64,000 bases of DNA, taken from assembly GCA_963971425.1 (NCBI GenBank), contig OZ020516.1, forward strand, positions 930,001-994,000, in the 5' to 3' direction. The position numbers and the translations under genes are program-made. This DNA comes from Bryoerythrophyllum caledonicum (taxonomy: Eukaryota; Streptophyta; Bryopsida; Pottiales; Pottiaceae). This document shows, piece by piece, positions 1 through 64,000 of the stretch; position 1 is the first letter of the stretch; each line of letters starts with the position of its first letter. Below the pieces are notes generated by a model. The model was not told the origin of the DNA, did no database searches, and saw only the letters and a program-made list of their open reading frames with translations.

Positions 1-740
1 TAAACAATGATTTTGTTAGATGTTCCCACATGGGACTTTTTTTCATCCATCATCAATTTGAGCTGGCAATGGCGTGAAATTTTGTACTTTCCTGACGTGG
101 ATCCCCTTGGCATGACGTGTACAATCGACGTCAGTTGACGTCATCAATTTTTGGGCATTTTATCTCCACCTAGGGTTGTTAGAATTGATGTTAGGTTGAA
201 CATGTCTCTGTTATGGAATATGTTTACCTTAATGATGGCGCGTTTCTTACGACACCACATCGAACATTAAGAGTTGCTGCTGAACGTCAAGAACCCGTCC
301 AGCAACATGTTCACATTTACATTTGCCATGTTGGAGTCCATGTTCACTTGCACATTCTCTTTGTTTATTTCAATGTTTACTGTAACATGCACAACAACTA
401 TGGCTAAATATTTGGTGTCCGCTTTAGCGAGGACTAAACATGAGTACAAACAAGGCAGGATGTTAGCGTGGATGTGAAAGATGAACATGCCATCAACATC
501 GGTTGTTGGCTTTGACATTTCCAATAACATGCACGGTGGTAAACCCGGCAACATTGTTGTTGTATTTATCGTCTATAACAACAAGAAGCAATACATCCTC
601 ATGTTCTACTAAATCCAATTATGACATATTAAGCATGTCTCATCTAACGCAAAAGAAAATTCGGTTTGGTTGTTCAAAATTGATTTACCAAAAGTACATC
701 AGGAAAATAGAAGGCAATTTTGTTCATATGTAGAATATAT
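1..740. mobile_element. Repeat-rich block resembling a CACTA subterminal region
   Basis: No coding frame is convincing. The block is enriched for short motifs such as GACGTC (around 127-143) and AACATG (around 199, 304, 483 and 527). The same motifs fill the subterminal region of the CACTA element ending at 42777, which is why I suspect the end of a related element. No terminal CACTA or TAGTG with a target duplication is visible, so this is a weak call. Confidence 0.25.
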
Positions 741-1730
741 CAGAGATATATGTTTCTTATGGTCATATTGATTCCATATGGGTCATAAATCGCATTCCAT
801 ATCAATATTGACATAAAATCAATATTGTTTCAATCCTTCTTGAGATCATATTGTAAAAAGACAATATGAAGTTGGTATTAAATATTTTCAATACAACAAT
901 TTTTAAAATGAAATATGACAAATAACACATAATTTGAAAAAAATATTAGTATGAAACTTTAGGACATTGTTTTTTTGTCTAGACAATAATTGACCCAATT
1001 AATAGAAATGAAATGATTTTTGCATATTAGACGAGTGTATAAAAGAAATCTCAAAAGATGTCTATATAAAAATAAAAATAAAAATAAGATATACCTTGAC
1101 GACGATTGATGTCCAAATATAAGGTCAAACTCAAAAGCAACTATTCTAGATAAAACATGTACCATCAATGTAAGTTGTTTTTTTAATTTTCTTCCCGCTT
1201 TTTGCCAATATCATCTTCTCTTTTCCTTTTAATATCTTCAATGCGCCAACTCTTTGTAGATGAAAAATCATTTTCCAAAGTAGCTTTTGATTTCTTTGAA
1301 CAAAGGATGGATATCTCCCATCTATTTATTGTTATAAGGTTCCCCATGCATTTTTGGACATAATCACCTTTCAAAACCTATACATTTTACATCAAGTATA
1401 AAAATGTAGTAAAACTTGTTGGAAAAAATGGTCCTACTTGTCTAATTTGTGTAGTAAAAAGTTCACATGAACTCAAGTATGTAAATGCAAAAATGTAAAT
1501 GCAAAAATAAAATTTACCCATTATATATGCATTATGTACTATATATACCTACTATTCACTTTAAATACCCATTATTTATTTCATATAGGTGTTATTGTCT
1601 TTAGATAACTATCATTTATTTTATGTACCCGAGGTAGTATATTGTGTAGTTTCAATATATTGAAAATTATGGTTTTCTGTTTTGATACATAATACAATTT
1701 TAAAACTCAATAAGCCAAATTTGAATAAAA
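741..1730. other. AT-rich noncoding stretch
   Basis: The sequence is AT-rich with only short frames that show no recognisable motif. I see no RNA gene and no clear repeat beyond low-complexity AT tracts. Confidence 0.6.
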
Positions 1731-1950
1731 GGTCACTATAAAGGATTCCTCCAAGGGGCACTATAAAGGATTCCTCTAAAGGGCACTATAAAGGATTCCT
1801 CTAAAGGGCACTATAAAGGATTCCTCTAAAGGGCACTATAAAGGATTCCTCCAAAGGGCACTATAAAGGATTCCTCCAAAGGGCACTATAAAGGATTCCT
1901 CCAAAGGGCACTATATAAGATTCCTCCAAAGGGCACATATGGAGGATTCT
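1731..1950. repeat. 25-bp minisatellite, about 8.5 units
   Basis: Tandem copies of a 25-bp unit containing CACTATAAAGGATTCCTC run through this interval. They differ mainly by single C/T changes (CTCCAAAG versus CTCTAAAG), and the last unit degenerates into CACATATGGAGGATTC. There is no coding content. Confidence 0.9.
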
Positions 1951-2556
1951 TTCAGAGTTCACATTCAATTCAACAGGTACATTTGATTCAAATGGCAATT
2001 CCATAGGTCACGTGACTGGGAGCGGCGGACAGATAGCCTATCTTGCCAGTTATGTTTAGAACTTGAATTAATCCAAAAACGTAGTGCACCATTTGTATTT
2101 TTCTATACCTCATTTGGAATATTTGAAAAAAACAAATCATGACATGCATACTTTGTTCAATACCAATTTTTTTCAATATTAATGTTTCATAAATTCCATT
2201 TTCTTGAACCTTGCAGTAAAGAACCACGAAAGGAGATTGTTTGGATTTGTTTTTAGATGATGTAGGACCTAAATTAGTTTTTAAAATAAATAATAAGACT
2301 TTTACATATATTACAAAACTCTTCTAAAGCTTGGATTTTAAATTCTTGAGATAATGAAAAAAATTAGGTACATGCCCAAAATCCTATTTGTCCCCTTTGG
2401 GTATAGTTGGTCCTTTAGGGGCTATATAAACTTAAAAACCTTACCCAATATCATTGATGTCATAGATATGACATGAGGGTTATATAAGAATGAAATAATG
2501 TAAGGGTTTCATATGCTAATTTCACAAGATGAAAACATGGATATCAACAGAGATTG
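1951..2556. other. Noncoding flank with a stray piggyBac-like terminus
   Basis: No gene is recognised. TGGTCCTTTAGGGG at 2408-2421 is identical to the inner-to-outer right terminus of the TTAA-bounded elements at 7632 and 24387. Here it is followed by CTAT rather than TTAA, so it may be an old solitary end. Confidence 0.5.
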
Positions 2557-2558
2557 TA

Positions 2559-3505
2559 CAGTAGGGTGACATTCAAATTGGCGTTTGGGCAATTCCAGGG
2601 ATGGTGTCCCACACTGCTGCCAACTTTGACGCCCTCCACAGGGCTGAAAAATTGTTCTTTTACCCTGAAATTTTGGGAACAGCATCACCTCTATGTCAAA
2701 AACATGCATACCAAATTTCAAGTCCAGAGGACTTATTAAACAAAAGATATTAAAAATTAACCACCATGGGGTAGCTGTGAGAAAAGTTTCTCAACCGCCA
2801 ACTTTGACACCATCCCAAGGATTGAGGAAATTTTTTTTGCCCATGAAATTTTTGGAGTGAGAACACCTTTATGTTGATTACATGTGTGGAAATTTTCAAG
2901 TCCAAAAAATGCACAAAAGAAATCACATCCCAAATCTACCAACATGTGTAATTGTGAGAAAAAAAGGGAAAAACCATTTTACTACTTCCAACTTTGACAC
3001 CCTCCCTAGGATTGAGGGTTTGTTATTTCAACATGAAATTTTTGACACATGGTAGCCTTTATGTTGATATTATGTGGGAAAATTTTCAAGGCCAAAAAAT
3101 GTATTCAAAAGAAGATATTCAAAATCTACTAACATGGGGGTTAGTTGTGAGAAAAGTTTCACAACTGCCCACTTTGACACCCTTCCAAGGATTCAAAAAA
3201 ATTTATTTGTCCATGGAATTTTGGGTATGAAGTCACCTTCATGTCAAATACAAGTGTGGAAAATTTCAAAATCCAAAAGATTTACACAAAAAAACATATA
3301 CCAAGTCTACCAACATGTATTGTTGTGACAAACAAAGGGGAAAGTTTACCACTACTTCCAACTTCAACACTCTTCCTAGGATTGAGTTTTTGTTGATACA
3401 TAATGAAATTTTGGCCACAAGATCATCTCTATATTGGTAACATATGAGATAGATTTCAAAGCCAAAAGATGTATATACAAAAAAAAATTATTCCATATCT
3501 ACCAA
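2559..3505 (+). repeat. Left inverted arm of the Tc1 element with internal repeats
   Basis: This arm is the reverse complement of 5290-6239. Inside, a degenerate unit of roughly 190 bp recurs about five times. It carries a block like CCAACTTTGACACCCTCC, then AAGGATTGAGG, then TTCAAGTCCAAAA, then CTACCAACATG. The small open frames here are by-products of that repeat and are not genes. Confidence 0.9.
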
Positions 3506-4506
3506 CGTGTATGTCCTCCATTAGCATCAATCACCGCTTGTAACCTTGAGGGCATAGAATGACATAGTTGAAGGAGCTTTGTACCACTAACCAAATTCCA
3601 CTCTTTTTCAAGAACTACCTTCATCACTTCTAAGTTTCTAGGGCATTCCTTGCCATGTTGCACAACATCTTTTAGCATCCTCCAGACATTCTCGATTGGA
3701 TTGAGATTGGGAGAGTTTGCAGGCCAATTGAGCTTTTCGAGTTGGTGGGTTTGTCTCCATTCTTCACATGCTTTGCTACGTTGAACAGGTGCACCATCTT
3801 CCATTAGCACTCCTTCTAGAAGTCTACTCAAGAAATGAATCAATTCGCCATCGTAGACCACTTCAACAAAATCTTTAGCAGAACGTTGAGTTTTTGGCAT
3901 AAAGACAAGTTGTGACTTTTGTCCTCCAGCAAATGCACCCCAAATCATCAAAGATGTCCGTCCACTTTTAAAAGTAGGAACTATACAACTTGATGAATAA
4001 CGCTCATATGCACTTCTCCAAACATGAATTTGCCGAGAACTTTTTCCAATCTCAAAAGTAGATTCATCTGTCCAAACAATACGCTCCCACTCTTTTGGAC
4101 TCCATCCATGGTACTTCTGAGCAAAAGCTAACCGTTGAGACATGTGATGGGATGTCAAGAAAGGTTTTTTGACTGCAATTCGACTAAAAATACCACTTTT
4201 ATGTAATACCCTTTGAATAGTACGTCTACACACTTGAGTACGGCACATATTAGTAATCTCTGAGACCGAGGAACGACGATGAGTTTTTGCATAACGCACA
4301 ATATTATTCACATCTCTCTCACTAAGTTTTTTAGCGTGACTTCCACCGCAAGGTTTGCGCTTATAAGTTCCATCTTCTTTAAACGTTTTTACTAACCTCT
4401 GAACTGTTCTAACAGAAACTCCAGTAATGGCTGCAATTTGAACTCCTGTATTTCCTCCTTCACTCAAACCTGTAATGCGAGCACGGATTTCATCTGAAAT
4501 TGCCAT
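3499..4506 (-). CDS. Tc1-type DD34E transposase, apparently intact
   Basis: This encodes the cut-and-paste transposase that recognises the element's inverted repeats and integrates at TA. The 335-aa length matches Tc1 transposases (about 340). Residues 1-50 form a paired-like helix-turn-helix (GVQIAAITGVSVRTVQRLVK at 21-40), and residues about 55-115 a second DNA-binding region. The catalytic triad is visible as D147 (WTDES), D237 (MEDGAP) and E272 (NPIENVW), with 34 residues between the second D and the E. WGAFAGG (189-195) and SPNLNPIEN are further family signatures. The ATG at 4506 is chosen because the first HTH follows it directly. The stop lies at the edge of the left arm. No frameshift or internal stop is seen. 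DD34E Tc1 elements are typical of animals, fungi and protists, whereas flowering plants mostly carry DD39D mariners. Confidence 0.95.
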   Translation of the reverse strand: MAISDEIRARITGLSEGGNTGVQIAAITGVSVRTVQRLVKTFKEDGTYKRKPCGGSHAKKLSERDVNNIVRYAKTHRRSSVSEITNMCRTQVCRRTIQRVLHKSGIFSRIAVKKPFLTSHHMSQRLAFAQKYHGWSPKEWERIVWTDESTFEIGKSSRQIHVWRSAYERYSSSCIVPTFKSGRTSLMIWGAFAGGQKSQLVFMPKTQRSAKDFVEVVYDGELIHFLSRLLEGVLMEDGAPVQRSKACEEWRQTHQLEKLNWPANSPNLNPIENVWRMLKDVVQHGKECPRNLEVMKVVLEKEWNLVSGTKLLQLCHSMPSRLQAVIDANGGHTRW

Positions 4507-5289
4507 TATAGACTATTTTTTATGATGTTGATACAATACTAAATGCTCTCTAATAAGTAATCAATATAACACTCAACCTATGGCAATTGGATTATATAAT
4601 TCAGTAAACACAAAGGACTCAGCTTATGGCATGTGCACTAAATAAATCAATCAACAACATAATACTCACATTGGCATGTGCATTAGGTGATAACCATGGC
4701 ATGTGCATTTGATGATAACCATGGCATGTGCATTATATGATAACCATGGCATGTGCATCAATTGAGTGAACCAAAAAATACTCTTGGACATACTCATGCC
4801 ACATGTGATTCGTCAACACTCAATAAACTAGTCAACAACACTCAACAAAAAAAAATATATATCCACTCAATAAATCAGCCCATATGTGATATGCCTACTC
4901 AATGGATCAGCCCATATGTGATTTGTCTACTCAATCAGTCAACAACACTCAGCCCATATCTAATATGTCCACTCAATACCATCTCAACATTCACTCTATA
5001 ACAAATCACATGACAAAATACACACAACATTTCCTTTACATAGTGATCAACAGATATTTGGAGGAGAAAACTCGTCATACGTGCATAATGCACACCAAAC
5101 CTTATGACAAGTGGATTCTTCTACACAAAACAACTCTGCAATTCTACATGTAGATTTCATTGATCTTTTCAAGATGCATTTATGTTTGGTAGCTTAGTCA
5201 CATGAATAAAATCAATGAAGAGTACGAGGTGTCAAAGATAATTTGACATTCTCAATATGCCCCTTCAATATAGTTTTTCATTGTTACAA
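4507..5289. repeat. Transposase upstream region with short tandem repeats
   Basis: This is the noncoding space between the transposase start and the right arm, and presumably holds its promoter. Four copies of a roughly 27-bp unit containing CCATGGCATGTGCAT lie at about 4626-4770. A second degenerate repeat with CAGCCCATATGTGAT and CTACTCAAT lies at about 4866-4985. No TATA element can be singled out. Confidence 0.6.
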
Positions 5290-6239
5290 ACATTGGTAGA
5301 TATGGAATAATTTTTTTTTGTATATACATCTTTTGGCTTTGAAATCTATCTCATATGTTACCAATATAGAGATGATCTTGTGGCCAAAATTTCATTATGT
5401 ATCAACAAAAACTCAATCCTAGGAAGGGTGTTGAAGTTGGAAGTAGTGGTAAACTTTCCCCTTTGTTTGTCACAACAATACATGTTGGTAGACTTGGTAT
5501 ATGTTTTTTTGTGTAAATCTTTTGGATTTTGAAATTTTCCACACTTGTATTTGACATGAAGGTGACTTCATACCCAAAATTCCATGGACAAATAAATTTT
5601 TTTGAATCCTTGGAAGGGTGTCAAAGTGGGCAGTTGTGAAACTTTTCTCACAACTAACCCCCATGTTAGTAGATTTTGAATATCTTCTTTTGAATACATT
5701 TTTTGGCCTTGAAAATTTTCCCACATAATATCAACATAAAGGCTACCATGTGTCAAAAATTTCATGTTGAAATAACAAACCCTCAATCCTAGGGAGGGTG
5801 TCAAAGTTGGAAGTAGTAAAATGGTTTTTCCCTTTTTTTCTCACAATTACACATGTTGGTAGATTTGGGATGTGATTTCTTTTGTGCATTTTTTGGACTT
5901 GAAAATTTCCACACATGTAATCAACATAAAGGTGTTCTCACTCCAAAAATTTCATGGGCAAAAAAAATTTCCTCAATCCTTGGGATGGTGTCAAAGTTGG
6001 CGGTTGAGAAACTTTTCTCACAGCTACCCCATGGTGGTTAATTTTTAATATCTTTTGTTTAATAAGTCCTCTGGACTTGAAATTTGGTATGCATGTTTTT
6101 GACATAGAGGTGATGCTGTTCCCAAAATTTCAGGGTAAAAGAACAATTTTTCAGCCCTGTGGAGGGCGTCAAAGTTGGCAGCAGTGTGGGACACCATCCC
6201 TGGAATTGCCCAAACGCCAATTTGAATGTCACCCTACTG
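5290..6239 (-). repeat. Right inverted arm of the Tc1 element
   Basis: Mirror copy of 2559-3505, ending in GAATGTCACCCTACTG before the TA duplication. The match to the left arm appears complete apart from one or two positions where the arms meet the central region. Confidence 0.9.
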
Positions 6240-6252
6240 TACATGTAATGTA

Positions 6253-7581
6253 CAATACCCTCACACAAGTATACGTACTTTTTTTATTTTATACGTTTCC
6301 ACACTACACTGCTGCCAACTTTGGCACCTTCCTGAGGGCTGAAAAATTGTCAATTTACCATAACATTTTTGGCACAAGATCACCTTTATGTTGACAACAT
6401 GTGTGCCAAATTTCAAGGCCAGAAGATGAGTACAAAAAAAGATATTAAAAATCTAGCAAGATGTGTAGTTGCGAACCATTCACAACTAACCAACTTTGAC
6501 ACCCTCCCAAGGATTGAAAGAATTTTTTTTGCCCATGGAATTTTTAGCATGACACCACCTCTATGTTTATAATAAGTGTGCCAAATTCCAAGGCCACATG
6601 ATGAATAGAAAAAAGGATGTTCAAAATTGTTTCTCGTAGCTACATATTTTGGTAGATTTTGAAGATGGTTTCTTGTATTCATCTTCTGGCCTTGAATTTT
6701 GGCACACATGTTATCAACATGAAGGTGATCTTGTGTCAAAAATTTCATGGTCAATTAACAATTTCTCTGACCTAAGGAGGGTGCCAAAGTTGACAATAGT
6801 GAAATGGTTTTGCTGATTGTTTCTCACAACTACACATGTTGGTAGATTTAGATTTGTTTCTTTTCTTTTGTGGGTCTTTTGGACTTGAAATTAAGCACAT
6901 GTATAACCAACATAGATATGTTCATATGACCAGACTATCATTTGGAAAAATAAAAAATTGAATCCTTAGGATAGTGTCAAAGTTGGCAGCAGTGAAATAT
7001 TTCTCACAACTATACATGTTGGTAGATTTCAAAAATCTTTTAATATGTAGATATTTTGGCCTTCAAATTTGGCCCGCATGTGATCAACATAGAGATAGTC
7101 TCATGTCAAAAAAATTCATGGGAAAATACCAAAAAATCCAATCCTTGGGAGTGTGTCAAAGTCGGCTAGGAGTGAAATGTTTCTCACAACTACACATTTT
7201 GCTAGCCTTTGATGTAGTTTTAATTGTGTGGATCTTTTGGACTTGAAATTTTTCACACATATAATCAACATAGAGGTCGTCTCATGCTAAAAATTACATG
7301 GGCAAAAAATATTCTTTCAATCCTTGGAAGGGTGTCAAAGTTGGCAGCTATGAAACTTTTCTTACAGCTACCCCATGTTGGTAAATCTTGGATATCTTTT
7401 TTTGTATAAATCTTTTGGCCTTGAAATTTGGCGCACATGTTTTCAACATAGAAGTGATCTTGTGCCAAAAATTCTTGGTAAATTGACAAATGTTTAGCCC
7501 TCAGGACGGTGCCAAAGTTGGCAGCAGTGTAGTGTGAAAACTGTAAAAGCAAAATGTACGTATACTTGTGTCAGGGTACTA
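6253..7581. mobile_element. Fold-back, transposase-less Tc1-like element
   Basis: Left terminus TACCCTCACACAAGTATACG (from about 6256) and right terminus CGTATACTTGTGTCAGGGTA are imperfect inverted copies. TA flanks at 6251-6252 and 7582-7583 fit Tc1/mariner target duplications. The interior is built from diverged copies of the same roughly 190-bp unit (CCAACTTTGACACC, AAGGATTGA) found in the arms of the neighbouring full element. Its arms fold back on each other with little unique centre. No transposase frame is present, so it would depend on a relative such as the element 12 bp away. Confidence 0.8.
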
Positions 7582-7631
7582 TACATGTTATGGGTATGGG
7601 TGGAAAGAGTGGATATGGTGACGGATCCCAT

Positions 7632-8558
7632 TTAACCCCTAAAGGACCAAATCTCCTTCGAGGGGATTTATGATTTTGGGTAAGTTCCTAAAATTCAAAA
7701 ATAAACCCTTTTTCTCTGAATTTTTTATTCTAGATTGCCTTTGATAAGAGCTTTGTGGAGATATTTTTATTTATATTTTGGATTTTTGGTTTGAAAGTTA
7801 GTACCACTTAAAGCCAAAAGTGGGGACTCCGGGCACCTCCAATTTTTTTTACAAAAGTTTATATTGACATTGAGATTTTTCACACAGATAAAGAATATTT
7901 CCTTCTTTGGAAATTTTCAAAAAAATCTTGTCTTTAGTGTAAAAAGGCATTTTATTCCAAGTCAAACATTTTCACACATTGTCAGGCAATGGGAGAAAAA
8001 AAATTCATCTTTTCTACATTAAACCTAGAGATCTTCATATTTTTCACTTTTTACTTTTTCAACAACAATATGTGGTGAAAACCTTCTTATTCACCGTTTG
8101 GATTATCATTCAAATACAAACGTAGTTCACAAAAAAAAAAACATGAAATGCAATTGTTGAACCTCCACTCCTTGCACACTTGTTTTGAATATGCTACACC
8201 CCTTTTTTACCTCTAAGAATTGGTGCATTGGGATATAACATCATGCTTAAGACAATGATTAAAGATTTAGACCTTGTACAATGCAAAAATTTGATACAAA
8301 GTGAAGTCAAAGTCTCCTGATCTACTCAAGCAGGGGAGAAATTAACCATTGTTTTGACTTTAAACACTAAAATCTATCAATCTGTGCGGTGGATTGCAAC
8401 CAAAATTCAATGGCATGTTTATGTAGAAGTCTATTTTAAGATCTTATGGTTGAAAATCCAAAAAATCACTTTAAAATGTGATTTTCATGTCTCTTTTTGG
8501 CAGTGGCAGTTTTGGACTGGTTTTAGAGCGAAAGTGGTCGTGGTCCTTTAGGGGTTAA
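7632..8558. mobile_element. piggyBac-like MITE with TTAA target duplication
   Basis: A 927-bp unit bounded by TTAA on both sides (7632-7635 and 8555-8558). The 14-bp perfect inverted termini are CCCCTAAAGGACCA and TGGTCCTTTAGGGG. A TTAA duplication and termini starting CCC(T) are the signature of the piggyBac superfamily. The interior is noncoding. The same sequence occurs in the opposite orientation at 24387-25305, which confirms an independently inserted dispersed family. Confidence 0.8.
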
Positions 8559-8614
8559 CAACCATGTTGACAATGATCACTCTCTTTACATAGTATTGAT
8601 AGTTGTATTTTTAG

Positions 8615-9475
8615 GGCCTCTTTATACTAGAGGCGAGAGACTGTGAGGAGAGAAATCTCAGCCATTGGGAGGCGTAGAAACCGAGAAGACCAAAGAATGT
8701 GAGTTTACACCCGATTTTTTCATCCGAAGGGACTAAAGAGGAGAAAATGACATGGACAGCACTTTTGTCCTCCGTGGCAGCAAAAAGGCATATTTTTCAG
8801 GGCCCCCGGATTTTTAGTCAAGCCCATCTCAAGCGGTGGGCCTGACGCAAAATCCGGGAGGCCATTTGGCCAAAATTCTCACAACCAATCATTTTAATTT
8901 TTTATGAATATTTCAAAACGGCCACTTTTATCTTTGGGCATTGAAGAATGTTTTGAAAATAGTTGTACAGTAGCATTGTCAGGAATTGGTGGTTTCCTGG
9001 CTTATTTGAGAATGATGTAGGTTTCCAGAGCTGATTGCGATTGCATACCTGCCAGAATGGGCACCTCTGGCAATTGTGGGAGCATCTGTGGGAGCCCTCT
9101 TCTGCCTTTGACATTGCCGGCTCTAATTTTGTTCTTGGTCTCCTTGCAATCAAACTTTGTTTGGTTTGTGCTCAAAAGAAAAAATTTAAATTATAATAAA
9201 ATTACCATCTTCATGTCTGTCACAGGATGTCGTCTATTTCATGACCTTATAGCCCTCCACTGGTGAGTGCATCATGTCATCTTTTTGTGGTAGTGGTTGA
9301 CAGCAAGTTTAATAAAAAAAATCATATTAAAAAAATGAGCACTTTTTTTTGTGGCCCCTTCTCACTTTACACTATATCCAAAGGCCGTCAAGTTCAAAGG
9401 TTGGCTTCTCAAGGATGAGCCATGGCCCTTGTGAGGTTTTCTCTACGGCTTCTCGCCTCTGGTGTAAAGACGGCC
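8615..9475. mobile_element. TIR element, possibly PIF/Harbinger-like MITE
   Basis: The left end GGCCTCTTTATACTAGAGGC and the right end (read inward on the other strand) GGCCGTCTTTACACCAGAGG match with small differences, both continuing GCGAGA. TTAG at 8611-8614 and again at 9476-9479 fits a 3-4 bp duplication (TTA for PIF/Harbinger). Another superfamily with a short duplication is possible. No transposase is seen. The interior is unremarkable apart from AT tracts. Confidence 0.55.
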
Positions 9476-9479
9476 TTAG

Positions 9480-10486
9480 TAAAACTCTTCATAAAATGTA
9501 AAAGGTTTAGTGCGTTCAAATCATTAAGTACCACAACAGTAATCATTAAATTTTCCGAACCACCAACTGGCTTCGAGGTTGACTCTCTCCACGCTGACTC
9601 CTTCCACGCTCTGCTCCCGAGGCAAACTACTGTACTGCACTTCCGGTCGTCTCGGCCTGATCCCCTTAACCCCTAAAGGTGAGTGGCCTCAAAACAACCA
9701 AAAACCCTCAAAACTACCCTCTTTTGATGCAAGATGTAAATTTTCAATATTTGAGAATTTTTGAAGTATGTAACCGTAAGATCTAGTACCTAACTTGTAC
9801 ATGTACATGCATACCGAATCTTAGAATCAAATTCCTCACCAGTTGTGAGATCGTAATGTTCAAAGATGAAAAAAAAGATTTTTTCCTTGTTGTAGAATGG
9901 AAAACTAATGTTTTGGGGGCCAAAAAAACCATTTTTGAAAGGAAATTAGACATGAGGCTCTTCAAATTCTTGTTCCTATGTGAGTAAGGAATATGTCCAT
10001 ATAATTTTTACCCTCATAGGACCTATAAAACCTAAAGAAATGCTTAATTTTTCACATGGAGGTATAACACCATATTCATTAAAATGAGACAAAATGTGAA
10101 AATTGAGACAAATACCCTAATATTTCGGAATAAAAACAAACGAAAAGTTACTGTAAACTCAAGCATACAACATACAACATAAGTAAAAACATCACAAATC
10201 TAGCATATCAACAACATGATCAACCCAACACTCCACAATAGCGTTACACACATATACTTGTAAAAGATAAGTACATTGACTGGAAAAATATGTTATTTCT
10301 CAGGGACTGGATCTAGTACAAAACAGAACCACTCAAAATATAATTCAAGTCACTGTTCACCTAAAGAATAAGGATAAACCACTACCTAATAATAGAATTA
10401 AAATACATTACTATTGTGTCTATAAGTAAGGGGAGAATTACCCAAGCGACTTCTATAAGACATCCAAAATTACACTATAACTATTA
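9480..10486. other. Noncoding flank of the large minus-strand gene
   Basis: No gene is recognised. TTAACCCCTAAAGG at 9666-9679 is another solitary piggyBac-like end. AACACCATATTCATTAAAAT at 10066-10085, continuing GAGACA, is one half of a 26-bp inverted repeat whose partner lies at 36387-36412. Confidence 0.5.
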
Positions 10487-11280
10487 CTAAGACTTGAACA
10501 AATTTGATCCAACTCCACGTGCCTTCAAAAGCAACGCCTCTTGTGCTTTCACCTTTGCATATCCAATCATAATTTCTTTCCTCCGAGAGTAAGGTTTATA
10601 CCAATCATCAATTTCCATGTACTTCACCTTCGTCGAAAGAGGTGATGGCGGACACTGATAACTATCGGGCCCAATACCATCACCTACATGGGACGACATA
10701 GACTTCCGACAAAATTGTGCAGATGTTGAACTCGGACATCTTGGCTTAGTACCCAATGATTGAGTTTCCAACTCGCTTGGAGGAATAGGAGGTTTTCTAA
10801 CTCCAAAAGCACCTTGAGATCGAGTACACTCAAGCCGCCGTTGCTTAACAGGGGGGCAAGAAGGCTGAAGAGGCGTACAAATAGACAGAATAGGAACAGA
10901 AGTATTATGCACAACTTCGATCACCCGATTTCTTTCAACAGCTTCATCCACATACAGCTGCCGTTGAGAAGCACAATCTACTTTAGGCTCTATAGAAGAG
11001 CACATCCGCTTGAGAGGAGAAGGGGATGCCACAGGAGTTATGCCAGCCCTACGCTCTGGAGGGCTATCCACGACACCATCATCGACCATTTGCTTAGACA
11101 AGTCCATGATAGCAGAGGCAACATCAGTTGCAGTGCACATAAGATACGGCTTCGATTGATAGGACATGGCAATACCTCCATGAAGAGACCCCGAGTACTC
11201 AGAGAACGAGCCAACGTTGGAGGCTAGAACACTACAACCACTCTTGCATGGGGTAGGAGTAATGCTGGCCTGCACAACCT
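10487..11280 (-). CDS. Probable last exon, low-complexity C-terminal region
   Basis: An open frame follows a good acceptor (CTCATTGCAG before 11280) and runs to a stop at 10487. It encodes about 264 residues rich in Ser, Pro, Cys and basic residues, ending with a Lys/Arg-containing helix-like tail (DDWYKPYSRRKEIMIGYAK). No domain is recognised. It lies 440 bp downstream of the HAD exon, and the intervening sequence carries a palindrome at 11353, as other introns of this gene do. However, the phase of the best donor (AG then GTTGTA at 11722) does not match this frame. The junction is therefore uncertain, and it could be a separate small gene. Confidence 0.45.
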
Positions 11281-11722
11281 GCAATGAGAATGACATGACA
11301 AAAGAAGCAATAAGAATGACAAATTTGCATTCAAGAAGAAAGCAATCCAACTTATGCTCGACCCGAGGATAATATACATGATCCAACGATAACTTCTCTA
11401 CTAGATCCATCAAAATATATTAGCCTCGACTCAACCATATCTAGGAAGCCTGAAACCACAGTCAATAATATGCTCGACACAAAATTAACTAAGAAGCCCT
11501 TAACCACATTCAAAAGTATGCTAGATCCAACACTGAATAAACATCTCCACGACTGAAACGAAGAGCATGTGAAATGCCTATAGAAGACAAGACGGGAACA
11601 GTAAAAACAAACAAGACATCTATTTATTCACTGATGAAAAATATATATACAAATTTCACAAAAGAGTATTGTTCGTCATTATAGAGTGTCTCTTGACGTA
11701 CATAAAAATACACTGCTACAAC

Positions 11723-12513
11723 CTAGCAGATGATGCCGCATCATCTGGAATCTCAAACTCCACACCAAGGTTCTTAGAGGAGAGGGCCATTCCATTCGTG
11801 ATATACTTCATCAAAGGACTATTAGGACTCAATGGACGATTGCCTATACGTTTGCTATTCACATAATCCTTCAACTACCCGACACGGCATTCAGATGTCA
11901 AACGTCGGAGCCAAGGCAGGAGTTCTTGAATCAAAAACTTATCATACTTAGCTCCGCGCCGCCATGTATGAAGGAAAATGGCATTGCCAGAAGGATTACA
12001 GACGCTCTTTTCCGGGCTGTCGTCCAAAAGTAGAGTGTTCTCGGAGTTCATGATACCGAAGTCATCTCGACGATTATACAACGAAGAAGACAACGTTTTT
12101 AAAAAGATCAACTTCTTCGAATTATATTGAGACATCAAAAATGTATTCTACGACATCTCAATCTTCCCACAACTCTCTTGACCAAGAATGAGATCTGGAG
12201 GAGACAGATCACGAAAGAGGTAATTTGCGATCTCTTCAACGGTGGACTTCACCATTGAGCTCCAGATGACAACAGAGTTTGAGAGATCTCTGATGGTCGC
12301 TAGAAACTCACGGACGCCAGGGCGAGTATATACAGCTTTAGGACCTATGTATGCAGGGATGGTGGGCGAAAACTCCACCCGACTCCCGGAGGACCTCGAC
12401 GAGGCAGGTGCAAATGCTGCCTCGCACAAGATACCATTCAAATCCAAAACAATATTCAGCCACTTTTGGGGCCAAATGTTCTGGGCAATAGACACACTCC
12501 TAGAAGGACGATC
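11723..12513 (-). pseudogene. FCP1-like HAD phosphatase domain exon
   Basis: After the acceptor ACCAG the frame carries the HAD motif I as LDLNGILCE (about 24 residues into the exon), where plant FCP1/NLI-interacting-factor-like proteins often have DLNG. It then has VYTRPGVREFL, the motif II strand VVIWSSM, and the acidic motif LLLDDSPEK followed by NP. These are the landmarks of a Ser/Thr phosphatase of the FCP1 group, which acts on phosphorylated nuclear proteins such as the RNA polymerase II tail. A TAG at 12148-12150 and another at 11875-11877 interrupt the frame, but homology to the family continues on both sides of the first. A CAG codon at each place would restore the reading. Function in this fusion is unknown. 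Confidence 0.75.
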
Positions 12514-12567
12514 CTGGTACATGACCAACACAAAAAAGAGTCAATAAAAGGAAACATATGAATTTAC

Positions 12568-12708
12568 CTGATGAAATGCAGATTGAGCAACATGAGATGG
12601 AACTGTCACAGATTGCATGATTTCCACTCCACAATGCGACTGCTGGAAAACATTTCCAATCCGAGGCTTCAGTGCGATAGGACGGTGGACAATAACATCC
12701 AAAGTGAT
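12568..12708 (-). CDS. Small internal exon (47 codons) before the HAD exon
   Basis: Bounded by acceptor CCTCAG (before 12708) and donor CAG/GTAAATTC (12567). It is open in the frame set by both neighbours, exactly 141 bp, phase 0 at both ends. It encodes a hydrophobic and basic segment containing VIVHRPIALKPRIGNVFQQ. No domain is recognised, but phase continuity makes the exon credible. Confidence 0.65.
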
Positions 12709-12948
12709 CTGAGGACACAATTGAGTAAAATTGAATTGTTAAACAATTCTATAGATTGATGAAAAAAACGTTTTACAAAAAATTTGTACATTCCTTCTAG
12801 AGTACATCAAAAACTGTAAGGATTCGACACCTGCAAGCCACCACAAAGAGAGATAAGACCTACTGTGCGCTGAAAGCAGTCATTAGAAAAAGACAGGGCT
12901 AGATAACATCATGAAAATCGATTAACAATTTCAAAAAGGCTAGCCAAC

Positions 12949-12999
12949 CTTATTTTCCTCTGCCGCGTTCTGCCCAGGACCTTCTGGAGATGGTTTGTA
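12949..12999 (-). CDS. Remainder of exon 3 on the far side of the CACTA insertion
   Basis: Sixteen codons from 12996 to 12949 continue the exon 3 frame once the CACTA element and one GTA copy are removed, and end at a donor AAG/GTTGGC. The piece is too short to identify alone. Its value is the exact phase match on both sides of a dated insertion. Confidence 0.65.
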
Positions 13000-13519
13000 C
13001 ACTACAAGAAAACCAGCCCAATGTGACTAGGTTTTATGACTATAGTTGGGCATAAACCAAAATGTGACTAGCACTGTTTCTAGTCATTTTGACTTAGTCG
13101 CTTCGGACAATCTGACTGGGGGTCATATCGGACACTTCTTGTTCCCAATACTGCATTCCCACAATGTTTTGGAACCTCAAAACGGGACCTGCAGTGGGAC
13201 TTGGGTCCATATGACTCTATATAGTCATATATGTATGACTACACGTAGTCATCCATATGTAAATAGTGACTGAATGAATGACTATTTCTAGTGAGGTATA
13301 AGTCAACATAATACTGGTTTTATCACTACGCATAGTAGTGAGATGGTGACTAAATTGAGTCATTCATTGAGTTGGGAGAACGTGACTCTTTGGAGTCACA
13401 TCTATTTGGCAACCCCTAGTCACAAATACTCAAATAGCTTCCAAATGGTATGACTAAATGTAGTGAGGTATCAGTTAATACATGATTGGTTTTATCACTG
13501 CGCATAGTAATGAGATCTT

Positions 13520-13616
13520 GCACGCATTGAGTCATACATTGAGCCATACATTGAGTCATACATTGAGTCATACATTGAGTCATACATTGAGTCATACATT
13601 GCACGCATTGAGTCAT
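13520..13616. repeat. 12-bp tandem repeat in the CACTA left subterminal zone
   Basis: About seven head-to-tail copies of ATTGAGTCATAC, with variants such as ATTGAGCCATAC and GCACGCATTGAG at the edges. They amplify the GAGTCAT motif that is scattered through the rest of the subterminal region. The open frames across it are artefacts of the 12-bp period. Confidence 0.85.
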
Positions 13617-14056
13617 ACTCTAAAGGAAGAAGCATCTCTAAATAAGAGAGAATATGACACTTGTTCGCAAAGAATATGGGATAAATGTGATTACATGTTT
13701 CAAATGTATGCTCTCATATATTATTACCTTGATTTTTTCAAAATTAACACTTATAGAGGTGCCATTAGCAAAGAAGAAAGTAGAGCATGTTATAACACTT
13801 AACACATAACACTCACTAGTCTTACCAATTGTGTTTTTGTAGGGAAGTCAATTTTTTTTAACATTCATGAAATTATAACGTTTATAGGGATAACACTGCT
13901 TCCTTGATCCATTATGGTTTAGAATGTGATAGATTTATGAGTTTTGAATGAGTCCCAGGTCCTTAAGGGCTTACTTGATGTTGTTGTTTTTCACCAAGGC
14001 TGCAGGTGACGGTATCCATTTCCAGAGGCAAAGGCAGATTGCAAAGGCGGGCTTTT

Positions 14057-16129
14057 TGTGGGAATCCGTTCCCACATAATTCCGGATATAGCCTTAAAAT
14101 CCGGCTAGATATCAAATTTAATAAAAAAATTAGTAAATAGAATATTATAGTAGGAGGCAAATAGGTAGAAATAAGAAATAAGGAATCATGGTCCAACCGG
14201 AATCCTTAAATAGTGCTATTAGAGTACTTAGTATTAGTGCGGATGTTCGGAGAAATCCGGACTATTTCAGGGGTGATCCGGATTCCGGAACTGTCATCAT
14301 GAAACGGACCTCATCCGGCAGCCGTTTGTTCCTCAAGACAACTCTAAGAGCAGATCTGGTCGGCAGGGAGGTCGGCAGCAACACCACCAGCAGAAGAATC
14401 TCCAACCGGATCCGGAACTCAATAGCCGGAGGAGACTCCGGAGAAGACAGACGCCGGGAAGAAGATAAAGGAATCACCTAGGCGTAAGAATAAGAAGATA
14501 CCATAGTTAGGAGTAGTATTAGAAAATCCCTAGTCCCTTTTGAATTAGTAGCGATTAACGATGGGGCTCAGGATTGCACCCGGCTACTAACAAAGGAGAC
14601 TTAGGGAAGTTTGCATCCGGAAGGCCTTAGTCTAGAAAACTGTGAGTCCGGAAGGGATTTCCGGATTTCAGGGAATTTCCGGATTTCAGGGATTTCCGGA
14701 CTTCAGGGAAATTCCGGATTTCAGGGAACTTCCGGAAATCAGGGATTTCAGGGAACTTCCGGAAATCAGGGATTTCCGGAATTGAGGGATTTCCGGATTT
14801 CCGGATTTCCGGATTCCGGAAGGCGGAAGACGGAAACCGGAAACCGGAAGCCGGAAGCCGGAATCCATAATCCGGATCTCAGATCCATAAATTTCGGATC
14901 TGAGATTTGAAATCCGGATTTTCAGGGATAAGATCTTTTAGGATAAGATTTTCCGGATTCCTCGCGGATAAGATGGAGTCGAGGTTAGGAACTTAGTTAG
15001 TACTTAAAGGATGAGTCTTGGGAGGCTCATCATCTTGTTTCCTCTAGCTGAAAACATCTTAGCCTTTGAATATATTTTTCTATATCCTAGTGTTGAGCGT
15101 TTTTTTGTGAAGAACGGATCCATTGTGGTTTGTGTTGTTGTGGATAGGTTCTATCATAGTGAGCGTTATTGTGTTTGTAACTTGAGGTAACCGGTTGGGA
15201 CTTGCATTGGGAGATCGCCCGGAAGAGCTGGAGGAGAGGTTAGATAGAGTCTGACGATCCACAGGGACCGGAAGAAGCCTGGAGGGGGAGGGAGGGTATT
15301 GCAGGAGTGAGCCTCGTAGCTCCCAGGGCACGGAGAATCCGTGTGAACCCGGATTTCGGTTGTGGCCGGAATTTCCCCTTACGATAGAGCAAAAAGCCTG
15401 ATGTGTATGTCTAGGAGTCCTCGTTGCAAACCGTAATACTCACTTGGTAGAATCACGACAGCACTTGCCGGAATGTCGTTGTAGTCTAGACTTATCTCTG
15501 CGTGACCGCGTCCGGATGGCCATCCGGATGGTGTGAGAGTGTGGATCTAGCAGCAGCAATCAACCACCGGTTAGCGGAGTAGGGAGAGTGGGTGTCTACC
15601 ACTTTAAGTCACAGGCCAGTGGGGAATCCGGCCACTTACATAAAACAGGATCAGTGGCACCCGGCCACTAGCTTAAAAACTCCGGAAGAGGCTCCGTCAA
15701 AAGTTATCCGAAATCCGGAAGGATCCGGAAACTAAGGTAACAAGTCTAGAATCCGGAAAGATCCGGAATCTATTTTTAGAATCCGGAATCCGGAAGGATC
15801 CGGAATCTATTTTAAGGATCCGGAATCTATTTTAAGGATCCGGAATCCGGAATGATCCGGAATCCGGAATGATCCGGAATCCGGAATGATCCGGAATCCG
15901 GAATGATCCGGAATCCGGAATGATCCGGAATCCGGAAGGATCCGGAAATAGTTGTAGAACGAGTGAGAATGAGGTTCTGGTGGATTGGTGTTTAGTGTAA
16001 GTGGATTATTTAGTGATTCTAGAAGAAACAACAGGTCTTTGTGGGAACGAAACTGGAGCGGTTACTTTGGAAGCATTTAGTGACGATTAGGTGCATTCCG
16101 GAGGAATACTGTCTCTACAAACTGCAACA
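14057..16129 (+). mobile_element. LTR-like (solo-LTR-like) insertion nested in the CACTA element
   Basis: A 2,073-bp unit starts TGTGGGAATCCGTTCCCACA (itself a palindrome) and ends ACTGCAACA. It is flanked by the 5-bp duplication CTTTT (14052-14056 and 16130-16134). TG...CA ends and a 5-bp duplication are those of LTR retrotransposons. It is rich in CCGGAA/CCGGAT tracts (14640-14870 and 15660-15960). It shares its last 1.6 kb, from the box AGCGATTAACGATGGGGCTC at 14550, with the larger elements ending at 46951 and 48495. A short frame at 14188-14481 ending in a basic tail is probably a remnant of their gag-like gene. Confidence 0.8.
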
Positions 16130-16134
16130 CTTTT

Positions 16135-17340
16135 TGGCCAATCACAACCTGAAGGAAGCTTTTGATTAACAGAACATCATTCTCAATGAGAGGTACCCTT
16201 TATAATAGAATTTCAGCACCAGTGCTGTAGAGAAGCTTCCTCTTGCAAGATTTTGAATGTTAGCATTTGAGATTTTTGCTTCTGATGTAAATTTCTCTTT
16301 GCTGGGCACTGCAGAGAGTTGGTTGATACCTGACTTAACTGGAACGACACCTAAAGAGCTTGGAAACATGAGTGTTGTTTTCAGTCTGGACGAGGTGATC
16401 ATTTATGAACTCGTACTCTTAGAAATTCAGTAGGACTGTGCACGAAAACACTCAATCCAATGCTTTCTGTTGACCAAGGTTAGTCATGATTTTGGTTCAT
16501 GTGACGGTAAGGAGTGAGAATCCTTGAACACGTAACGTGTTCAATAGTTAGCTCTTTGGTGCATGTGACTGGAGGCAGTCACAGAGCATATCAACCTGCA
16601 TGGTAGATTCAAGTGTGATTCTATTTTTATTAAGGTAGTGTGATGCCATTCTTGTAGTGTTGAGACTGCACTATCAGGATTGCTTGTAGGGTTCAGAGAG
16701 GTTGGTTGAATGGTAGAGAAGATTATACAACAAGATGCACTTGCCTTCTTAGAATTTCAGCAGTGACCAACTCATATTACTGTGATTTGATCCAATTAGA
16801 TAAAATCTAGTTGAGTGTAGGTTTCGATGAAGGAGTTGTCTGACGTTATTTTATTTGAGACATGCCGCCAAATTTGAGATTGTTATTCAAGATTGTCATT
16901 CCTACACTATGCACGTCTAAGTGCGTTTTTGACAATGCCCATGGATGTGTTGAAGCCCCGGCTTCAAATTAAAGGCTCTAACAGAAGGTTTGTGCTACGT
17001 GATGACTTTTCAGAATTCAAATTCGTACCTATTTTTTTGTGAGCATGGAAAATCTGTATGAAAGTTAAGCCTACAAGGCATTTTTTTGTGCATCTGGAAA
17101 GCAAGTGGGAAGATAGAGCAAGTGGAATCATGATTTTTGGACTCTCTTGCAAATTAGTTACTAATTTTTGAAGGTGTATTTAAAAGTGTTTCTAGAATGG
17201 TGCCCTAAAATGACATCCTAGAATGTTTGCGCGCAAACATAGTAGTGTTGAACAGGGAAGTTTTTATGTAAGTGGAGATTGTGGACCTACTCCAATTTCA
17301 CAGCACTCACCTATTGAGCCAACAAGTAGAGGACTTCAAA
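16135..17340. other. CACTA interior, no gene seen
   Basis: Noncoding interior of the CACTA element to the right of the nested insertion. No transposase or captured gene is recognised. AGTCAT-type subterminal repeats resume from about 17350. Confidence 0.6.
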
Positions 17341-17712
17341 ATCATCTGATTGACATATATGACTACTAGTAGTCAGGTTATTTACTACATGACTGCGTGT
17401 AGTCACCCAAACCAACTCTCTTACTACAATAAGTCATACATAAACCAATTACCCTTACCATATGACTACATTACTATGACTATACATAGTAAGCACTCAG
17501 AGCATGACTCTGGGAACCGGACAGGAGAACATATGTCCCGTTCCCGTAGCCGTTCCCACCCAGGTCCTCAAAAATATGACTACATATATGACTAGTGCAT
17601 GACTGGACCCTCTTAGGACTGATTTTAGACTAAACCAATGACTGAGGTGACTACTCAGTCATATGCGCTTAGTCACATCCAGTCACATTGGGCTGGTTTT
17701 CTTGTAGTGGTA

Positions 17713-19329
17713 GTCCACTCGATCTTCATCCGCGATGAGGACGTCATCTTGTTCCGAAGGCACATCCACCCCACAGGACTCTCCGACGCACTCCTCAGAT
17801 CGTTGGACGCGAGCAGGTGATGGCTGTGGCGACGACCCCGGAGCTGAAGGAGCCCGATGTTGAGCTCTTGCTGAAACCGCCGGAATATGGAGTACGCGAC
17901 TGGGACTTCTATCCTCGGATCAAGGATACTCCACTAATCCTCTTGCCAAGAAAGAAGGATCCACCGGAGCAATAAGTACATCTTGATGGCCAGACGAGGT
18001 AGGATGGTAAAGATCTGCGAGGGAAGGGACCGAAGTCGGAATAGAAGACGAGCACCATAGTAAAGCAGACGACGAAGGTACTGCAGGACAAAGAGCAAAG
18101 GCAGAACTATCCTCGATGCGAGGATAAATCGAGGTCTGAGGAATTGTGGACAACGTTGGACCTGATGAGGTTGATTGACTGAGTTGAACCGTTTGGGAAA
18201 ACATTAAAGCCAACTCCGCTTTCATTTGAGCTTGAAGCTCAGCTCGAAGTTCAGCCGTCATTCAGTCCTTCTCCAGAGCAGACTCTTCTCTCTGCTTCTC
18301 TAGAGCAGCCACCATCTCCACCTGCCTTTGCTTGGACGCTTTCAACTGGTCTAAAATGTCCTACTTCTCCTTCTGCTCCCGAAGGCGCTTGTTGAGAATA
18401 TGCCTAAAGTAGTCACCTCCAGGTTCATACTTTACGGGCTCTCCAGGGGCAGGGGCTTCTTCGGCTGCGTTGAAGAAGAACGGATCGCCCGATCCGGAAG
18501 CGTTATCCAACCCCATTTCCACCAAAGGATCATTATGATCCGGATTTGACGTCCAACTGGCTGGAATGGGGTCTCTTCCACCTTTGTCGTCACTCGAGTC
18601 CGACAGCAGAATGATGGAATCATCTGGCACATTGAGAGCTGGACCCCCAGGAGTCTCTAGAGCCGATCGAGACTCAACCCCAACATAGTCACGAGGCGCA
18701 CTAGGAATACGGGAGGGCTCGACTTCATCACATCTTTGCATATCCACATCTCTAGCACCAGGAGAGAGTGATCGAGATGATTCATTACTGTCCATGAGCG
18801 TAGGGCGAGATGGACCTGCGTCATCACCGCGAAGGATCGAAAGATCCACACCCTCATTAGTACCATATGGATTAAAATCCAGTTGGTCCTCCGGGACACA
18901 CTGGTTTGCTTGGGTTGGTGAATGGGGGGTTGGCTGTGGTGGAGGGGACTCCATGGTCTCATCCTGCTGGGGCTGAGCCGTCTCTACATCCAATTTTGAA
19001 GTAGGGGCAGTACCAAGTTGATCTCCGGTTCTGCGACTACGAGAACGAACTGGGGCAGTCTGAGAGGCCGAGGTAGTTCGTGCTACTGTCTGCGTGGTCC
19101 GTAAGTCTGAACTACTCCGGAGTGTTGCGGTCCAGGAGTTCCTGCGGATTGAGGTGTCGCGAGGTTCTGCAGATTGCGGAACTCCGGTCACAGAAGGCAT
19201 TGGCCCAGCGTACGCACAATCCCTATGAATGAAATCATTCATGTCATACTTACATATCATTTTGGACTTGAACTTGTATGACAATCGGTAGTCTTTGTCA
19301 ATGACACCGTAGAACGAGGTTCCAAACAT
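17713..19329 (-). pseudogene. Exon 3: methylase-fold tail, disordered linker and coiled coil
   Basis: Starts after TTGCAG with MFGTSFYGVIDKDYRL, which continues the methylase-like motif I strand from exon 2 (the GxDxD-type acidic turn). It then becomes a long Ser/Pro/Asp-rich linker with acidic clusters, followed by a Glu/Lys/Gln-rich coiled coil (residues encoded near 18200-18380). Stops at 18361 (TAG), 18262 (TGA) and 17920 (TGA) interrupt an otherwise open frame. The exon resumes after the CACTA insertion at 12996-12949. Two palindromes lie inside it (18108-18126 and 17910-17928), and one of the TGA codons is a C-to-T change within such a palindrome. Confidence 0.65.
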
Positions 19330-19592
19330 CTGCAACATACAGAAAACAAATTTGTGAATGAGGTAAATGAGACAAACGAATTTAAACGGCGTCGATGACT
19401 ATGAGTATATCTTCGACCCGAGGATAATGAACAGGATTGCTAAGTACTTTTGCAAATTTGTCATAGAATAAGCAACGACGATTACAAGATATAGTAAGGA
19501 CATAAGACACATCATGCATCCACAAAACAGAGTCGGATAAAGTTATCCTCGACCCGAGGATAAACTGAAATAATGAAGAGAGACTCAATTAC
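19330..19592 (-). other. Intron 2 of the large gene, with two palindromes
   Basis: Donor GTAATTGAG at 19592 and acceptor TGTTGCAG at 19330. TATCCTCGACCCGAGGATA at 19544-19562 and TATCTTCGACCCGAGGATA at 19408-19426 lie inside. No coding frame. Confidence 0.75.
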
Positions 19593-20915
19593 CTTGCTGG
19601 CCAACACAAACTTTGAGCCACAATATACACCGAATACACGCTCTCCGTAGTTGCAGAATTGCGAAATGAGATTGAGGTAGAACTCCATCCGTGATTCAGA
19701 CCCGTGAACAGCGTAGCATGCCTCCAAGTACGTATTTTTCTCCGTGTAATAAGATGTATCCACGGTAGAGTAGCTTGGCATTACTTTCTCAACAAGAGAA
19801 CTGACATTTGGATGGTCACGTCGAATGAGGAAGAGCAAGTAAACCTTAGAACACTTGGACCTTGATGTCCCGAGGTTCAGTTGCTCGTACGCTAATGGCA
19901 AGTACGCCGCAGAAATCGGGATATACTTCTTCATCCATTTCTCTGCATACTTTAGAGCATGCATCGCTCTGTCTTTAGAAGAGGTGATCCAAATCCAAAC
20001 GGTAGGAGTTTTTAGAGTCGGGACCTTCTTCTGGGACAACAGTGTCTTTAAAAATGCGGAAAAGTATGGCTCCTCTGCAGAGTCGTCCTTGGATGACCAC
20101 CCAGGGACCTGACGAAGGTCAAGCAGTCCAAGAGGCCACGCTCTGTCCTCCGGCGGTGGCTCGAAATACTCACCGAATTTCATTTCTTCACCATCAAAGT
20201 CCCGAAGCTTGGATGGACCATCATGGTGAGAGAACTGGCTCTTAACCAAGAGAAACTTCGTGAAGAACGGAAAAACATTAGGGAACTTCTCCACCAAGTG
20301 GGAAGCCCGCTTCAACTTCCCCGCATTCGTCAACCGCATGGAGAAGAACTCCTTGTCAGGACGACAAAAGAGCATGTTGTAAGTTGCAGAAGACACGCGA
20401 TGATTTGCCTTCCACGACTTCCACACAACGTCGTCAACGAATCCGTCTGAAAGTAAAAACTTCAACGACGGGTCAATTGATATCAACTCCTGCATGACTA
20501 TGCGCTTTTTCTTCCAGCGATCAACCCAGTCCTCGTAATGGAAGCAAGAGCCATGAACCACTGCCGTTCTTCGTAGAGTGACTTTTGGGTACCCGTACGC
20601 TCGATCGCTGTCTACCAGGTAGGTGAACAAATCTCTCAAGTCGTTATCGGTTAGGTGACCCAACCTCTTGAAGAATTCGCGATGGATCGGTGAAACTCTG
20701 CTTTCCTTGGCTTCGTTGTATGGAGCCATGGTGTCAGGGTTGATAATCTCACCCCTGTTGTGCATGTCAAGGAAATCCTTCCACAATTTGAAGATGTCAT
20801 CAGGAAGTGAGATAACCTTGATCTCATTTGTGAGGTCTGATGACTTGCTAACCTGCTTCCCTTCTTTTGTGGGATCTATATTCTGGAAGCGGTTGACAAT
20901 GAGCTTGGAAAACAA
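19593..20915 (-). CDS. Exon 2: degenerate N6/N4 DNA-methylase-like domain
   Basis: This exon is open throughout (441 codons, phase 0 at both ends). The second half has the layout of a beta-class (circularly permuted) DNA methylase. There is a strand plus VPGW where such enzymes have (D/S)PP(Y/W), then a helix and the strand VWIWITSS, a segment SKVYLLFLIRRD, HGSESRMEFYLNLI in the position of HPTEKPVALLEYLI, and ERVFGVYCGSKFVLASK in the position of motif I (VLDPFxGSGT). The key residues of both motif IV and motif I are changed, so SAM-dependent catalysis is unlikely. A ParB-fold domain directly upstream of such a methylase is a known bacterial and phage fusion, which supports the reading. This is a pattern comparison by eye, not a search result. 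Confidence 0.55.
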
Positions 20916-21060
20916 CTGCAATCAAGAAACATGTTTTGTCAGGTCATATTCAGACCGAAGAATCACACAATTCTAAAAAATTGAATCTTAACATTTTATA
21001 ATCGTTGCATTGAAAACTGATATCCTCGACTCGAGAATAAACCTGAGGCGGACCACTTAC
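20916..21060 (-). other. Intron 1 of the large gene, with one palindrome
   Basis: Donor GTAAGTGGTC at 21060 and acceptor TTGATTGCAG ending at 20916 give a 145-bp phase-0 intron joining EKYL to LFSKLIVN. A palindrome copy (TATCCTCGACTCGAGAATA) sits at 21021-21039. Confidence 0.8.
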
Positions 21061-22437
21061 CAGGTACTTCTCAGTGTCAAAGACAGCGCCATTCATCCGA
21101 GTTGACCCCTCTTCTTGCTGGTAACTTAGACGTCCAGAGTTAAGCCAAGTTTGACGGCAACTTACAATCTGATTACCCCAGGTTGGTTGCGCATGGTCGA
21201 GGTAGTTGGTATCATTGTAGAACTTTGAGATTCTCTGCAACTTTAGAGGATCTCTTCACCAGACCACATACGCATCCCATCGCTGCAGGTCCCTCTTTCG
21301 AGATACTCCGCAATTTTCATTGTCTTGCAGTCTCTTGGATGCCTCAATGCTATGTTGTCCGTTAATGAGCATGAACTTGCCATTTTTGATGGCATCCCAT
21401 GAAACGGGCACAGCCTGAATCGGCTCACCATGTTCATCGATTGGACAGATGCAGATCTTCTGACGTTGGTTGACGTCGCCAAGCTGCACGAGGAAATCCA
21501 TCGTGCTTAAGACAATGGCTTCCTCCATCCCCCTGATCACGAACTATGCCTTCGCGACAACACACTGCTGAATTCGCACTGAATACGATGACTCTAATGG
21601 AAAGCAACCTCTACATTCCTCCCAGAACAGTCGTTGTGATTCCGTGATCTTCTGAAAGTCCACCTACGGGCCATTTCTGGCTTTCTTTGGGGTCGTGGAC
21701 CTCGTCATTGTGGATGAAGAGCTACCGCCGGCTGTGGACTTCCGCTTCTTGTTTGAAGGTTCCCCGGGCGTCGTAGGTGCAGTTGAAGGCCGCCTGGGAG
21801 GAGCACGACTTGAGGTACAGGGTGCGGTTGAACTTGACGGATTTCCCTGGGCAGTTGATTTTCCTCGTGCTAGACGACGTGCACAGGCTTCGACTAGAAT
21901 TGGTCGAGCCTCAAATGTTGACAGAAGTTGGTGAATCCGTGCTAATCGTCTATTTACTTTTTCAGCATCCACGTTCGTCCAGGGCTCATACTTTTTAAAC
22001 GCCTCCCTTAGTGACCCCTGTCCGTTTCGCGCGACACTTTCAAGCAATTCGGAGAAGTCGAACTGACCGAGAGTGGGCCCAACTTTCACAACAATGGAGT
22101 GGCAATGTGGAAGATCCACTCCAGCTCCATCAAACGCCTGAATTCCAAGAACTATGAAGTCTTGTCGCTGTTGCTCAACAAACGTAACTCTCTCGTTTCT
22201 GTTGAGTGGGACATAAGGGATTTCATCGTTCACCTTGATGGTTATGTGAACAGACTTCCCAAACTTCGAGAACGACCAGCTCTTTACATTATTCTGGAAC
22301 ACCCATAGAGTCCCATAGTTCTCAACGACATTGTCAATGAACGGGGATGGTGCCAGAGGATTCTCAAATCTCTGGATGAATATCTCGGAACCAGAATAAT
22401 CGTAGGTATCCTCTTTTGGCTGAATTAAAGATGCCAT
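21061..22437 (-). pseudogene. Exon 1: N-terminal region and ParB/sulfiredoxin-fold domain
   Basis: ATG at 22437 starts MASLIQPKEDTYDYSG. An uncharacterised N-terminal domain of about 190 residues is followed by a basic Ser/Thr/Pro linker with an NLS-like NKKRK. The ParB/Srx-like domain contains VPVSWDAIKNGKFMLINGQH, continuing SIEASKRL, equivalent to the GxHR/GERR helix of that fold, and then the strand WDAYVVW. ParB/Srx-fold proteins bind nucleotide or act as nucleases or CTPases on DNA. No ParB-type helix-turn-helix is visible. Stops at 21664 (TAG), 21544 (TAG) and 21256 (TGA) lie in one continuous frame of 459 codons, each reachable from CAG or CGA by one C-to-T change. Confidence 0.65.
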
Positions 22438-22484
22438 TTGCAGATGTCACAATTTTGCACTGATTAGTGCAATACTTTTAAACG

Positions 22485-22976
22485 TATCCTCGAGTCGAGC
22501 ATAACTGGTTTCTTCTAATCTTCGCTATGATTGACCGCGGTTGAGTTTTTTATCCTCGAGGCGAGGATAGCCTTTCTTTTGGTTGCTGATGGATTTGAGA
22601 GTGTAACTAGCAAAAGCAACTACCAGATATCGGTATTTGTAGGATCAAAGTTGATGAGGTAGAATGATACCATGACTATGATTAACGGTATATGACTGTC
22701 AGCTCTACTGATTCGGAAGTTTTGAATTACGTAAAGTATACTTGACTTGCGGATAATTTGAGATGTTGGACTTGTTAGATGGTATTTTTAGGACTTTCAA
22801 GGCAGCAAAATTGAAAAACAAACGGTTTATCCTCGACTCGAGGATAAGCTATGACTCTTGTATGGTTGGATAACTCTGATCCTGACCTCTTTATTCAGTC
22901 TGTTACGGTTAAGTGATGTCAGACTATATAATTTTGCACACAATCGTTAAGGGAGTTTATCCTCGTCTCGAGGATA
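22485..22976. promoter_or_regulatory. Four palindrome copies upstream of the minus-strand gene
   Basis: TATCCTCG-NNN-CGAGGATA copies at 22485-22503 (one mismatch), 22551-22569, 22828-22846 and 22958-22976. They sit within 540 bp upstream of the start codon of the ParB/methylase/HAD gene. The position suggests operator-like sites or a leader intron, as in the plus-strand gene at 30.2 kb. A binding function is inferred only from symmetry and repetition. Confidence 0.6.
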
Positions 22977-24386
22977 AAATTGTGCCTGCAGTGTGGTTGT
23001 ATACTGAAAGACACACTTTAAAACCCCTGATTCTTTATTATGCACAATATTAGATGTTCAACATTGGCCACTGCAATTAGATTTATGATAGCTGGATTGC
23101 TCACCTGTGAATTACCAACAAGTTTGTGGGTATGATATGCAACTCAATGAGTTCTGAAGCGCCCTGGAAAGCAAGTCGAAGTGGAGAACATCAGTTTCAT
23201 GAGCAAAACTTAACACAACCAGAGGCACACACACAAATGTATAGACGTTGGACCACACAAGCGTAAAACATCACATACATACTCATACTTTCAATAAACA
23301 ATCTCAAAAGCAGAACTTAGTTGAAGTCGATTACTTACTTGATGTGTATATTGAATATCAATCGACAAGCTCCTCCACAGCACAACAGCAGTATATTAAA
23401 TCCGAGTTGCAAGTCCTGTCACTCGCCGAATCTAGGTACCTAGAAGCTTTGCAACACTAGAAGCACAATCTCCTTATTTGGTGAGACCTTCTGCAAAACC
23501 CTCGCAACACTCTACACGATCTGCAAACCCTGAAATCTTGTACAAAACTCCTTTCAAATCAAACCCTAAGCTTGTACTTACTAATCACCTTAATTCTTAC
23601 AATTACAGCCATAATCGGATCTCACAAAACCCTCGCAACACTCTATCACACAGTGCTCAACGCAACTACAATTGACAACGTATGTGTAGCACGCGCGCTC
23701 ACACACACGCACTCACAAAGCAACACTCACTCTCACGCACTCACAAACATTCACTCATTCTCACGCACTCACAAACAAACGCTTACCCTAATGCACACAC
23801 ACCAACACACGACACACAATGACACACACAAAAACCTAACACACCCTCATGCACCCTCACATGCAGACGGAACCCTCACGCACCCTCACACCAAAACTCA
23901 CCCTCACGCACCTTCACACCAAAACTCACCCTCACGCACCCTCACACCAAAACTCACCCTCACGCACCCTCACATAGAAACTCACCTCACGCACCCTCAC
24001 GCACATACAAGCACTCACAGCTCGAACGAGCAGGAGGAGTGAGAAAGGCGGCGGCAGTTTTAGGTCAAGGTATGTACCTCGTTCGCCCATGACCGTGCAA
24101 TAGATATCATCCGTCGATCAACGGTTGCGACGGATGGATGACGAATCACATTAAGTTCAGAAGTTTCATGGAAATGGTGCGTCGATTTGTTTAACACTTT
24201 GTAATTTTATTTTATATTTTCACCTTTTATCTTCATTTTCTTGCCTTTCCTTACCACTTTAGTTAACACCTACGGTACCGTATTAAGAGTTTGACACCAA
24301 TTCCCTTCAAACTTATTGGATTCTATTGCTATAAAAAATGAAGGAGACGAAAACTTTTATTTCTAGTTTTGACCGTAAATTCTCAA
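22977..24386. repeat. Noncoding region with CA/CTCACG-rich minisatellite (23690-24010)
   Basis: No gene is recognised. From about 23690 the sequence is built from ACACTCAC-like repeats that sharpen into four copies of a roughly 31-bp unit (CTCACCCTCACGCACC plus TCACACCAAAA) at 23870-23990. The phrase AAACCCTCGCAACACTCTA occurs twice (near 23500 and 23625). A plausible splice donor (TCAAGGTATGTAC) lies near 24065, but no attached frame is convincing. Confidence 0.6.
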
Positions 24387-25305
24387 TTAACCCCTAAAGG
24401 ACCACTACCACTTTCGCTCTAATACCAGTCTAAATCTGGCACTGCCAAAATGAGACATGAAAATCACATTTTAAAGTGAATTTCGGATTTTCAACCGTAA
24501 GATCTTAAAATAGACTTGTACATGAACAAGCCATTGAATTTTGGTTGCAATTCACTGCGCGGATTGATAGATTTAGTGTTTAAAGTCAAAACAATTGTTC
24601 ATTTTCTTTGAGTAGATAAGCAGAGTTTTACTTCATTTTGCATCAAATCTTTGCATTGTACAAGGTCTAAATCTCTTACCATTGTCTTAAGCATGATGTT
24701 ATTTCCCATTACACCATTTTTTAGAGGTAAGAAAGCGGTGTAGTATATTCAAAACAAGTGTGCAAGGAGTGGAGGTTCAAAAATTGCCATTTCACGATTT
24801 TTTTTTTGTGAACTACGTTTGTATTGAATGATAATCCAAACGGTCAAGAAGAAGGTTTTCACCACATATTGTTGTTGAAAAAATAAAAAGTGAAAAATAT
24901 GTAGATCTCTAGGTTTTATGTAGAAAATATGAATATTTTTTCCCCCCTTCCCCAACAATGTCTGAAAATGTTTGACTTGGAATAAAATGCCTTTTAACAC
25001 TAAAGACAAGATTTTTTTTAAACAATTCCAAAGAAGGGAATATTCTTTATTTGTGGGAAAAATCTCAATGTCAATAGAAACTTTTGTCAAAAAATTTGGA
25101 GGTGCCGGAGTCCCCACTTTTGGCTTTATGTGATACTAACTTTCAAACCACAAATCCAAAAAATAAAATCATAATATCTCCACGAAGCTCTTACCAGAGG
25201 CAATCTAGAATAAGAATTTATGACAAAAGGATTTTTTTTCGAATTTTAGGAAACTGCCAAAAATCAGAAATCCCTCCGAAGGAGATTTGGTCCTTTAGGG
25301 GTTAA
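24387..25305. mobile_element. piggyBac-like MITE, second full copy (inverted)
   Basis: A 919-bp unit bounded by TTAA at 24387-24390 and 25302-25305, with CCCCTAAAGGACCA and TGGTCCTTTAGGGG termini. It is the reverse complement of the 7632-8558 copy along its length. For example, the segment after the left end (CTACCACTTTCGCTCTAA) mirrors the end of the other copy. Noncoding. Confidence 0.85.
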
Positions 25306-25995
25306 GACTTTAAAAATAAACACTTACAAAAACTCATAAACTTTCACCGCACGGATTGAAAGATGATAGTGTTTCAAGTCAACCAAATGGTTCATTTTCT
25401 CCACTGTGTTTACTGCAGCTGCACAATTCGACTTCAGTTGGTGTCAAATTTTTGCATTACACAACGTCTAAATCCATTACCATCTTGTTAACCTCTAAAG
25501 GACCAAAGTCACCTTTTGGGGGATTTTTTTATTTTTGGGCAGGTTCCTAAAATTTGGAAAAAAATCAATTTTCTCTGAAATTTTTATTCTAGATTGCTTT
25601 TCATAAGAGCTTCGTGGTCATATTTTTAATTTATTTTTTGGATTTGTGGTTTGAAAGTTAGTACCACTTATAGTTTTTGAGGGAAATTGTCAAGGAACTT
25701 TAGGGATTAAGCATGATGTTAGTTCCTTATACACCGAATTTTAGATGTAGAAAGGAGGTGTAGCATATTCAAAACAATTCTGCAAGGACTAGAGGTTCAA
25801 ATTTGGCAAATCCACGCTTTAATCCTTCAAAACTTCAAATGTTAGAGATTGATAATCCAAATGGTCAAAATGAAGGGTTACACCACATATTGATATGAAG
25901 AAATTAAAAAGTGAAAACTATAAAGATCTCCAAGTTTGATGATGAAAAGAAGAAGTACTTTTTTATATCTCGCCCGACAATGAGTGACGATGTCT
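25306..25995. mobile_element. Older truncated piggyBac-like copy hosting a nested insertion
   Basis: 25306-25487 and 25711 to about 25995 together match the middle of the 24387-25305 element (same order: GCACGGATTGA, TTTGCATTACACAACGTC, GCATGATGTTA, CAAAACAATTCTGCAAGG). They have more mismatches and no intact termini. The copy is split by the unit at 25488-25710. Confidence 0.75.
25488..25710. mobile_element. Short piggyBac-like element nested at a TTAA site
   Basis: A 223-bp unit bounded by TTAA (25488-25491 and 25707-25710), with diverged termini (CCTCTAAAGGACCA; ACTTTAGGGA). The related full copy has the unoccupied site GTCTTAAGCATGATG at about 24684-24698. Here the same site is split with TTAA on both sides. 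The sequence therefore shows the empty and filled target directly. Confidence 0.85.
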
Positions 25996-27140
25996 AAAAA
26001 TGTTTCCCTTAGTTCTACGCTATTTCTCAATCAAGTCGCGATGTTTTTTTTGATACTGAGAAGGAAAATAATAGTACTTGCGAGTATTGAAATTCTCACA
26101 TTCACTAGAGTGTCCTACCAAAGGTTTCTCGAGCATGGGGACGGAATTTATAACACCCTCCTCCCATATTCCCCATTTTCTAAGAAGCTCATTGTAAGGA
26201 CTTAGGCTATTTATTAGCTAAATACAAGGACTGCTATCTCACATTTGTGGTGGTTGTCATAACCCCTAGAAATCTAAGCATTTTTGGGACCTCCAAATCT
26301 AGAAGTTGCCATTTTCTACCACCTTGTAGAATTTGAGGTAAGGTAAAATATGTTTGAATGTTGGATGTTTATCATATGTAAAATCATAACTTTCAAAGTT
26401 GATGCATATTATTTTATAGCTTAGAATATATAGTCTATCTTATATAAATGGAGACTTGATAATTGTTACCCCATACATTTTGCTCATATATTTCTCTAAG
26501 AAGTAGATAGAGTTGAATTTCACTTGCAAAATTGCAAAACCTCATTGTGTTATTTCAACATTCATCTAAATTGATTTATAGAAGAATGTGTAAAATGATT
26601 GAAAGTAATAAATTTGTGAATAATCTCAAGTTGTCTAATAAAAATTGTGTATTGTATAAAATTTTCACACTAAGAATGTCAAAAGCATGGAGGCGAACGT
26701 CCTTCCATTTACTGCATTTCCTAATATGTTGCTGCAATTATGTTTCTTTCAGAGCTATTCATGGCTCAATGTCTCAATATATTATTCGATTTTCACCTAA
26801 TCATGGTACGAAATGTGATTTTAGAAAGTATAATCCTTGTACAAAAAAGTTTCAATGAAGGTTAAAAAACTCAAACCAGTTTCTAAAATTTTGCATGTAC
26901 ATAGTCAACTTAGTCTTCTACATAGAAAAAAATATGAGAAAAAATTTAGGGGCAGCAATGATCAAGTCCTCCTTCGCACCATCTAGACATTGCCTCTTGG
27001 GCAAAGGGAAAAAGAAGTTTTGATTCAACTTTGAACGTTATGATTTTACAAATGAAAAACATCCAACAATTGAAATTTGAATTAGTTCTTCTAAACCGGG
27101 TTGCATATTGAATTCTATACTATGCCCCATCCGCACTAAT
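25996..27140. other. Noncoding AT-rich stretch
   Basis: No recognisable gene. A 108-codon open frame at 26532-26858 has no domain or codon structure I recognise and is probably chance. Confidence 0.55.
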
Positions 27141-27159
27141 TGAGACCCCAACAACAATA

Positions 27160-27430
27160 ATTACGGTCCCTAGCAACAGCTAAAGGGGCCCAACAACAGT
27201 GGCTGGGGCCTCCAACAATAGCTCCTGGGCCCCCAACAATAGCCGCCGGGGTCCCCAGGAGCTATTGTTGAGGATCCCAACGACTGTTGCTGGGGCTCCA
27301 GCCGCTATTGCTGGGGCCCCAGCAACAGTCGTTGGGATCCTCAGCAATAGCTGTTGGGGCCCCAATAACAGTCGCTGGGGCCCCCAACAATAGTTGTTGG
27401 GGTCTCAACAACAGCTGCTGGGGCTCCTAC
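27160..27430. repeat. Degenerate GC-rich tandem repeat of GGGGCCCC/CAACAG units
   Basis: Roughly a dozen units of 21-24 bp combine CAACAATAG or CAACAGTCG with GGGGCCCC. Units occur in both orientations (GCTGTTGGGGCCCC as well as GGGGCCCCAGCAACAG), so the block can fold on itself. Frames on both strands are open because the unit length is near a multiple of three. I do not call a gene. Confidence 0.8.
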
Positions 27431-28151
27431 AACAATGTCTTCGTCTTTTTGTCTTTGTCTTTTTGTCTTTGTGTTTTTGTCTTTTACTTTCAACACGAAA
27501 TTGAACATACTTTTTTATTTTAATAATTTTAGAAAAAAAATTATATTTTTATAAATTCAAACTGATACTTACATTGTTACTAATACTTATTATTTGGCTC
27601 TTTTGAAGAGGATCTTACGGTTACTTTTTAAATATTTTTCATGTGTTACAACCCATTTTTTACACTTCGTCATGTACGATAACTTAATGAATATTCTATG
27701 ATGTGAATAACATCCAACATTATGGCAAATTCACATCCATTCTACACGATTTAGCAAGAATGATTCATTCACTACCAATTATTGCACCTTGTAGCATTAA
27801 GGAGATATTTTGGTAAATTACCAAATTTAGGATGAAATTGAGTGTAATATCATGGATATCTAAGTAGTTTATAATGTCTCTCAAATGTAGTCATATAAAT
27901 CACACTTCAAATATATTTTGAATGTCAATCTCCAAATCCAAAAAGCATTTTTTCTTCGATGAAGTAATCAAAATTTTCTCTAAATTTAACTTAACATTTA
28001 GTCAACTCATCGATTCATTAATTCCTTACATTGGATAAATATTGTAACAAAAACACATATTTAAGACATTGCTATTTCATTATGAAACGTGGTTATAAGC
28101 AGAATAGCAAACTTTGATTCAATACTAAGGATTAATGTAATCAATTGTAAA
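27431..28151. other. Noncoding stretch
   Basis: Starts with a CTTTTTGTCTTTGT tract and continues as AT-rich DNA. Nothing recognisable. Confidence 0.6.
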
Positions 28152-28260
28152 GAAGAAGAAGAAGAACGTCGGTCTCCAAAGGAGGCCGACGTGCATAAAG
28201 TGTCTGTTCGTTCCACTACTAAGACCATGCCCATCGGATTGGGAATTAGTGATCCACTAT
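28152..28260 (-). mobile_element. LINE 3' end fragment with hairpin and short (GAA)5 tail
   Basis: Homologous to the 3' end of the LINE at 57.8-60.8 kb: the segment AAAGTGTCTGTTCGTTCCA and ACTAAGACCATGCCCA are shared. The terminal hairpin at 28167-28191 (CGTCGGTCTCC, AAA, GGAGGCCGACG) precedes a tail of five GAA units when read toward lower coordinates. It is a severely 5'-truncated copy, as is usual for LINE integration by target-primed reverse transcription. Confidence 0.75.
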
Positions 28261-30049
28261 ACATATTAAATATCATGGAAAAATGGGGCATAGGGAGTGA
28301 ATGATAGACTCTTATGAATATTGTTTGTCTACATTTCTAGAGCTTGAGCAGCTACATGTATAGTTTTTATGAATGTTGCATGTGTTAGATGCTTTGCAAA
28401 TTTGAAATCTTTATACTCCTAGAATACATGCATCTTTGGTTGCACACTTTTCTAAAGTATTTAAGAGAACAATATGCTTTGATTTCTCCCAAAAACTCAT
28501 GGTTCTTGACTACGAAAACTTTTTAGAGTCTTGGAATCTGTTTTTTCAACGCAGATTCATGTTTTTGTAGTGTTTGCAATGTGTAGATTTGTTTTAGCAT
28601 TCATTATCTTGTCTTTCTTTTTGTTATATTTCTTCAACTGCTATGGACTTGCACTATTACGTTCAAGTGGTAAGAAGATATACATAAACAATAATAGTTA
28701 CTTTTTTTATGACCCAATAAAGAAATGATGAATACCTATGTGGTACAAAACTTCACTATGATTAACAAACTTTATTTTAAAAAACACAATGCTATGTTAT
28801 CTTTTCTAGTAGGTAAATAAATAGTCCTCCAATAATACCGCAGTACTACAGGTGTATACAAATTTGAAGGAGGAGTGCCCCCCCTCTAGAATATTATTTT
28901 TTTGGTCTTGTACATAGAAAGACACAAGTGAAAATGTATTTGTAGTTCTTTCAAAAAAATTACCCGTTTTGTAATTTCCATTTCCATTGACAATTTGGTT
29001 GATGATTGTCACTTTCCAAGAGTGGCTTTTGATTTAGACTTTTATTTTATTTTATTATGTTAGTATAAATTTTTTAGATAAAGTTAAATAATTTCAATTT
29101 TAGTTGAATATTTTTTAAAATGTGTGCTCAAACTAGCCATTAAGTAAATTTTGATTTGATATCTTTTTAAATATTTGACTTTTTGGTTTGTAAAAAATTA
29201 TTGCTATTTATATATTTCCCTTGACTTATTTCAATTTAACAAAATTTAGAAGTCTTCCTTCTTTTGGCAAATTCTATTGGAAATATATGTGTGAGACACA
29301 AGAAGTTATTCCCTTCATTAAAGTTGTTTGCATATTCAAGAGTAATTGAAATTGTGAAAATTGTAATGAATTTAAGTAGTTTCTATCTTGAATGAAAATT
29401 AGATTTTGTTCAATGTTTAATTCACAGAGAATATTAAAACAAATAAATAAGATAAAATCTTCTGAAATTCTAATTATTTTTTATTCAAATTATTTTAATT
29501 TACATAAAGTCAATTTTAGAGTTAATTCAGTATATTTTTTCCCCTAATTTTCCAATTTAAGATACATTTTTTTATCGATATTTAAATAATCGTTTTTGTT
29601 TATTTTTAATTATTTTTAATCATGAGAATTGATATATTTGCTTTGTATTTTTTTGAATTTTTATTTAAATAAGAATATTAAAACGAATTAAAAAGTTATA
29701 ATGTTTTAATGTTATAATGTTACAATTTTAAATTATTTACATTATTTTAAATTACATGAAGACAATTTTAGAATTCATTTAGTTTCTTTTATACTCTAAT
29801 TTAGTAATTTTAAAAGTATTTTCTATCGTTATTTTAATAATCGTTATTTTTTTCCAATTTCAAAAAAATTAATTAATCATGAGAAGTTTTTCTTTGCTTT
29901 GTATTTTTGTTTTTTTTGGGAACACAAATGATAAAGATCGGTAGCTAACTTTATTTTGTTTTATTTGGGTTGGTAGCTTTCTAAATTAGTGTGACCCTAA
30001 TACCAAGAAATGCTCTTCGTCAGCTGATATGTAGTGACACTAAAAAAGT
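28261..30049. repeat. Very AT-rich noncoding region with a direct duplication
   Basis: No gene is recognised. About 29415-29650 and 29665-29905 are diverged direct copies. Shared landmarks include GAATATTAAAAC, CAATTTTAGA, TAATCGTT and AATCATGAGAA followed by CTTTGCTTTGTATTTTT. Confidence 0.6.
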
Positions 30050-30242
30050 ATAATTTTTTTCCCTCCAAAAAATGTTGCCGTTGAAAATTTCCTTTCCCGC
30101 CCACCTCCGGTTTTCATGCACAGCTCTGCTCATGACTTTCATACTTTCAGTTCAAGAGTGTCATTTCGTACTCTCTCCTCTCTAAACATATCAACATCAC
30201 CTCGGCTCCCTTGTTCGTGCATCAAGCTTCTGCTTCTTCGGA
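30050..30242 (+). promoter_or_regulatory. Putative promoter and leader exon of the DUF7869-type gene
   Basis: A pyrimidine-rich, relatively GC-rich stretch (CTCTCTCCTCTCTAAAC, then CTTCTGCTTCTTCGGA) ends in a consensus donor GA/GTAAGATA at 30243. It is typical of a plant 5' leader exon. The matching acceptor TGTTGTAG lies immediately before the ATG at 32111. No clear TATA box is seen. Confidence 0.55.
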
Positions 30243-32110
30243 GTAAGATACTGTATTTGTCGATATTGTTGACTTAGGGTTTTATGTAGAAGTGTAACTG
30301 TGTGCGATTATGTTTCTTGTACGTTGGCTACATTCATATTCTCCTATAGTATGCCATTGTCACACAGAACATTGATTTGTGGGGCGCTTTCTGTGTACTC
30401 TCCTTGTTGCGGCCGAAGGCATTATGTTTATTACAGTTCTATTGTCGGACTTCCGTTTATGGTGTGAAGTGCATAGAGAGTCATCTCCTTAGAAATTGTT
30501 CCAAAAATTTTGGGAGCACTGTAGCATTGCGATCCTCCGTGAATATTGTGTGTCTGTTGAAATTGTTATCTTCGAGTCGAGGATACCAATATTTCACGTG
30601 ATTGTATGAGAGGGTTACATAACTATCTAATTAGTGAAATTTTCATCACATATATCCTTGACTCGAGAATGCAACTTAAGTTAAATCATACTTTTCCACA
30701 CGTGAATAATGATGTCTTTACTCATAATTGGAAATGAGAACTTTTTAAATATGTAAGTTATCCTCGGGTCGAGGATAACTCAACCCAATTTATTGCTATT
30801 CAGAAATCAAAAATCGAAAAATTACAGACACATTCATTCAATTCAGAATAATAATGACTGTTTGTAATTTCCTCAAATCTATCTGATTGGTAAAATATTT
30901 TAAGGATATTCTCATGGTGAGGATAAAATTTATTGGATGGAATAGATTCCTACACATATACTTCTGTGAATATCCTCGACTCGAGGATAACTGCATTCAT
31001 TCTTTTGATACACAAATTGCATGACGAAAGTAAAATATAGATTTATCTTCACTATGGCCATGCTTGTTTGTCGAATTTGATAGAATCTCTGAGCACATAA
31101 TATTCAAAGATTATCCTCGAGTCGAGGATAATGGGGAGTGTCCTAATTGAGAGAAGTATTATATCATTGATGAGATATTCCAGACCTTTCTGTATAAATT
31201 GTGATGATTTCAGTCAGCTTGTAATTGTCTAGTTAGTGACAATTTCATCACGTTTATCCTCGACTCGAGGATAAAACTTAAGTAAAATCATACTTTTGCC
31301 ACACGTGATAAATTATGTCTACACTGACGATTGGGTATCAAGGTATTTAGTAAACATGTTAGTTATCCTCGACTCGAGGATATCTCTTCTCAACCAATTA
31401 CTTTTCAAAAATTTAAATCCAAAATATTACAGACATTCTCATTTAGTCCAAAAGAATGATGACTGTTTTATAATCCTTGAATCAATGTGATTGGAATATT
31501 ATTTTTTGGATTTTCTCATGCCGTGGATAACTTTATTGGATGTTTTTAGTTTCCTACGGAAATCCTGTTTTGGTTATCCTCGACTCGAGGATAACTGACT
31601 TCAACTTTCTTATCCAATATTGCATGACAAAGGTTTTGATCAGATTTATCTTTACTTTGGTTTTGCAATGGTATTGTCCATTTTGATCGACTCTGTGTGT
31701 ACACATTATTTACAGATTATCCTCGCGTCGAGGATAATTTTAAGCGTCCTGTTTGAGAATAGAATTGTATCATTGATGAGATATTCTAGGCTTTTTTGTC
31801 TCTATTATGATGTTTTTAGGCAGCAACATTTTTGCGGAAGTTGTGATGACCACAATATTATCTATGTGTTATTTATATTTTGATTGTTTTTTGGAGAACA
31901 ATTTCTATGTCTGTTGTTGTCCTAGAGTTGAGTAGGACATAAATGCCATTGGAACTCATTTGAAGGTACAATTGATAAGGGGTTATTTTCGAGTCATTGA
32001 TAATCGGTATTTTGTTATGTATATTCCCTTTTTATTCAAACTGTCTTCTGACATCTTTTCATACAACTGGTTAACCATTCCTTGATCCCTTCGAATGTGA
32101 TCTGTTGTAG
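30243..32110 (+). other. 1.87-kb leader intron carrying nine palindromes
   Basis: Runs from GTAAGATA to the acceptor GTTGTAG directly before the start codon. Nine copies of the 19-bp palindrome lie at 30567, 30653 (diverged), 30759, 30971, 31112, 31255, 31364, 31575 and 31718. An internal direct duplication of about 605 bp (roughly 30560-31140 and 31190-31745) accounts for the paired spacing. No coding frame. Long leader introns with repeated sites are plausible regulatory regions. Confidence 0.7.
30567..31736. promoter_or_regulatory. Palindrome array TATCCTCG-NNN-CGAGGATA
   Basis: Nine sites with 8-bp arms and a 3-bp centre (ACT, AGT, GGT, CGT). Seven have both arms perfect: 30759, 30971, 31112, 31255, 31364, 31575 and 31718. 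The site at 30567 has one arm change. The site at 30653 has changes in both arms and lies in the older half of the duplication. Symmetry, fixed length and persistence through the duplication suggest a protein-binding site or a hairpin function. No binding protein is identified. Confidence 0.65.
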
Positions 32111-34903
32111 ATGGAAGAAGTGTCATTTGATAGCGGTTTTCAAGTGCGACCAACCTTGCCTCGAGGTGTTGCTACATGTGAGGGTATTCCTCGAGCGTCT
32201 TGGTTTTCAAAGCGCGTTGTCCTTCGAAACTTATTAGGCGTTGATGTTGGAATTGGCCTCTGCCAGAGTGTTGATTCTGGTTTTGTTCCTGAAACTAGAG
32301 GCCAACCACTTGGAAGTGATCATGTTGCCGTTATGATCGCCGAGTCCTTAAATGAGGATGATATTCCTCTGAATTGGATGTTCGCTCTCCGAGCATGGCC
32401 AATTCGACACGTCTTCCTTCGTAATGTGAGTTTGTATGACCAAGAGCAAACGAGCATTTACAATGCCGCTCTTAAAGAATTTCGTCGCGGACCAAGAGTT
32501 GGTGTTCGACAGTATGAAAGCAATCGTCAAAGGGCAGAGCATCATTCCCCATCGCATAAGAAAGTCCTTCTCACTGCACAATTGATTAACTCTCTGGCAA
32601 GCACCGTCTGTTGTTCGAGAAATGGTACGCAGCGATTTCCACGGTGTACAATTTTGGTACGTCGCTCTCAAATTTACCATGACATTGGAGGTGTTTATTT
32701 TCGGAAACATGTTTTGCTTGATGTGCATAGGCAGATGCACATGGATTCCAATGGAAACCGTGTGGAGACGCTTGATGGAATTGATGTTTGCCAAGATGCA
32801 TGGTGTACTATCATGGGGGTTAGCCGAGCTACATTCTACCGGTACAAAAGTGACGCAAAGGATGAAGTTCGAGCAGGGCCACATGGCAATAGTGGCACAA
32901 AGAAGCCCCGCACTCATACTCTACAGGCAATTGCTACTTTGCACAACATACTTGACGATGCTGCTGATCATAGTCCTAATAAGACTACTACACTTGGCAG
33001 TGGGGAGAAGGTCATCTCAAAACATCTTCCGTCATTCTTTCAGTGGAATGCAGTGCTACCCAAAGTGAATGCGGTGAATGCTAGGTTTGGCCTCAAACCA
33101 GTATCCTTATCAGGTCTCAGTCGAATTCGAAGCTCTGAATTTGAACAATTCTCCACTAGGAAGCCTGGTGACAACTTTGCTCGTTGTGGGAGATGCGACC
33201 AACTTAAGCAATTGAAGAAGGCTACTACGCAAGGATCCTCCGCATATCAAATGTGGGAAGTCAAATTACAGTTACATCAAGCCTCCCAACAGACTCATCG
33301 TATCCTATATTATGGCAACCGAAAGAACTCAGAGGAAAATCCAGATGAGGTTGTGTGCATCATTCATGATAAAATGGACCACAGCAAAACCGCATCTCCC
33401 CATTTTTTTCATAAGAATAAAGCAACGGAGTCTTTCATGAAACTTCCTGTGGATGTAACAGGGATGATTGCGCATGGACATGGAGATGTCCGCTATGCAC
33501 ATTATAGCCTTGACATCTTTCCCACCGACTCAAATCACACAGTTGGATCCATTGCTAAGTTACTTCGGGACTTAGAGAGACCACCCATGTATTCCTCTCG
33601 TCAATTATTTGCAGGAGGGAGAGCTTCTCCTCTCTTTGAGGCAGTGCTTGCAGATGCTAATATGTGCTTTGGATCCCTTGCAGTTCAACCAGCTGAACCT
33701 ATTCCTGCCAAACAATTGCCACCAATTCTCCAGATGCAATTGGATAATGCCATAGGGGACAATAAGAATAGATATTTGTTTGCTTTCTTCTCCCTCCTTG
33801 TTCATATGGGTATTTTCCGTGAAGTGTACGTCAACTTCTTGCTTGTTGGTCATACCCACGAAGATATTGATGCAATGTTTGGAAGATGGAGTACCAAACT
33901 TAAGTCAAATAGCTATCCAACGATCCCACTCTTGATGAAATCATTCATGGATGCTGAGGAGAAGCCAGTTATTCAGCACCTCATTGAAGAGGTGCCTGAC
34001 TTCAAGGGCTTTTTAGAAGGCTATTTGTGTGTTGGCAAGGAGGCCCTTACATGTCATACAAAGGGCCAACAATTCAAGTTTTACAAGGACTCCGATGGTT
34101 TGCCCAAGATGCAGTACAAACTGCTTTGTACAGATAGGGATTGGTTGCCAATAGAGAATGGAGGAATTCAACTATGGAAGGTGGCAGTGGATGGTAGGCC
34201 AATACTACCTCGTGGAGAGCCACTTCCCCTCATTCCGCAACGTCATGAGAATTATGATGAGGTTATAAAGGGCATCTCTGGGTTTCTAAGTCTCTGGGAG
34301 TCCATGGCAAACGAGGATCTCTCGGGTGAATACAGGAGGAAGAATGAACATATTATGTACTATTGGAGGGGTGTTAAGGCTGCTCTCGACGTGCCAGTGG
34401 AAGAATTGCCTTTCCTACGAATGGGATTTTGGCCACTATCTAGATACGCACCATCGATGGTGGATGAATTTGAGATTGACGGTACATTGAGAGAGGATTA
34501 CGCAGAAGACCCCCCATTCATTGGACAACGACGTCATTGTCCCCCTCCATCGTTTCGGGTTGGTAGAGATGTGCAGGAGGGCTATTTACTTGCGATACGT
34601 CCTGCTGATGGAGATTTCCGCCCATTTTGGATTGCCTTAGCATTGACAAATCCGCATCCCAATCGTGAACATTCTCACGAGATTAAAGTGCAATACTACA
34701 AACCTGCATCCATGCGTCATGTGAGTCCGGACACATACGAAAGGTGGGATTCTAGTCATGGGAATAATTGGGTTGAAGAAACTGAATCTGAACCAACATG
34801 GGTGTATACAGATTGTATTATGGGTGAAAGTCTACTAAGGTGGTATATTTATAGTGTCACAAATGGTTTTGGAAAGAGTCACAAACCTTCTTTTGCTACA
34901 TAG
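32111..34903 (+). CDS. DUF7869-type RNase H-like (transposase-derived) protein, 930 aa
   Basis: A single-exon frame starts at the ATG directly after the leader-intron acceptor. An N-terminal region of about 230 residues contains a basic stretch. A small helix-turn-helix-like segment follows (MGVSRATFYRYKSD, about 236-249), then a Cys pair (RCGRCDQL, about 358). The RNase H-like core has acidic candidates D419/D422 (IIHDKMDHS), D545 (MQLDNAIGDNKNRYL) and the signature GHTHEDID (580-587). DNxxxxNKN plus GHTHEDID are hallmarks of the DUF7869 proteins common in non-seed plants, algae and oomycetes, which I take to be DDE-transposase relatives. The C-terminus (about 830-890) resembles a small beta-rich reader or SH3-like fold (GYLLAIRPADGDFRPFWIA). 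No internal stop. It shares the palindrome with the ParB/methylase/HAD gene. Activity is unproven. Confidence 0.75.
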   Translation: MEEVSFDSGFQVRPTLPRGVATCEGIPRASWFSKRVVLRNLLGVDVGIGLCQSVDSGFVPETRGQPLGSDHVAVMIAESLNEDDIPLNWMFALRAWPIRHVFLRNVSLYDQEQTSIYNAALKEFRRGPRVGVRQYESNRQRAEHHSPSHKKVLLTAQLINSLASTVCCSRNGTQRFPRCTILVRRSQIYHDIGGVYFRKHVLLDVHRQMHMDSNGNRVETLDGIDVCQDAWCTIMGVSRATFYRYKSDAKDEVRAGPHGNSGTKKPRTHTLQAIATLHNILDDAADHSPNKTTTLGSGEKVISKHLPSFFQWNAVLPKVNAVNARFGLKPVSLSGLSRIRSSEFEQFSTRKPGDNFARCGRCDQLKQLKKATTQGSSAYQMWEVKLQLHQASQQTHRILYYGNRKNSEENPDEVVCIIHDKMDHSKTASPHFFHKNKATESFMKLPVDVTGMIAHGHGDVRYAHYSLDIFPTDSNHTVGSIAKLLRDLERPPMYSSRQLFAGGRASPLFEAVLADANMCFGSLAVQPAEPIPAKQLPPILQMQLDNAIGDNKNRYLFAFFSLLVHMGIFREVYVNFLLVGHTHEDIDAMFGRWSTKLKSNSYPTIPLLMKSFMDAEEKPVIQHLIEEVPDFKGFLEGYLCVGKEALTCHTKGQQFKFYKDSDGLPKMQYKLLCTDRDWLPIENGGIQLWKVAVDGRPILPRGEPLPLIPQRHENYDEVIKGISGFLSLWESMANEDLSGEYRRKNEHIMYYWRGVKAALDVPVEELPFLRMGFWPLSRYAPSMVDEFEIDGTLREDYAEDPPFIGQRRHCPPPSFRVGRDVQEGYLLAIRPADGDFRPFWIALALTNPHPNREHSHEIKVQYYKPASMRHVSPDTYERWDSSHGNNWVEETESEPTWVYTDCIMGESLLRWYIYSVTNGFGKSHKPSFAT

Positions 34904-34997
34904 TGCGAATGTGGGATCGATCTTGGAATTCTATTGATGGAATGTGATAATTGCCTTGATTTAAAGTCTAGGAACCTCAAAAATGTTGAGTTTTGAT
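34904..34997 (+). other. Possible PHD-like extension after the TAG of the 930-aa frame
   Basis: The frame stays open for 30 codons beyond the TAG at 34901-34903 and encodes CECGIDLGILLMECDNCL. This has the C-x-C ... C-D-x-C spacing that starts a PHD zinc finger. It then degenerates without the expected His. It may be the remnant of a longer C-terminus cut by a CAG-to-TAG change, or chance. Confidence 0.3.
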
Positions 34998-36700
34998 TTA
35001 CAATTTGGCCAATATAGGTATATCTTTCATCAGTATATACCTGTCACAAGTATATGACATTTGCCAAATATACTTATTTTGAGAGTTCTAGGAAGTTAAA
35101 CACTCCAAAAGTTTTGAGACACATTCACGCCTAAATGTGTTTATATATTATAATTGAAAATTCTAGATCTGAAACTTATTTTCACTTTTATTGCTAAAAA
35201 ACGAGATATTTCTTCAAGGCTCCTAAAATAGGATTCAATGTTGATTTTTTCTTTGATTTCTTATCCAATCAGATACATCATGCATAGATCCATCTTGAAA
35301 CATAATTTTTTCTAAAGAAAAACCTTTTTTTTCCATTAAATTGGGCAAAATTAAGTTTTTTTGGCCAAAAAAATATATTCTTGGGTATATTTTTTTTGCC
35401 CAAAAGTGAGTAACCCTAGCTGACTTCTACCCTTGTAACTGCGTGGAAACCTAGGTTGCGTGGGAGCTTGAGCTCGTCTAGATCCAAAATTCCAAAATCA
35501 CAAGTGGACATCATCAAGGCATCTTTAGCTGATTATTAGATTTCAACGGGTTTTTGTAGATTGAAGTTATTCCCCAATATGAAATTGGTGGGAGTACGTG
35601 TGGTTATTTGAATTTGTTTTGACCTTCGATGGAATATCCTTTTAAGGCTTGTAACAAACTCAAAAGCTAATATGTGATGCAATTGTAGACTGTTGCGTGC
35701 GTAGCATATTTGCAGACAAAATTTGATAACAAGTTGTTGTTTCATCAAGTGATGTATTGTGTTGCTTTCCATAATATAGAACGTTCCTATTATTTTGTTA
35801 CATTGGTGACAAATGAACCTTGGTCCACATTGTCAGTGCGATTGATTGTGCATTTATCCTTGATGCTTTGATATTTCCTTTTAATAGTAAGTTCTTAATG
35901 AATTGCTACAATATATGTTATCTTCTCAATGACCATTTTGGCTAGAAGTTGTATAAGCTTTTGAAATTTGAAAATATTTCTCTTCAAAATGTGAAGATAT
36001 GCATTCTAGGTGGTTGGTGAATGAGTGTATATGTGTATTTCAATCCAATTTTGAGTCCTACTAGGGTTCCTAAAATTCAGTGTCGCATGTGTTTTCATGA
36101 GGTCAAGTTTATTCTCGCTATGCAATTTTTTTCATGGTGTATTATTTTTCCTTAAATAATATGCTCCATATCTAAATATATTTTTTGATACTCTAATATC
36201 TTTACACACGAAATCATATTAAATGGCCTACTCAATTTGATACGAAAATTATTCAACAATCTATGATATGTCCGGATTCTTCAAGATTTTGAATAGAGTT
36301 TGAGTCTCAATTTAATACATAGTCTCAAATTAATGAAATAATGAAATGCCTAAAATTAGGCACCATGTTAAAATGAGACTCTGAAATGTCTCATTTTAAT
36401 AAATATGGCGTTGTATGTTGAAATACAAATACAAATGCCCATTTTCAACAATTAAAAAGGCATGTAAAAATTTATTGGATTGAAAATCCAAACGGTGAGA
36501 TCATGCTTTACAACCTCTTTTACATGTACGAAAAACAAAATTCGAAAAAAAGTAAAATCTCAATTTAGGTGAATTTTTGAAGTTACTGCGATCTAATTGA
36601 TTTTGGGCAGATTTTGAGAATAAATGAGCATATACCGCAGATTTGGGCTGATTTCAGCATGCCCTAACAGTGTTTTCAAACTTTGACCATGAATATCTCC
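34998..36700. other. Noncoding 3' flank with hairpins
   Basis: No gene is recognised. GGCCAAAAAAATATATTC is followed by an inverted GGGTATATTTTTTTTGCCC at about 35370-35402. At 36361-36412 ATGTTAAAATGAGAC and GTCTCATTTTAAT form a hairpin. Its right half, with AAATATGGCGTT, is the partner of the 10066-10091 sequence (24 of 26 bases inverted). Confidence 0.55.
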
Positions 36701-36723
36701 TAAAGTATGAGGAATTTTGAAGC

Positions 36724-37490
36724 ATGAATGGGATCCCTGTATTTGCGAGGTACGATTGTTCTGCGCAGGAGCTGCCCAGAGTCTCTGACCTGCCCGTCGG
36801 AGCCGAAGCCAAGTTTCTGAAGTCCCCTGGCCGCCCTCCGAAGTCCCCTCATTTCTGGATCCCCGTTTTCTTCAGGTACGAGCGAGCGTTCTGCGCAGGG
36901 GGTTGTGGGCAGCCTCGGTGGGGCAGGGTAGGGTTTTGCGCTCCGTCTCTTCCCCTCGCGCATCCTCTTGGCCGTTCTTCATCGACGTTGGCCCGCCTGC
37001 ACGCCGCTCATCATGGTATGACCCGGGAACCTCGTTTGAGTTTCTAATTTAGTGCTACAGGGATGTGGTTGAAGCTTGTTATTTTCCGATGGAACTGTAG
37101 TCGAAGCGCAGAGTTTGGTTGTGCAGGTTGGATTGTTGGTCGAGATTGGCAACGGGCGGTTGCCTCCCAGCATTGTGAAGACCATTCTCTTGACCAACGA
37201 TCGCCAAGAGCTGGCCAAAGTTTCTTCGGTTGCACTTTAACGAGGCCTCTATTGGATGTCTGTGACGTACGATGAGAAGGTATTAGAACCGATACCAGGT
37301 GCGCTCCGGGCCAGCTGCTTTAGTACCCAGTTTGCACCTCAGCTTGAAGAGAGTTCCACGTCTAACTGGAGAACTGGTGAACCACCTATCCATGAAAGGC
37401 TACCGAACACGGTGTTTCACCAGGAATTGAAGGAGATGAGAAACAAGGCTCAGAAAGCCAAGTCCCTTTTCAAAGCAGAGTAGCACCCGA
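36724..37490 (+). pseudogene. Unrecognised GC-rich gene start fragment
   Basis: The base composition changes abruptly to GC-rich with a leader-like block (CTCTTCCCCTCGCGCATCC). CCGCTCATCATG/GTATGACC near 37010-37025 looks like a first exon ending at its own ATG. Downstream, in one frame, is SLVVQVGLLVEIGNGRLPPS, continuing IVKTILLTNDRQELAKVSS up to a TAA at about 37238. A second frame at 37256-37483 contains LPNTVFHQELKEMRNKAQKA. I do not recognise the protein. It may be a host gene piece captured by the surrounding CACTA element, or part of that element's own gene. Confidence 0.35.
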
Positions 37491-37943
37491 GATTTTGTTA
37501 ACGCTAAGCATGAAGAGCGAATGAGCGCTGTTGAGGTATCACTCTTTTTGTTCTACTTGTGGTTGCAACTACTTGAACCGTATTTGTGAGGTGCTGGACT
37601 TGGTTCAAAAGCTGTGACCTCTTTGTTGGGACCAACTCATGTTACAATATTTAACGGTATTAGGAGTAAAGTATACATCAACAATTGTATGGATTTGGTC
37701 ATTTCAGTGACGTTCTTGATTCATTCAAAGTAATTCAAGGTGCTTGTGTTCTTGTTGCCAAGGCTCAAAGCCTGTTTCCGAAGATGATCTCGAGGGAGCC
37801 AAGGTAGAAGAAGTGAAACGGGAGGGAGCTCCTGTGGCCGAGATGACAGCTGGTTTTATCACATATATTATTTATGATGGTGCATGACAATTCACAGGAA
37901 AGTAATTTTCATAAATCATGAGAAGTGTTTTTTTCTTTCTAGT

Positions 37944-38300
37944 CTTGTCATATCTCACGTTCTTTAAAACTTCATTTGGAACATGGACACGTTGTTTTGA
38001 ACGTCCACGACAACAACAGGTATGGTCAAAAGAAAGGAAGGTGTGTAATATAGGAACATACTCACTCACATTTAAGAAAATAGAGTTGCAAATGAAACAA
38101 ATCCAATAATCGACGTCCTACTTTTTGAATGAAAGTGAGCAAGGATAAGAAGTGATTACGTGATTTGCTTTGTCTTCACAAATTAAAATTTAAGTGTCAT
38201 TTCTGACTTCAAAAGTTAAGTTTATGTAGAAGTTCTTGAATGTCTCCCAAGGTGGCCCTTATTACTGATGTGCATTTCAAGAGTTAAGGCCATTGTTGTA
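37944..38300. repeat. Intronic direct repeat, copy 1
   Basis: About 345 bp, closely matching 38893-39221. Shared landmarks: ACATGGACACG, CAGGTATGGTC, GAATCCAATAATCG, GTCCTACTTTTTGAATGAAA, TGTCTCCCAAGGTGGCCCTT and GAGTTAAGGCCATTGTTGTA. Differences are mostly single transitions. Confidence 0.85.
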
Positions 38301-38550
38301 TCGAGATTAGACATTCTCTCAATGAATATATAAGAACTTTCAAGTTAATAGGTGTATTGAGTCAAAAAATCCACACTGAATTTTACATCTGCTTCTTCTT
38401 GTGAATATTATTTCATTCAGATGTGCAAACCATCTTAATGTCAATTTATAGCTCATTTTGCATTGTTTGAATTGTCCTCCTTGGTTTGCATTGTTTGAAT
38501 TGATTTCATGGTATGATTTGCATTGTTTGATTTTGTGGTATGAGTACAGC

Positions 38551-41166
38551 CGTGGTGGATATGAAATGCTGTCAGATGATGACAGCTCCGAAGAAGAAGA
38601 GGGTGCAGAGAGGTTTCAGCAAGTGGGGGACGATGCAATGAAGAAACCAGTGTCCGTGGATGCCCATGGCTTTCCATACGGGAGAATGAAGAATTGTTTG
38701 GAGGATGATGTGAAGTTGTTTGCGAAGGACTTGGATGTAACCGGCAGCTGGGAAGCGCAGCCGCCGAACGATAAGGCACAATTTTTCGAGCGTCTCTATG
38801 CAGGTATGGCTTTTTTTTTTCTCACCTTCAATTTTTTGTCTAGACACGTTTTTTAGAACGTCATCCCCGTCATAGACATATTTTGTAGAACGTCATTCGT
38901 GACATGGACACGTTTTTCAGAACATCCACGAAAACAGCAGGTATGGTCGAAAGAAAGCAAGGTGTGCTTGCTTGAACATACTCACTGATGTTTAAGAAAA
39001 CAGAGTTGCAAATAAAACGAATCCAATAATCGGCGTCCTACTTTTTGAATGAAACTGAGCATGGATAAGAAGTGATTACCTGATTTGCTTTGCCTTCACA
39101 AATTAAAATTTAAGTGTCATTTCTGATTTCAGAAGTTAAATTTATGCAGAAGTTCTTGAATGTCTCCCAAGGTGGCCCTTCTTACTGATGTGCATTTCAA
39201 GAGTTAAGGCCATTGTTGTAATGAAGCAATGTTTCTAATAGTGTTGCATCGATGCTTGCAAATTGGGAGTGTCGGGGCAGTAAAAGAAGATCAATGAAAA
39301 ATGGTTTGGCCCCATTATCACCAAGGTATTGATCACGGCACGTTGGAGATTGAACAACCTGATCGATGCGGGGGCCCCTAAACCTGCTGAAGTCAAGGAT
39401 GCCCAATGGAACCACCTCGTGACTCTACGCAAAACAGAGGAATCAAAGAAGAAGTCTGAGCACATGAGAGCAATTTCCAAGGGCAAGGGGTCTAAGGCAG
39501 CCCAAATGAAGGCAATTGAGAAGGCGGCACTCATCAAGTTGGTGAGATCCATCTACTGTTATCCACACATATTGTCATTGTATGTTTTATGATTTCTTTC
39601 TGGCATCACAGTTGACACTGAGAGTAACATACATGTTAAAAGAACGTCATACACTACACTAGTATGTTTTAGGTGACATACATGTTAAAAATGACATTAA
39701 ACATAACATCAGGATGTAAAGTTTGATGTTATTTTAAACACACGTGCCTGTGACAGACGCTACAGCTCAAACGTGAACCATACGAATCGGAGCTCAGTGA
39801 GGAAGTGGCACGAGAGTATGTGTGGCAGCAAGAGTAGAAACAATGCAGCCCGGCAGATCGTGCCAAAGAGGTCAAAGAATTGGGCTCGAGGATGGACGAC
39901 ATGGAGCGGAGCGTTGCAAGCTTGGACAAGAAGATAGATGAATCGCACCACCGGCTCGAGTCCATGCTGAAGTTGCTCCTCGCTCAAAGAGGACCGACAC
40001 CACCTGAGGATGAGGCACCTACGGTGGCCGCAGAGGAGGACAACAACGATGTGCATGCTCTGCATGAGGACACGACCCTCACCACAACTCCACAGACGAT
40101 GCCATCGCCCACCCGTGACACAACCGAAGTGGCAGAGGAAGGTGATGCGGTGGACGCCGACAACGAAGAAGACTCGGAAGAGGTCCGCAATGAGGAGGTG
40201 CTTCAGGGATGTGGTTCAGAGGAGGTGCTTCAGGGAGGTGGCTCGGAGGAGGTGCTTGAGGGAGGTGTCTAAGAGGACGTGCTTGGAGGAGTAGGCTAGG
40301 AGAAGGGGCCAGAATCTCCAGCAACCCAACCTGGCGCAGGTGAAACTCCGGCTCGTGAGAAGGGCACGAAGGTGGCAGTTCAAAAGTTGCGTGCAACAGC
40401 CACTGACAAGACCAAGGAAACGCCAAAGGTCGTTGACCTCGAGAAGCCCGAGCAGGTAAACTGTGCAAATGCGTGAACACAGTGATATGGGAGACAACTA
40501 CTTGTAGCGTTGTTATGTGTAAAGCTTGCAATGACATTTTTTATAAATGTGAATGTTGTTACAAACGCTGAGTAGGACATCACATTAAACATGTTGTCAT
40601 TTTTTTGGACATCGTCGCTGACAGTCACAACGCTCTCCTTCTCGTTACACATGGAGATTGCATAGTCGTATTTGGAGAGAGTGGTTCATGTACTGCATGC
40701 ATGGTGAATCGCATTGTCTATAAGTGAATGTGTTTGCAAGTTGCATTGCTAGTGCTGAAAACCGTGCGCAGGAGGAGGAAACATAGGGCGCATCAACGGT
40801 TCGGGCTAGGCGCGTTTCGAAGCCCGCGCAAACACCCAAGCCAACAAAAGTGGCAGGTCTATCCAAACCTGTGAAGGCCACTGGAAAGGTTAGAATTTTG
40901 CACAACATAATGCAAGTTTCATGTGAATGCTAAGTTAATAAGTGAATGCTAAGTGACTAGCTTCTTCTTCTAAACCCCATACATGTGAATAGTGGAGCAA
41001 GGCCCATGTTTGGATATCATAGTGGGGATGAGCAACCAAGCCATATTCACGGTCCGGCAGCATTCAACACATCATAACATCAAGATTGCACTATTGCAGG
41101 TAGCAACACTAGTAAGGGCGGACATGGGAAGGAGGAAATGAAGTCCAGTTTCTCGACTCGATTTGG
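38551..41166 (+). pseudogene. CACTA accessory gene (plant Ptta/En/Spm, Transposase_24-like), multi-exon and decayed
   Basis: Exon-like blocks joined by GT-AG sites: about 38551-38802 (acidic GYEMLSDDDSSEEEEGAE, then DAHGFPYGRMKNCLEDDVKL), 39270-39541, 39757-40456, 40770-40888 and 41100-41166. The second block reads WFGPIITKVLITARWRLNNL and later KTEESKKKSEHMRA. This is the hallmark of the plant En/Spm accessory family (W.xLV..+..EE.KK+SE), DNA-binding partners of the CACTA transposase that bind subterminal repeats. The third block has a heptad-rich segment (MDDMERSVASLDKKIDESHH) and a 27-bp, three-unit repeat (EEVLQGGGS) at 40193-40270. In-frame stops: TAG near 39836, TAA at 40270, TAG near 40297 and TAG near 40786. 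The catalytic TnpD-type transposase was not found. Confidence 0.6.
38893..39221. repeat. Intronic direct repeat, copy 2
   Basis: Second copy of the 345-bp repeat, about 950 bp downstream of the first. It lies between the first and second exon blocks of the CACTA accessory gene. It is preceded by a short internal repetition of GACA(T/C)GTTTT-AGAACGTC-type phrases (38836-38915). Confidence 0.85.
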
Positions 41167-42777
41167 TGAGTTGATCAACATGTTACTTCGCTTGACCTCT
41201 CTCAATGTCCTGTCAGATTTCGAATCGAGTTGTCCACACTAGGCTGCATATATGTACACATTGTCTTTCATTGCTGTTGTAAATGGCGTTGTGGCTGACG
41301 TTTGCAGTGACGAGGACGTGTTGTTAGCAACGTCTAAGATGACATGAAAATGTTGATCATGAACATGTCCAATGGGAATTAGTGAATTATAGTGAGAAAA
41401 GGATGGTCAAGTGAATTGGTAGGCTCCTTGATTGTAACATCTGATCTGTTATTAGGCTAATTGGGAGTAACCTGTTTCAGCTTGATTATTAATCTACATC
41501 TTTGGGGTATTATCCATGTGCAGAATCCCGATGTACGCGACGGATTCGACGGACTCAAAGGAGCACGTACTTATTTGCCATAGACATTGGCATAGACTTC
41601 TTGCATTTCTTGCAACATTATAGACCGTACAAACAATGCATATATGACTGAGGTTGACAGTATATCATTATATGAATGCATGAAGCGTTATGATATTCAC
41701 CAAGGCATTGAGATGGTTGTTTGCACAATAGGATAGACATGATCAGTGAAACAAGGGATTGTCAGTGTATGATGCCCTCTAAAACAGCCATGACATCCAC
41801 CTAACACCAACCAAGACATAATAATCATAGCCGCTGTTGTGCAAGATGTCTGCATAAACATAGCTAGTTCGATGTGGTGAAACTGAAAACATTGGAGATA
41901 ACATCCGCATATGTTGGCTACCATGTTTGTTGACCCGAGTGTTTGTCTAAGCGGTGTCGTCCACAACGTCTTCATTGACATATCGCACACTCAATCAAAT
42001 GTTTTAGATAACATCTCTTTGGGCAATAAGCGTTTTTGTCCACGCCCAAAGTATCATGGTGACGTCTCTGTATAACACACCATCAAGTCACCCCAGTTAT
42101 ACTAGATGCAAGGATGGACATGGAAAAAGACATTGGCGTCAAATTTTATGTCAAAATAAACATGGAGATAGGCATGTGTAACGGCTGATCAGACGTTGCA
42201 ATGTTTCGGAAGATGTCCAAAACCATGGCGACAGTGGCCATAAAAAAAGTGAGCAGAAAAACAACATTGTTCGCATGGACGTCGCAAAAAACACCGTAGC
42301 GTTGTAGCGAGTGTTATGTGAGACACAAGGACGTCAAATGTGATGTCAAAATAAACATAAGCGTGAGTGGTAAGTGTGGTGAAATTATGCTAACTGGACA
42401 TGCCATGTCAACATTTCGCAGGGCCACGTCGGTTTTGGCGCCGCCACGTCATCGCCATGTCAGAATTTGGCGGGACCACGTCATAGGACACGTCAGCAAG
42501 GGGCCGGGGGGAATTTTCACACGTGGCACTGCCCGCCCTTGTGGCGATGACGTGGACGCGACGTGGCAGCCACATGGCAAATTTTTAACACCTTCAACCC
42601 CCAAGTTTTTGTGACGTTTTTAAAAAACGTGGGCCTGTTTTTTGAGATTTTGGCATGTTTTTCGCATGTCAATTATAACGGATATTTTTGGACGTCAACG
42701 TTGACGTGCCGGATGCTGCACAAAACATAATTGCACGTTAGTTGCCTTGTCACAAAAAACACGGGTTTCTAATAGTG
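41167..42777 (+). mobile_element. Right subterminal region and terminus of a CACTA element
   Basis: Noncoding, increasingly dense in GACGTC, CCACGTCA, GACATG and AAACATG motifs. It ends in CACGGGTTTCTAATAGTG at 42760-42777, where TAGTG is the complement of CACTA. The position downstream of the Transposase_24-like gene fits a CACTA 3' end. The matching left end (CACTATTAGAAACCCG) is not visible, so the element is truncated or broken up by other insertions. The terminus abuts the coding remnant at 42778. Confidence 0.6.
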
Positions 42778-43060
42778 GCTGCAGTTCCGTCCGGATACTC
42801 ATCCGGACCGGCAGCTACTTCCCCGCTCCAACCTCTGACCGGTTCTTCACCCAGACCCGCAGCCGGAACGCCGAAGTCCCTCACCGGAGAGTTCAACGAT
42901 CTCGTGGGAACGCCGGATCTCCTATGAGTTGGAATGGGGTGGCCTTTCCAAGCACGGGGAGTATACAGAAGTGGGAAGAGGTGCCAGGGAATCAAGTAGT
43001 ACCCCCATTGCCCTTCCGAATTCCCTCAGAGTCTCCATCTCCGGGGCCACCAGTGACGGA
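42778..43060 (+). pseudogene. Pro/Ser-rich coding remnant of the outer element
   Basis: Two overlapping frames each look coding in part (AAVPSGYSSGPAATSPLQPL in one, FRIPSESPSPGPPVTD in the other), so a frameshift lies between. Composition resembles the Pro/Thr/Ser-rich C-terminal half of the gag-like protein in the inner element (45011-45639). It continues at 46952 beyond the nested insertion. Confidence 0.5.
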
Positions 43061-43626
43061 TGTGGGATTCCGTTCCCACATGGTGCCGGAAGTTAACCTT
43101 AAGTTCCGTCCAAAACACAAAAACTTGATAATTAATTACGATAGATTGTGCCAGGATACATCCAATAGTCTTCAGGTAGGAATAAAGTCGGATCAACCTG
43201 ACTGCCAACCCTAATTAAGCCTAAAGATGTTAAAAGCGGAACTGGAGCAGTTACCGGAATTCTGGGGCAGTCAGTCATCTAGAACCGTCAGTCGAAACCG
43301 TCGCCATCAACTGTCATCATGACTCCGTACTAACGGTCGGACTACTTAAGGATGGGGTTCGGGGGGGAAAACTCTTTCTTCTCCATTTCTTCTTCGCGTA
43401 CAGGGTTTCGCATTAAGGCTTTCTTCTCTCTCTCTTTTTTTCGCTCACAGTTGTCTAACCTCTGGCCGTTAGGGTTTGAAGCTTAGACGGTTAGAACGGA
43501 CGTGTGTCCGTTAGGGAGTGCTTTTGTGAGGACGGTGCGAGCAGGGACAACCTCGAGAGATTGTGAGGGGATAGGCAGGTCTCATGAAGTCTGTGCCGAT
43601 GGCGAAGAAGAAGAGGACGGACAGAG

Positions 43627-45639
43627 ATGGGCCGAAGAGTCAACGAGCCGGCAGTTGCACTGCCGCCTTTAACCCGTGTCCTTCCGGAGATACCAGAAGA
43701 CCCGGACGAAGTCAACATGCTGAAGACCAGTCTGAAGTACATGGGCTGTGACGGGTTGCTTGAGGTTCCGTGGGGCATCCGGGAAGAGGTCTACGTCCGG
43801 GAACTTGTCGGGGCACCGGACGAGAAGTACAAGGGTTGATGAGAGCCCATCTGGAGGTCTGGGGAGTCCCAGAGTGGTCTAAGGCTTACGACTTCCGAGC
43901 CGGCCGTACCAAGGTGGTGGAACGGCGGGACGAGTTCCTGGCGGAGGAATTCGGAGGACCAGCAGACCCGAAGGATGGCTAGAACCTCCAAGACCTTCGG
44001 CACCTGGATGCCTAGCTTGTGCTAGGGTTTTAGAACCCTATCTTCCATCCGGAACAACCGAAGCGGGTGGTGGCGAAGTGGGCCTGCACTTTCCTCGAAG
44101 CACTCCAGGGGAAGATCGTCGTCAACTAAGAAACGTTGATGACCGACCTGATCAACCGGCTCGTGGCCAATCTTCAGAAGGTGAAAAAATCAGCAACACC
44201 TCTGGCCTCGTATGTGGTGCACCTTTATGCTCACCACCAGCAGCTGACCTAGACGGAAATTCGGCACTACGATGAAGTCCTTAACTTCCAGAAGTATGGA
44301 ATGGACGAGTCGGAAGAAGAGGAGTCTGGAGGGAAGGAGACGGTGCCTGAAGCAGCAACCACGGCCACTCCGGAGGGCCGGAAGGCTTCCAAGAGACCTT
44401 GGGGGAAGGAGCTCGAAGCTGAGAGTCCAGAAATACGCAGCTCCTCTGCATCATCCGGAGAAGACGAGTCCGGACCGTCGGAGGGGACCAGCCGGAAGAG
44501 GAGAAAGGTCGACAAGAGCGATTCCAAGGGTCAGCTCAAACTCATGGATGAGCTCACCTTGGATATTAGCTGGGGAGTTGGGCTCCTTAAGGAAACCAAC
44601 TACATCATCACCACCAGCGTGGAGCAAATGTTCCGAAGTCTGGACGTCGACCGGCTGGAGGACGCCATCACCAGGGTGGAGGAGCTCCGGAACTGGGAGA
44701 CGGATGCAAAGGCGCTGCATACCCAACTAATCACCATGTACAAGGCCAGTACAGAAATGGAGAAGAAGATGAAGCGTTACCTTGCCGAGGCAGCCGTGGT
44801 GGTGACGGCCCGAAAGGAAGCCGAGGCGAAGGCCCTTGCTTTCGCAACGGCTCTAACGGAGGTCCGAGCGGCCTTACAACTTCCGGTCTATGTGGTAAAC
44901 TGGAGCCGGCTCTTCACCGAACTGGTGGAGAAGAAGGAGAAGGTCACCAAGGCCAACATCATCCGGTTTCTCCTAGACCAAGCGGAGAAGATGGCCGGAC
45001 CTGGGACCAGATGAAGATGTTGGTTGACAACGTCACCGTGGAGCCTCCGGAAGACCCAACACGACCTAGATCGGACAGCACCACGACACCAGTACGGACC
45101 ACAGCCTCTCCGAGACCTCCGGCCAACTCCACTCCAACACCGGGCACTTCAGCAAATCCGGAGTCGCTGGACACTCCGTCACCCCAGCCGCCAGCGGAGG
45201 GCATCGTACTTCCCAACCCAAGTACGAGTGAGATCCTAAAGACCCTGCCGGATCTCCTGTCGCCACCCAACATGCGTCTGCCAGATCCTCCGGCGGAAGG
45301 CGGCATCCTTGTCCCACCAAGGTTCGTCTCCCGGAGGTTGGCGTCCGGACCAAGGAGTCCTTCCGGAAGCTACAGAGACCTGGTCAAGGAGACCAAGTAA
45401 GCTTCCGCGTCGGAAACACCAGCACCCCCGGTCCCGGAAGGATCACCGGAATAGCCCCCTCCACCGTCGGACGTCAGTACTCCGGTAGTGGTTGTCCCTC
45501 CAACAGCAGGACCATCGACGCAGAAGACCGACCTTTCACCTGCAACGTCGAAGAAGGCGAAGGGCAAGTCGTGCGTTCCGGTGGAGATTTCCCTCTCCTG
45601 CCGGAGTGGGAGAAATCAGAGTCCCGGTGCTCCCACTTA
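43627..45639 (+). pseudogene. Gag-like / plant mobile-domain-like protein gene, decayed
   Basis: Begins near MGRRVNEPAVALPPLTRVLP. An alpha-helical core follows (PDEVNMLKTSLKYMGCDGLL; EVWGVPEWSKAYDFRAGRTK; NPIFHPEQPKRVVAKWACTF; KSATPLASYVVHLYAHHQQL). It aligns by pattern with the gene at 53220-55090. After it come an acidic linker, an NLS-like SRKRRKVDKSDSKG, a long coiled coil (44560-45000) and a Pro-rich tail. A frameshift lies at about 43838. In-frame stops include TAG at about 43979, 44012, 44030 and 44248 and TAA near 44128. The family resembles capsid-like proteins of plant LTR elements, but no protease or reverse transcriptase is present, so this is inferred from context. Confidence 0.5.
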
Positions 45640-45699
45640 GGGTTGGTTAGGTTGTTTGTTTCTTTTTCTCTTTTTCTCAGGGTTAGAGCCCGGATCAAC

Positions 45700-46951
45700 A
45701 GCGACTAACGATGGGGCCCCAAGTGCACCCGGCTGCTGCCAGAATTAATAGCCAGTTTTGAAGTTAGAATAGGAATTCCGAAGGCCGGAACTGTTCCGAG
45801 ATTTTAGGATAAGAGATCCGATCTGGGACTTTTCCGGATTTCTCGGATCTTTTAGATAAGATCTAGCGGATTTTTTGTAGGAGTAGGTAGAAGGAAATCT
45901 GAATTTAGAGAATTCAGAGAGTACTTAGTAGTGAGGTTTTGGGAAAAACCTTTTATCTTGTTCTTCTCACTCGGAAATATACGTTATCATTTGCACTAGA
46001 TTTGCTACCTTGTGTTGTTGTGTGGCGTATGGAACCTGTGAGTGACGGATCCATTCTTGAGGGTAGGGTTGTGTGAGTAATTTTTCCGGAATAGGATAAG
46101 TCCATTGTTTTGCCGGAGGGGGAAGCTATCAAGGTCGGTATCAGGAGATTGCTTGGGAGAGCTGGAGAGAACTATTGCAGAGGTGTTCCTAGTAGTCTCC
46201 AGGGTCCGGAAGTAGCCAGGAGGGGGGGAGATGAACTACAGAGGTGTTCCTGGTAATCTCTAGTTCACGGAAGTAACCGTGCTAAACTGGATTCCGGTCA
46301 CGGCCGGAGTTCTTCCCTAAGATAGGAAAAAGCCTGATACCCATATCTAGACGGAAACACCATAGTGAATAGTGAGTCTCTGTACCAGAAAATTGCAACC
46401 ATACCCGCCGGAATGTCGTTGTAGTCCGGATTAGTCTTTGTGTGACCGCATCCGGAAGGCCTTCCGGATGTCGTGAGAGCAGTTGTCCGGCAGCAACAAT
46501 CAAATTACCAGTTAGCAAAGTAGGGAGAGTGGTGTTCGGTCACTATACGTTCCGGACAGTGGATGCCTAGCCACTCAAAGTCACCGGGCAGTGGGAAACC
46601 CAGCCACTTACACAAAACAGGGTCAGTGGACTTCGGCCACTCGTTTAAAAACTCCAGGAGACTCTCTGAAGAGGAACAGAGATAAATCAAACTACCCTCT
46701 AGACTTCCAGAGATTACTTGCCGGAAATCACTGTACATAATTCGAAATTTGAAAGGATCCGGATCTACCCTACGTAAGTAATGACTATAGCTAACTCATA
46801 AACAGATTGTTGGGATATAGTTTAGTAATCCGGAATATTGGGGAAAGAACATTAGGTCTTTGTGGGAACGAAACCGGAGCGGTTACTCTGGAGAGCATCT
46901 AGTGACGATTCGATGCATTCCGGAGGGATACTATCTCTATCCACTGCAACA
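45700..46951 (+). repeat. Conserved 3' region with AGTGG/CCACT hairpins (copy in inner element)
   Basis: Begins with the box AGCGACTAACGATGGGGCCC. It then has a CCGGAAT-rich segment, CCGGAATGTCGTTGTAGTC (near 46412), four AGTGG...CCACT stem-loops at 46527-46640, and a terminal segment TGTGGGAACGAAACCGGAGC. Equivalent blocks occur at 14550-16129 and 47262-48495 in the same order. The conserved spacing suggests cis-acting functions (polyadenylation, packaging or priming). This is inference. Confidence 0.7.
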
Positions 46952-47235
46952 ACGGACCCTTTACCCGGAAGCTCAGCAGCAACACCCATGGTGGTCAGTC
47001 CCAGTGGTAGCTTCTGAGACCTTCTTGACCTCGAAGATCGGACAGAGGCACCATCAGCCCGGACTGCAACAACAGAGGATCCAGATGCACCATCCGGACC
47101 AGGGATGCAAGTACTGACCTCCGTACCGGAGCCACCAGCATCCATTCCGACGCAAACCGAGGCCAACGCCGCATCAGCAGAGGTTACCCCTTTGCGTCGT
47201 AGCAGAAGGAGGCGGAACCAAGTTACTCCGTAGAT
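46952..47235 (+). pseudogene. C-terminal coding part of the outer element
   Basis: Continues the 42778-43060 frame: SSAATPMVVSPSGSF, a TGA, then a Thr/Pro/Glu-rich stretch (EDPDAPSGPGMQVLTSVPEP) and the arginine-rich LRRSRRRRNQ before the terminal TAG. A basic tail after a disordered Pro/Thr region matches the end of the related 53-kb gene (SAKNRKRREEKRRLEEL). Confidence 0.55.
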
Positions 47236-47261
47236 TAAAACCTTTAGGGCTAAAGTATGAT

Positions 47262-48495
47262 AGCGATTAACGATGGGGCTCAAGCTTGCACCCGGCTATC
47301 ACACGGTAGACTAAAGAAAACCCTACTTTAAGTTTTGAGTTAGGTTCGTGAAAACCGGATCTCAGATCCAAATATTCCGGATCTGGGTTTGAATTCCGGG
47401 TTTCAAGGGATAAGATCCCTTTCACTTTTAGGATAGGATTTTCCGGATTTTTAGCTTCTTAGAGCAGATTTTCTAATCAGTTGTAGTAGTTACTTAATAC
47501 TTGAGTCTTAGCCGGCTCAAGGTCTTGTCTTTCTCTTTTCAGGAAGGATATGTTCTGTTAGAATATTTTCTCTTCTTGAAATTATGTTGATGGTGTATTG
47601 TTTCGTGAATGAAGGATAAGGCCCATTGTGGTTGATGATTAGTGAAGTAGTTCTTGAATCTGAAGTGGTTCACGGATAAGCATCTAGTCTAACCGGTTGG
47701 GACTTGCCGTGGGAGAGCGCCCGGAACAGCTAAACGAGAGGTTAGATAGAGTGTGACGATCCTAGGTGACCGGAAGGAGCCTGGAGGGGGAGGGAGGGTA
47801 CTTTAGGTGGTGGGCCTGGTAGCTCCTAGGGCACGGAGGATCCGTGTGAACCCGGATTCTGGTTGCGACCGGAATTTCCCCTTATGATAGATGGAAAAGC
47901 CTGTGGGGTATGTCTAGAAGGAAGTCCAAATGCAGATCTACCCTTCACACCTCACCGAACCACTGATCATCAACCGGAATGTCGTTGTAGTCCGAGTGAG
48001 CCTCTGAGTGACCGTATCCGGAAGGCCTTCTGGATAATGTGAGAGAGTGAATCCGGAAACAACAAACCAACGACCAATTAGCAATATAGGGCAGTGGGTG
48101 TCCAGCCACTATAAGTTTCATGGCAGTGGATGTCTAGCCACTTAAAATTACGAAGCAGTGGGGAATCCGGCCACTTAGACAAAATAGGATCAGTGATACC
48201 CGGCCACTCACTTAAAAACTCCGGAAGAAAACCTCCACCTGACCTTCTGGAAACCGAAAGAATCCGGAGGTTAGTAGGAAGTAACATCCGCCGTCCGGAA
48301 GGATCCGGATGAATAGATAGGGTGTAGAATAGGAATGCTAATTGGTACGTTACAGGAGAATAGCTGTCAGTTTACTTATCATTTAAGAAAAAAACAATAG
48401 ATCTCTATGGGAACGAATTTAGAGCGGTTATTCCGGACACATTTAGCTCCAATTAAGTGCTATCCGGAGGAATACTTACTCTACAAACTGCTACA
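47262..48495 (+). repeat. Conserved 3' region of the outer element
   Basis: Third copy of the 3' block (box at 47262; CCGGAATGTCGTTGTAGTC at about 47974; four AGTGG...CCACT stem-loops at 48090-48207; ATGGGAACGAATTTAGAGCG near 48408; end CTACA at 48495). It is diverged from the other two but in the same order. Confidence 0.7.
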
Positions 48496-49150
48496 GTGTT
48501 TTCTTCCTCCTCTTGTGCTGTGGTCGTGTTTTCTTCCTCTTGTGCTGTGATCGTGTCTTCCTCCTCTTGTGCTGTGGTCATGTCTTCTTCTTCTTGTGCT
48601 GTGATCGTGTCTTCCTCTTCTTGTCCTGTGGTCATGTCTTCTTCTTCTTGTGCTGTGATTGTGTCTTCCTCCTCTTCTGCTGTGGTCGTGTTTTCTTCCT
48701 CTTGTGCTGTGGTCGTGTCGTCCTCCTCCTCTTCTGTTGTGGTCGTGTCTTCCTCCTCTTCTGCTGTGGTCGTGTTTTCTTCCTCTTGTGCTGTGGTCGT
48801 GTCGTCTTCCTCCTCTTCTGTTGTGGTCGTGTCTTCCTCTTCTTCTTGTGCTGTGATCGTGTCTTGTTCCTCTGGTGTTGTGGTCGTGTCTTCTTCTTCT
48901 TGTCCTATGACCGTGTTTTCTTCCTCTTGTGTTGTGATGGTGTCTTCCTCTTCTTCTTGTGTTGTGGTCGTGTTTTCTTCCTCTTGTGCTGTGATTGTGT
49001 CGTCCTCTTCCTGTGCTGTGATCGTGTTTTCTTCCTCTTCTACTCTGATTGTGTCTTCCTCCTCTTGTGTTGTGGTCGTGTCGTCCTCCTCCTCTTGTGC
49101 TATGATCGTGTCTTACTCCTCTTGTGCTGTGATCGTGTCTTCCTATTCTC
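48496..49150. repeat. Minisatellite of TCTTCCTCTTGTGCTGTGGTCGTG-type units
   Basis: About 24 units of 24-30 bp built from TCTTCCTCCTCTTG and TGCTGTG(G/A)TCGTG. Unit lengths are multiples of three, which keeps all plus frames open (frames of 248 and 223 codons). They contain only the repeat, so I do not treat them as genes. It starts immediately after the LTR-like end at 48495. Confidence 0.85.
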
Positions 49151-49179
49151 TCACTCCTCTTCTACACTCTCCTTGCATG

Positions 49180-49990
49180 AATGAGATCTCCTCCAGGGGG
49201 TAACCTCCAAGTTCCTTGCTCCCCTTGCGTTCCCAAGGTCGTTCCCTGCCGCCTTTGCCTTCTTCCATTAATGACCTCCTTCCTAAAAAACCCATTAACC
49301 TATGACTACTTAACTCCGTGCCACCCTTGCATTAACAAAAGTGGTTGTCCCACTAACCAAGGAATATCTAAATCTCCTACTTTAACTTATGCCACATGGT
49401 GTATGCATGATCACCAATAAGTGAGCTATTTTAACTAATTCAAGGATGTTAAATCTAACTACTCTACCTAAATTGAATTCCCCTTGCTTGGGATTAGTAC
49501 TAATTTACCAAGTGATGGTGAGGGTTTTTCCCCACTTCTTTTGGACCCTTTTTACTTATTTTTATATGGTTTTTTGGGCCACATTCTTTTTTGTTTCTCC
49601 TCACCATCATTCTTCTTCTACTTCTAATTTTTTCCGTGATTTCCTCACCGTGGCCAATGGCGGTCCCCGATTCGGTAGGAGGTAAATTCTTCTCCACCAC
49701 TTCCAATTCTAATCCCTTTCTATTGTTTTTTTTGTTTTCCTAACCTTTTCTTTATTTTTTTCCTTTCAATTTATTTTTTGGTTAAATTCATAAATCCTTG
49801 GTTGCCACAATGTGGCTCCTATTTTAAAGAATTAGCAAATGGAAAGGCTATTTAGCCATCTTGATAAAAAAATCACGAGCTAATCCAATGGGATAACCCC
49901 TTTCTACTACTTGTTAACCTTAACGCACATGATGCGTGGTCCATCTGTCATCGTTGGCCGTTTTTGCGGCTCACACCTGCCTTGGGTTGT
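49180..49990 (+). repeat. Diverged direct repeat, copy A
   Basis: Aligns with 51245-52070 by ordered landmarks: GGGGGTAACC, ACCCTTGCA, CCACTAACC, CACATGgTGT, AACTAATTCAAGG, GGTCCCCGA(T/A)T(C/T)GGTAGGAGGT, TTGCCA-AA-ATGGCT and GGCTCAC. It could be one of a pair of old LTRs or part of two related insertions. Noncoding. Confidence 0.6.
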
Positions 49991-51244
49991 CTGCTGCAAG
50001 GGCACGCGCTTTTGCCAGGACTCTCTCCTTGCGTTCGCTTTGCCCGTTGCTGGGATGGGCCGTTGAGGTCTCTTATACGCTCGGGCAGAGGTCGCCTTTC
50101 TCTCTCTATATTGATTTTTGACGTTTCGCTCTCTCCTTGCGTCCGACGCCATTACCTGTTGAGCAGCGACTGCTGGTAAAGCTCCTTGGCACTTCTCTTG
50201 ACAGCGCTGCCGTATTCTCACAGAGAAGCGTATCTCAACCCACATCTTACTTTCTTGTTCTTGCTTAGTAGATCTTGCCGACCTTGCATAGATAAAACAC
50301 TGTTTTACAATTGTATTCCTGTTCATAGTCTCCACCCACGTCCTAACCTCCTCAAATTGATAGAATTACAGAGCAAGAGTAGTAGCAAAGACAAAAGGAC
50401 AAATACAAGTAGGATTGGATACGAGGCACAAGACATACAACATCAAGACAAACGACTCAACACACACATTAAAGAGCGGTACCTCGTTTTTGACGCTCAG
50501 GAGAGTAGCGTTGATATCCATAGCCGACGCACCAAAGCAGACAGAGGTAGATTTGCACACCAAATGCCTCAACAGCCACTGGCCGGCACTCTTAAGATCG
50601 ATAGGAGCGAAACGAAGGTCAAAACCACATCCTCCCCGCAGTGCTCTCGAGACAGAGAGCCGAACCTTAGATCTGCATGTGAGAGACACATTACACCAAC
50701 AGGTGGCCGCAGGCTGCAGTTGCGAGAAGACCCTCGTCGGCACTTCAAGAAAAACCGGCGCACACAAGTTGAAGGAGTAGATTGAATTAGGGCTTTCTGC
50801 GGTGCTTGATTTCAGCAGCGCTTCCGCACGGTTTTCCTTTAAGACTGTAAATTATTGTTCCCCTACTCAGACATACAACAATTGCAACACAGTCACATTA
50901 ACAATTTATGAAACTGATAAGTTGAGAAGGAGGTGCTCCTTGATCCGGACTGCAATTCACCCTCTGCCCTTCTTTTCTTATGACTCCAGCTGTTGCTCTT
51001 GCTCGCCGTGATCGCCTCTTCGTGATCCTCGTCCTTGTGACTCCAGCTGCTGCTAACCGGGGCGCTTCTCCTCAGCTCCCTTCTCCCGCCGGGGTTTTCC
51101 GGTCTACCTTCACTCTCTCCCATGTCTCTCTCTCCGTCGACTCCCCTGGTTCCATGTCTCCTCGACTCCCCCAATTCCCTCTCTCCTTGACTCCCTGATT
51201 TCCTCTTTCCTAGTCTCGTCCAGTCCAGTCCCTCATTCCTTCAG
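49991..51244. other. Region between the diverged repeats, no recognised gene
   Basis: Several overlapping frames of 130-200 codons occur on both strands (for example 50186-50785 plus and 50366-50767 minus). None shows a recognisable domain, and they overlap each other antisense. I cannot choose one. CTCCAGCTG(T/C)TGCT occurs twice near 50985 and 51040. Confidence 0.45.
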
Positions 51245-52070
51245 TCCCCCTCCGAATGAGCTCCCTCGTGGGGGTAACCCTCCTGAGTCTCCTGCTCGGT
51301 CATCACTACAGCCGCCACCTAGGTCGCCACATTAATGGCCACACTAAAAAATCGTAACTAAAAATGCTAATTAATTCCTAGCTACCCTTGCAACAACAAG
51401 AGAGGTGCCTCCACTAACCTAAGAATACTCCACTAATAATTTTTACCCCGTGTCACATGATGTGCACATGGTCCACAAATAATTGAGGCCCTTTAACTAA
51501 TTCAAGGGTTCTAATTCCTCCTAAATCTACCTAACCTTGAACCGCCCTTGCATGGGGCTACCTTTAAGTAAATCGTGATTGGTGGGGGCTTTTGCCTCAA
51601 GCTTTTTTAGCTTCTTTTTAATTAATTTCTATTAGTCTTTGAGCCTCATTCTTTTTACTTTCTTTCCACCATAATTCTTCACTTTCTTTCTCATCTCACC
51701 CCTTCTAATTATGTTAAAAACATCGGGGTTACTCGTGGTCCCCGAATTGGTAGGAGGTCATTATTATTATTTATTTTTTCTTTATCATTCTCCTTGTTTT
51801 ATTTTTAACCTTTATTTTTTTTCCACTCTATTTATTTTTTGGTCAACCACATAAAAGCCCCGATTGCCATAACATGGCTTCTAAATTGAGAATTGGTAGA
51901 TTAAGAGGCCAATTGGCTATTTTAGAAAAAAATCATGAGTTAATTCAATCGTTTAACCCACTACACTACTTCCTAACATCAATGTGTGAGTTGTTTGACC
52001 CTTTTGTCATCGTGAGCCGATTTTGGGGCTCACTCGCCTTGTGTTGGTGAATTGCAGATCTTGGTGCATT
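51245..52070 (+). repeat. Diverged direct repeat, copy B
   Basis: Partner of 49180-49990, offset about 2,065 bp. Similarity is moderate with many indels. After the repeat the two flanks differ. Confidence 0.6.
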
Positions 52071-52159
52071 TGTTGCAGGCTGCATAAATACTGGAGTTGG
52101 TTGTTGTCGTACCACGAACTTTTCAAACAATTTTTTTAAGTAGTTCAGGGTGTTGTACT

Positions 52160-53168
52160 TCGACCAAATAGTTGAGTTGTCAAGTTAGAAAGTATAAGTC
52201 TTTAGCTAGAATAGGGAATACCACCCAGGAGGTTATCTTAAAAACTTTAGGAAGGATAGGAAACTGCTTAAGTCCAAACCTAAAGATACGAGCCACAAAC
52301 TCCGAGCCCAGGTTAAAGCCTCCCCAATCAAAATGGCCAAGATGGAGGCCTGACCCACAGCCGAGACCAAAGAACTCGGGAACGACCCCAGAAAGGAACC
52401 TGGAAGGATGAAAGAAGAAGCCCGAGAAGGAACTCGAAAGCGAGCTGGGAGAAAAGAAGCCACAGGAAACCGGCAAGCTCGGACCGAGCTGGAGGATAAA
52501 GCAAGCTGGGAGGGAGGACACGACAACAGCAGCAGAGAGGCTGCTCGGACAGAGTTGAGAGGGAGCATTGCGGCATCACTAGCCGGGAGGCGAGTACACG
52601 ACTTCACTAGTAGGAGGCGAGCACCACGACATCACCAGCAAGGGAAGTTCCTCGGACCGAGCTGGGAGGGAGTACCACAACATCACCAGCCGGGAGGCGA
52701 GCACCACGACTTCACCAACAGGGAGACTACTCGGACTGAGCTAGGAGAGAGCACCACGGCAGCACGAGCTGGACGGAGCGCCATGACATCACCAGCAGGT
52801 GGGCGAGCACCACGACATGAACGGGAGGGGCGGAGCTGCTCGGACCAAGCCGGAGCAAGTTACCATTACACGGGTGTAGGGAGCTGAGCGAGAACCGCCA
52901 CGACCTCAACAACAGGGAATTGACGAGCTCGGTCAGCGGGAGTAAGGCGAAGCTGGAGGGAAGCGGACCATCACAACGGAAGGAGGTAAGCAATAGAAGA
53001 AGACCCTATGTGCTTAGATCCAAGGGAGAATAAGGGAACCACCACAACAATACTTCAGGGAGAGCATAGCCTTGTTTAACCCTGCACCGTCCATGGCAAG
53101 GGACATCTTTCGAGAGCATCCCTTAGGATCCTCTCGAACTCACAAAGCTCAAGGAGGATCATCTCTGG
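52160..53168 (+). repeat. Degenerate GC-rich tandem repeat with a 160-codon frame
   Basis: Units mixing CTCGGACCGAGCTGGGAGGG, GCACCACGACATCACCAGC and GGGAGGCGAGCACCACGAC recur with a period near 90 bp between about 52530 and 52860. The frame 52408-52887 (rich in Arg, Glu, His) follows this repeat. I see no domain and consider coding unlikely, though it could be a leader of the 53.2-kb gene. Confidence 0.55.
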
Positions 53169-53211
53169 ATGGGCTGTCTCTCGCTCCTAGATTTTTGTTG
53201 TGGTTTTTGTG

Positions 53212-55090
53212 TAGATTCAACTGTGCAAGAGCTGAGGCATGATCCTTTATCAGAACCGGAAGGAGATAGCATCCGGGCCTGTCTAGATCGGTGGACCACG
53301 GAAAGGTGGAGGGAAGTGTACGGTTCTCCACGACAAGGAGCAGGTTGGACCAGTCTGAAGAAGGAGGAGTATGCCAAGGGATGTTTAGGCACCAAGGACG
53401 CCAAGAATGACTACGCATTGCAAGACTACCTTGATCCTCGAGCCAAACGGATCTTTGCATTCCTTGTACCTATCTTACACCCAAAGAAACTCACCCGAGT
53501 CACGGTCACCCTTGCTAACACCTTGTATGGTTCCTACCTAGGAGAAAGAACAGTGAACTGGGCCATTATTGTGAAGGAGGTGGTACTGAGGTTGACCAAA
53601 GGCGTCCACAACACCAAGCACTCATCCATCTGCCCTTTTTTTATCCATCTGTATTACCACTTCAAGGAAACGACTCCGGAGTAGGCCATGGCGTATGGCA
53701 CTCAACTAATGATGAAGAAGTTTGAAGGGACGGAATCAGAGCTAAAGCTTGTGTCTGAAGGAGGAAGTAGCTCATCACAATCCGAAGGAGAGGCACTACC
53801 ACCGCCCAAGCGTCAAAGATAGAGACAAGGAGGAGCACCTTCCACCCGGACTCGAGCTGCCGCCCGTGCAGCTGCTACAAGGCTAGCCCAACTTGGAGGA
53901 AAGACTTATCCTGCCTCTGAGTTGGTAGAGGCTCTTCGTGTATATGTGGATGATGTGGATAAGACCCTAGGACAAGTAGGAAGCTAGCTTGGCAATCCAT
54001 CTTACCAAGGACTGGTCGCCGCAGTCAAGGAAAAGATTGGAGGAGTTGGCGACCTCCGCATTCTGGAGCACAAGGTCAACCGGCTCACTCTTGATTTGAC
54101 AAAGGTGAAGAGCCGGACATTGGAGGCAGAGAAGAGTTGCAAGGAGGCGCTTCTCCAAGCCAAATTATGCCTCAACATCGGCGTTACAGCAAGTGGAGGA
54201 GGCGTTGCACGTCCCGGCGGATGCAGTGATGAAAGCCAAGATGTTTCATGCTAGATTGGAGAGGGACGGCCATATTTCTAGCAAGAAGGTGACTGTCTTC
54301 ATGGTGGAGCAGACCGTTAAGATCAAAGAGGCGTATGCTGACATGAGTTTGTTGGTAGGCAACCTCACCCATATCCTACCAAAGTTTGTAGAGGATTCAG
54401 AGAGTTCGGGCGAGGATGGCGACTCTGGTTTAGAAGCAAGATTTGGAGAAGCAAGACTCCGATAACCAAGGACTTCCATTAGAGAGGGGCATAATTGATC
54501 TCGATAGCCCTGATCTTCCCTCTCAAACTCCCCATGTGGGAGTTACCGCTTGTCCTTCCCCTTCCGATATCACCACGCACGTGCAAAGTGGAAGAAAGGA
54601 TAGCATGGGTGCCACGATGGAGCCTCCGCGCACGACTCTCTCTCGTCAATTCTCCCTTGAAGACCCCGTTCGCACAACACCGACTACTACTCTTTTGTAG
54701 GGTATGTCTCCTTTTGAGAAGACCACGAGTATAAGTTCTGCTTACTTGTACCTTCCAGTGCGGACTGAGGTCAAGTTGGGACACACCTCCATACATGAGG
54801 CCTTCATTGGGACTCCGAGCCTCGTATCGGCTCTTCCGGCCCGGTCCGAGCCCCACCAAAGCACGACTTCCGCGCTACTCACTCCGAGCGTCCCGGATGC
54901 CTCTTTGACTTTGACGGTGGCCTTGCCTTGGTCATCCATGGCCGGAGCGGCACCTTCTTCATCTACAGATCTGTTATCACCTCTTGTGACGCTCGCGAAG
55001 GCCGCGGCAAACCCGACTTCGAGCAAGAGCGCGAAGAACCGAAAGAGGAGGGAAGAAAAGAGAAGACTTGAGGAGTTGACCCAGAAGTAG
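53212..55090 (+). pseudogene. Second gag-like / plant mobile-domain-like gene, decayed
   Basis: Opens after an acceptor-like TTTGTGTAG (53211). Core: WREVYGSPRQGAGWTSLKKE, NDYALQDYLDPRAKRIFAFL, VPILHPKKLTRVTVTLANTL, SICPFFIHLYYHFKET. This matches the 43.6-kb gene by the shared pattern P-I-x-HP-x-x-P/L-x-RV ... K-x-S-x-x-P ... HLY. It continues with KRQR, an Arg/Ala-rich helix, a coiled coil (EKIGGVGDLRILEHKVNRLT), an acidic patch and a Lys/Arg-rich tail (SAKNRKRREEKRRLEELTQK), stop at 55090. TAG codons at 53682, 53819, 53985 and 54698 lie in an otherwise open frame. At least one frameshift occurs near 54190. Long helices plus basic tail suggest a structural nucleic-acid-binding (gag-like) role. 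Confidence 0.5.
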
Positions 55091-57770
55091 GGTCAGAATC
55101 TTAGTTTGTAGGTCATTGTTCATTTGCCGACTAGGCCCCGGTTTGAACTTGGATTTGACTTGATTTTGCCTTGGAATTCGTGTAGATGCCTTTTGACTTG
55201 GCGCGTAGAGTTGGTGGGACGGTGAATGCGCCGTCAGGGGTAGTTAATGCCGCCATGTATAGTAGAAGGCATGGTTGGCTTTTGGCGTTTGTGTGAGTTC
55301 TTGGCAGTATAAGTGAGGAGCCTCTTGGCACCTCTCTTCACTACTTGATGTGTATATTTGCTTTCAGTTTAATTCTAAACCTATGCTCTCAAAAGCCTTC
55401 TATGGCTGGAGAGCTCGGATTCTATACATGACTGTGAGTGCCATTTCAAGTAGTCCGCTCCTCAATACGTTCTAACCTTCTCGTTGTTGTTTCCTTGCTC
55501 CATCATTTAGAGTAGTTAGATAGAGTGGGAATAATATGTAAGACAACGAGAGAGTTAGAGAGGCGTGAATCTGAAAGTGAATGTTTGTTGTTGTTTCCTT
55601 GTGCCATCACATAGAATTAGTTAAAGTAGGATGTGAATAACTAGTGAGACAACAAATGTTTAAAGGAGGAAGAGGGGGGAGTGATGGGTGAAGGAGTCTT
55701 GGTGTGCCTTGTGTGACCTATCGGTGGGGGATGTAGCCGATTGTGAAGGCGTGGTTTAGATTCTCTATATACTAACCTTTGGTCGGACGGTTGATTCATA
55801 GGAGCATTACCTTATCTTAAAGCGTTAAGTCTAGTTTGAGTCTTTCCCTTTGTGCGGACGTCTACTGGTAAGGACTGAACCTAAGACTAGGTGTTGAGGA
55901 CAGAGTAGGACCTGGTTTGATCCCTTGTGCAGATGTCTATTTGGTTATAACTAGGAAGTACTCTAACAGCTCGGGTTATCTTGAGAGGAGGAAGGATATC
56001 TAATTAACCATGTTTGTACGAATGTCTATTGGAGGTACGAGAAGAAGGACTTTGTTCTCTGAAGGAAAAGAGTAGAGTCGGTGGTCTCTTGTGCGGATGT
56101 CTATGCGGACCAGTTTGATAAAACTCTTTTAGCCGTTCTGAGGTAAAGAAAGGACTAACAACTCGGATGGTAGGTAGGTAAACCACGTGCCTACAACGAG
56201 AGTTGCACAAGTCCTAAGGGCCAAGGGCCTAATTCCCCTTACAGGGGAAATATAGTGAAACCACAACCATCTTAAGTGAGTGAGTAGTAGTTGGAAAGAA
56301 TGTGAGGAAGGATAGTCGTTACTTGTGTCAACACCAAAATCTCTGTGTGCCCACGAACCATCGTCCGTGGTGATATACCCTCTCCGGATACTCATGTACT
56401 CCGGATGTCTATATTATACATAGGTGTAAAGATAACCTCCCCCCCTAAAGCTAAACTAATTAGAAGTAGGCTCCTACCCGAGGGTCCTTCCCGACTAGGC
56501 AAAGTAGGCTCCTACCCGAGGGTCCTTCCTGTCTGAGAGAAGAAGGCTCCTACCCGAGAGCGGCCTTTGTATGGAGAACGGGGTGGTTAGTGTAGTTAGC
56601 ACTTAGACCTTGTGGTCTAAACCATTCTTTTCTTCCTTTTGATGTATCTATTGTGGTACGCTTGACATTGTACACATCTAGGCTTGTTGTTAGTCGTTGT
56701 AGTTCTCGATGATTCTCTGTGGGAATGATTACCTTAGGGTATCTTTGTTTTAAGATGTGAATACTTGCCAACGCGTACTACAACAGTTGCCTTGATCAGC
56801 GTCGAAGATACTATCATAGATTGCAGGTGTTGTTGGCCACTGGTGTTTTTTGCTCCTACGGCTCCTTGTCTCTGGGTGTTTCTGTTGTCATCTTTCCCTA
56901 TGGCTGCTTTGGGTCTCAAGGGAGCTGTTGTTGGTTGCATCTGTCTCCAGCTGTTGGTAGCTTTGTTGTACTCATATGTGTGTATATCGAGATGCCGTGT
57001 CTGCGGTTGTTGCTGCCATGTTCTTGTTATAAGGTGGTGGATCGGTGTTGTCTGGAGCAGTTCTGTAAGGCAGACTAGGTGATACCTACAAGGACACTTA
57101 TTGCACTAGTAGATGTATGTGTGTGTTATAAAGTTTGATTTGTGGCATGCTAATGGCATGGAATCTGTTACTGTAGACATGTTCTAAGACTGGGCATGTA
57201 ATCAGGATTAGGGTGACAGAAATCGTATCTATTAGTTGGGACATTCAATGTCGTTGTTGGTGATCCGACTGCAGTAGCTTGGGCCGTCTTGTATGCTGAT
57301 TGCCCTTGTTTTTGTGATTCGAGTGTAGCCTTAGTGTATATCTTGTTGCACATGCCTTTTTCTTGAAAGGAAGACAACGTGCAATGAAAAAACGGAAAAC
57401 AACTAATAAGAAATTGTATAGTGAGAATGGATTATCTGGTTGTTGAGGTTGTTGGTTGGACGACGTGATCTTGTGTTGCATCTCTCTTGGTTCAAGTGTG
57501 GAGTGTGTGAGTATCTTTTATCCTGTTCATATCTAGATCTTAGATCTAGATTTTGTGGTGAAGGTTGTGGATCGGTTGCTACTAGTCTAGTCCAATACAA
57601 GGGCCCGCTCCAGATCTACCTCCTAGACCATAACCTCTATTTTCCAACAACCTTCTTGCAAGATTCAATCTAAGCCTGCTTCAAAGCCCCATCCCAAGAC
57701 ATGTATGTACTCACCACACCTTTCAACAAATATCAACACACACAAGTGGGCTTGCGAGTAAGGTCCAACA
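55091..57770. repeat. Noncoding region with several tandem repeats
   Basis: Contains a possible promoter (TATAAGT at 55309, followed by TTGGCACCTCTCTTCACTAC). There is a roughly 120-bp direct duplication around 55480-55660 (GTTGTTGTTTCCTTG, GAGACAACA). Four degenerate units spaced about 80 bp apart carry TGTGC(G/A)GATGTCTAT (55850-56110). Three copies of AGGCTCCTACCCGAGGGTCC lie at 56467-56560. No convincing gene is seen. The frames near 56765-57080 have no recognised domain. Confidence 0.55.
55309..55315 (+). promoter_or_regulatory. Candidate TATA box
   Basis: TATAAGT in a context GGCAGTATAAGTGAGGAGCC followed by a pyrimidine-rich start-like region about 30 bp downstream. It may be the promoter of an LTR. 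Supported only by motif and spacing. Confidence 0.3.
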
Positions 57771-58556
57771 GAAGAAGAAGAAGAAGAAGAAGAAGAAGAA
57801 GAAGAAGAAGAAGAAGAAGAAGAAGAAGAAGAAGAAGAAGAAGAAGAAGAAGAAGAAGAAGAAGAAGAAGAAGAAGAAGAAGAAGAAGAAGAAGAAGAAG
57901 AAGAAGAAGAAGAAGAAGAAGAAGAAGAAGAAGAAGAAGAAGAAGAAGAAGAAGAAGAAGAAGAAGAAGAAGAAGAAGAAGAAGAAGAAGAAGAAGAAGA
58001 AGAAGAAGAAGAAGAAGAAGAAGAAGAAGAAGAAGAAGAAGAAGAAGAAGAAGAAGAAGAAGAAGAAGAAGAAGAAGAAGAAGAAGAAGAAGAAGAAGAA
58101 GAAGAAGAAGAAGAAGAAGAAGAAGAAGAAGAAGAAGAAGAAGAAGAAGAAGAAGAAGAAGAAGAAGAAGAAGAAGAAGAAGAAGAAGAAGAAGAAGAAG
58201 AAGAAGAAGAAGAAGAAGAAGAAGAAGAAGAAGAAGAAGAAGAAGAAGAAGAAGAAGAAGAAGAAGAAGAAGAAGAAGAAGAAGAAGAAGAAGAAGAAGA
58301 AGAAGAAGAAGAAGAAGAAGAAGAAGAAGAAGAAGAAGAAGAAGAAGAAGAAGAAGAAGAAGAAGAAGAAGAAGAAGAAGAAGAAGAAGAAGAAGAAGAA
58401 GAAGAAGAAGAAGAAGAAGAAGAAGAAGAAGAAGAAGAAGAAGAAGAAGAAGAAGAAGAAGAAGAAGAAGAAGAAGAAGAAGAAGAAGAAGAAGAAGAAG
58501 AAGAAGAAGAAGAAGAAGAAGAAGAAGAAGAAGAAGAAGAAGAAGAAGAAGAAGAA
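57771..58556. repeat. Uninterrupted (GAA)n microsatellite, 262 units
   Basis: 786 bp of perfect GAA/TTC trinucleotide repeat as printed, with no interruption seen. It lies exactly where the short (GAA)5 tail sits in the other LINE copy (28152-28166), so it is an expanded retrotransposon tail. Homopurine-homopyrimidine GAA tracts can form triplex DNA and attract silencing. All long frames across it (poly-Arg, Ser, Leu, Phe) are artefacts. Confidence 0.97.
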
Positions 58557-58581
58557 CGCCGGTCTCCAAAGGAGGCCGGCG
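58557..58581 (-). other. LINE 3'-terminal hairpin
   Basis: CGCCGGTCTCC-AAA-GGAGGCCGGCG forms a nearly perfect stem with one T opposite G. In the copy at 28167-28191 the third base pair is changed on both sides (C:G to T:A), preserving the stem. Such 3' hairpins are recognised by the LINE reverse transcriptase. Confidence 0.75.
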
Positions 58582-58825
58582 TGAATAAAGTGTCTGTTCG
58601 TTCCATTACTAAGACCATGCCCACAGGACAAGGAATTAGTAAGCTGGGACTACTCCCCTCTCTCGATGATAGACACTATGTAACAAGTAGCCAAGGAACC
58701 ACAGACCAACCAACCAACCAACCAATCACTAACTAAGCAACTATCCAACTAACCGACCACCAACAAGCAAGCAGTCAAAAACCTCAAAACCAACTAGCCA
58801 TGATAAATCAAGGTGGGAGAAGAAT

Positions 58826-59722
58826 TTAAAGGGGGTCCTGTGTTTCGGAGAGGATTTGGTTGTTTTTGATTTTGCGTTTATGTAGAAGAATGGACATGGC
58901 ATATTGAATAGCAATGGTGTAAATGTTTTTAATGGAGGTGTTAATTGTTTCAATGGGAATTTTGAAGGTATCCTCTAGGATTTTCATAGATGGGATAAAG
59001 GTAGTGGCACGAGCGCCGGCCGAAATTACAATGAGGGGGTCTACCTTCCACCCAAAGGCGATGATATCTATTTTATTTTGGATTGTTTCCGGGGAAAATC
59101 TCTCGTTACAATATGTGAATTCAATGAATTGAATGGTGTAGTCTTGGTTGATGTTATCGGATGGTGGGTTATTATACGGTAAACCTTTAACACAAAGGAT
59201 GTCCGGTTTGAGCCGAGCGTTACAATGACATCTTTGGGTCATACATGGGCATGGGAGTAGCCAAGGGGGGACCGTATTTTCTTGTGGATTGTTATTAAAA
59301 GTACCGGCGTTCATTAGTATAAAACATCTCAATTTTTTGTAGGAGGTGATTAGTTTTTGGACTTCCCATACCGCTTTATTATGTCTTTTAACAATTAGAG
59401 AGTGTATGTGGTGGTTTCGGCATTTGAGTAGAACATGAAGCCATGTGTCGGGGTCCGTTGAGGGGCATATGGGGCATGTTATGGATGGGAATCTTTCTAT
59501 TCCAAAGAAGAGTTGTTTGCGAGCGTTTCCCATGTACTGACCAGTACGGAAGTTGATGAGGCATGTTATTTTTGAATCTGAGATGATGGGGTTTTTCCAA
59601 AAGTTTGTAGAGAGTTCATTGTCTATGTTGTTATTGTTAGTCCATTTTTCTATGTTAGGAATAGTTTCTGAGATTGTGTCAAGATTCTTATAGAGGTCTT
59701 GTTTTTTGAGATATTTGCCCAA
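58826..59722 (-). pseudogene. LINE C-terminal region: Cys/His knuckle and RLE-like domain
   Basis: An open frame of 298 codons. CPICPSTDPDTWLHVLLKC (about residues 83-101) is a C-x2-C-x9-H-x4-C knuckle like that of RLE-bearing LINEs. RHNKAVWEV follows. Further on LKPDIL (about 170) and FIEFTYCNERFS (about 199) with a downstream Lys resemble the PD...(D/E)xT...K pattern of restriction-like endonucleases. Together these would nick target DNA for priming. The frame is open here but shifted relative to the RNase H part upstream. Confidence 0.65.
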
Positions 59723-59857
59723 AAATCTAAGTGGGCCTTTGTCGGGGGTATCTTCTTTGGAAGGCCAATCTTCTTTTTGAAAGTAGTATGGGGTGGCATG
59801 GGCATGTTCGTGTAGGTCTTTGGCATTTTTGTGTGTTTTTTCTCGGCCTTCTTTTGT

Positions 59858-60373
59858 TCATTTGTCTGCTTGTTCGTTGCCATCAATGTTGGCATGGGCT
59901 CTCACTTTGTCGAGGGTTGTGATTTGTGTGCAGTTTTGTAACATTTGGACCATTGATGTTAATATGGTTTGGTCGGGGTGGCTATTGTGAAGGGTGGGGT
60001 GTGTTATTTGAGTGTTTAGTAGGTAAAGTGCATTTATACAATTGGTGAATATATGTGCGGGTTCATTTTTGTATTTTGTTGTGATGATTTGTAGTGTTTT
60101 GTGAATGGCCATGAGTTCTGCTCTGAGGATATTTTGTAGTCCATGGAGTCTTTTGGCTAGTTTAATTTCCTTGGTAAGATTATATATGCCATAGCCAGCT
60201 TTTTCCCTACGCCAAGAGCCTGGGCTAATTTGTTCTGGTGGTTTAAAGGAGTCGTCGGTGTAATAACTGTGTGCGGGGTTAAATTTGGTGTGGTATGAGT
60301 TGGGTAGTCTGGGAGAGGGAGAGGTGTGACGGAGTGGTTTAATGTGTTGTTGATATAGTTTAGTTTTGACCAA
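59858..60373 (-). pseudogene. LINE RNase H domain
   Basis: RNase H landmarks in order: YYTDDSFKPP (first Asp), GYGIYN strand, ILRAELMAIHKTL (Glu in RAE), HIFTNCINALYLLN (where the catalytic Asp is replaced by Asn in TNC), then VRAHANIDGNEQADK (the H-x-x-GNE-x-AD motif). It degrades the RNA of RNA:DNA hybrids during reverse transcription. The Asp-to-Asn change would inactivate it. Shifts in frame at both ends show that the element is dead. Confidence 0.75.
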
Positions 60374-60822
60374 TTTTTACTTTTGTTTACGGGGGTTTGT
60401 ATGGGTGTCGGTGGGGCTGGTTTTGTGTGTAATCGGTGTATGTTTAGATTGTCTGTTATGGAGGTAAGTTTGGTTAGTTGTTCTATGGTGCCAAGGGTTT
60501 GAGTTTGATGATGGACACATAGTATTTGTAATGTAGATGGCTCTATTCGGGGTTTTCTTAGCTCGGGTGGAATAGTAGATTCTTCGTACGGTATTGAGTC
60601 TGCTTCAAATAATGCAATGATATGAGAATCTGGAAATGGGTTTGAATGTTGGTTATCGTTCTGGTACCAATTGTTGTTCGGTGTAATGATGATTGTATTT
60701 GTGTTATTAGGATCATGTTTGGCGGCAAGTCGAGCCCAATGTATTGCTTGTTCCATTTCCTTCTCATTGTGGGAGTGGGCTATACCATTACCGATCCATT
60801 TGTGGTCGAAGGCCTTTCCCAA
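60157..60822 (-). pseudogene. LINE segment N-terminal to RNase H, unassigned
   Basis: A 221-codon frame whose first two thirds look coding (HNEKEMEQAIHWARLAAKHD, NTIIITPNNNWYQN, HIIALFEADSIPYEESTIPP), before the RNase H frame takes over at about 60373. It does not look like reverse transcriptase. The strand-helix pattern around TIIITPNNNWYQN recalls the C-terminal half of small DNA methylase-like folds found in some algal and invertebrate LINEs. This is a weak resemblance. Confidence 0.4.
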
Positions 60823-61586
60823 GGATCCGAATATTTGTCTCTTTCATAAGGTGACACTACGGGAAATCGAGGCATCAATGACTAGCGATTTTAGTCATTG
60901 TTGAGTCATAGATGACCTATATTACTAGGAAATGACTAAAAAAATTTTAGTTCGAGCACAGTAATAGTTTTGAGTAATAGATTTCTGTAGTCATTCTTTT
61001 TACCACGTGGATTTCTCATTCATCTGCCTATGTGGCCCATCATCCTCAAACATTGATGAGTTGGCTACCGACGTGGATTTGAGTGTGACATGGAATTTAT
61101 GGTGAATGATGATGTGGATTTTTGTGTGACGTGGAATTAAACGTGGCAGTTGACATGGACAATGACGTGGACAATGATGTGAACAATGATAGTTTTTTTT
61201 GTGAACTGCCTAGTTATTGTTTAGTCATTGTGTAGTGTTAGTTTAGTAATTCCTTAATTACTCTGGTAGTATAAATTTACCCATAATAGATATGCATGTA
61301 CTCATTTTAGTTTTGGTCTAGTTATTATTTGGTTTCTATGTGGTTTGAATGCAGTCATTCTATAGTTATTTGGTAGTTTTTTTGTACATTGTTAAATTAT
61401 TGTTTAGTCATTATGCAGTTTAGGTTGAGTCATTATGCAGTGTTAGTTTAGTAATTTCTTAGTTAATGTGGTAGTAATAAATTGCCTATAGGCTATAATA
61501 AGATTGCAAGCACTAATTCTACTTCTACTCTAGTCATTATTTGGTTGTCAGTAAGAAACCACAAAAAAAGGTGCACACACAAAGAT

Positions 61587-62243
61587 TTAATTGTCTCCTT
61601 CGAATATCATAGCTGTAAAGAAAACAAGGTCAACATGTCCTTGATTGAACTCAGCTACTGTGGTTTGTTGTTCTCCCCGAGTGGTGGCTATCCCAACATT
61701 TTCTCCACAAACGGACCGTGCCTGGAGAAACTCGGAGAGACATTCTAAGTGGTTCAGTAAGTTTGCAATAACTCTGGCAACCGTTCTCCTCTCCACAAAT
61801 ATGATACACTTCACGTCTTTTTGTAATTTGTGAACAACGCCAATATACTTATCAGACAAAGCAAACAAAGGTCAAAATAAATAGCAACATTAAATAACAG
61901 AAAATGATGTCTCACCTTTTCCGGAAAAGAATCACTACCAACTGATAGGCCTTTGGAGTCAGATAACCTCTGTCGACTACGCTCTGAAGTTCTTGTGCCG
62001 AGGAAGTCGTACTCTAGCTTGAGAAAAATTAAGACACTACCTGGGTAAGATTCAACAAAATTAAGATATGATGCATAAAACTATACCAAGAGAGATAGAC
62101 AAACCTTCGGGTACAGCTGATTGCAAAGCATGCAAAGAGTCCTTCATCAATGAGACTCTGTTGCGTTTCAACCAATGTGCAGCATCTCCGAGCCCCTCAA
62201 AGTCATTCAATCCTGAATCCACATTAAATGTGTATTCAACAGC
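61587..62243 (-). pseudogene. Dicer-like (DCL) helicase fragment captured in the CACTA element
   Basis: Three exon-like blocks on the minus strand. 62243-62105 (after GTGCAG, ending GAAG/GTTTGT) encodes LGDAAHWLKRNRVSLMKDSL, resembling the helicase insertion region. About 62013-61916 (ending at GTGAGA) encodes SVVDRGYLTPKAYQLV. 61868-61587 encodes SDKYIGVVHKL, DVKCIIFVERRTVARVIANL and FNQGHVDLVFFTAMIFEGDN. The last block follows the superfamily 2 helicase C-terminal domain of plant Dicer-like enzymes (KCIIFV.R..A..L..LL and F..G.V.LL.AT...EEG), which make small RNAs. The conserved EEGLD is altered and followed by a stop. It is a fragment, not a gene. Confidence 0.7.
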
Positions 62244-62244
62244 C

Positions 62245-62485
62245 TGCACAATCACCACGCAATCACCACGCAACAAAACCAAGATATGACTATCCGATCA
62301 CCACACAGTAACTAGAAAATCACCACACAATCACCACGCAATCACAACACAATTACAACACAAGCACTACACAATCACTACATAATCGATTTACAATCAC
62401 TACACAATCACTACACAATCACCACACAATCACTACAAAATCACTACACAATCACTACACAATCACTACACAATCACTAGGGCAG
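62245..62485. repeat. 11-bp tandem repeat AATCACTACAC
   Basis: About 18 units of AATCACTACAC and its variants (AATCACCACAC, AATCACCACGC). It starts at the edge of the first Dicer-like exon block and runs to 62480. Confidence 0.85.
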
Positions 62486-62499
62486 ACAGATACGGTTCT

Positions 62500-63349
62500 T
62501 CAAGAGCAATTTGGCTATTCATAAACTAGGTAGAGTTTCTGGCACCTCACCTTCCATCTTCAAAAATTCCATCACCAAGAACCAAATTATTTCTTCTAAA
62601 TCACAATCACTATTTTCCCCTCAACATCAATGCAACAAAGATGCGCATGAGATACAAACTTACTTGTTAACTGATTCAAAGTTGATCTTCCACTGCGGTT
62701 CAACTCCTTGCCTGCCGCCAGCTCCTGCAGCGGCTTCTCCCACGCAAAAGCTCTCACCGCGCCCTTACCTCCGCTTCCCCTCCCGCTGGTCCGCAATGCA
62801 CCTCCGAAACCCACTTCTTCCAGATTCACCACTTTGAGATTTTGAGAGAGAACTATCTCAAACCCTATCTCATTACTGCCTTTGATTGTCCCCAAACTCA
62901 GGTGCTTCGTAAGCCAACAGATCGTTCCAATACCAACCCACACAACCCTCAAAGACCTTGCTTGAATCAAGGCAGATACGCGCATACACGACCTCACAAA
63001 ACCCACGCCCTCAGAGACGCTTCCCCACCAACAACCACACGCATACAACGGCGAACGCGAAGAGACAGAAAACTAGTGAAGGCCACAATGTCCACGGTTG
63101 ATGCGATGGCAGATCCTGTAGGCAAGACAAGCAACAACAACAAGCAAGAGAAGCGACAACACCTTCCTCGTCACCGGCTGCACACTACCGCCGTGAGCTT
63201 CGTGGCCGAACGGCGCTGGACCAACGCAAGTCCCCCTCGCAAACGCACACTCTAGAAGCGTGCTGGGAAATGCCACGAGCTTGATGGCTGAGTAGTGCAA
63301 ACCGCAGCCTCCAAGAGCTTTTGAGAAGAAGAAAATGCTAGTGGACAAG
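62500..63349. other. GC-richer segment, possible captured gene piece
   Basis: Composition shifts to GC-rich relative to the flanks. Overlapping frames on both strands (62596-63048 minus, 62842-63255 plus, 63073-63348 minus) are without recognisable domains. The minus frame at 63073-63348 has one hydrophobic segment (VLSLLLLVVVACLAY). It may be part of another captured host gene. Confidence 0.35.
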
Positions 63350-63996
63350 GTGGCGACTAAGTAGTGGTAGTAATTTTAATGTAAAAAAATTAGCCTAACA
63401 AAATTGCTAATAACTTTTGCATCACGACGAATTAGAAGATTTCCCGTATACCGATGGAATCTCCTTAGAAAAACACATAAGCGAGTCACCTCACCTGATA
63501 GAATTGGTGCAAAATTGATAAAGATATGCCTCCTCAAACTTTCAACCAAAACTCAAGAAATCTGCCCAAAAATATTCGCTATAACTTTTTATTTAAGACG
63601 AATTTGAAGATGGGTAAGGTGCCATTGGAAGTGTCTTTTCAAATCAGTTTAGATAGGCACCAAAAACTCTCAAATTGGACAAAAATTGCCCCCGAAATCA
63701 TCATTTGAAAATCCAACCTTAAAAAAATCAGCCCAACATGGAAGGTTTGCTTTTGACATGTGGCAAGATTTAGGTGACTTGCAATGAAATGTGGCATATG
63801 ATATTGTTACATAACCAACACTAAATGTCAATATGTTAAAATGTAATAAGGGCAAAAGCTATAGAAATTGACAATTAGTGTTTAAATTGACATTTAATTT
63901 TGTTACATTAGTAGGGTAATTGACATTTAGAGTTTAAGTTTGCAAATAGTGTTGCGAACACTAATGAACATCATTAGTGTAGTGGCGACTAAGTAG
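63350..63996. repeat. 15-bp direct repeats flanking a 617-bp AT-rich unit
   Basis: GTGGCGACTAAGTAG occurs at 63350-63364 and 63982-63996. The AT-rich DNA between them (63365-63981) has no gene. A 15-bp duplication would fit a LINE or SINE insertion, but no poly(A) or GAA tail is seen. Confidence 0.5.
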
Positions 63997-64000
63997 ACAT

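Follow-up and report, generated by a model that had tools for sequence, protein, structure and literature searches.

The 19-bp palindromes found in a 64,000-nucleotide stretch of Bryoerythrophyllum caledonicum DNA (the window; contig OZ020516.1, positions 930,001 to 994,000 of the forward strand) were confined to a transposon with two genes, here called A and B. That they are lineage-specific binding sites of this transposon, read by a regulator encoded by gene B for the control of chromatin or transcription, is a reading that we consider evenly poised. Gene A (DUF7869) would then be the putative transposase, and gene B would encode a regulator with ParB/sulfiredoxin-fold and CTD-phosphatase-like domains that, probably as a dimer, would bind palindromes mainly in the leaders and introns of both genes. 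Once bound, the regulator could keep the element's own chromatin transcribable or tune the element's transcription, and each family might thereby act on its own copies anywhere, as VANC does on Arabidopsis VANDAL elements.

At up to three mismatches, TATCCTCGNNNCGAGGATA matched the window 20 times (12 exact, six with one mismatch, and two, at 30653 and 30907, with three), compared with a mean of 0.15 and a maximum of 2 in 100 dinucleotide-preserving shuffles. All sites fell within 11353-31736 and the rest of the window had none, as the preliminary description had noted; its hand count of 19 fell one short, since ten rather than nine sites start at 30567-31718. The element contained 16 perfect 8-3-8 palindromes of any sequence (block shuffles: mean 0.48, maximum 2), and the 31.3 kb of window compared with it contained one (shuffles: mean 0.50, maximum 3), positions 57601-64000 being excluded from this comparison.

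The whole transposon copy spanned 10066..36412 (26.3 kb including nested insertions) and was flanked by the 4-bp target site duplication (TSD) GTAT at 10062..10065 and 36413..36416. Its left terminal inverted repeat (TIR), AACACCATATTCATTAAAATGAGAC (10066..10090, plus strand), was identical at 25 of 25 positions to the left ends of two related full copies, C4 (19.9 kb, TSD TACA) and C9 (18.4 kb, TSD AGTA), and its right TIR (36388..36412, minus strand) differed from the left by two mismatches. A 25-bp TIR and a 4-bp TSD were present in all three full copies of this family (F1), and by its TIRs and fixed-length TSD the element is a terminal-inverted-repeat DNA transposon. An insertion with 29-bp perfect ends nested at 13000..17709, which we take to be CACTA-like from its CACTACAAGAAAA end, lies outside the system. 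No match was found between the element and the superfamilies in the accessible part of PMC12730594. The suspected membership of one mobile element was borne out by the TIRs, the TSDs and the co-occurrence of both genes in many copies; the genes, described as unrelated, are so in sequence, but both belong to one transposon.

Ten of the palindromes lay upstream of gene A (30567..31736; starting at 30567, 30653, 30759, 30907, 30971, 31112, 31255, 31364, 31575 and 31718), in a putative leader intron with splice-like ends (30243..32110, plus strand) that partly consists of a duplication of about 604 bp. Four preceded the start of gene B (22485..22976; starting at 22485, 22551, 22828 and 22958), probably in a leader intron of that gene. 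Single sites were located in intron 1 of gene B, at a distance of about 21 nt from the donor (21021..21039, one mismatch), and in the intron between exons 4 and 5 (11353..11371, one mismatch), and two in intron 2 (19408..19426, one mismatch; 19544..19562, exact). Another two (17910..17928, one mismatch; 18108..18126, exact) were in the coding sequence of exon 3, where they encode YPRxED in the C4 copy. In the leaders that bear sites, the ratio of observed to expected CpG exceeded that of the intergenic part, which lacks sites; the CpG of the palindromes themselves explains this in part. The site clusters preceding both genes would suit ordinary autoregulation, in which an element-encoded factor or repressor acts on leader operators without a chromatin or anti-silencing role, and repression from operator sites is described for KorB, a protein with a ParB fold, in the accessible part of PMC11790492. 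With sites also in three introns (1, 2 and 4) and in the coding sequence of exon 3, the distribution is broader than that of a promoter operator, yet compatible with one, and ordinary autoregulation is considered unlikely.

Genome-wide, 1,911 exact sites were found, and these were clustered; the palindrome sites listed grouped with homologues of gene A or gene B, or with the leaders of elements of this kind, so that random dispersal, set beforehand as the outcome that would speak against a shared system, was not seen. The repeated motif was family-specific and mainly in noncoding parts. C9 had two sites in the intergenic part (10842 and 13575), and family F2 had four weak ones there. Families F1, F2 and F3 carried different motifs together with diverged proteins, and both palindrome arms changed together between families, in agreement with the gene A and gene B trees. 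For F3, the two genes were found at separate loci, the motif type being their only link. A fourth family, F4 (locus L032), with an exon 1 at 44% to F3 and 33% to F2, had decayed TCAG-type sites, that is, the F3 type, so the motif change does not track every step of protein divergence. Some F3-type sites stand isolated. Viral contigs, searched with a single exact form of the motif, gave no matches.

Gene B, on the minus strand, was resolved into five exons, which we infer to form one protein. Exon 1 (21061..22437) was delimited by the C4 reading frame and splice ends, together with the C4 model and its fold match; the window's own copy has in-frame stops in this exon. Exon 2 (19593..20915) had 95 scored matches in the genome, from 1,523 first-look candidates. 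Exon 3 (17710..19329) holds the two coding palindromes and is interrupted by the nested CACTA-like insertion. The limits of exon 4 (11780..12530, from Pfam and blastn blocks) are approximate; it encodes a NIF/CTD-phosphatase-like HAD domain (PF03031, E 8e-15 in the C4 copy), and the last exon, exon 5, covers 10487..11278. The HAD domain named in the preliminary description was recovered as a NIF phosphatase by Pfam; for the methylase, the family searches carried out gave no support. For the ParB domain, structure prediction was favourable and every sequence profile tried was not. The predicted structure of C4 exon 1, modelled alone and ending in low-confidence helices, matched a ParB/sulfiredoxin fold, at about 21196-21640 when its position is carried over to the window. 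With E values up to 1, gene B matched no ParB model of Pfam or NCBIfam; the ParB-like domain alone matched none of Pfam or PHROGs with E values up to 10, and gene B gave nothing significant for ParB among PDB sequences. The P-motif, GxxR in NTP binders, read GQHS in C4, C9, L008, L011, F2, F3 and the window; among the gene B copies compared, only L004 kept the arginine (GQHR). Neither a helix-turn-helix (HTH) or other DNA-binding domain nor a C-terminal dimer domain was identified in gene B, and the five exons of C4 had no Pfam match at E up to 1 to DUF1985/DUF287, the domains of VANC homology.

A stronger version of the proposed reading is a ParB-parS-like system on a eukaryotic transposon: the gene B product would load at the family's intron and leader palindromes and spread along the element, and its CTD-phosphatase-like domain would keep RNA polymerase II and open chromatin in place, protecting the family's own copies only. 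The earlier comparison with parS is strengthened by the joint change of palindromes and gene B from family to family, but it is weakened by the mostly missing P-motif arginine and by the HTH that was not identified; we put this version forward tentatively, as somewhat unlikely.

Gene A (32111..34903, plus strand) matched DUF7869 at E 1e-45 and passed the curated cut-off of Pfam PF25273, in keeping with the plus-strand DUF7869-type gene first described. It had 49 scored matches in the genome, and in the window copy the C-terminus is replaced by extra sequence from about 34821 (blastn blocks). Its predicted structure was useless for recognising a DDE/RNase H transposase fold (mean pLDDT 30). In CACTA and Ac elements, subterminal repeats serve as transposase sites, and the palindromes might likewise be bound by the gene A transposase for assembly of the transposition complex or enhanced cutting. 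Such a role could draw on a sub-threshold HTH match in gene A (PF02796, E 0.04), on the presence of sites in all three full F1 copies, and on the F3 gene A locus L014, where three TCAG-type sites follow the gene at 0.4-0.8 kb from the right end. The three full F1 elements, however, had no site in the outer 1.28 kb on the left and at least 3.8 kb on the right. F1 and F2 have an identical HTH-like core, IMGVS..TFYR, yet their palindromes differ in the outer arms; the palindrome core, which the two families share, could still be read by the HTH-like stretch. Transposase binding is judged distinctly unlikely.

A slightly lower probability is given to the palindromes acting as RNA hairpins in introns or leaders, whether in splicing, in export or through an RNA-binding protein. 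A hairpin with a stem of 8 bp and a loop of 3 nt is possible, predicted introns or leaders hold most noncoding sites, and the centre triplets are biased on the sense strand (28 GGT versus 10 ACC). Against this, arm mismatches on the sense strand comprised 41 G-U and 40 A-C, with no bias to pairs kept in RNA, and the coding sequence of exon 3 contains two sites, while some others are intergenic. Of the operator and the hairpin first considered, the DNA-level site is favoured by the unbiased pair types, not conclusively, and this one test suggests recognition as DNA. An unrelated short repeat family that inserted or amplified here, already disfavoured, is very improbable: tandem arrays of TATCCCCG type do exist with neither gene A nor gene B similarity in their vicinity, but intron 1 sites hold the same place across copies with diverged introns (gapped comparison, seven copies), and in related families introns 1 and 2 and the leaders contain palindromes whose arms are different. 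An ungapped comparison of intron 1 flanks (24-32%, in four of eight copies, selected because their first site was exact) overstated the divergence and was set aside. The TATCCCCG palindromes, which form 42-bp arrays, were rejected as a family of their own, as the three loci read (L015, L016 and L024) showed similarity to neither gene.

The closest parallel to a gene B regulator reading the palindromes is the VANC/VANDAL system of Arabidopsis, a sequence-specific anti-silencing system in which VANC binding and demethylation have been shown; VANDAL elements are MuDR-type, VANC carries DUF1985/DUF287, and the VANC21 motif is 9 bp, YAGTATTAY (PMC5735166, PMC10398659). In both systems one transposon carries a transposase that is conserved and a second protein that evolves faster, with many short motifs in introns and leaders, arrays arising from tandem duplication, and motifs differing by family. 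Unlike VANDAL, the present element pairs a DUF7869 gene A with a gene B of predicted ParB-like fold, and its sites are 19-bp palindromes, the system being known here from sequence. ParB, Noc, KorB and VirB (with parS, OB and virS) share with gene B a ParB/sulfiredoxin fold, predicted here, in a protein tied to palindromic sites, and VirB counters silencing via parS-like palindromes (PMC10770331, and the accessible parts of PMC11790492 and PMC12704722). Gene B differs from the ParB-CTPase family in its eukaryotic transposon setting, the lack of a profile match, the mostly absent P-motif arginine, the lack of an identified HTH or C-terminal dimer domain, and its NIF phosphatase-like exon. To our knowledge, no ParB-like fold has so far been described as acting on eukaryotic chromatin. 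TnpA of CACTA/En-Spm elements is an element-encoded protein that reads repeated short subterminal motifs in its own element, as is proposed here for gene B; unlike those motifs, the palindromes are not subterminal, the ends of the three full F1 copies being site-free. Literature searches returned nothing tying TnpA and Suppressor-mutator to demethylation and subterminal motifs, and no report joining ParB with a eukaryotic transposon, a transposase and terminal inverted repeats, or a ParB-like protein with transposable elements of a plant genome and palindromes. In a 2025 fold survey sulfiredoxin was the commonest eukaryotic form, and the accessible portion of its main text did not contain the stem 'transpos' (PMC12704722). 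Self-recognition by sequence is already established for VANDAL transposons, and a second, unrelated system, if true, would suggest a recurrent transposon strategy. This one genome would then hold thousands of easily recognised 19-bp palindromes of at least three motif types, and F1, F2 and F3 would offer candidate protein-DNA specificity pairs.

DUF7869 itself gave 150 scored matches in the genome, from 3,613 first-look candidates, and a literature search returned no paper naming the domain. Among the loci examined, the clade of gene A was the only one with gene B and palindromes: palindrome arrays accompanied other DUF7869 families in none of five 10-kb loci, in which gene B was sought with F1 proteins only and one of which (L028) has a masked run. 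Three of these five loci carry different, gapless palindromes.

A mismatch scan of the window located 20 sites of the palindrome TATCCTCGNNNCGAGGATA (two 8-bp arms around a 3-bp centre) at 11353-31736, of which 12 were exact, six had one mismatch and two had three, against 0.15 expected from shuffles, which bore out the original observation of the palindrome. Within the element there were 16 perfect 8-3-8 palindromes of any sequence (shuffle mean 0.48, maximum 2); the 31.3 kb of window compared with it, from which 57601-64000 was left out, had a single one (mean 0.50, maximum 3). These shuffles rearranged two-base blocks and are approximate.

Genome stretches matching the window shared limits at about 10066 and about 36412, where inverted ends (AACACCATATTCATTAAAATGAGAC) were flanked by a 4-bp duplication, GTAT; limits, ends and duplication together make the palindrome sites part of a transposon. 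Two full relatives elsewhere in the genome, C4 (19.9 kb, TSD TACA) and C9 (18.4 kb, TSD AGTA), had these same ends and 20 palindrome sites apiece (up to three mismatches). The window copy has extra DNA in a CACTA-like insertion with 29-bp perfect ends (13000-17709), and extra sequence from about 34821 alters the C-terminus of its gene A. Membership of one mobile element, as proposed in the preliminary description, was thus upheld by the inverted ends, the duplication, C4 and C9 and the genome-wide copies, and reaches far past the window. The window also contained a long repeat inverted around the left half of the element (8000-8558 and 24387-25954, arms 78-95% complementary), a Tc1/mariner-like transposase ORF of 335 aa at 3499-4506 (HTH_Tnp_Tc3_2 and DDE_3) and a perfect AGA trinucleotide repeat of 787 bp at 57770-58556.

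Gene A, on the plus strand, encodes a DUF7869 protein (E 1e-45), the putative transposase, with at least 49 scored matches among 5,360 first-look candidates; these 49 fell into identity groups of about 92-96% and 83-85%, a good part with in-frame stops. DUF7869 as such was very abundant (3,613 first-look candidates, at least 150 scored), with many open frames of more than 1,000 codons. For gene B, on the minus strand, reading frames in C4 and C9 suggest five exons, which we infer to encode a single protein; for introns 1 and 2 the splice ends could be seen in the sequence itself. Exon 4 of C4 matched the NIF/CTD-phosphatase family (E 8e-15), and the family searches made gave no support for the methylase previously attributed to this gene. 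Exon 2 had at least 95 scored matches among 1,523 candidates and lay divergently upstream of gene A in at least 33 of the 49 scored gene A copies (32 by nearest match, and C3:25876294 from reading both match lists).

Genome-wide, 1,911 exact sites of the palindrome of this element family (F1) were counted, against 0 for the reversed pattern. The motif scan called for earlier placed 47 of the 50 exact sites among the matches listed, all on contig 1, no more than 3 kb from similarity to gene A or gene B coding sequence, and one more (locus L010) between divergent gene A and gene B, where the surrounding DNA matches the C9 leader at 92% identity. At six of the 47 (loci L006 and L014) the nearby similarity was to another family or a fragment; with palindromes masked, these stretches were about 78-88% identical to F1 leader DNA of C9, L004, L005 and L012. 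Two of the 50 lay within TATCCCCG-type tandem arrays. Arrays of TATCCCCG-N3-CGGGGATA, a palindrome related to that of F1 with 476 exact sites in the genome, occurred in 42-bp tandem units at L015, L016 and L024 (contig 1, 0.11-1.23 Mb), the last accompanied by TTTAGGG repeats; gene A or B similarity was absent from these three loci.

In C4, 10 sites lay upstream of gene A, four upstream of gene B, and the others within gene B, in intron 1 (one), intron 2 (two), intron 4 (one) and coding exon 3 (two); intergenic sites occurred in other copies, for example C9 (10842 and 13575). An AG immediately precedes the start of gene A in the window, C4 and C9, and that of gene B in C4, C9, L004 and L012, with CAG shortly before the gene B start in L008, F2 and F3 and a changed base in the window; upstream sites therefore probably lie in leader introns, judging from these splice-like signals. 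Across nine copies, exon 3 contained 21 palindrome matches (up to four mismatches), of which 13 read YPRxED, at least one per copy; the others carry H, C, L, K, G or a stop within it, and one is a chance match. In several copies, L017 and L004 among them, the reading frame of gene B continues through intron 1 or 2 into the palindrome, which there again reads YPRVED as it does in exon 3; for the introns this may be chance.

Selection on the sites was assessed in intron 1 of gene B, compared in seven of eight fetched copies (L007, without clean splice ends, was left out). Its first palindrome kept 14-16 of 16 arm bases in all 21 pairs, and the remaining aligned columns were 43-57% identical in 18 distant pairs and 81-90% in three close ones, values inflated by allowing gaps. 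In four copies the first site is exact and begins 21-22 nt from the donor. In a duplication of about 604 bp in the window gene A leader, 74 of 80 arm columns were identical versus 361 of 517 others.

Recognition as paired RNA was weighed against recognition as DNA using the 1,168 arm pairs of 146 oriented sites; this set excludes sites outside single-gene stretches, those of L006 1889-2812 and those of L014. On the sense strand, 41 arm mismatches were G-U, which RNA would keep, and 40 A-C, which RNA would lose. This balance argues with no more than moderate force against RNA pairing, since sites in related copies are non-independent and decayed sites alone would look equally balanced. The centre triplet was unbalanced (GGT 28, ACC 10), an asymmetry left unaccounted for by a pure DNA dyad.

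Related families carry versions of the motif. At locus L003, gene B is distant (27% in exon 1, 28% in exon 2) and accompanied by its own palindrome. At L022-L023, of the same family (F2), similarity identifies gene B exons 1 and 2 and the beginning of exon 4, position identifies exon 3, and gene A shows 49% identity across 607 aligned residues. The 29 sites of TTAGCTCG-N3-CGAGCTAA at L022-L023 (up to three mismatches) lie in introns and in 52-bp and 47-bp arrays before both genes, with four weak ones between; the genome holds 4,656 exact sites and 0 reversed. The F2 half-site TTTAGC (L022) equals what we take to be the KorB operator half-site, at different spacing, and the likeness is probably chance. 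Those letters were absent from the text of the KorB paper (PMC11790492). In F3 (L030-L031), TCAGCTCG-N3-CGAGCTGA occurs in the leader of gene B and in its first intron, its second and the one preceding exon 4; exons 1 and 2 are 11 kb apart at this locus. F3 gene A was seen only at L014, tied to F3 by five TCAG-type sites (one exact, the rest with no more than three mismatches). Three of the five follow the gene and lie 0.4-0.8 kb short of the right end; the TCAG-type palindrome has 1,086 exact genomic sites, some isolated, and 0 reversed. The F4 subfamily (L032, 3.5 kb only) has mismatched TCAG-type sites in intron 1 and leader, indicating motif stability where exon 1 identity is 44%.

F2 and F3 are 57.6% identical in gene A and 37.6% in exon 1, versus 42-49% and 25-29% for either against F1; their palindrome arms differ at one position, and both differ from F1 at three, in both arms together. 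F2 and F3 grouped in the gene A tree (11 rows, support 100/99), and F1 stood against F2+F3 for gene B exon 1 (seven rows, 100/100); these sequence trees agree, subject to a long-branch warning. The common core CTCGANTCGAGNNNW had 9,851 genome matches versus 70 reversed. Five DUF7869 loci outside this clade showed neither gene B similarity to F1 proteins nor arrays of this kind. Gapless palindromes near other DUF7869 genes (L027 4951-9040, L028 2276-4964, L029 5109-5128), GGGTGTGCGCGCGCACACCC and, within repeats roughly 2 kb long, GAGGGGTCGAGGCCTCGACCCCTC, are possibly sites of other families.

There is good indirect support for the palindromes being binding sites of the element's own regulator, their most likely function. 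In Arabidopsis, VANC21 induces methylation loss and binds a 9-base motif located in noncoding VANDAL21 DNA (introns, intergenic stretches and termini), VANC6 acts on other families with other motifs, and the target motifs often lie within tandem repeats (PMC5735166, PMC10398659). The VANC/VANDAL layout resembles that of the moss element, but protein families and motif differ. Among bacterial ParB-type proteins, VirB is loaded at virS sites, which are parS-like palindromes, and relieves silencing by H-NS (PMC10770331), and KorB works at a distance from OB sites (PMC11790492); by analogy with these precedents, an anti-silencing role of the predicted ParB-fold protein in the moss element would be plausible.
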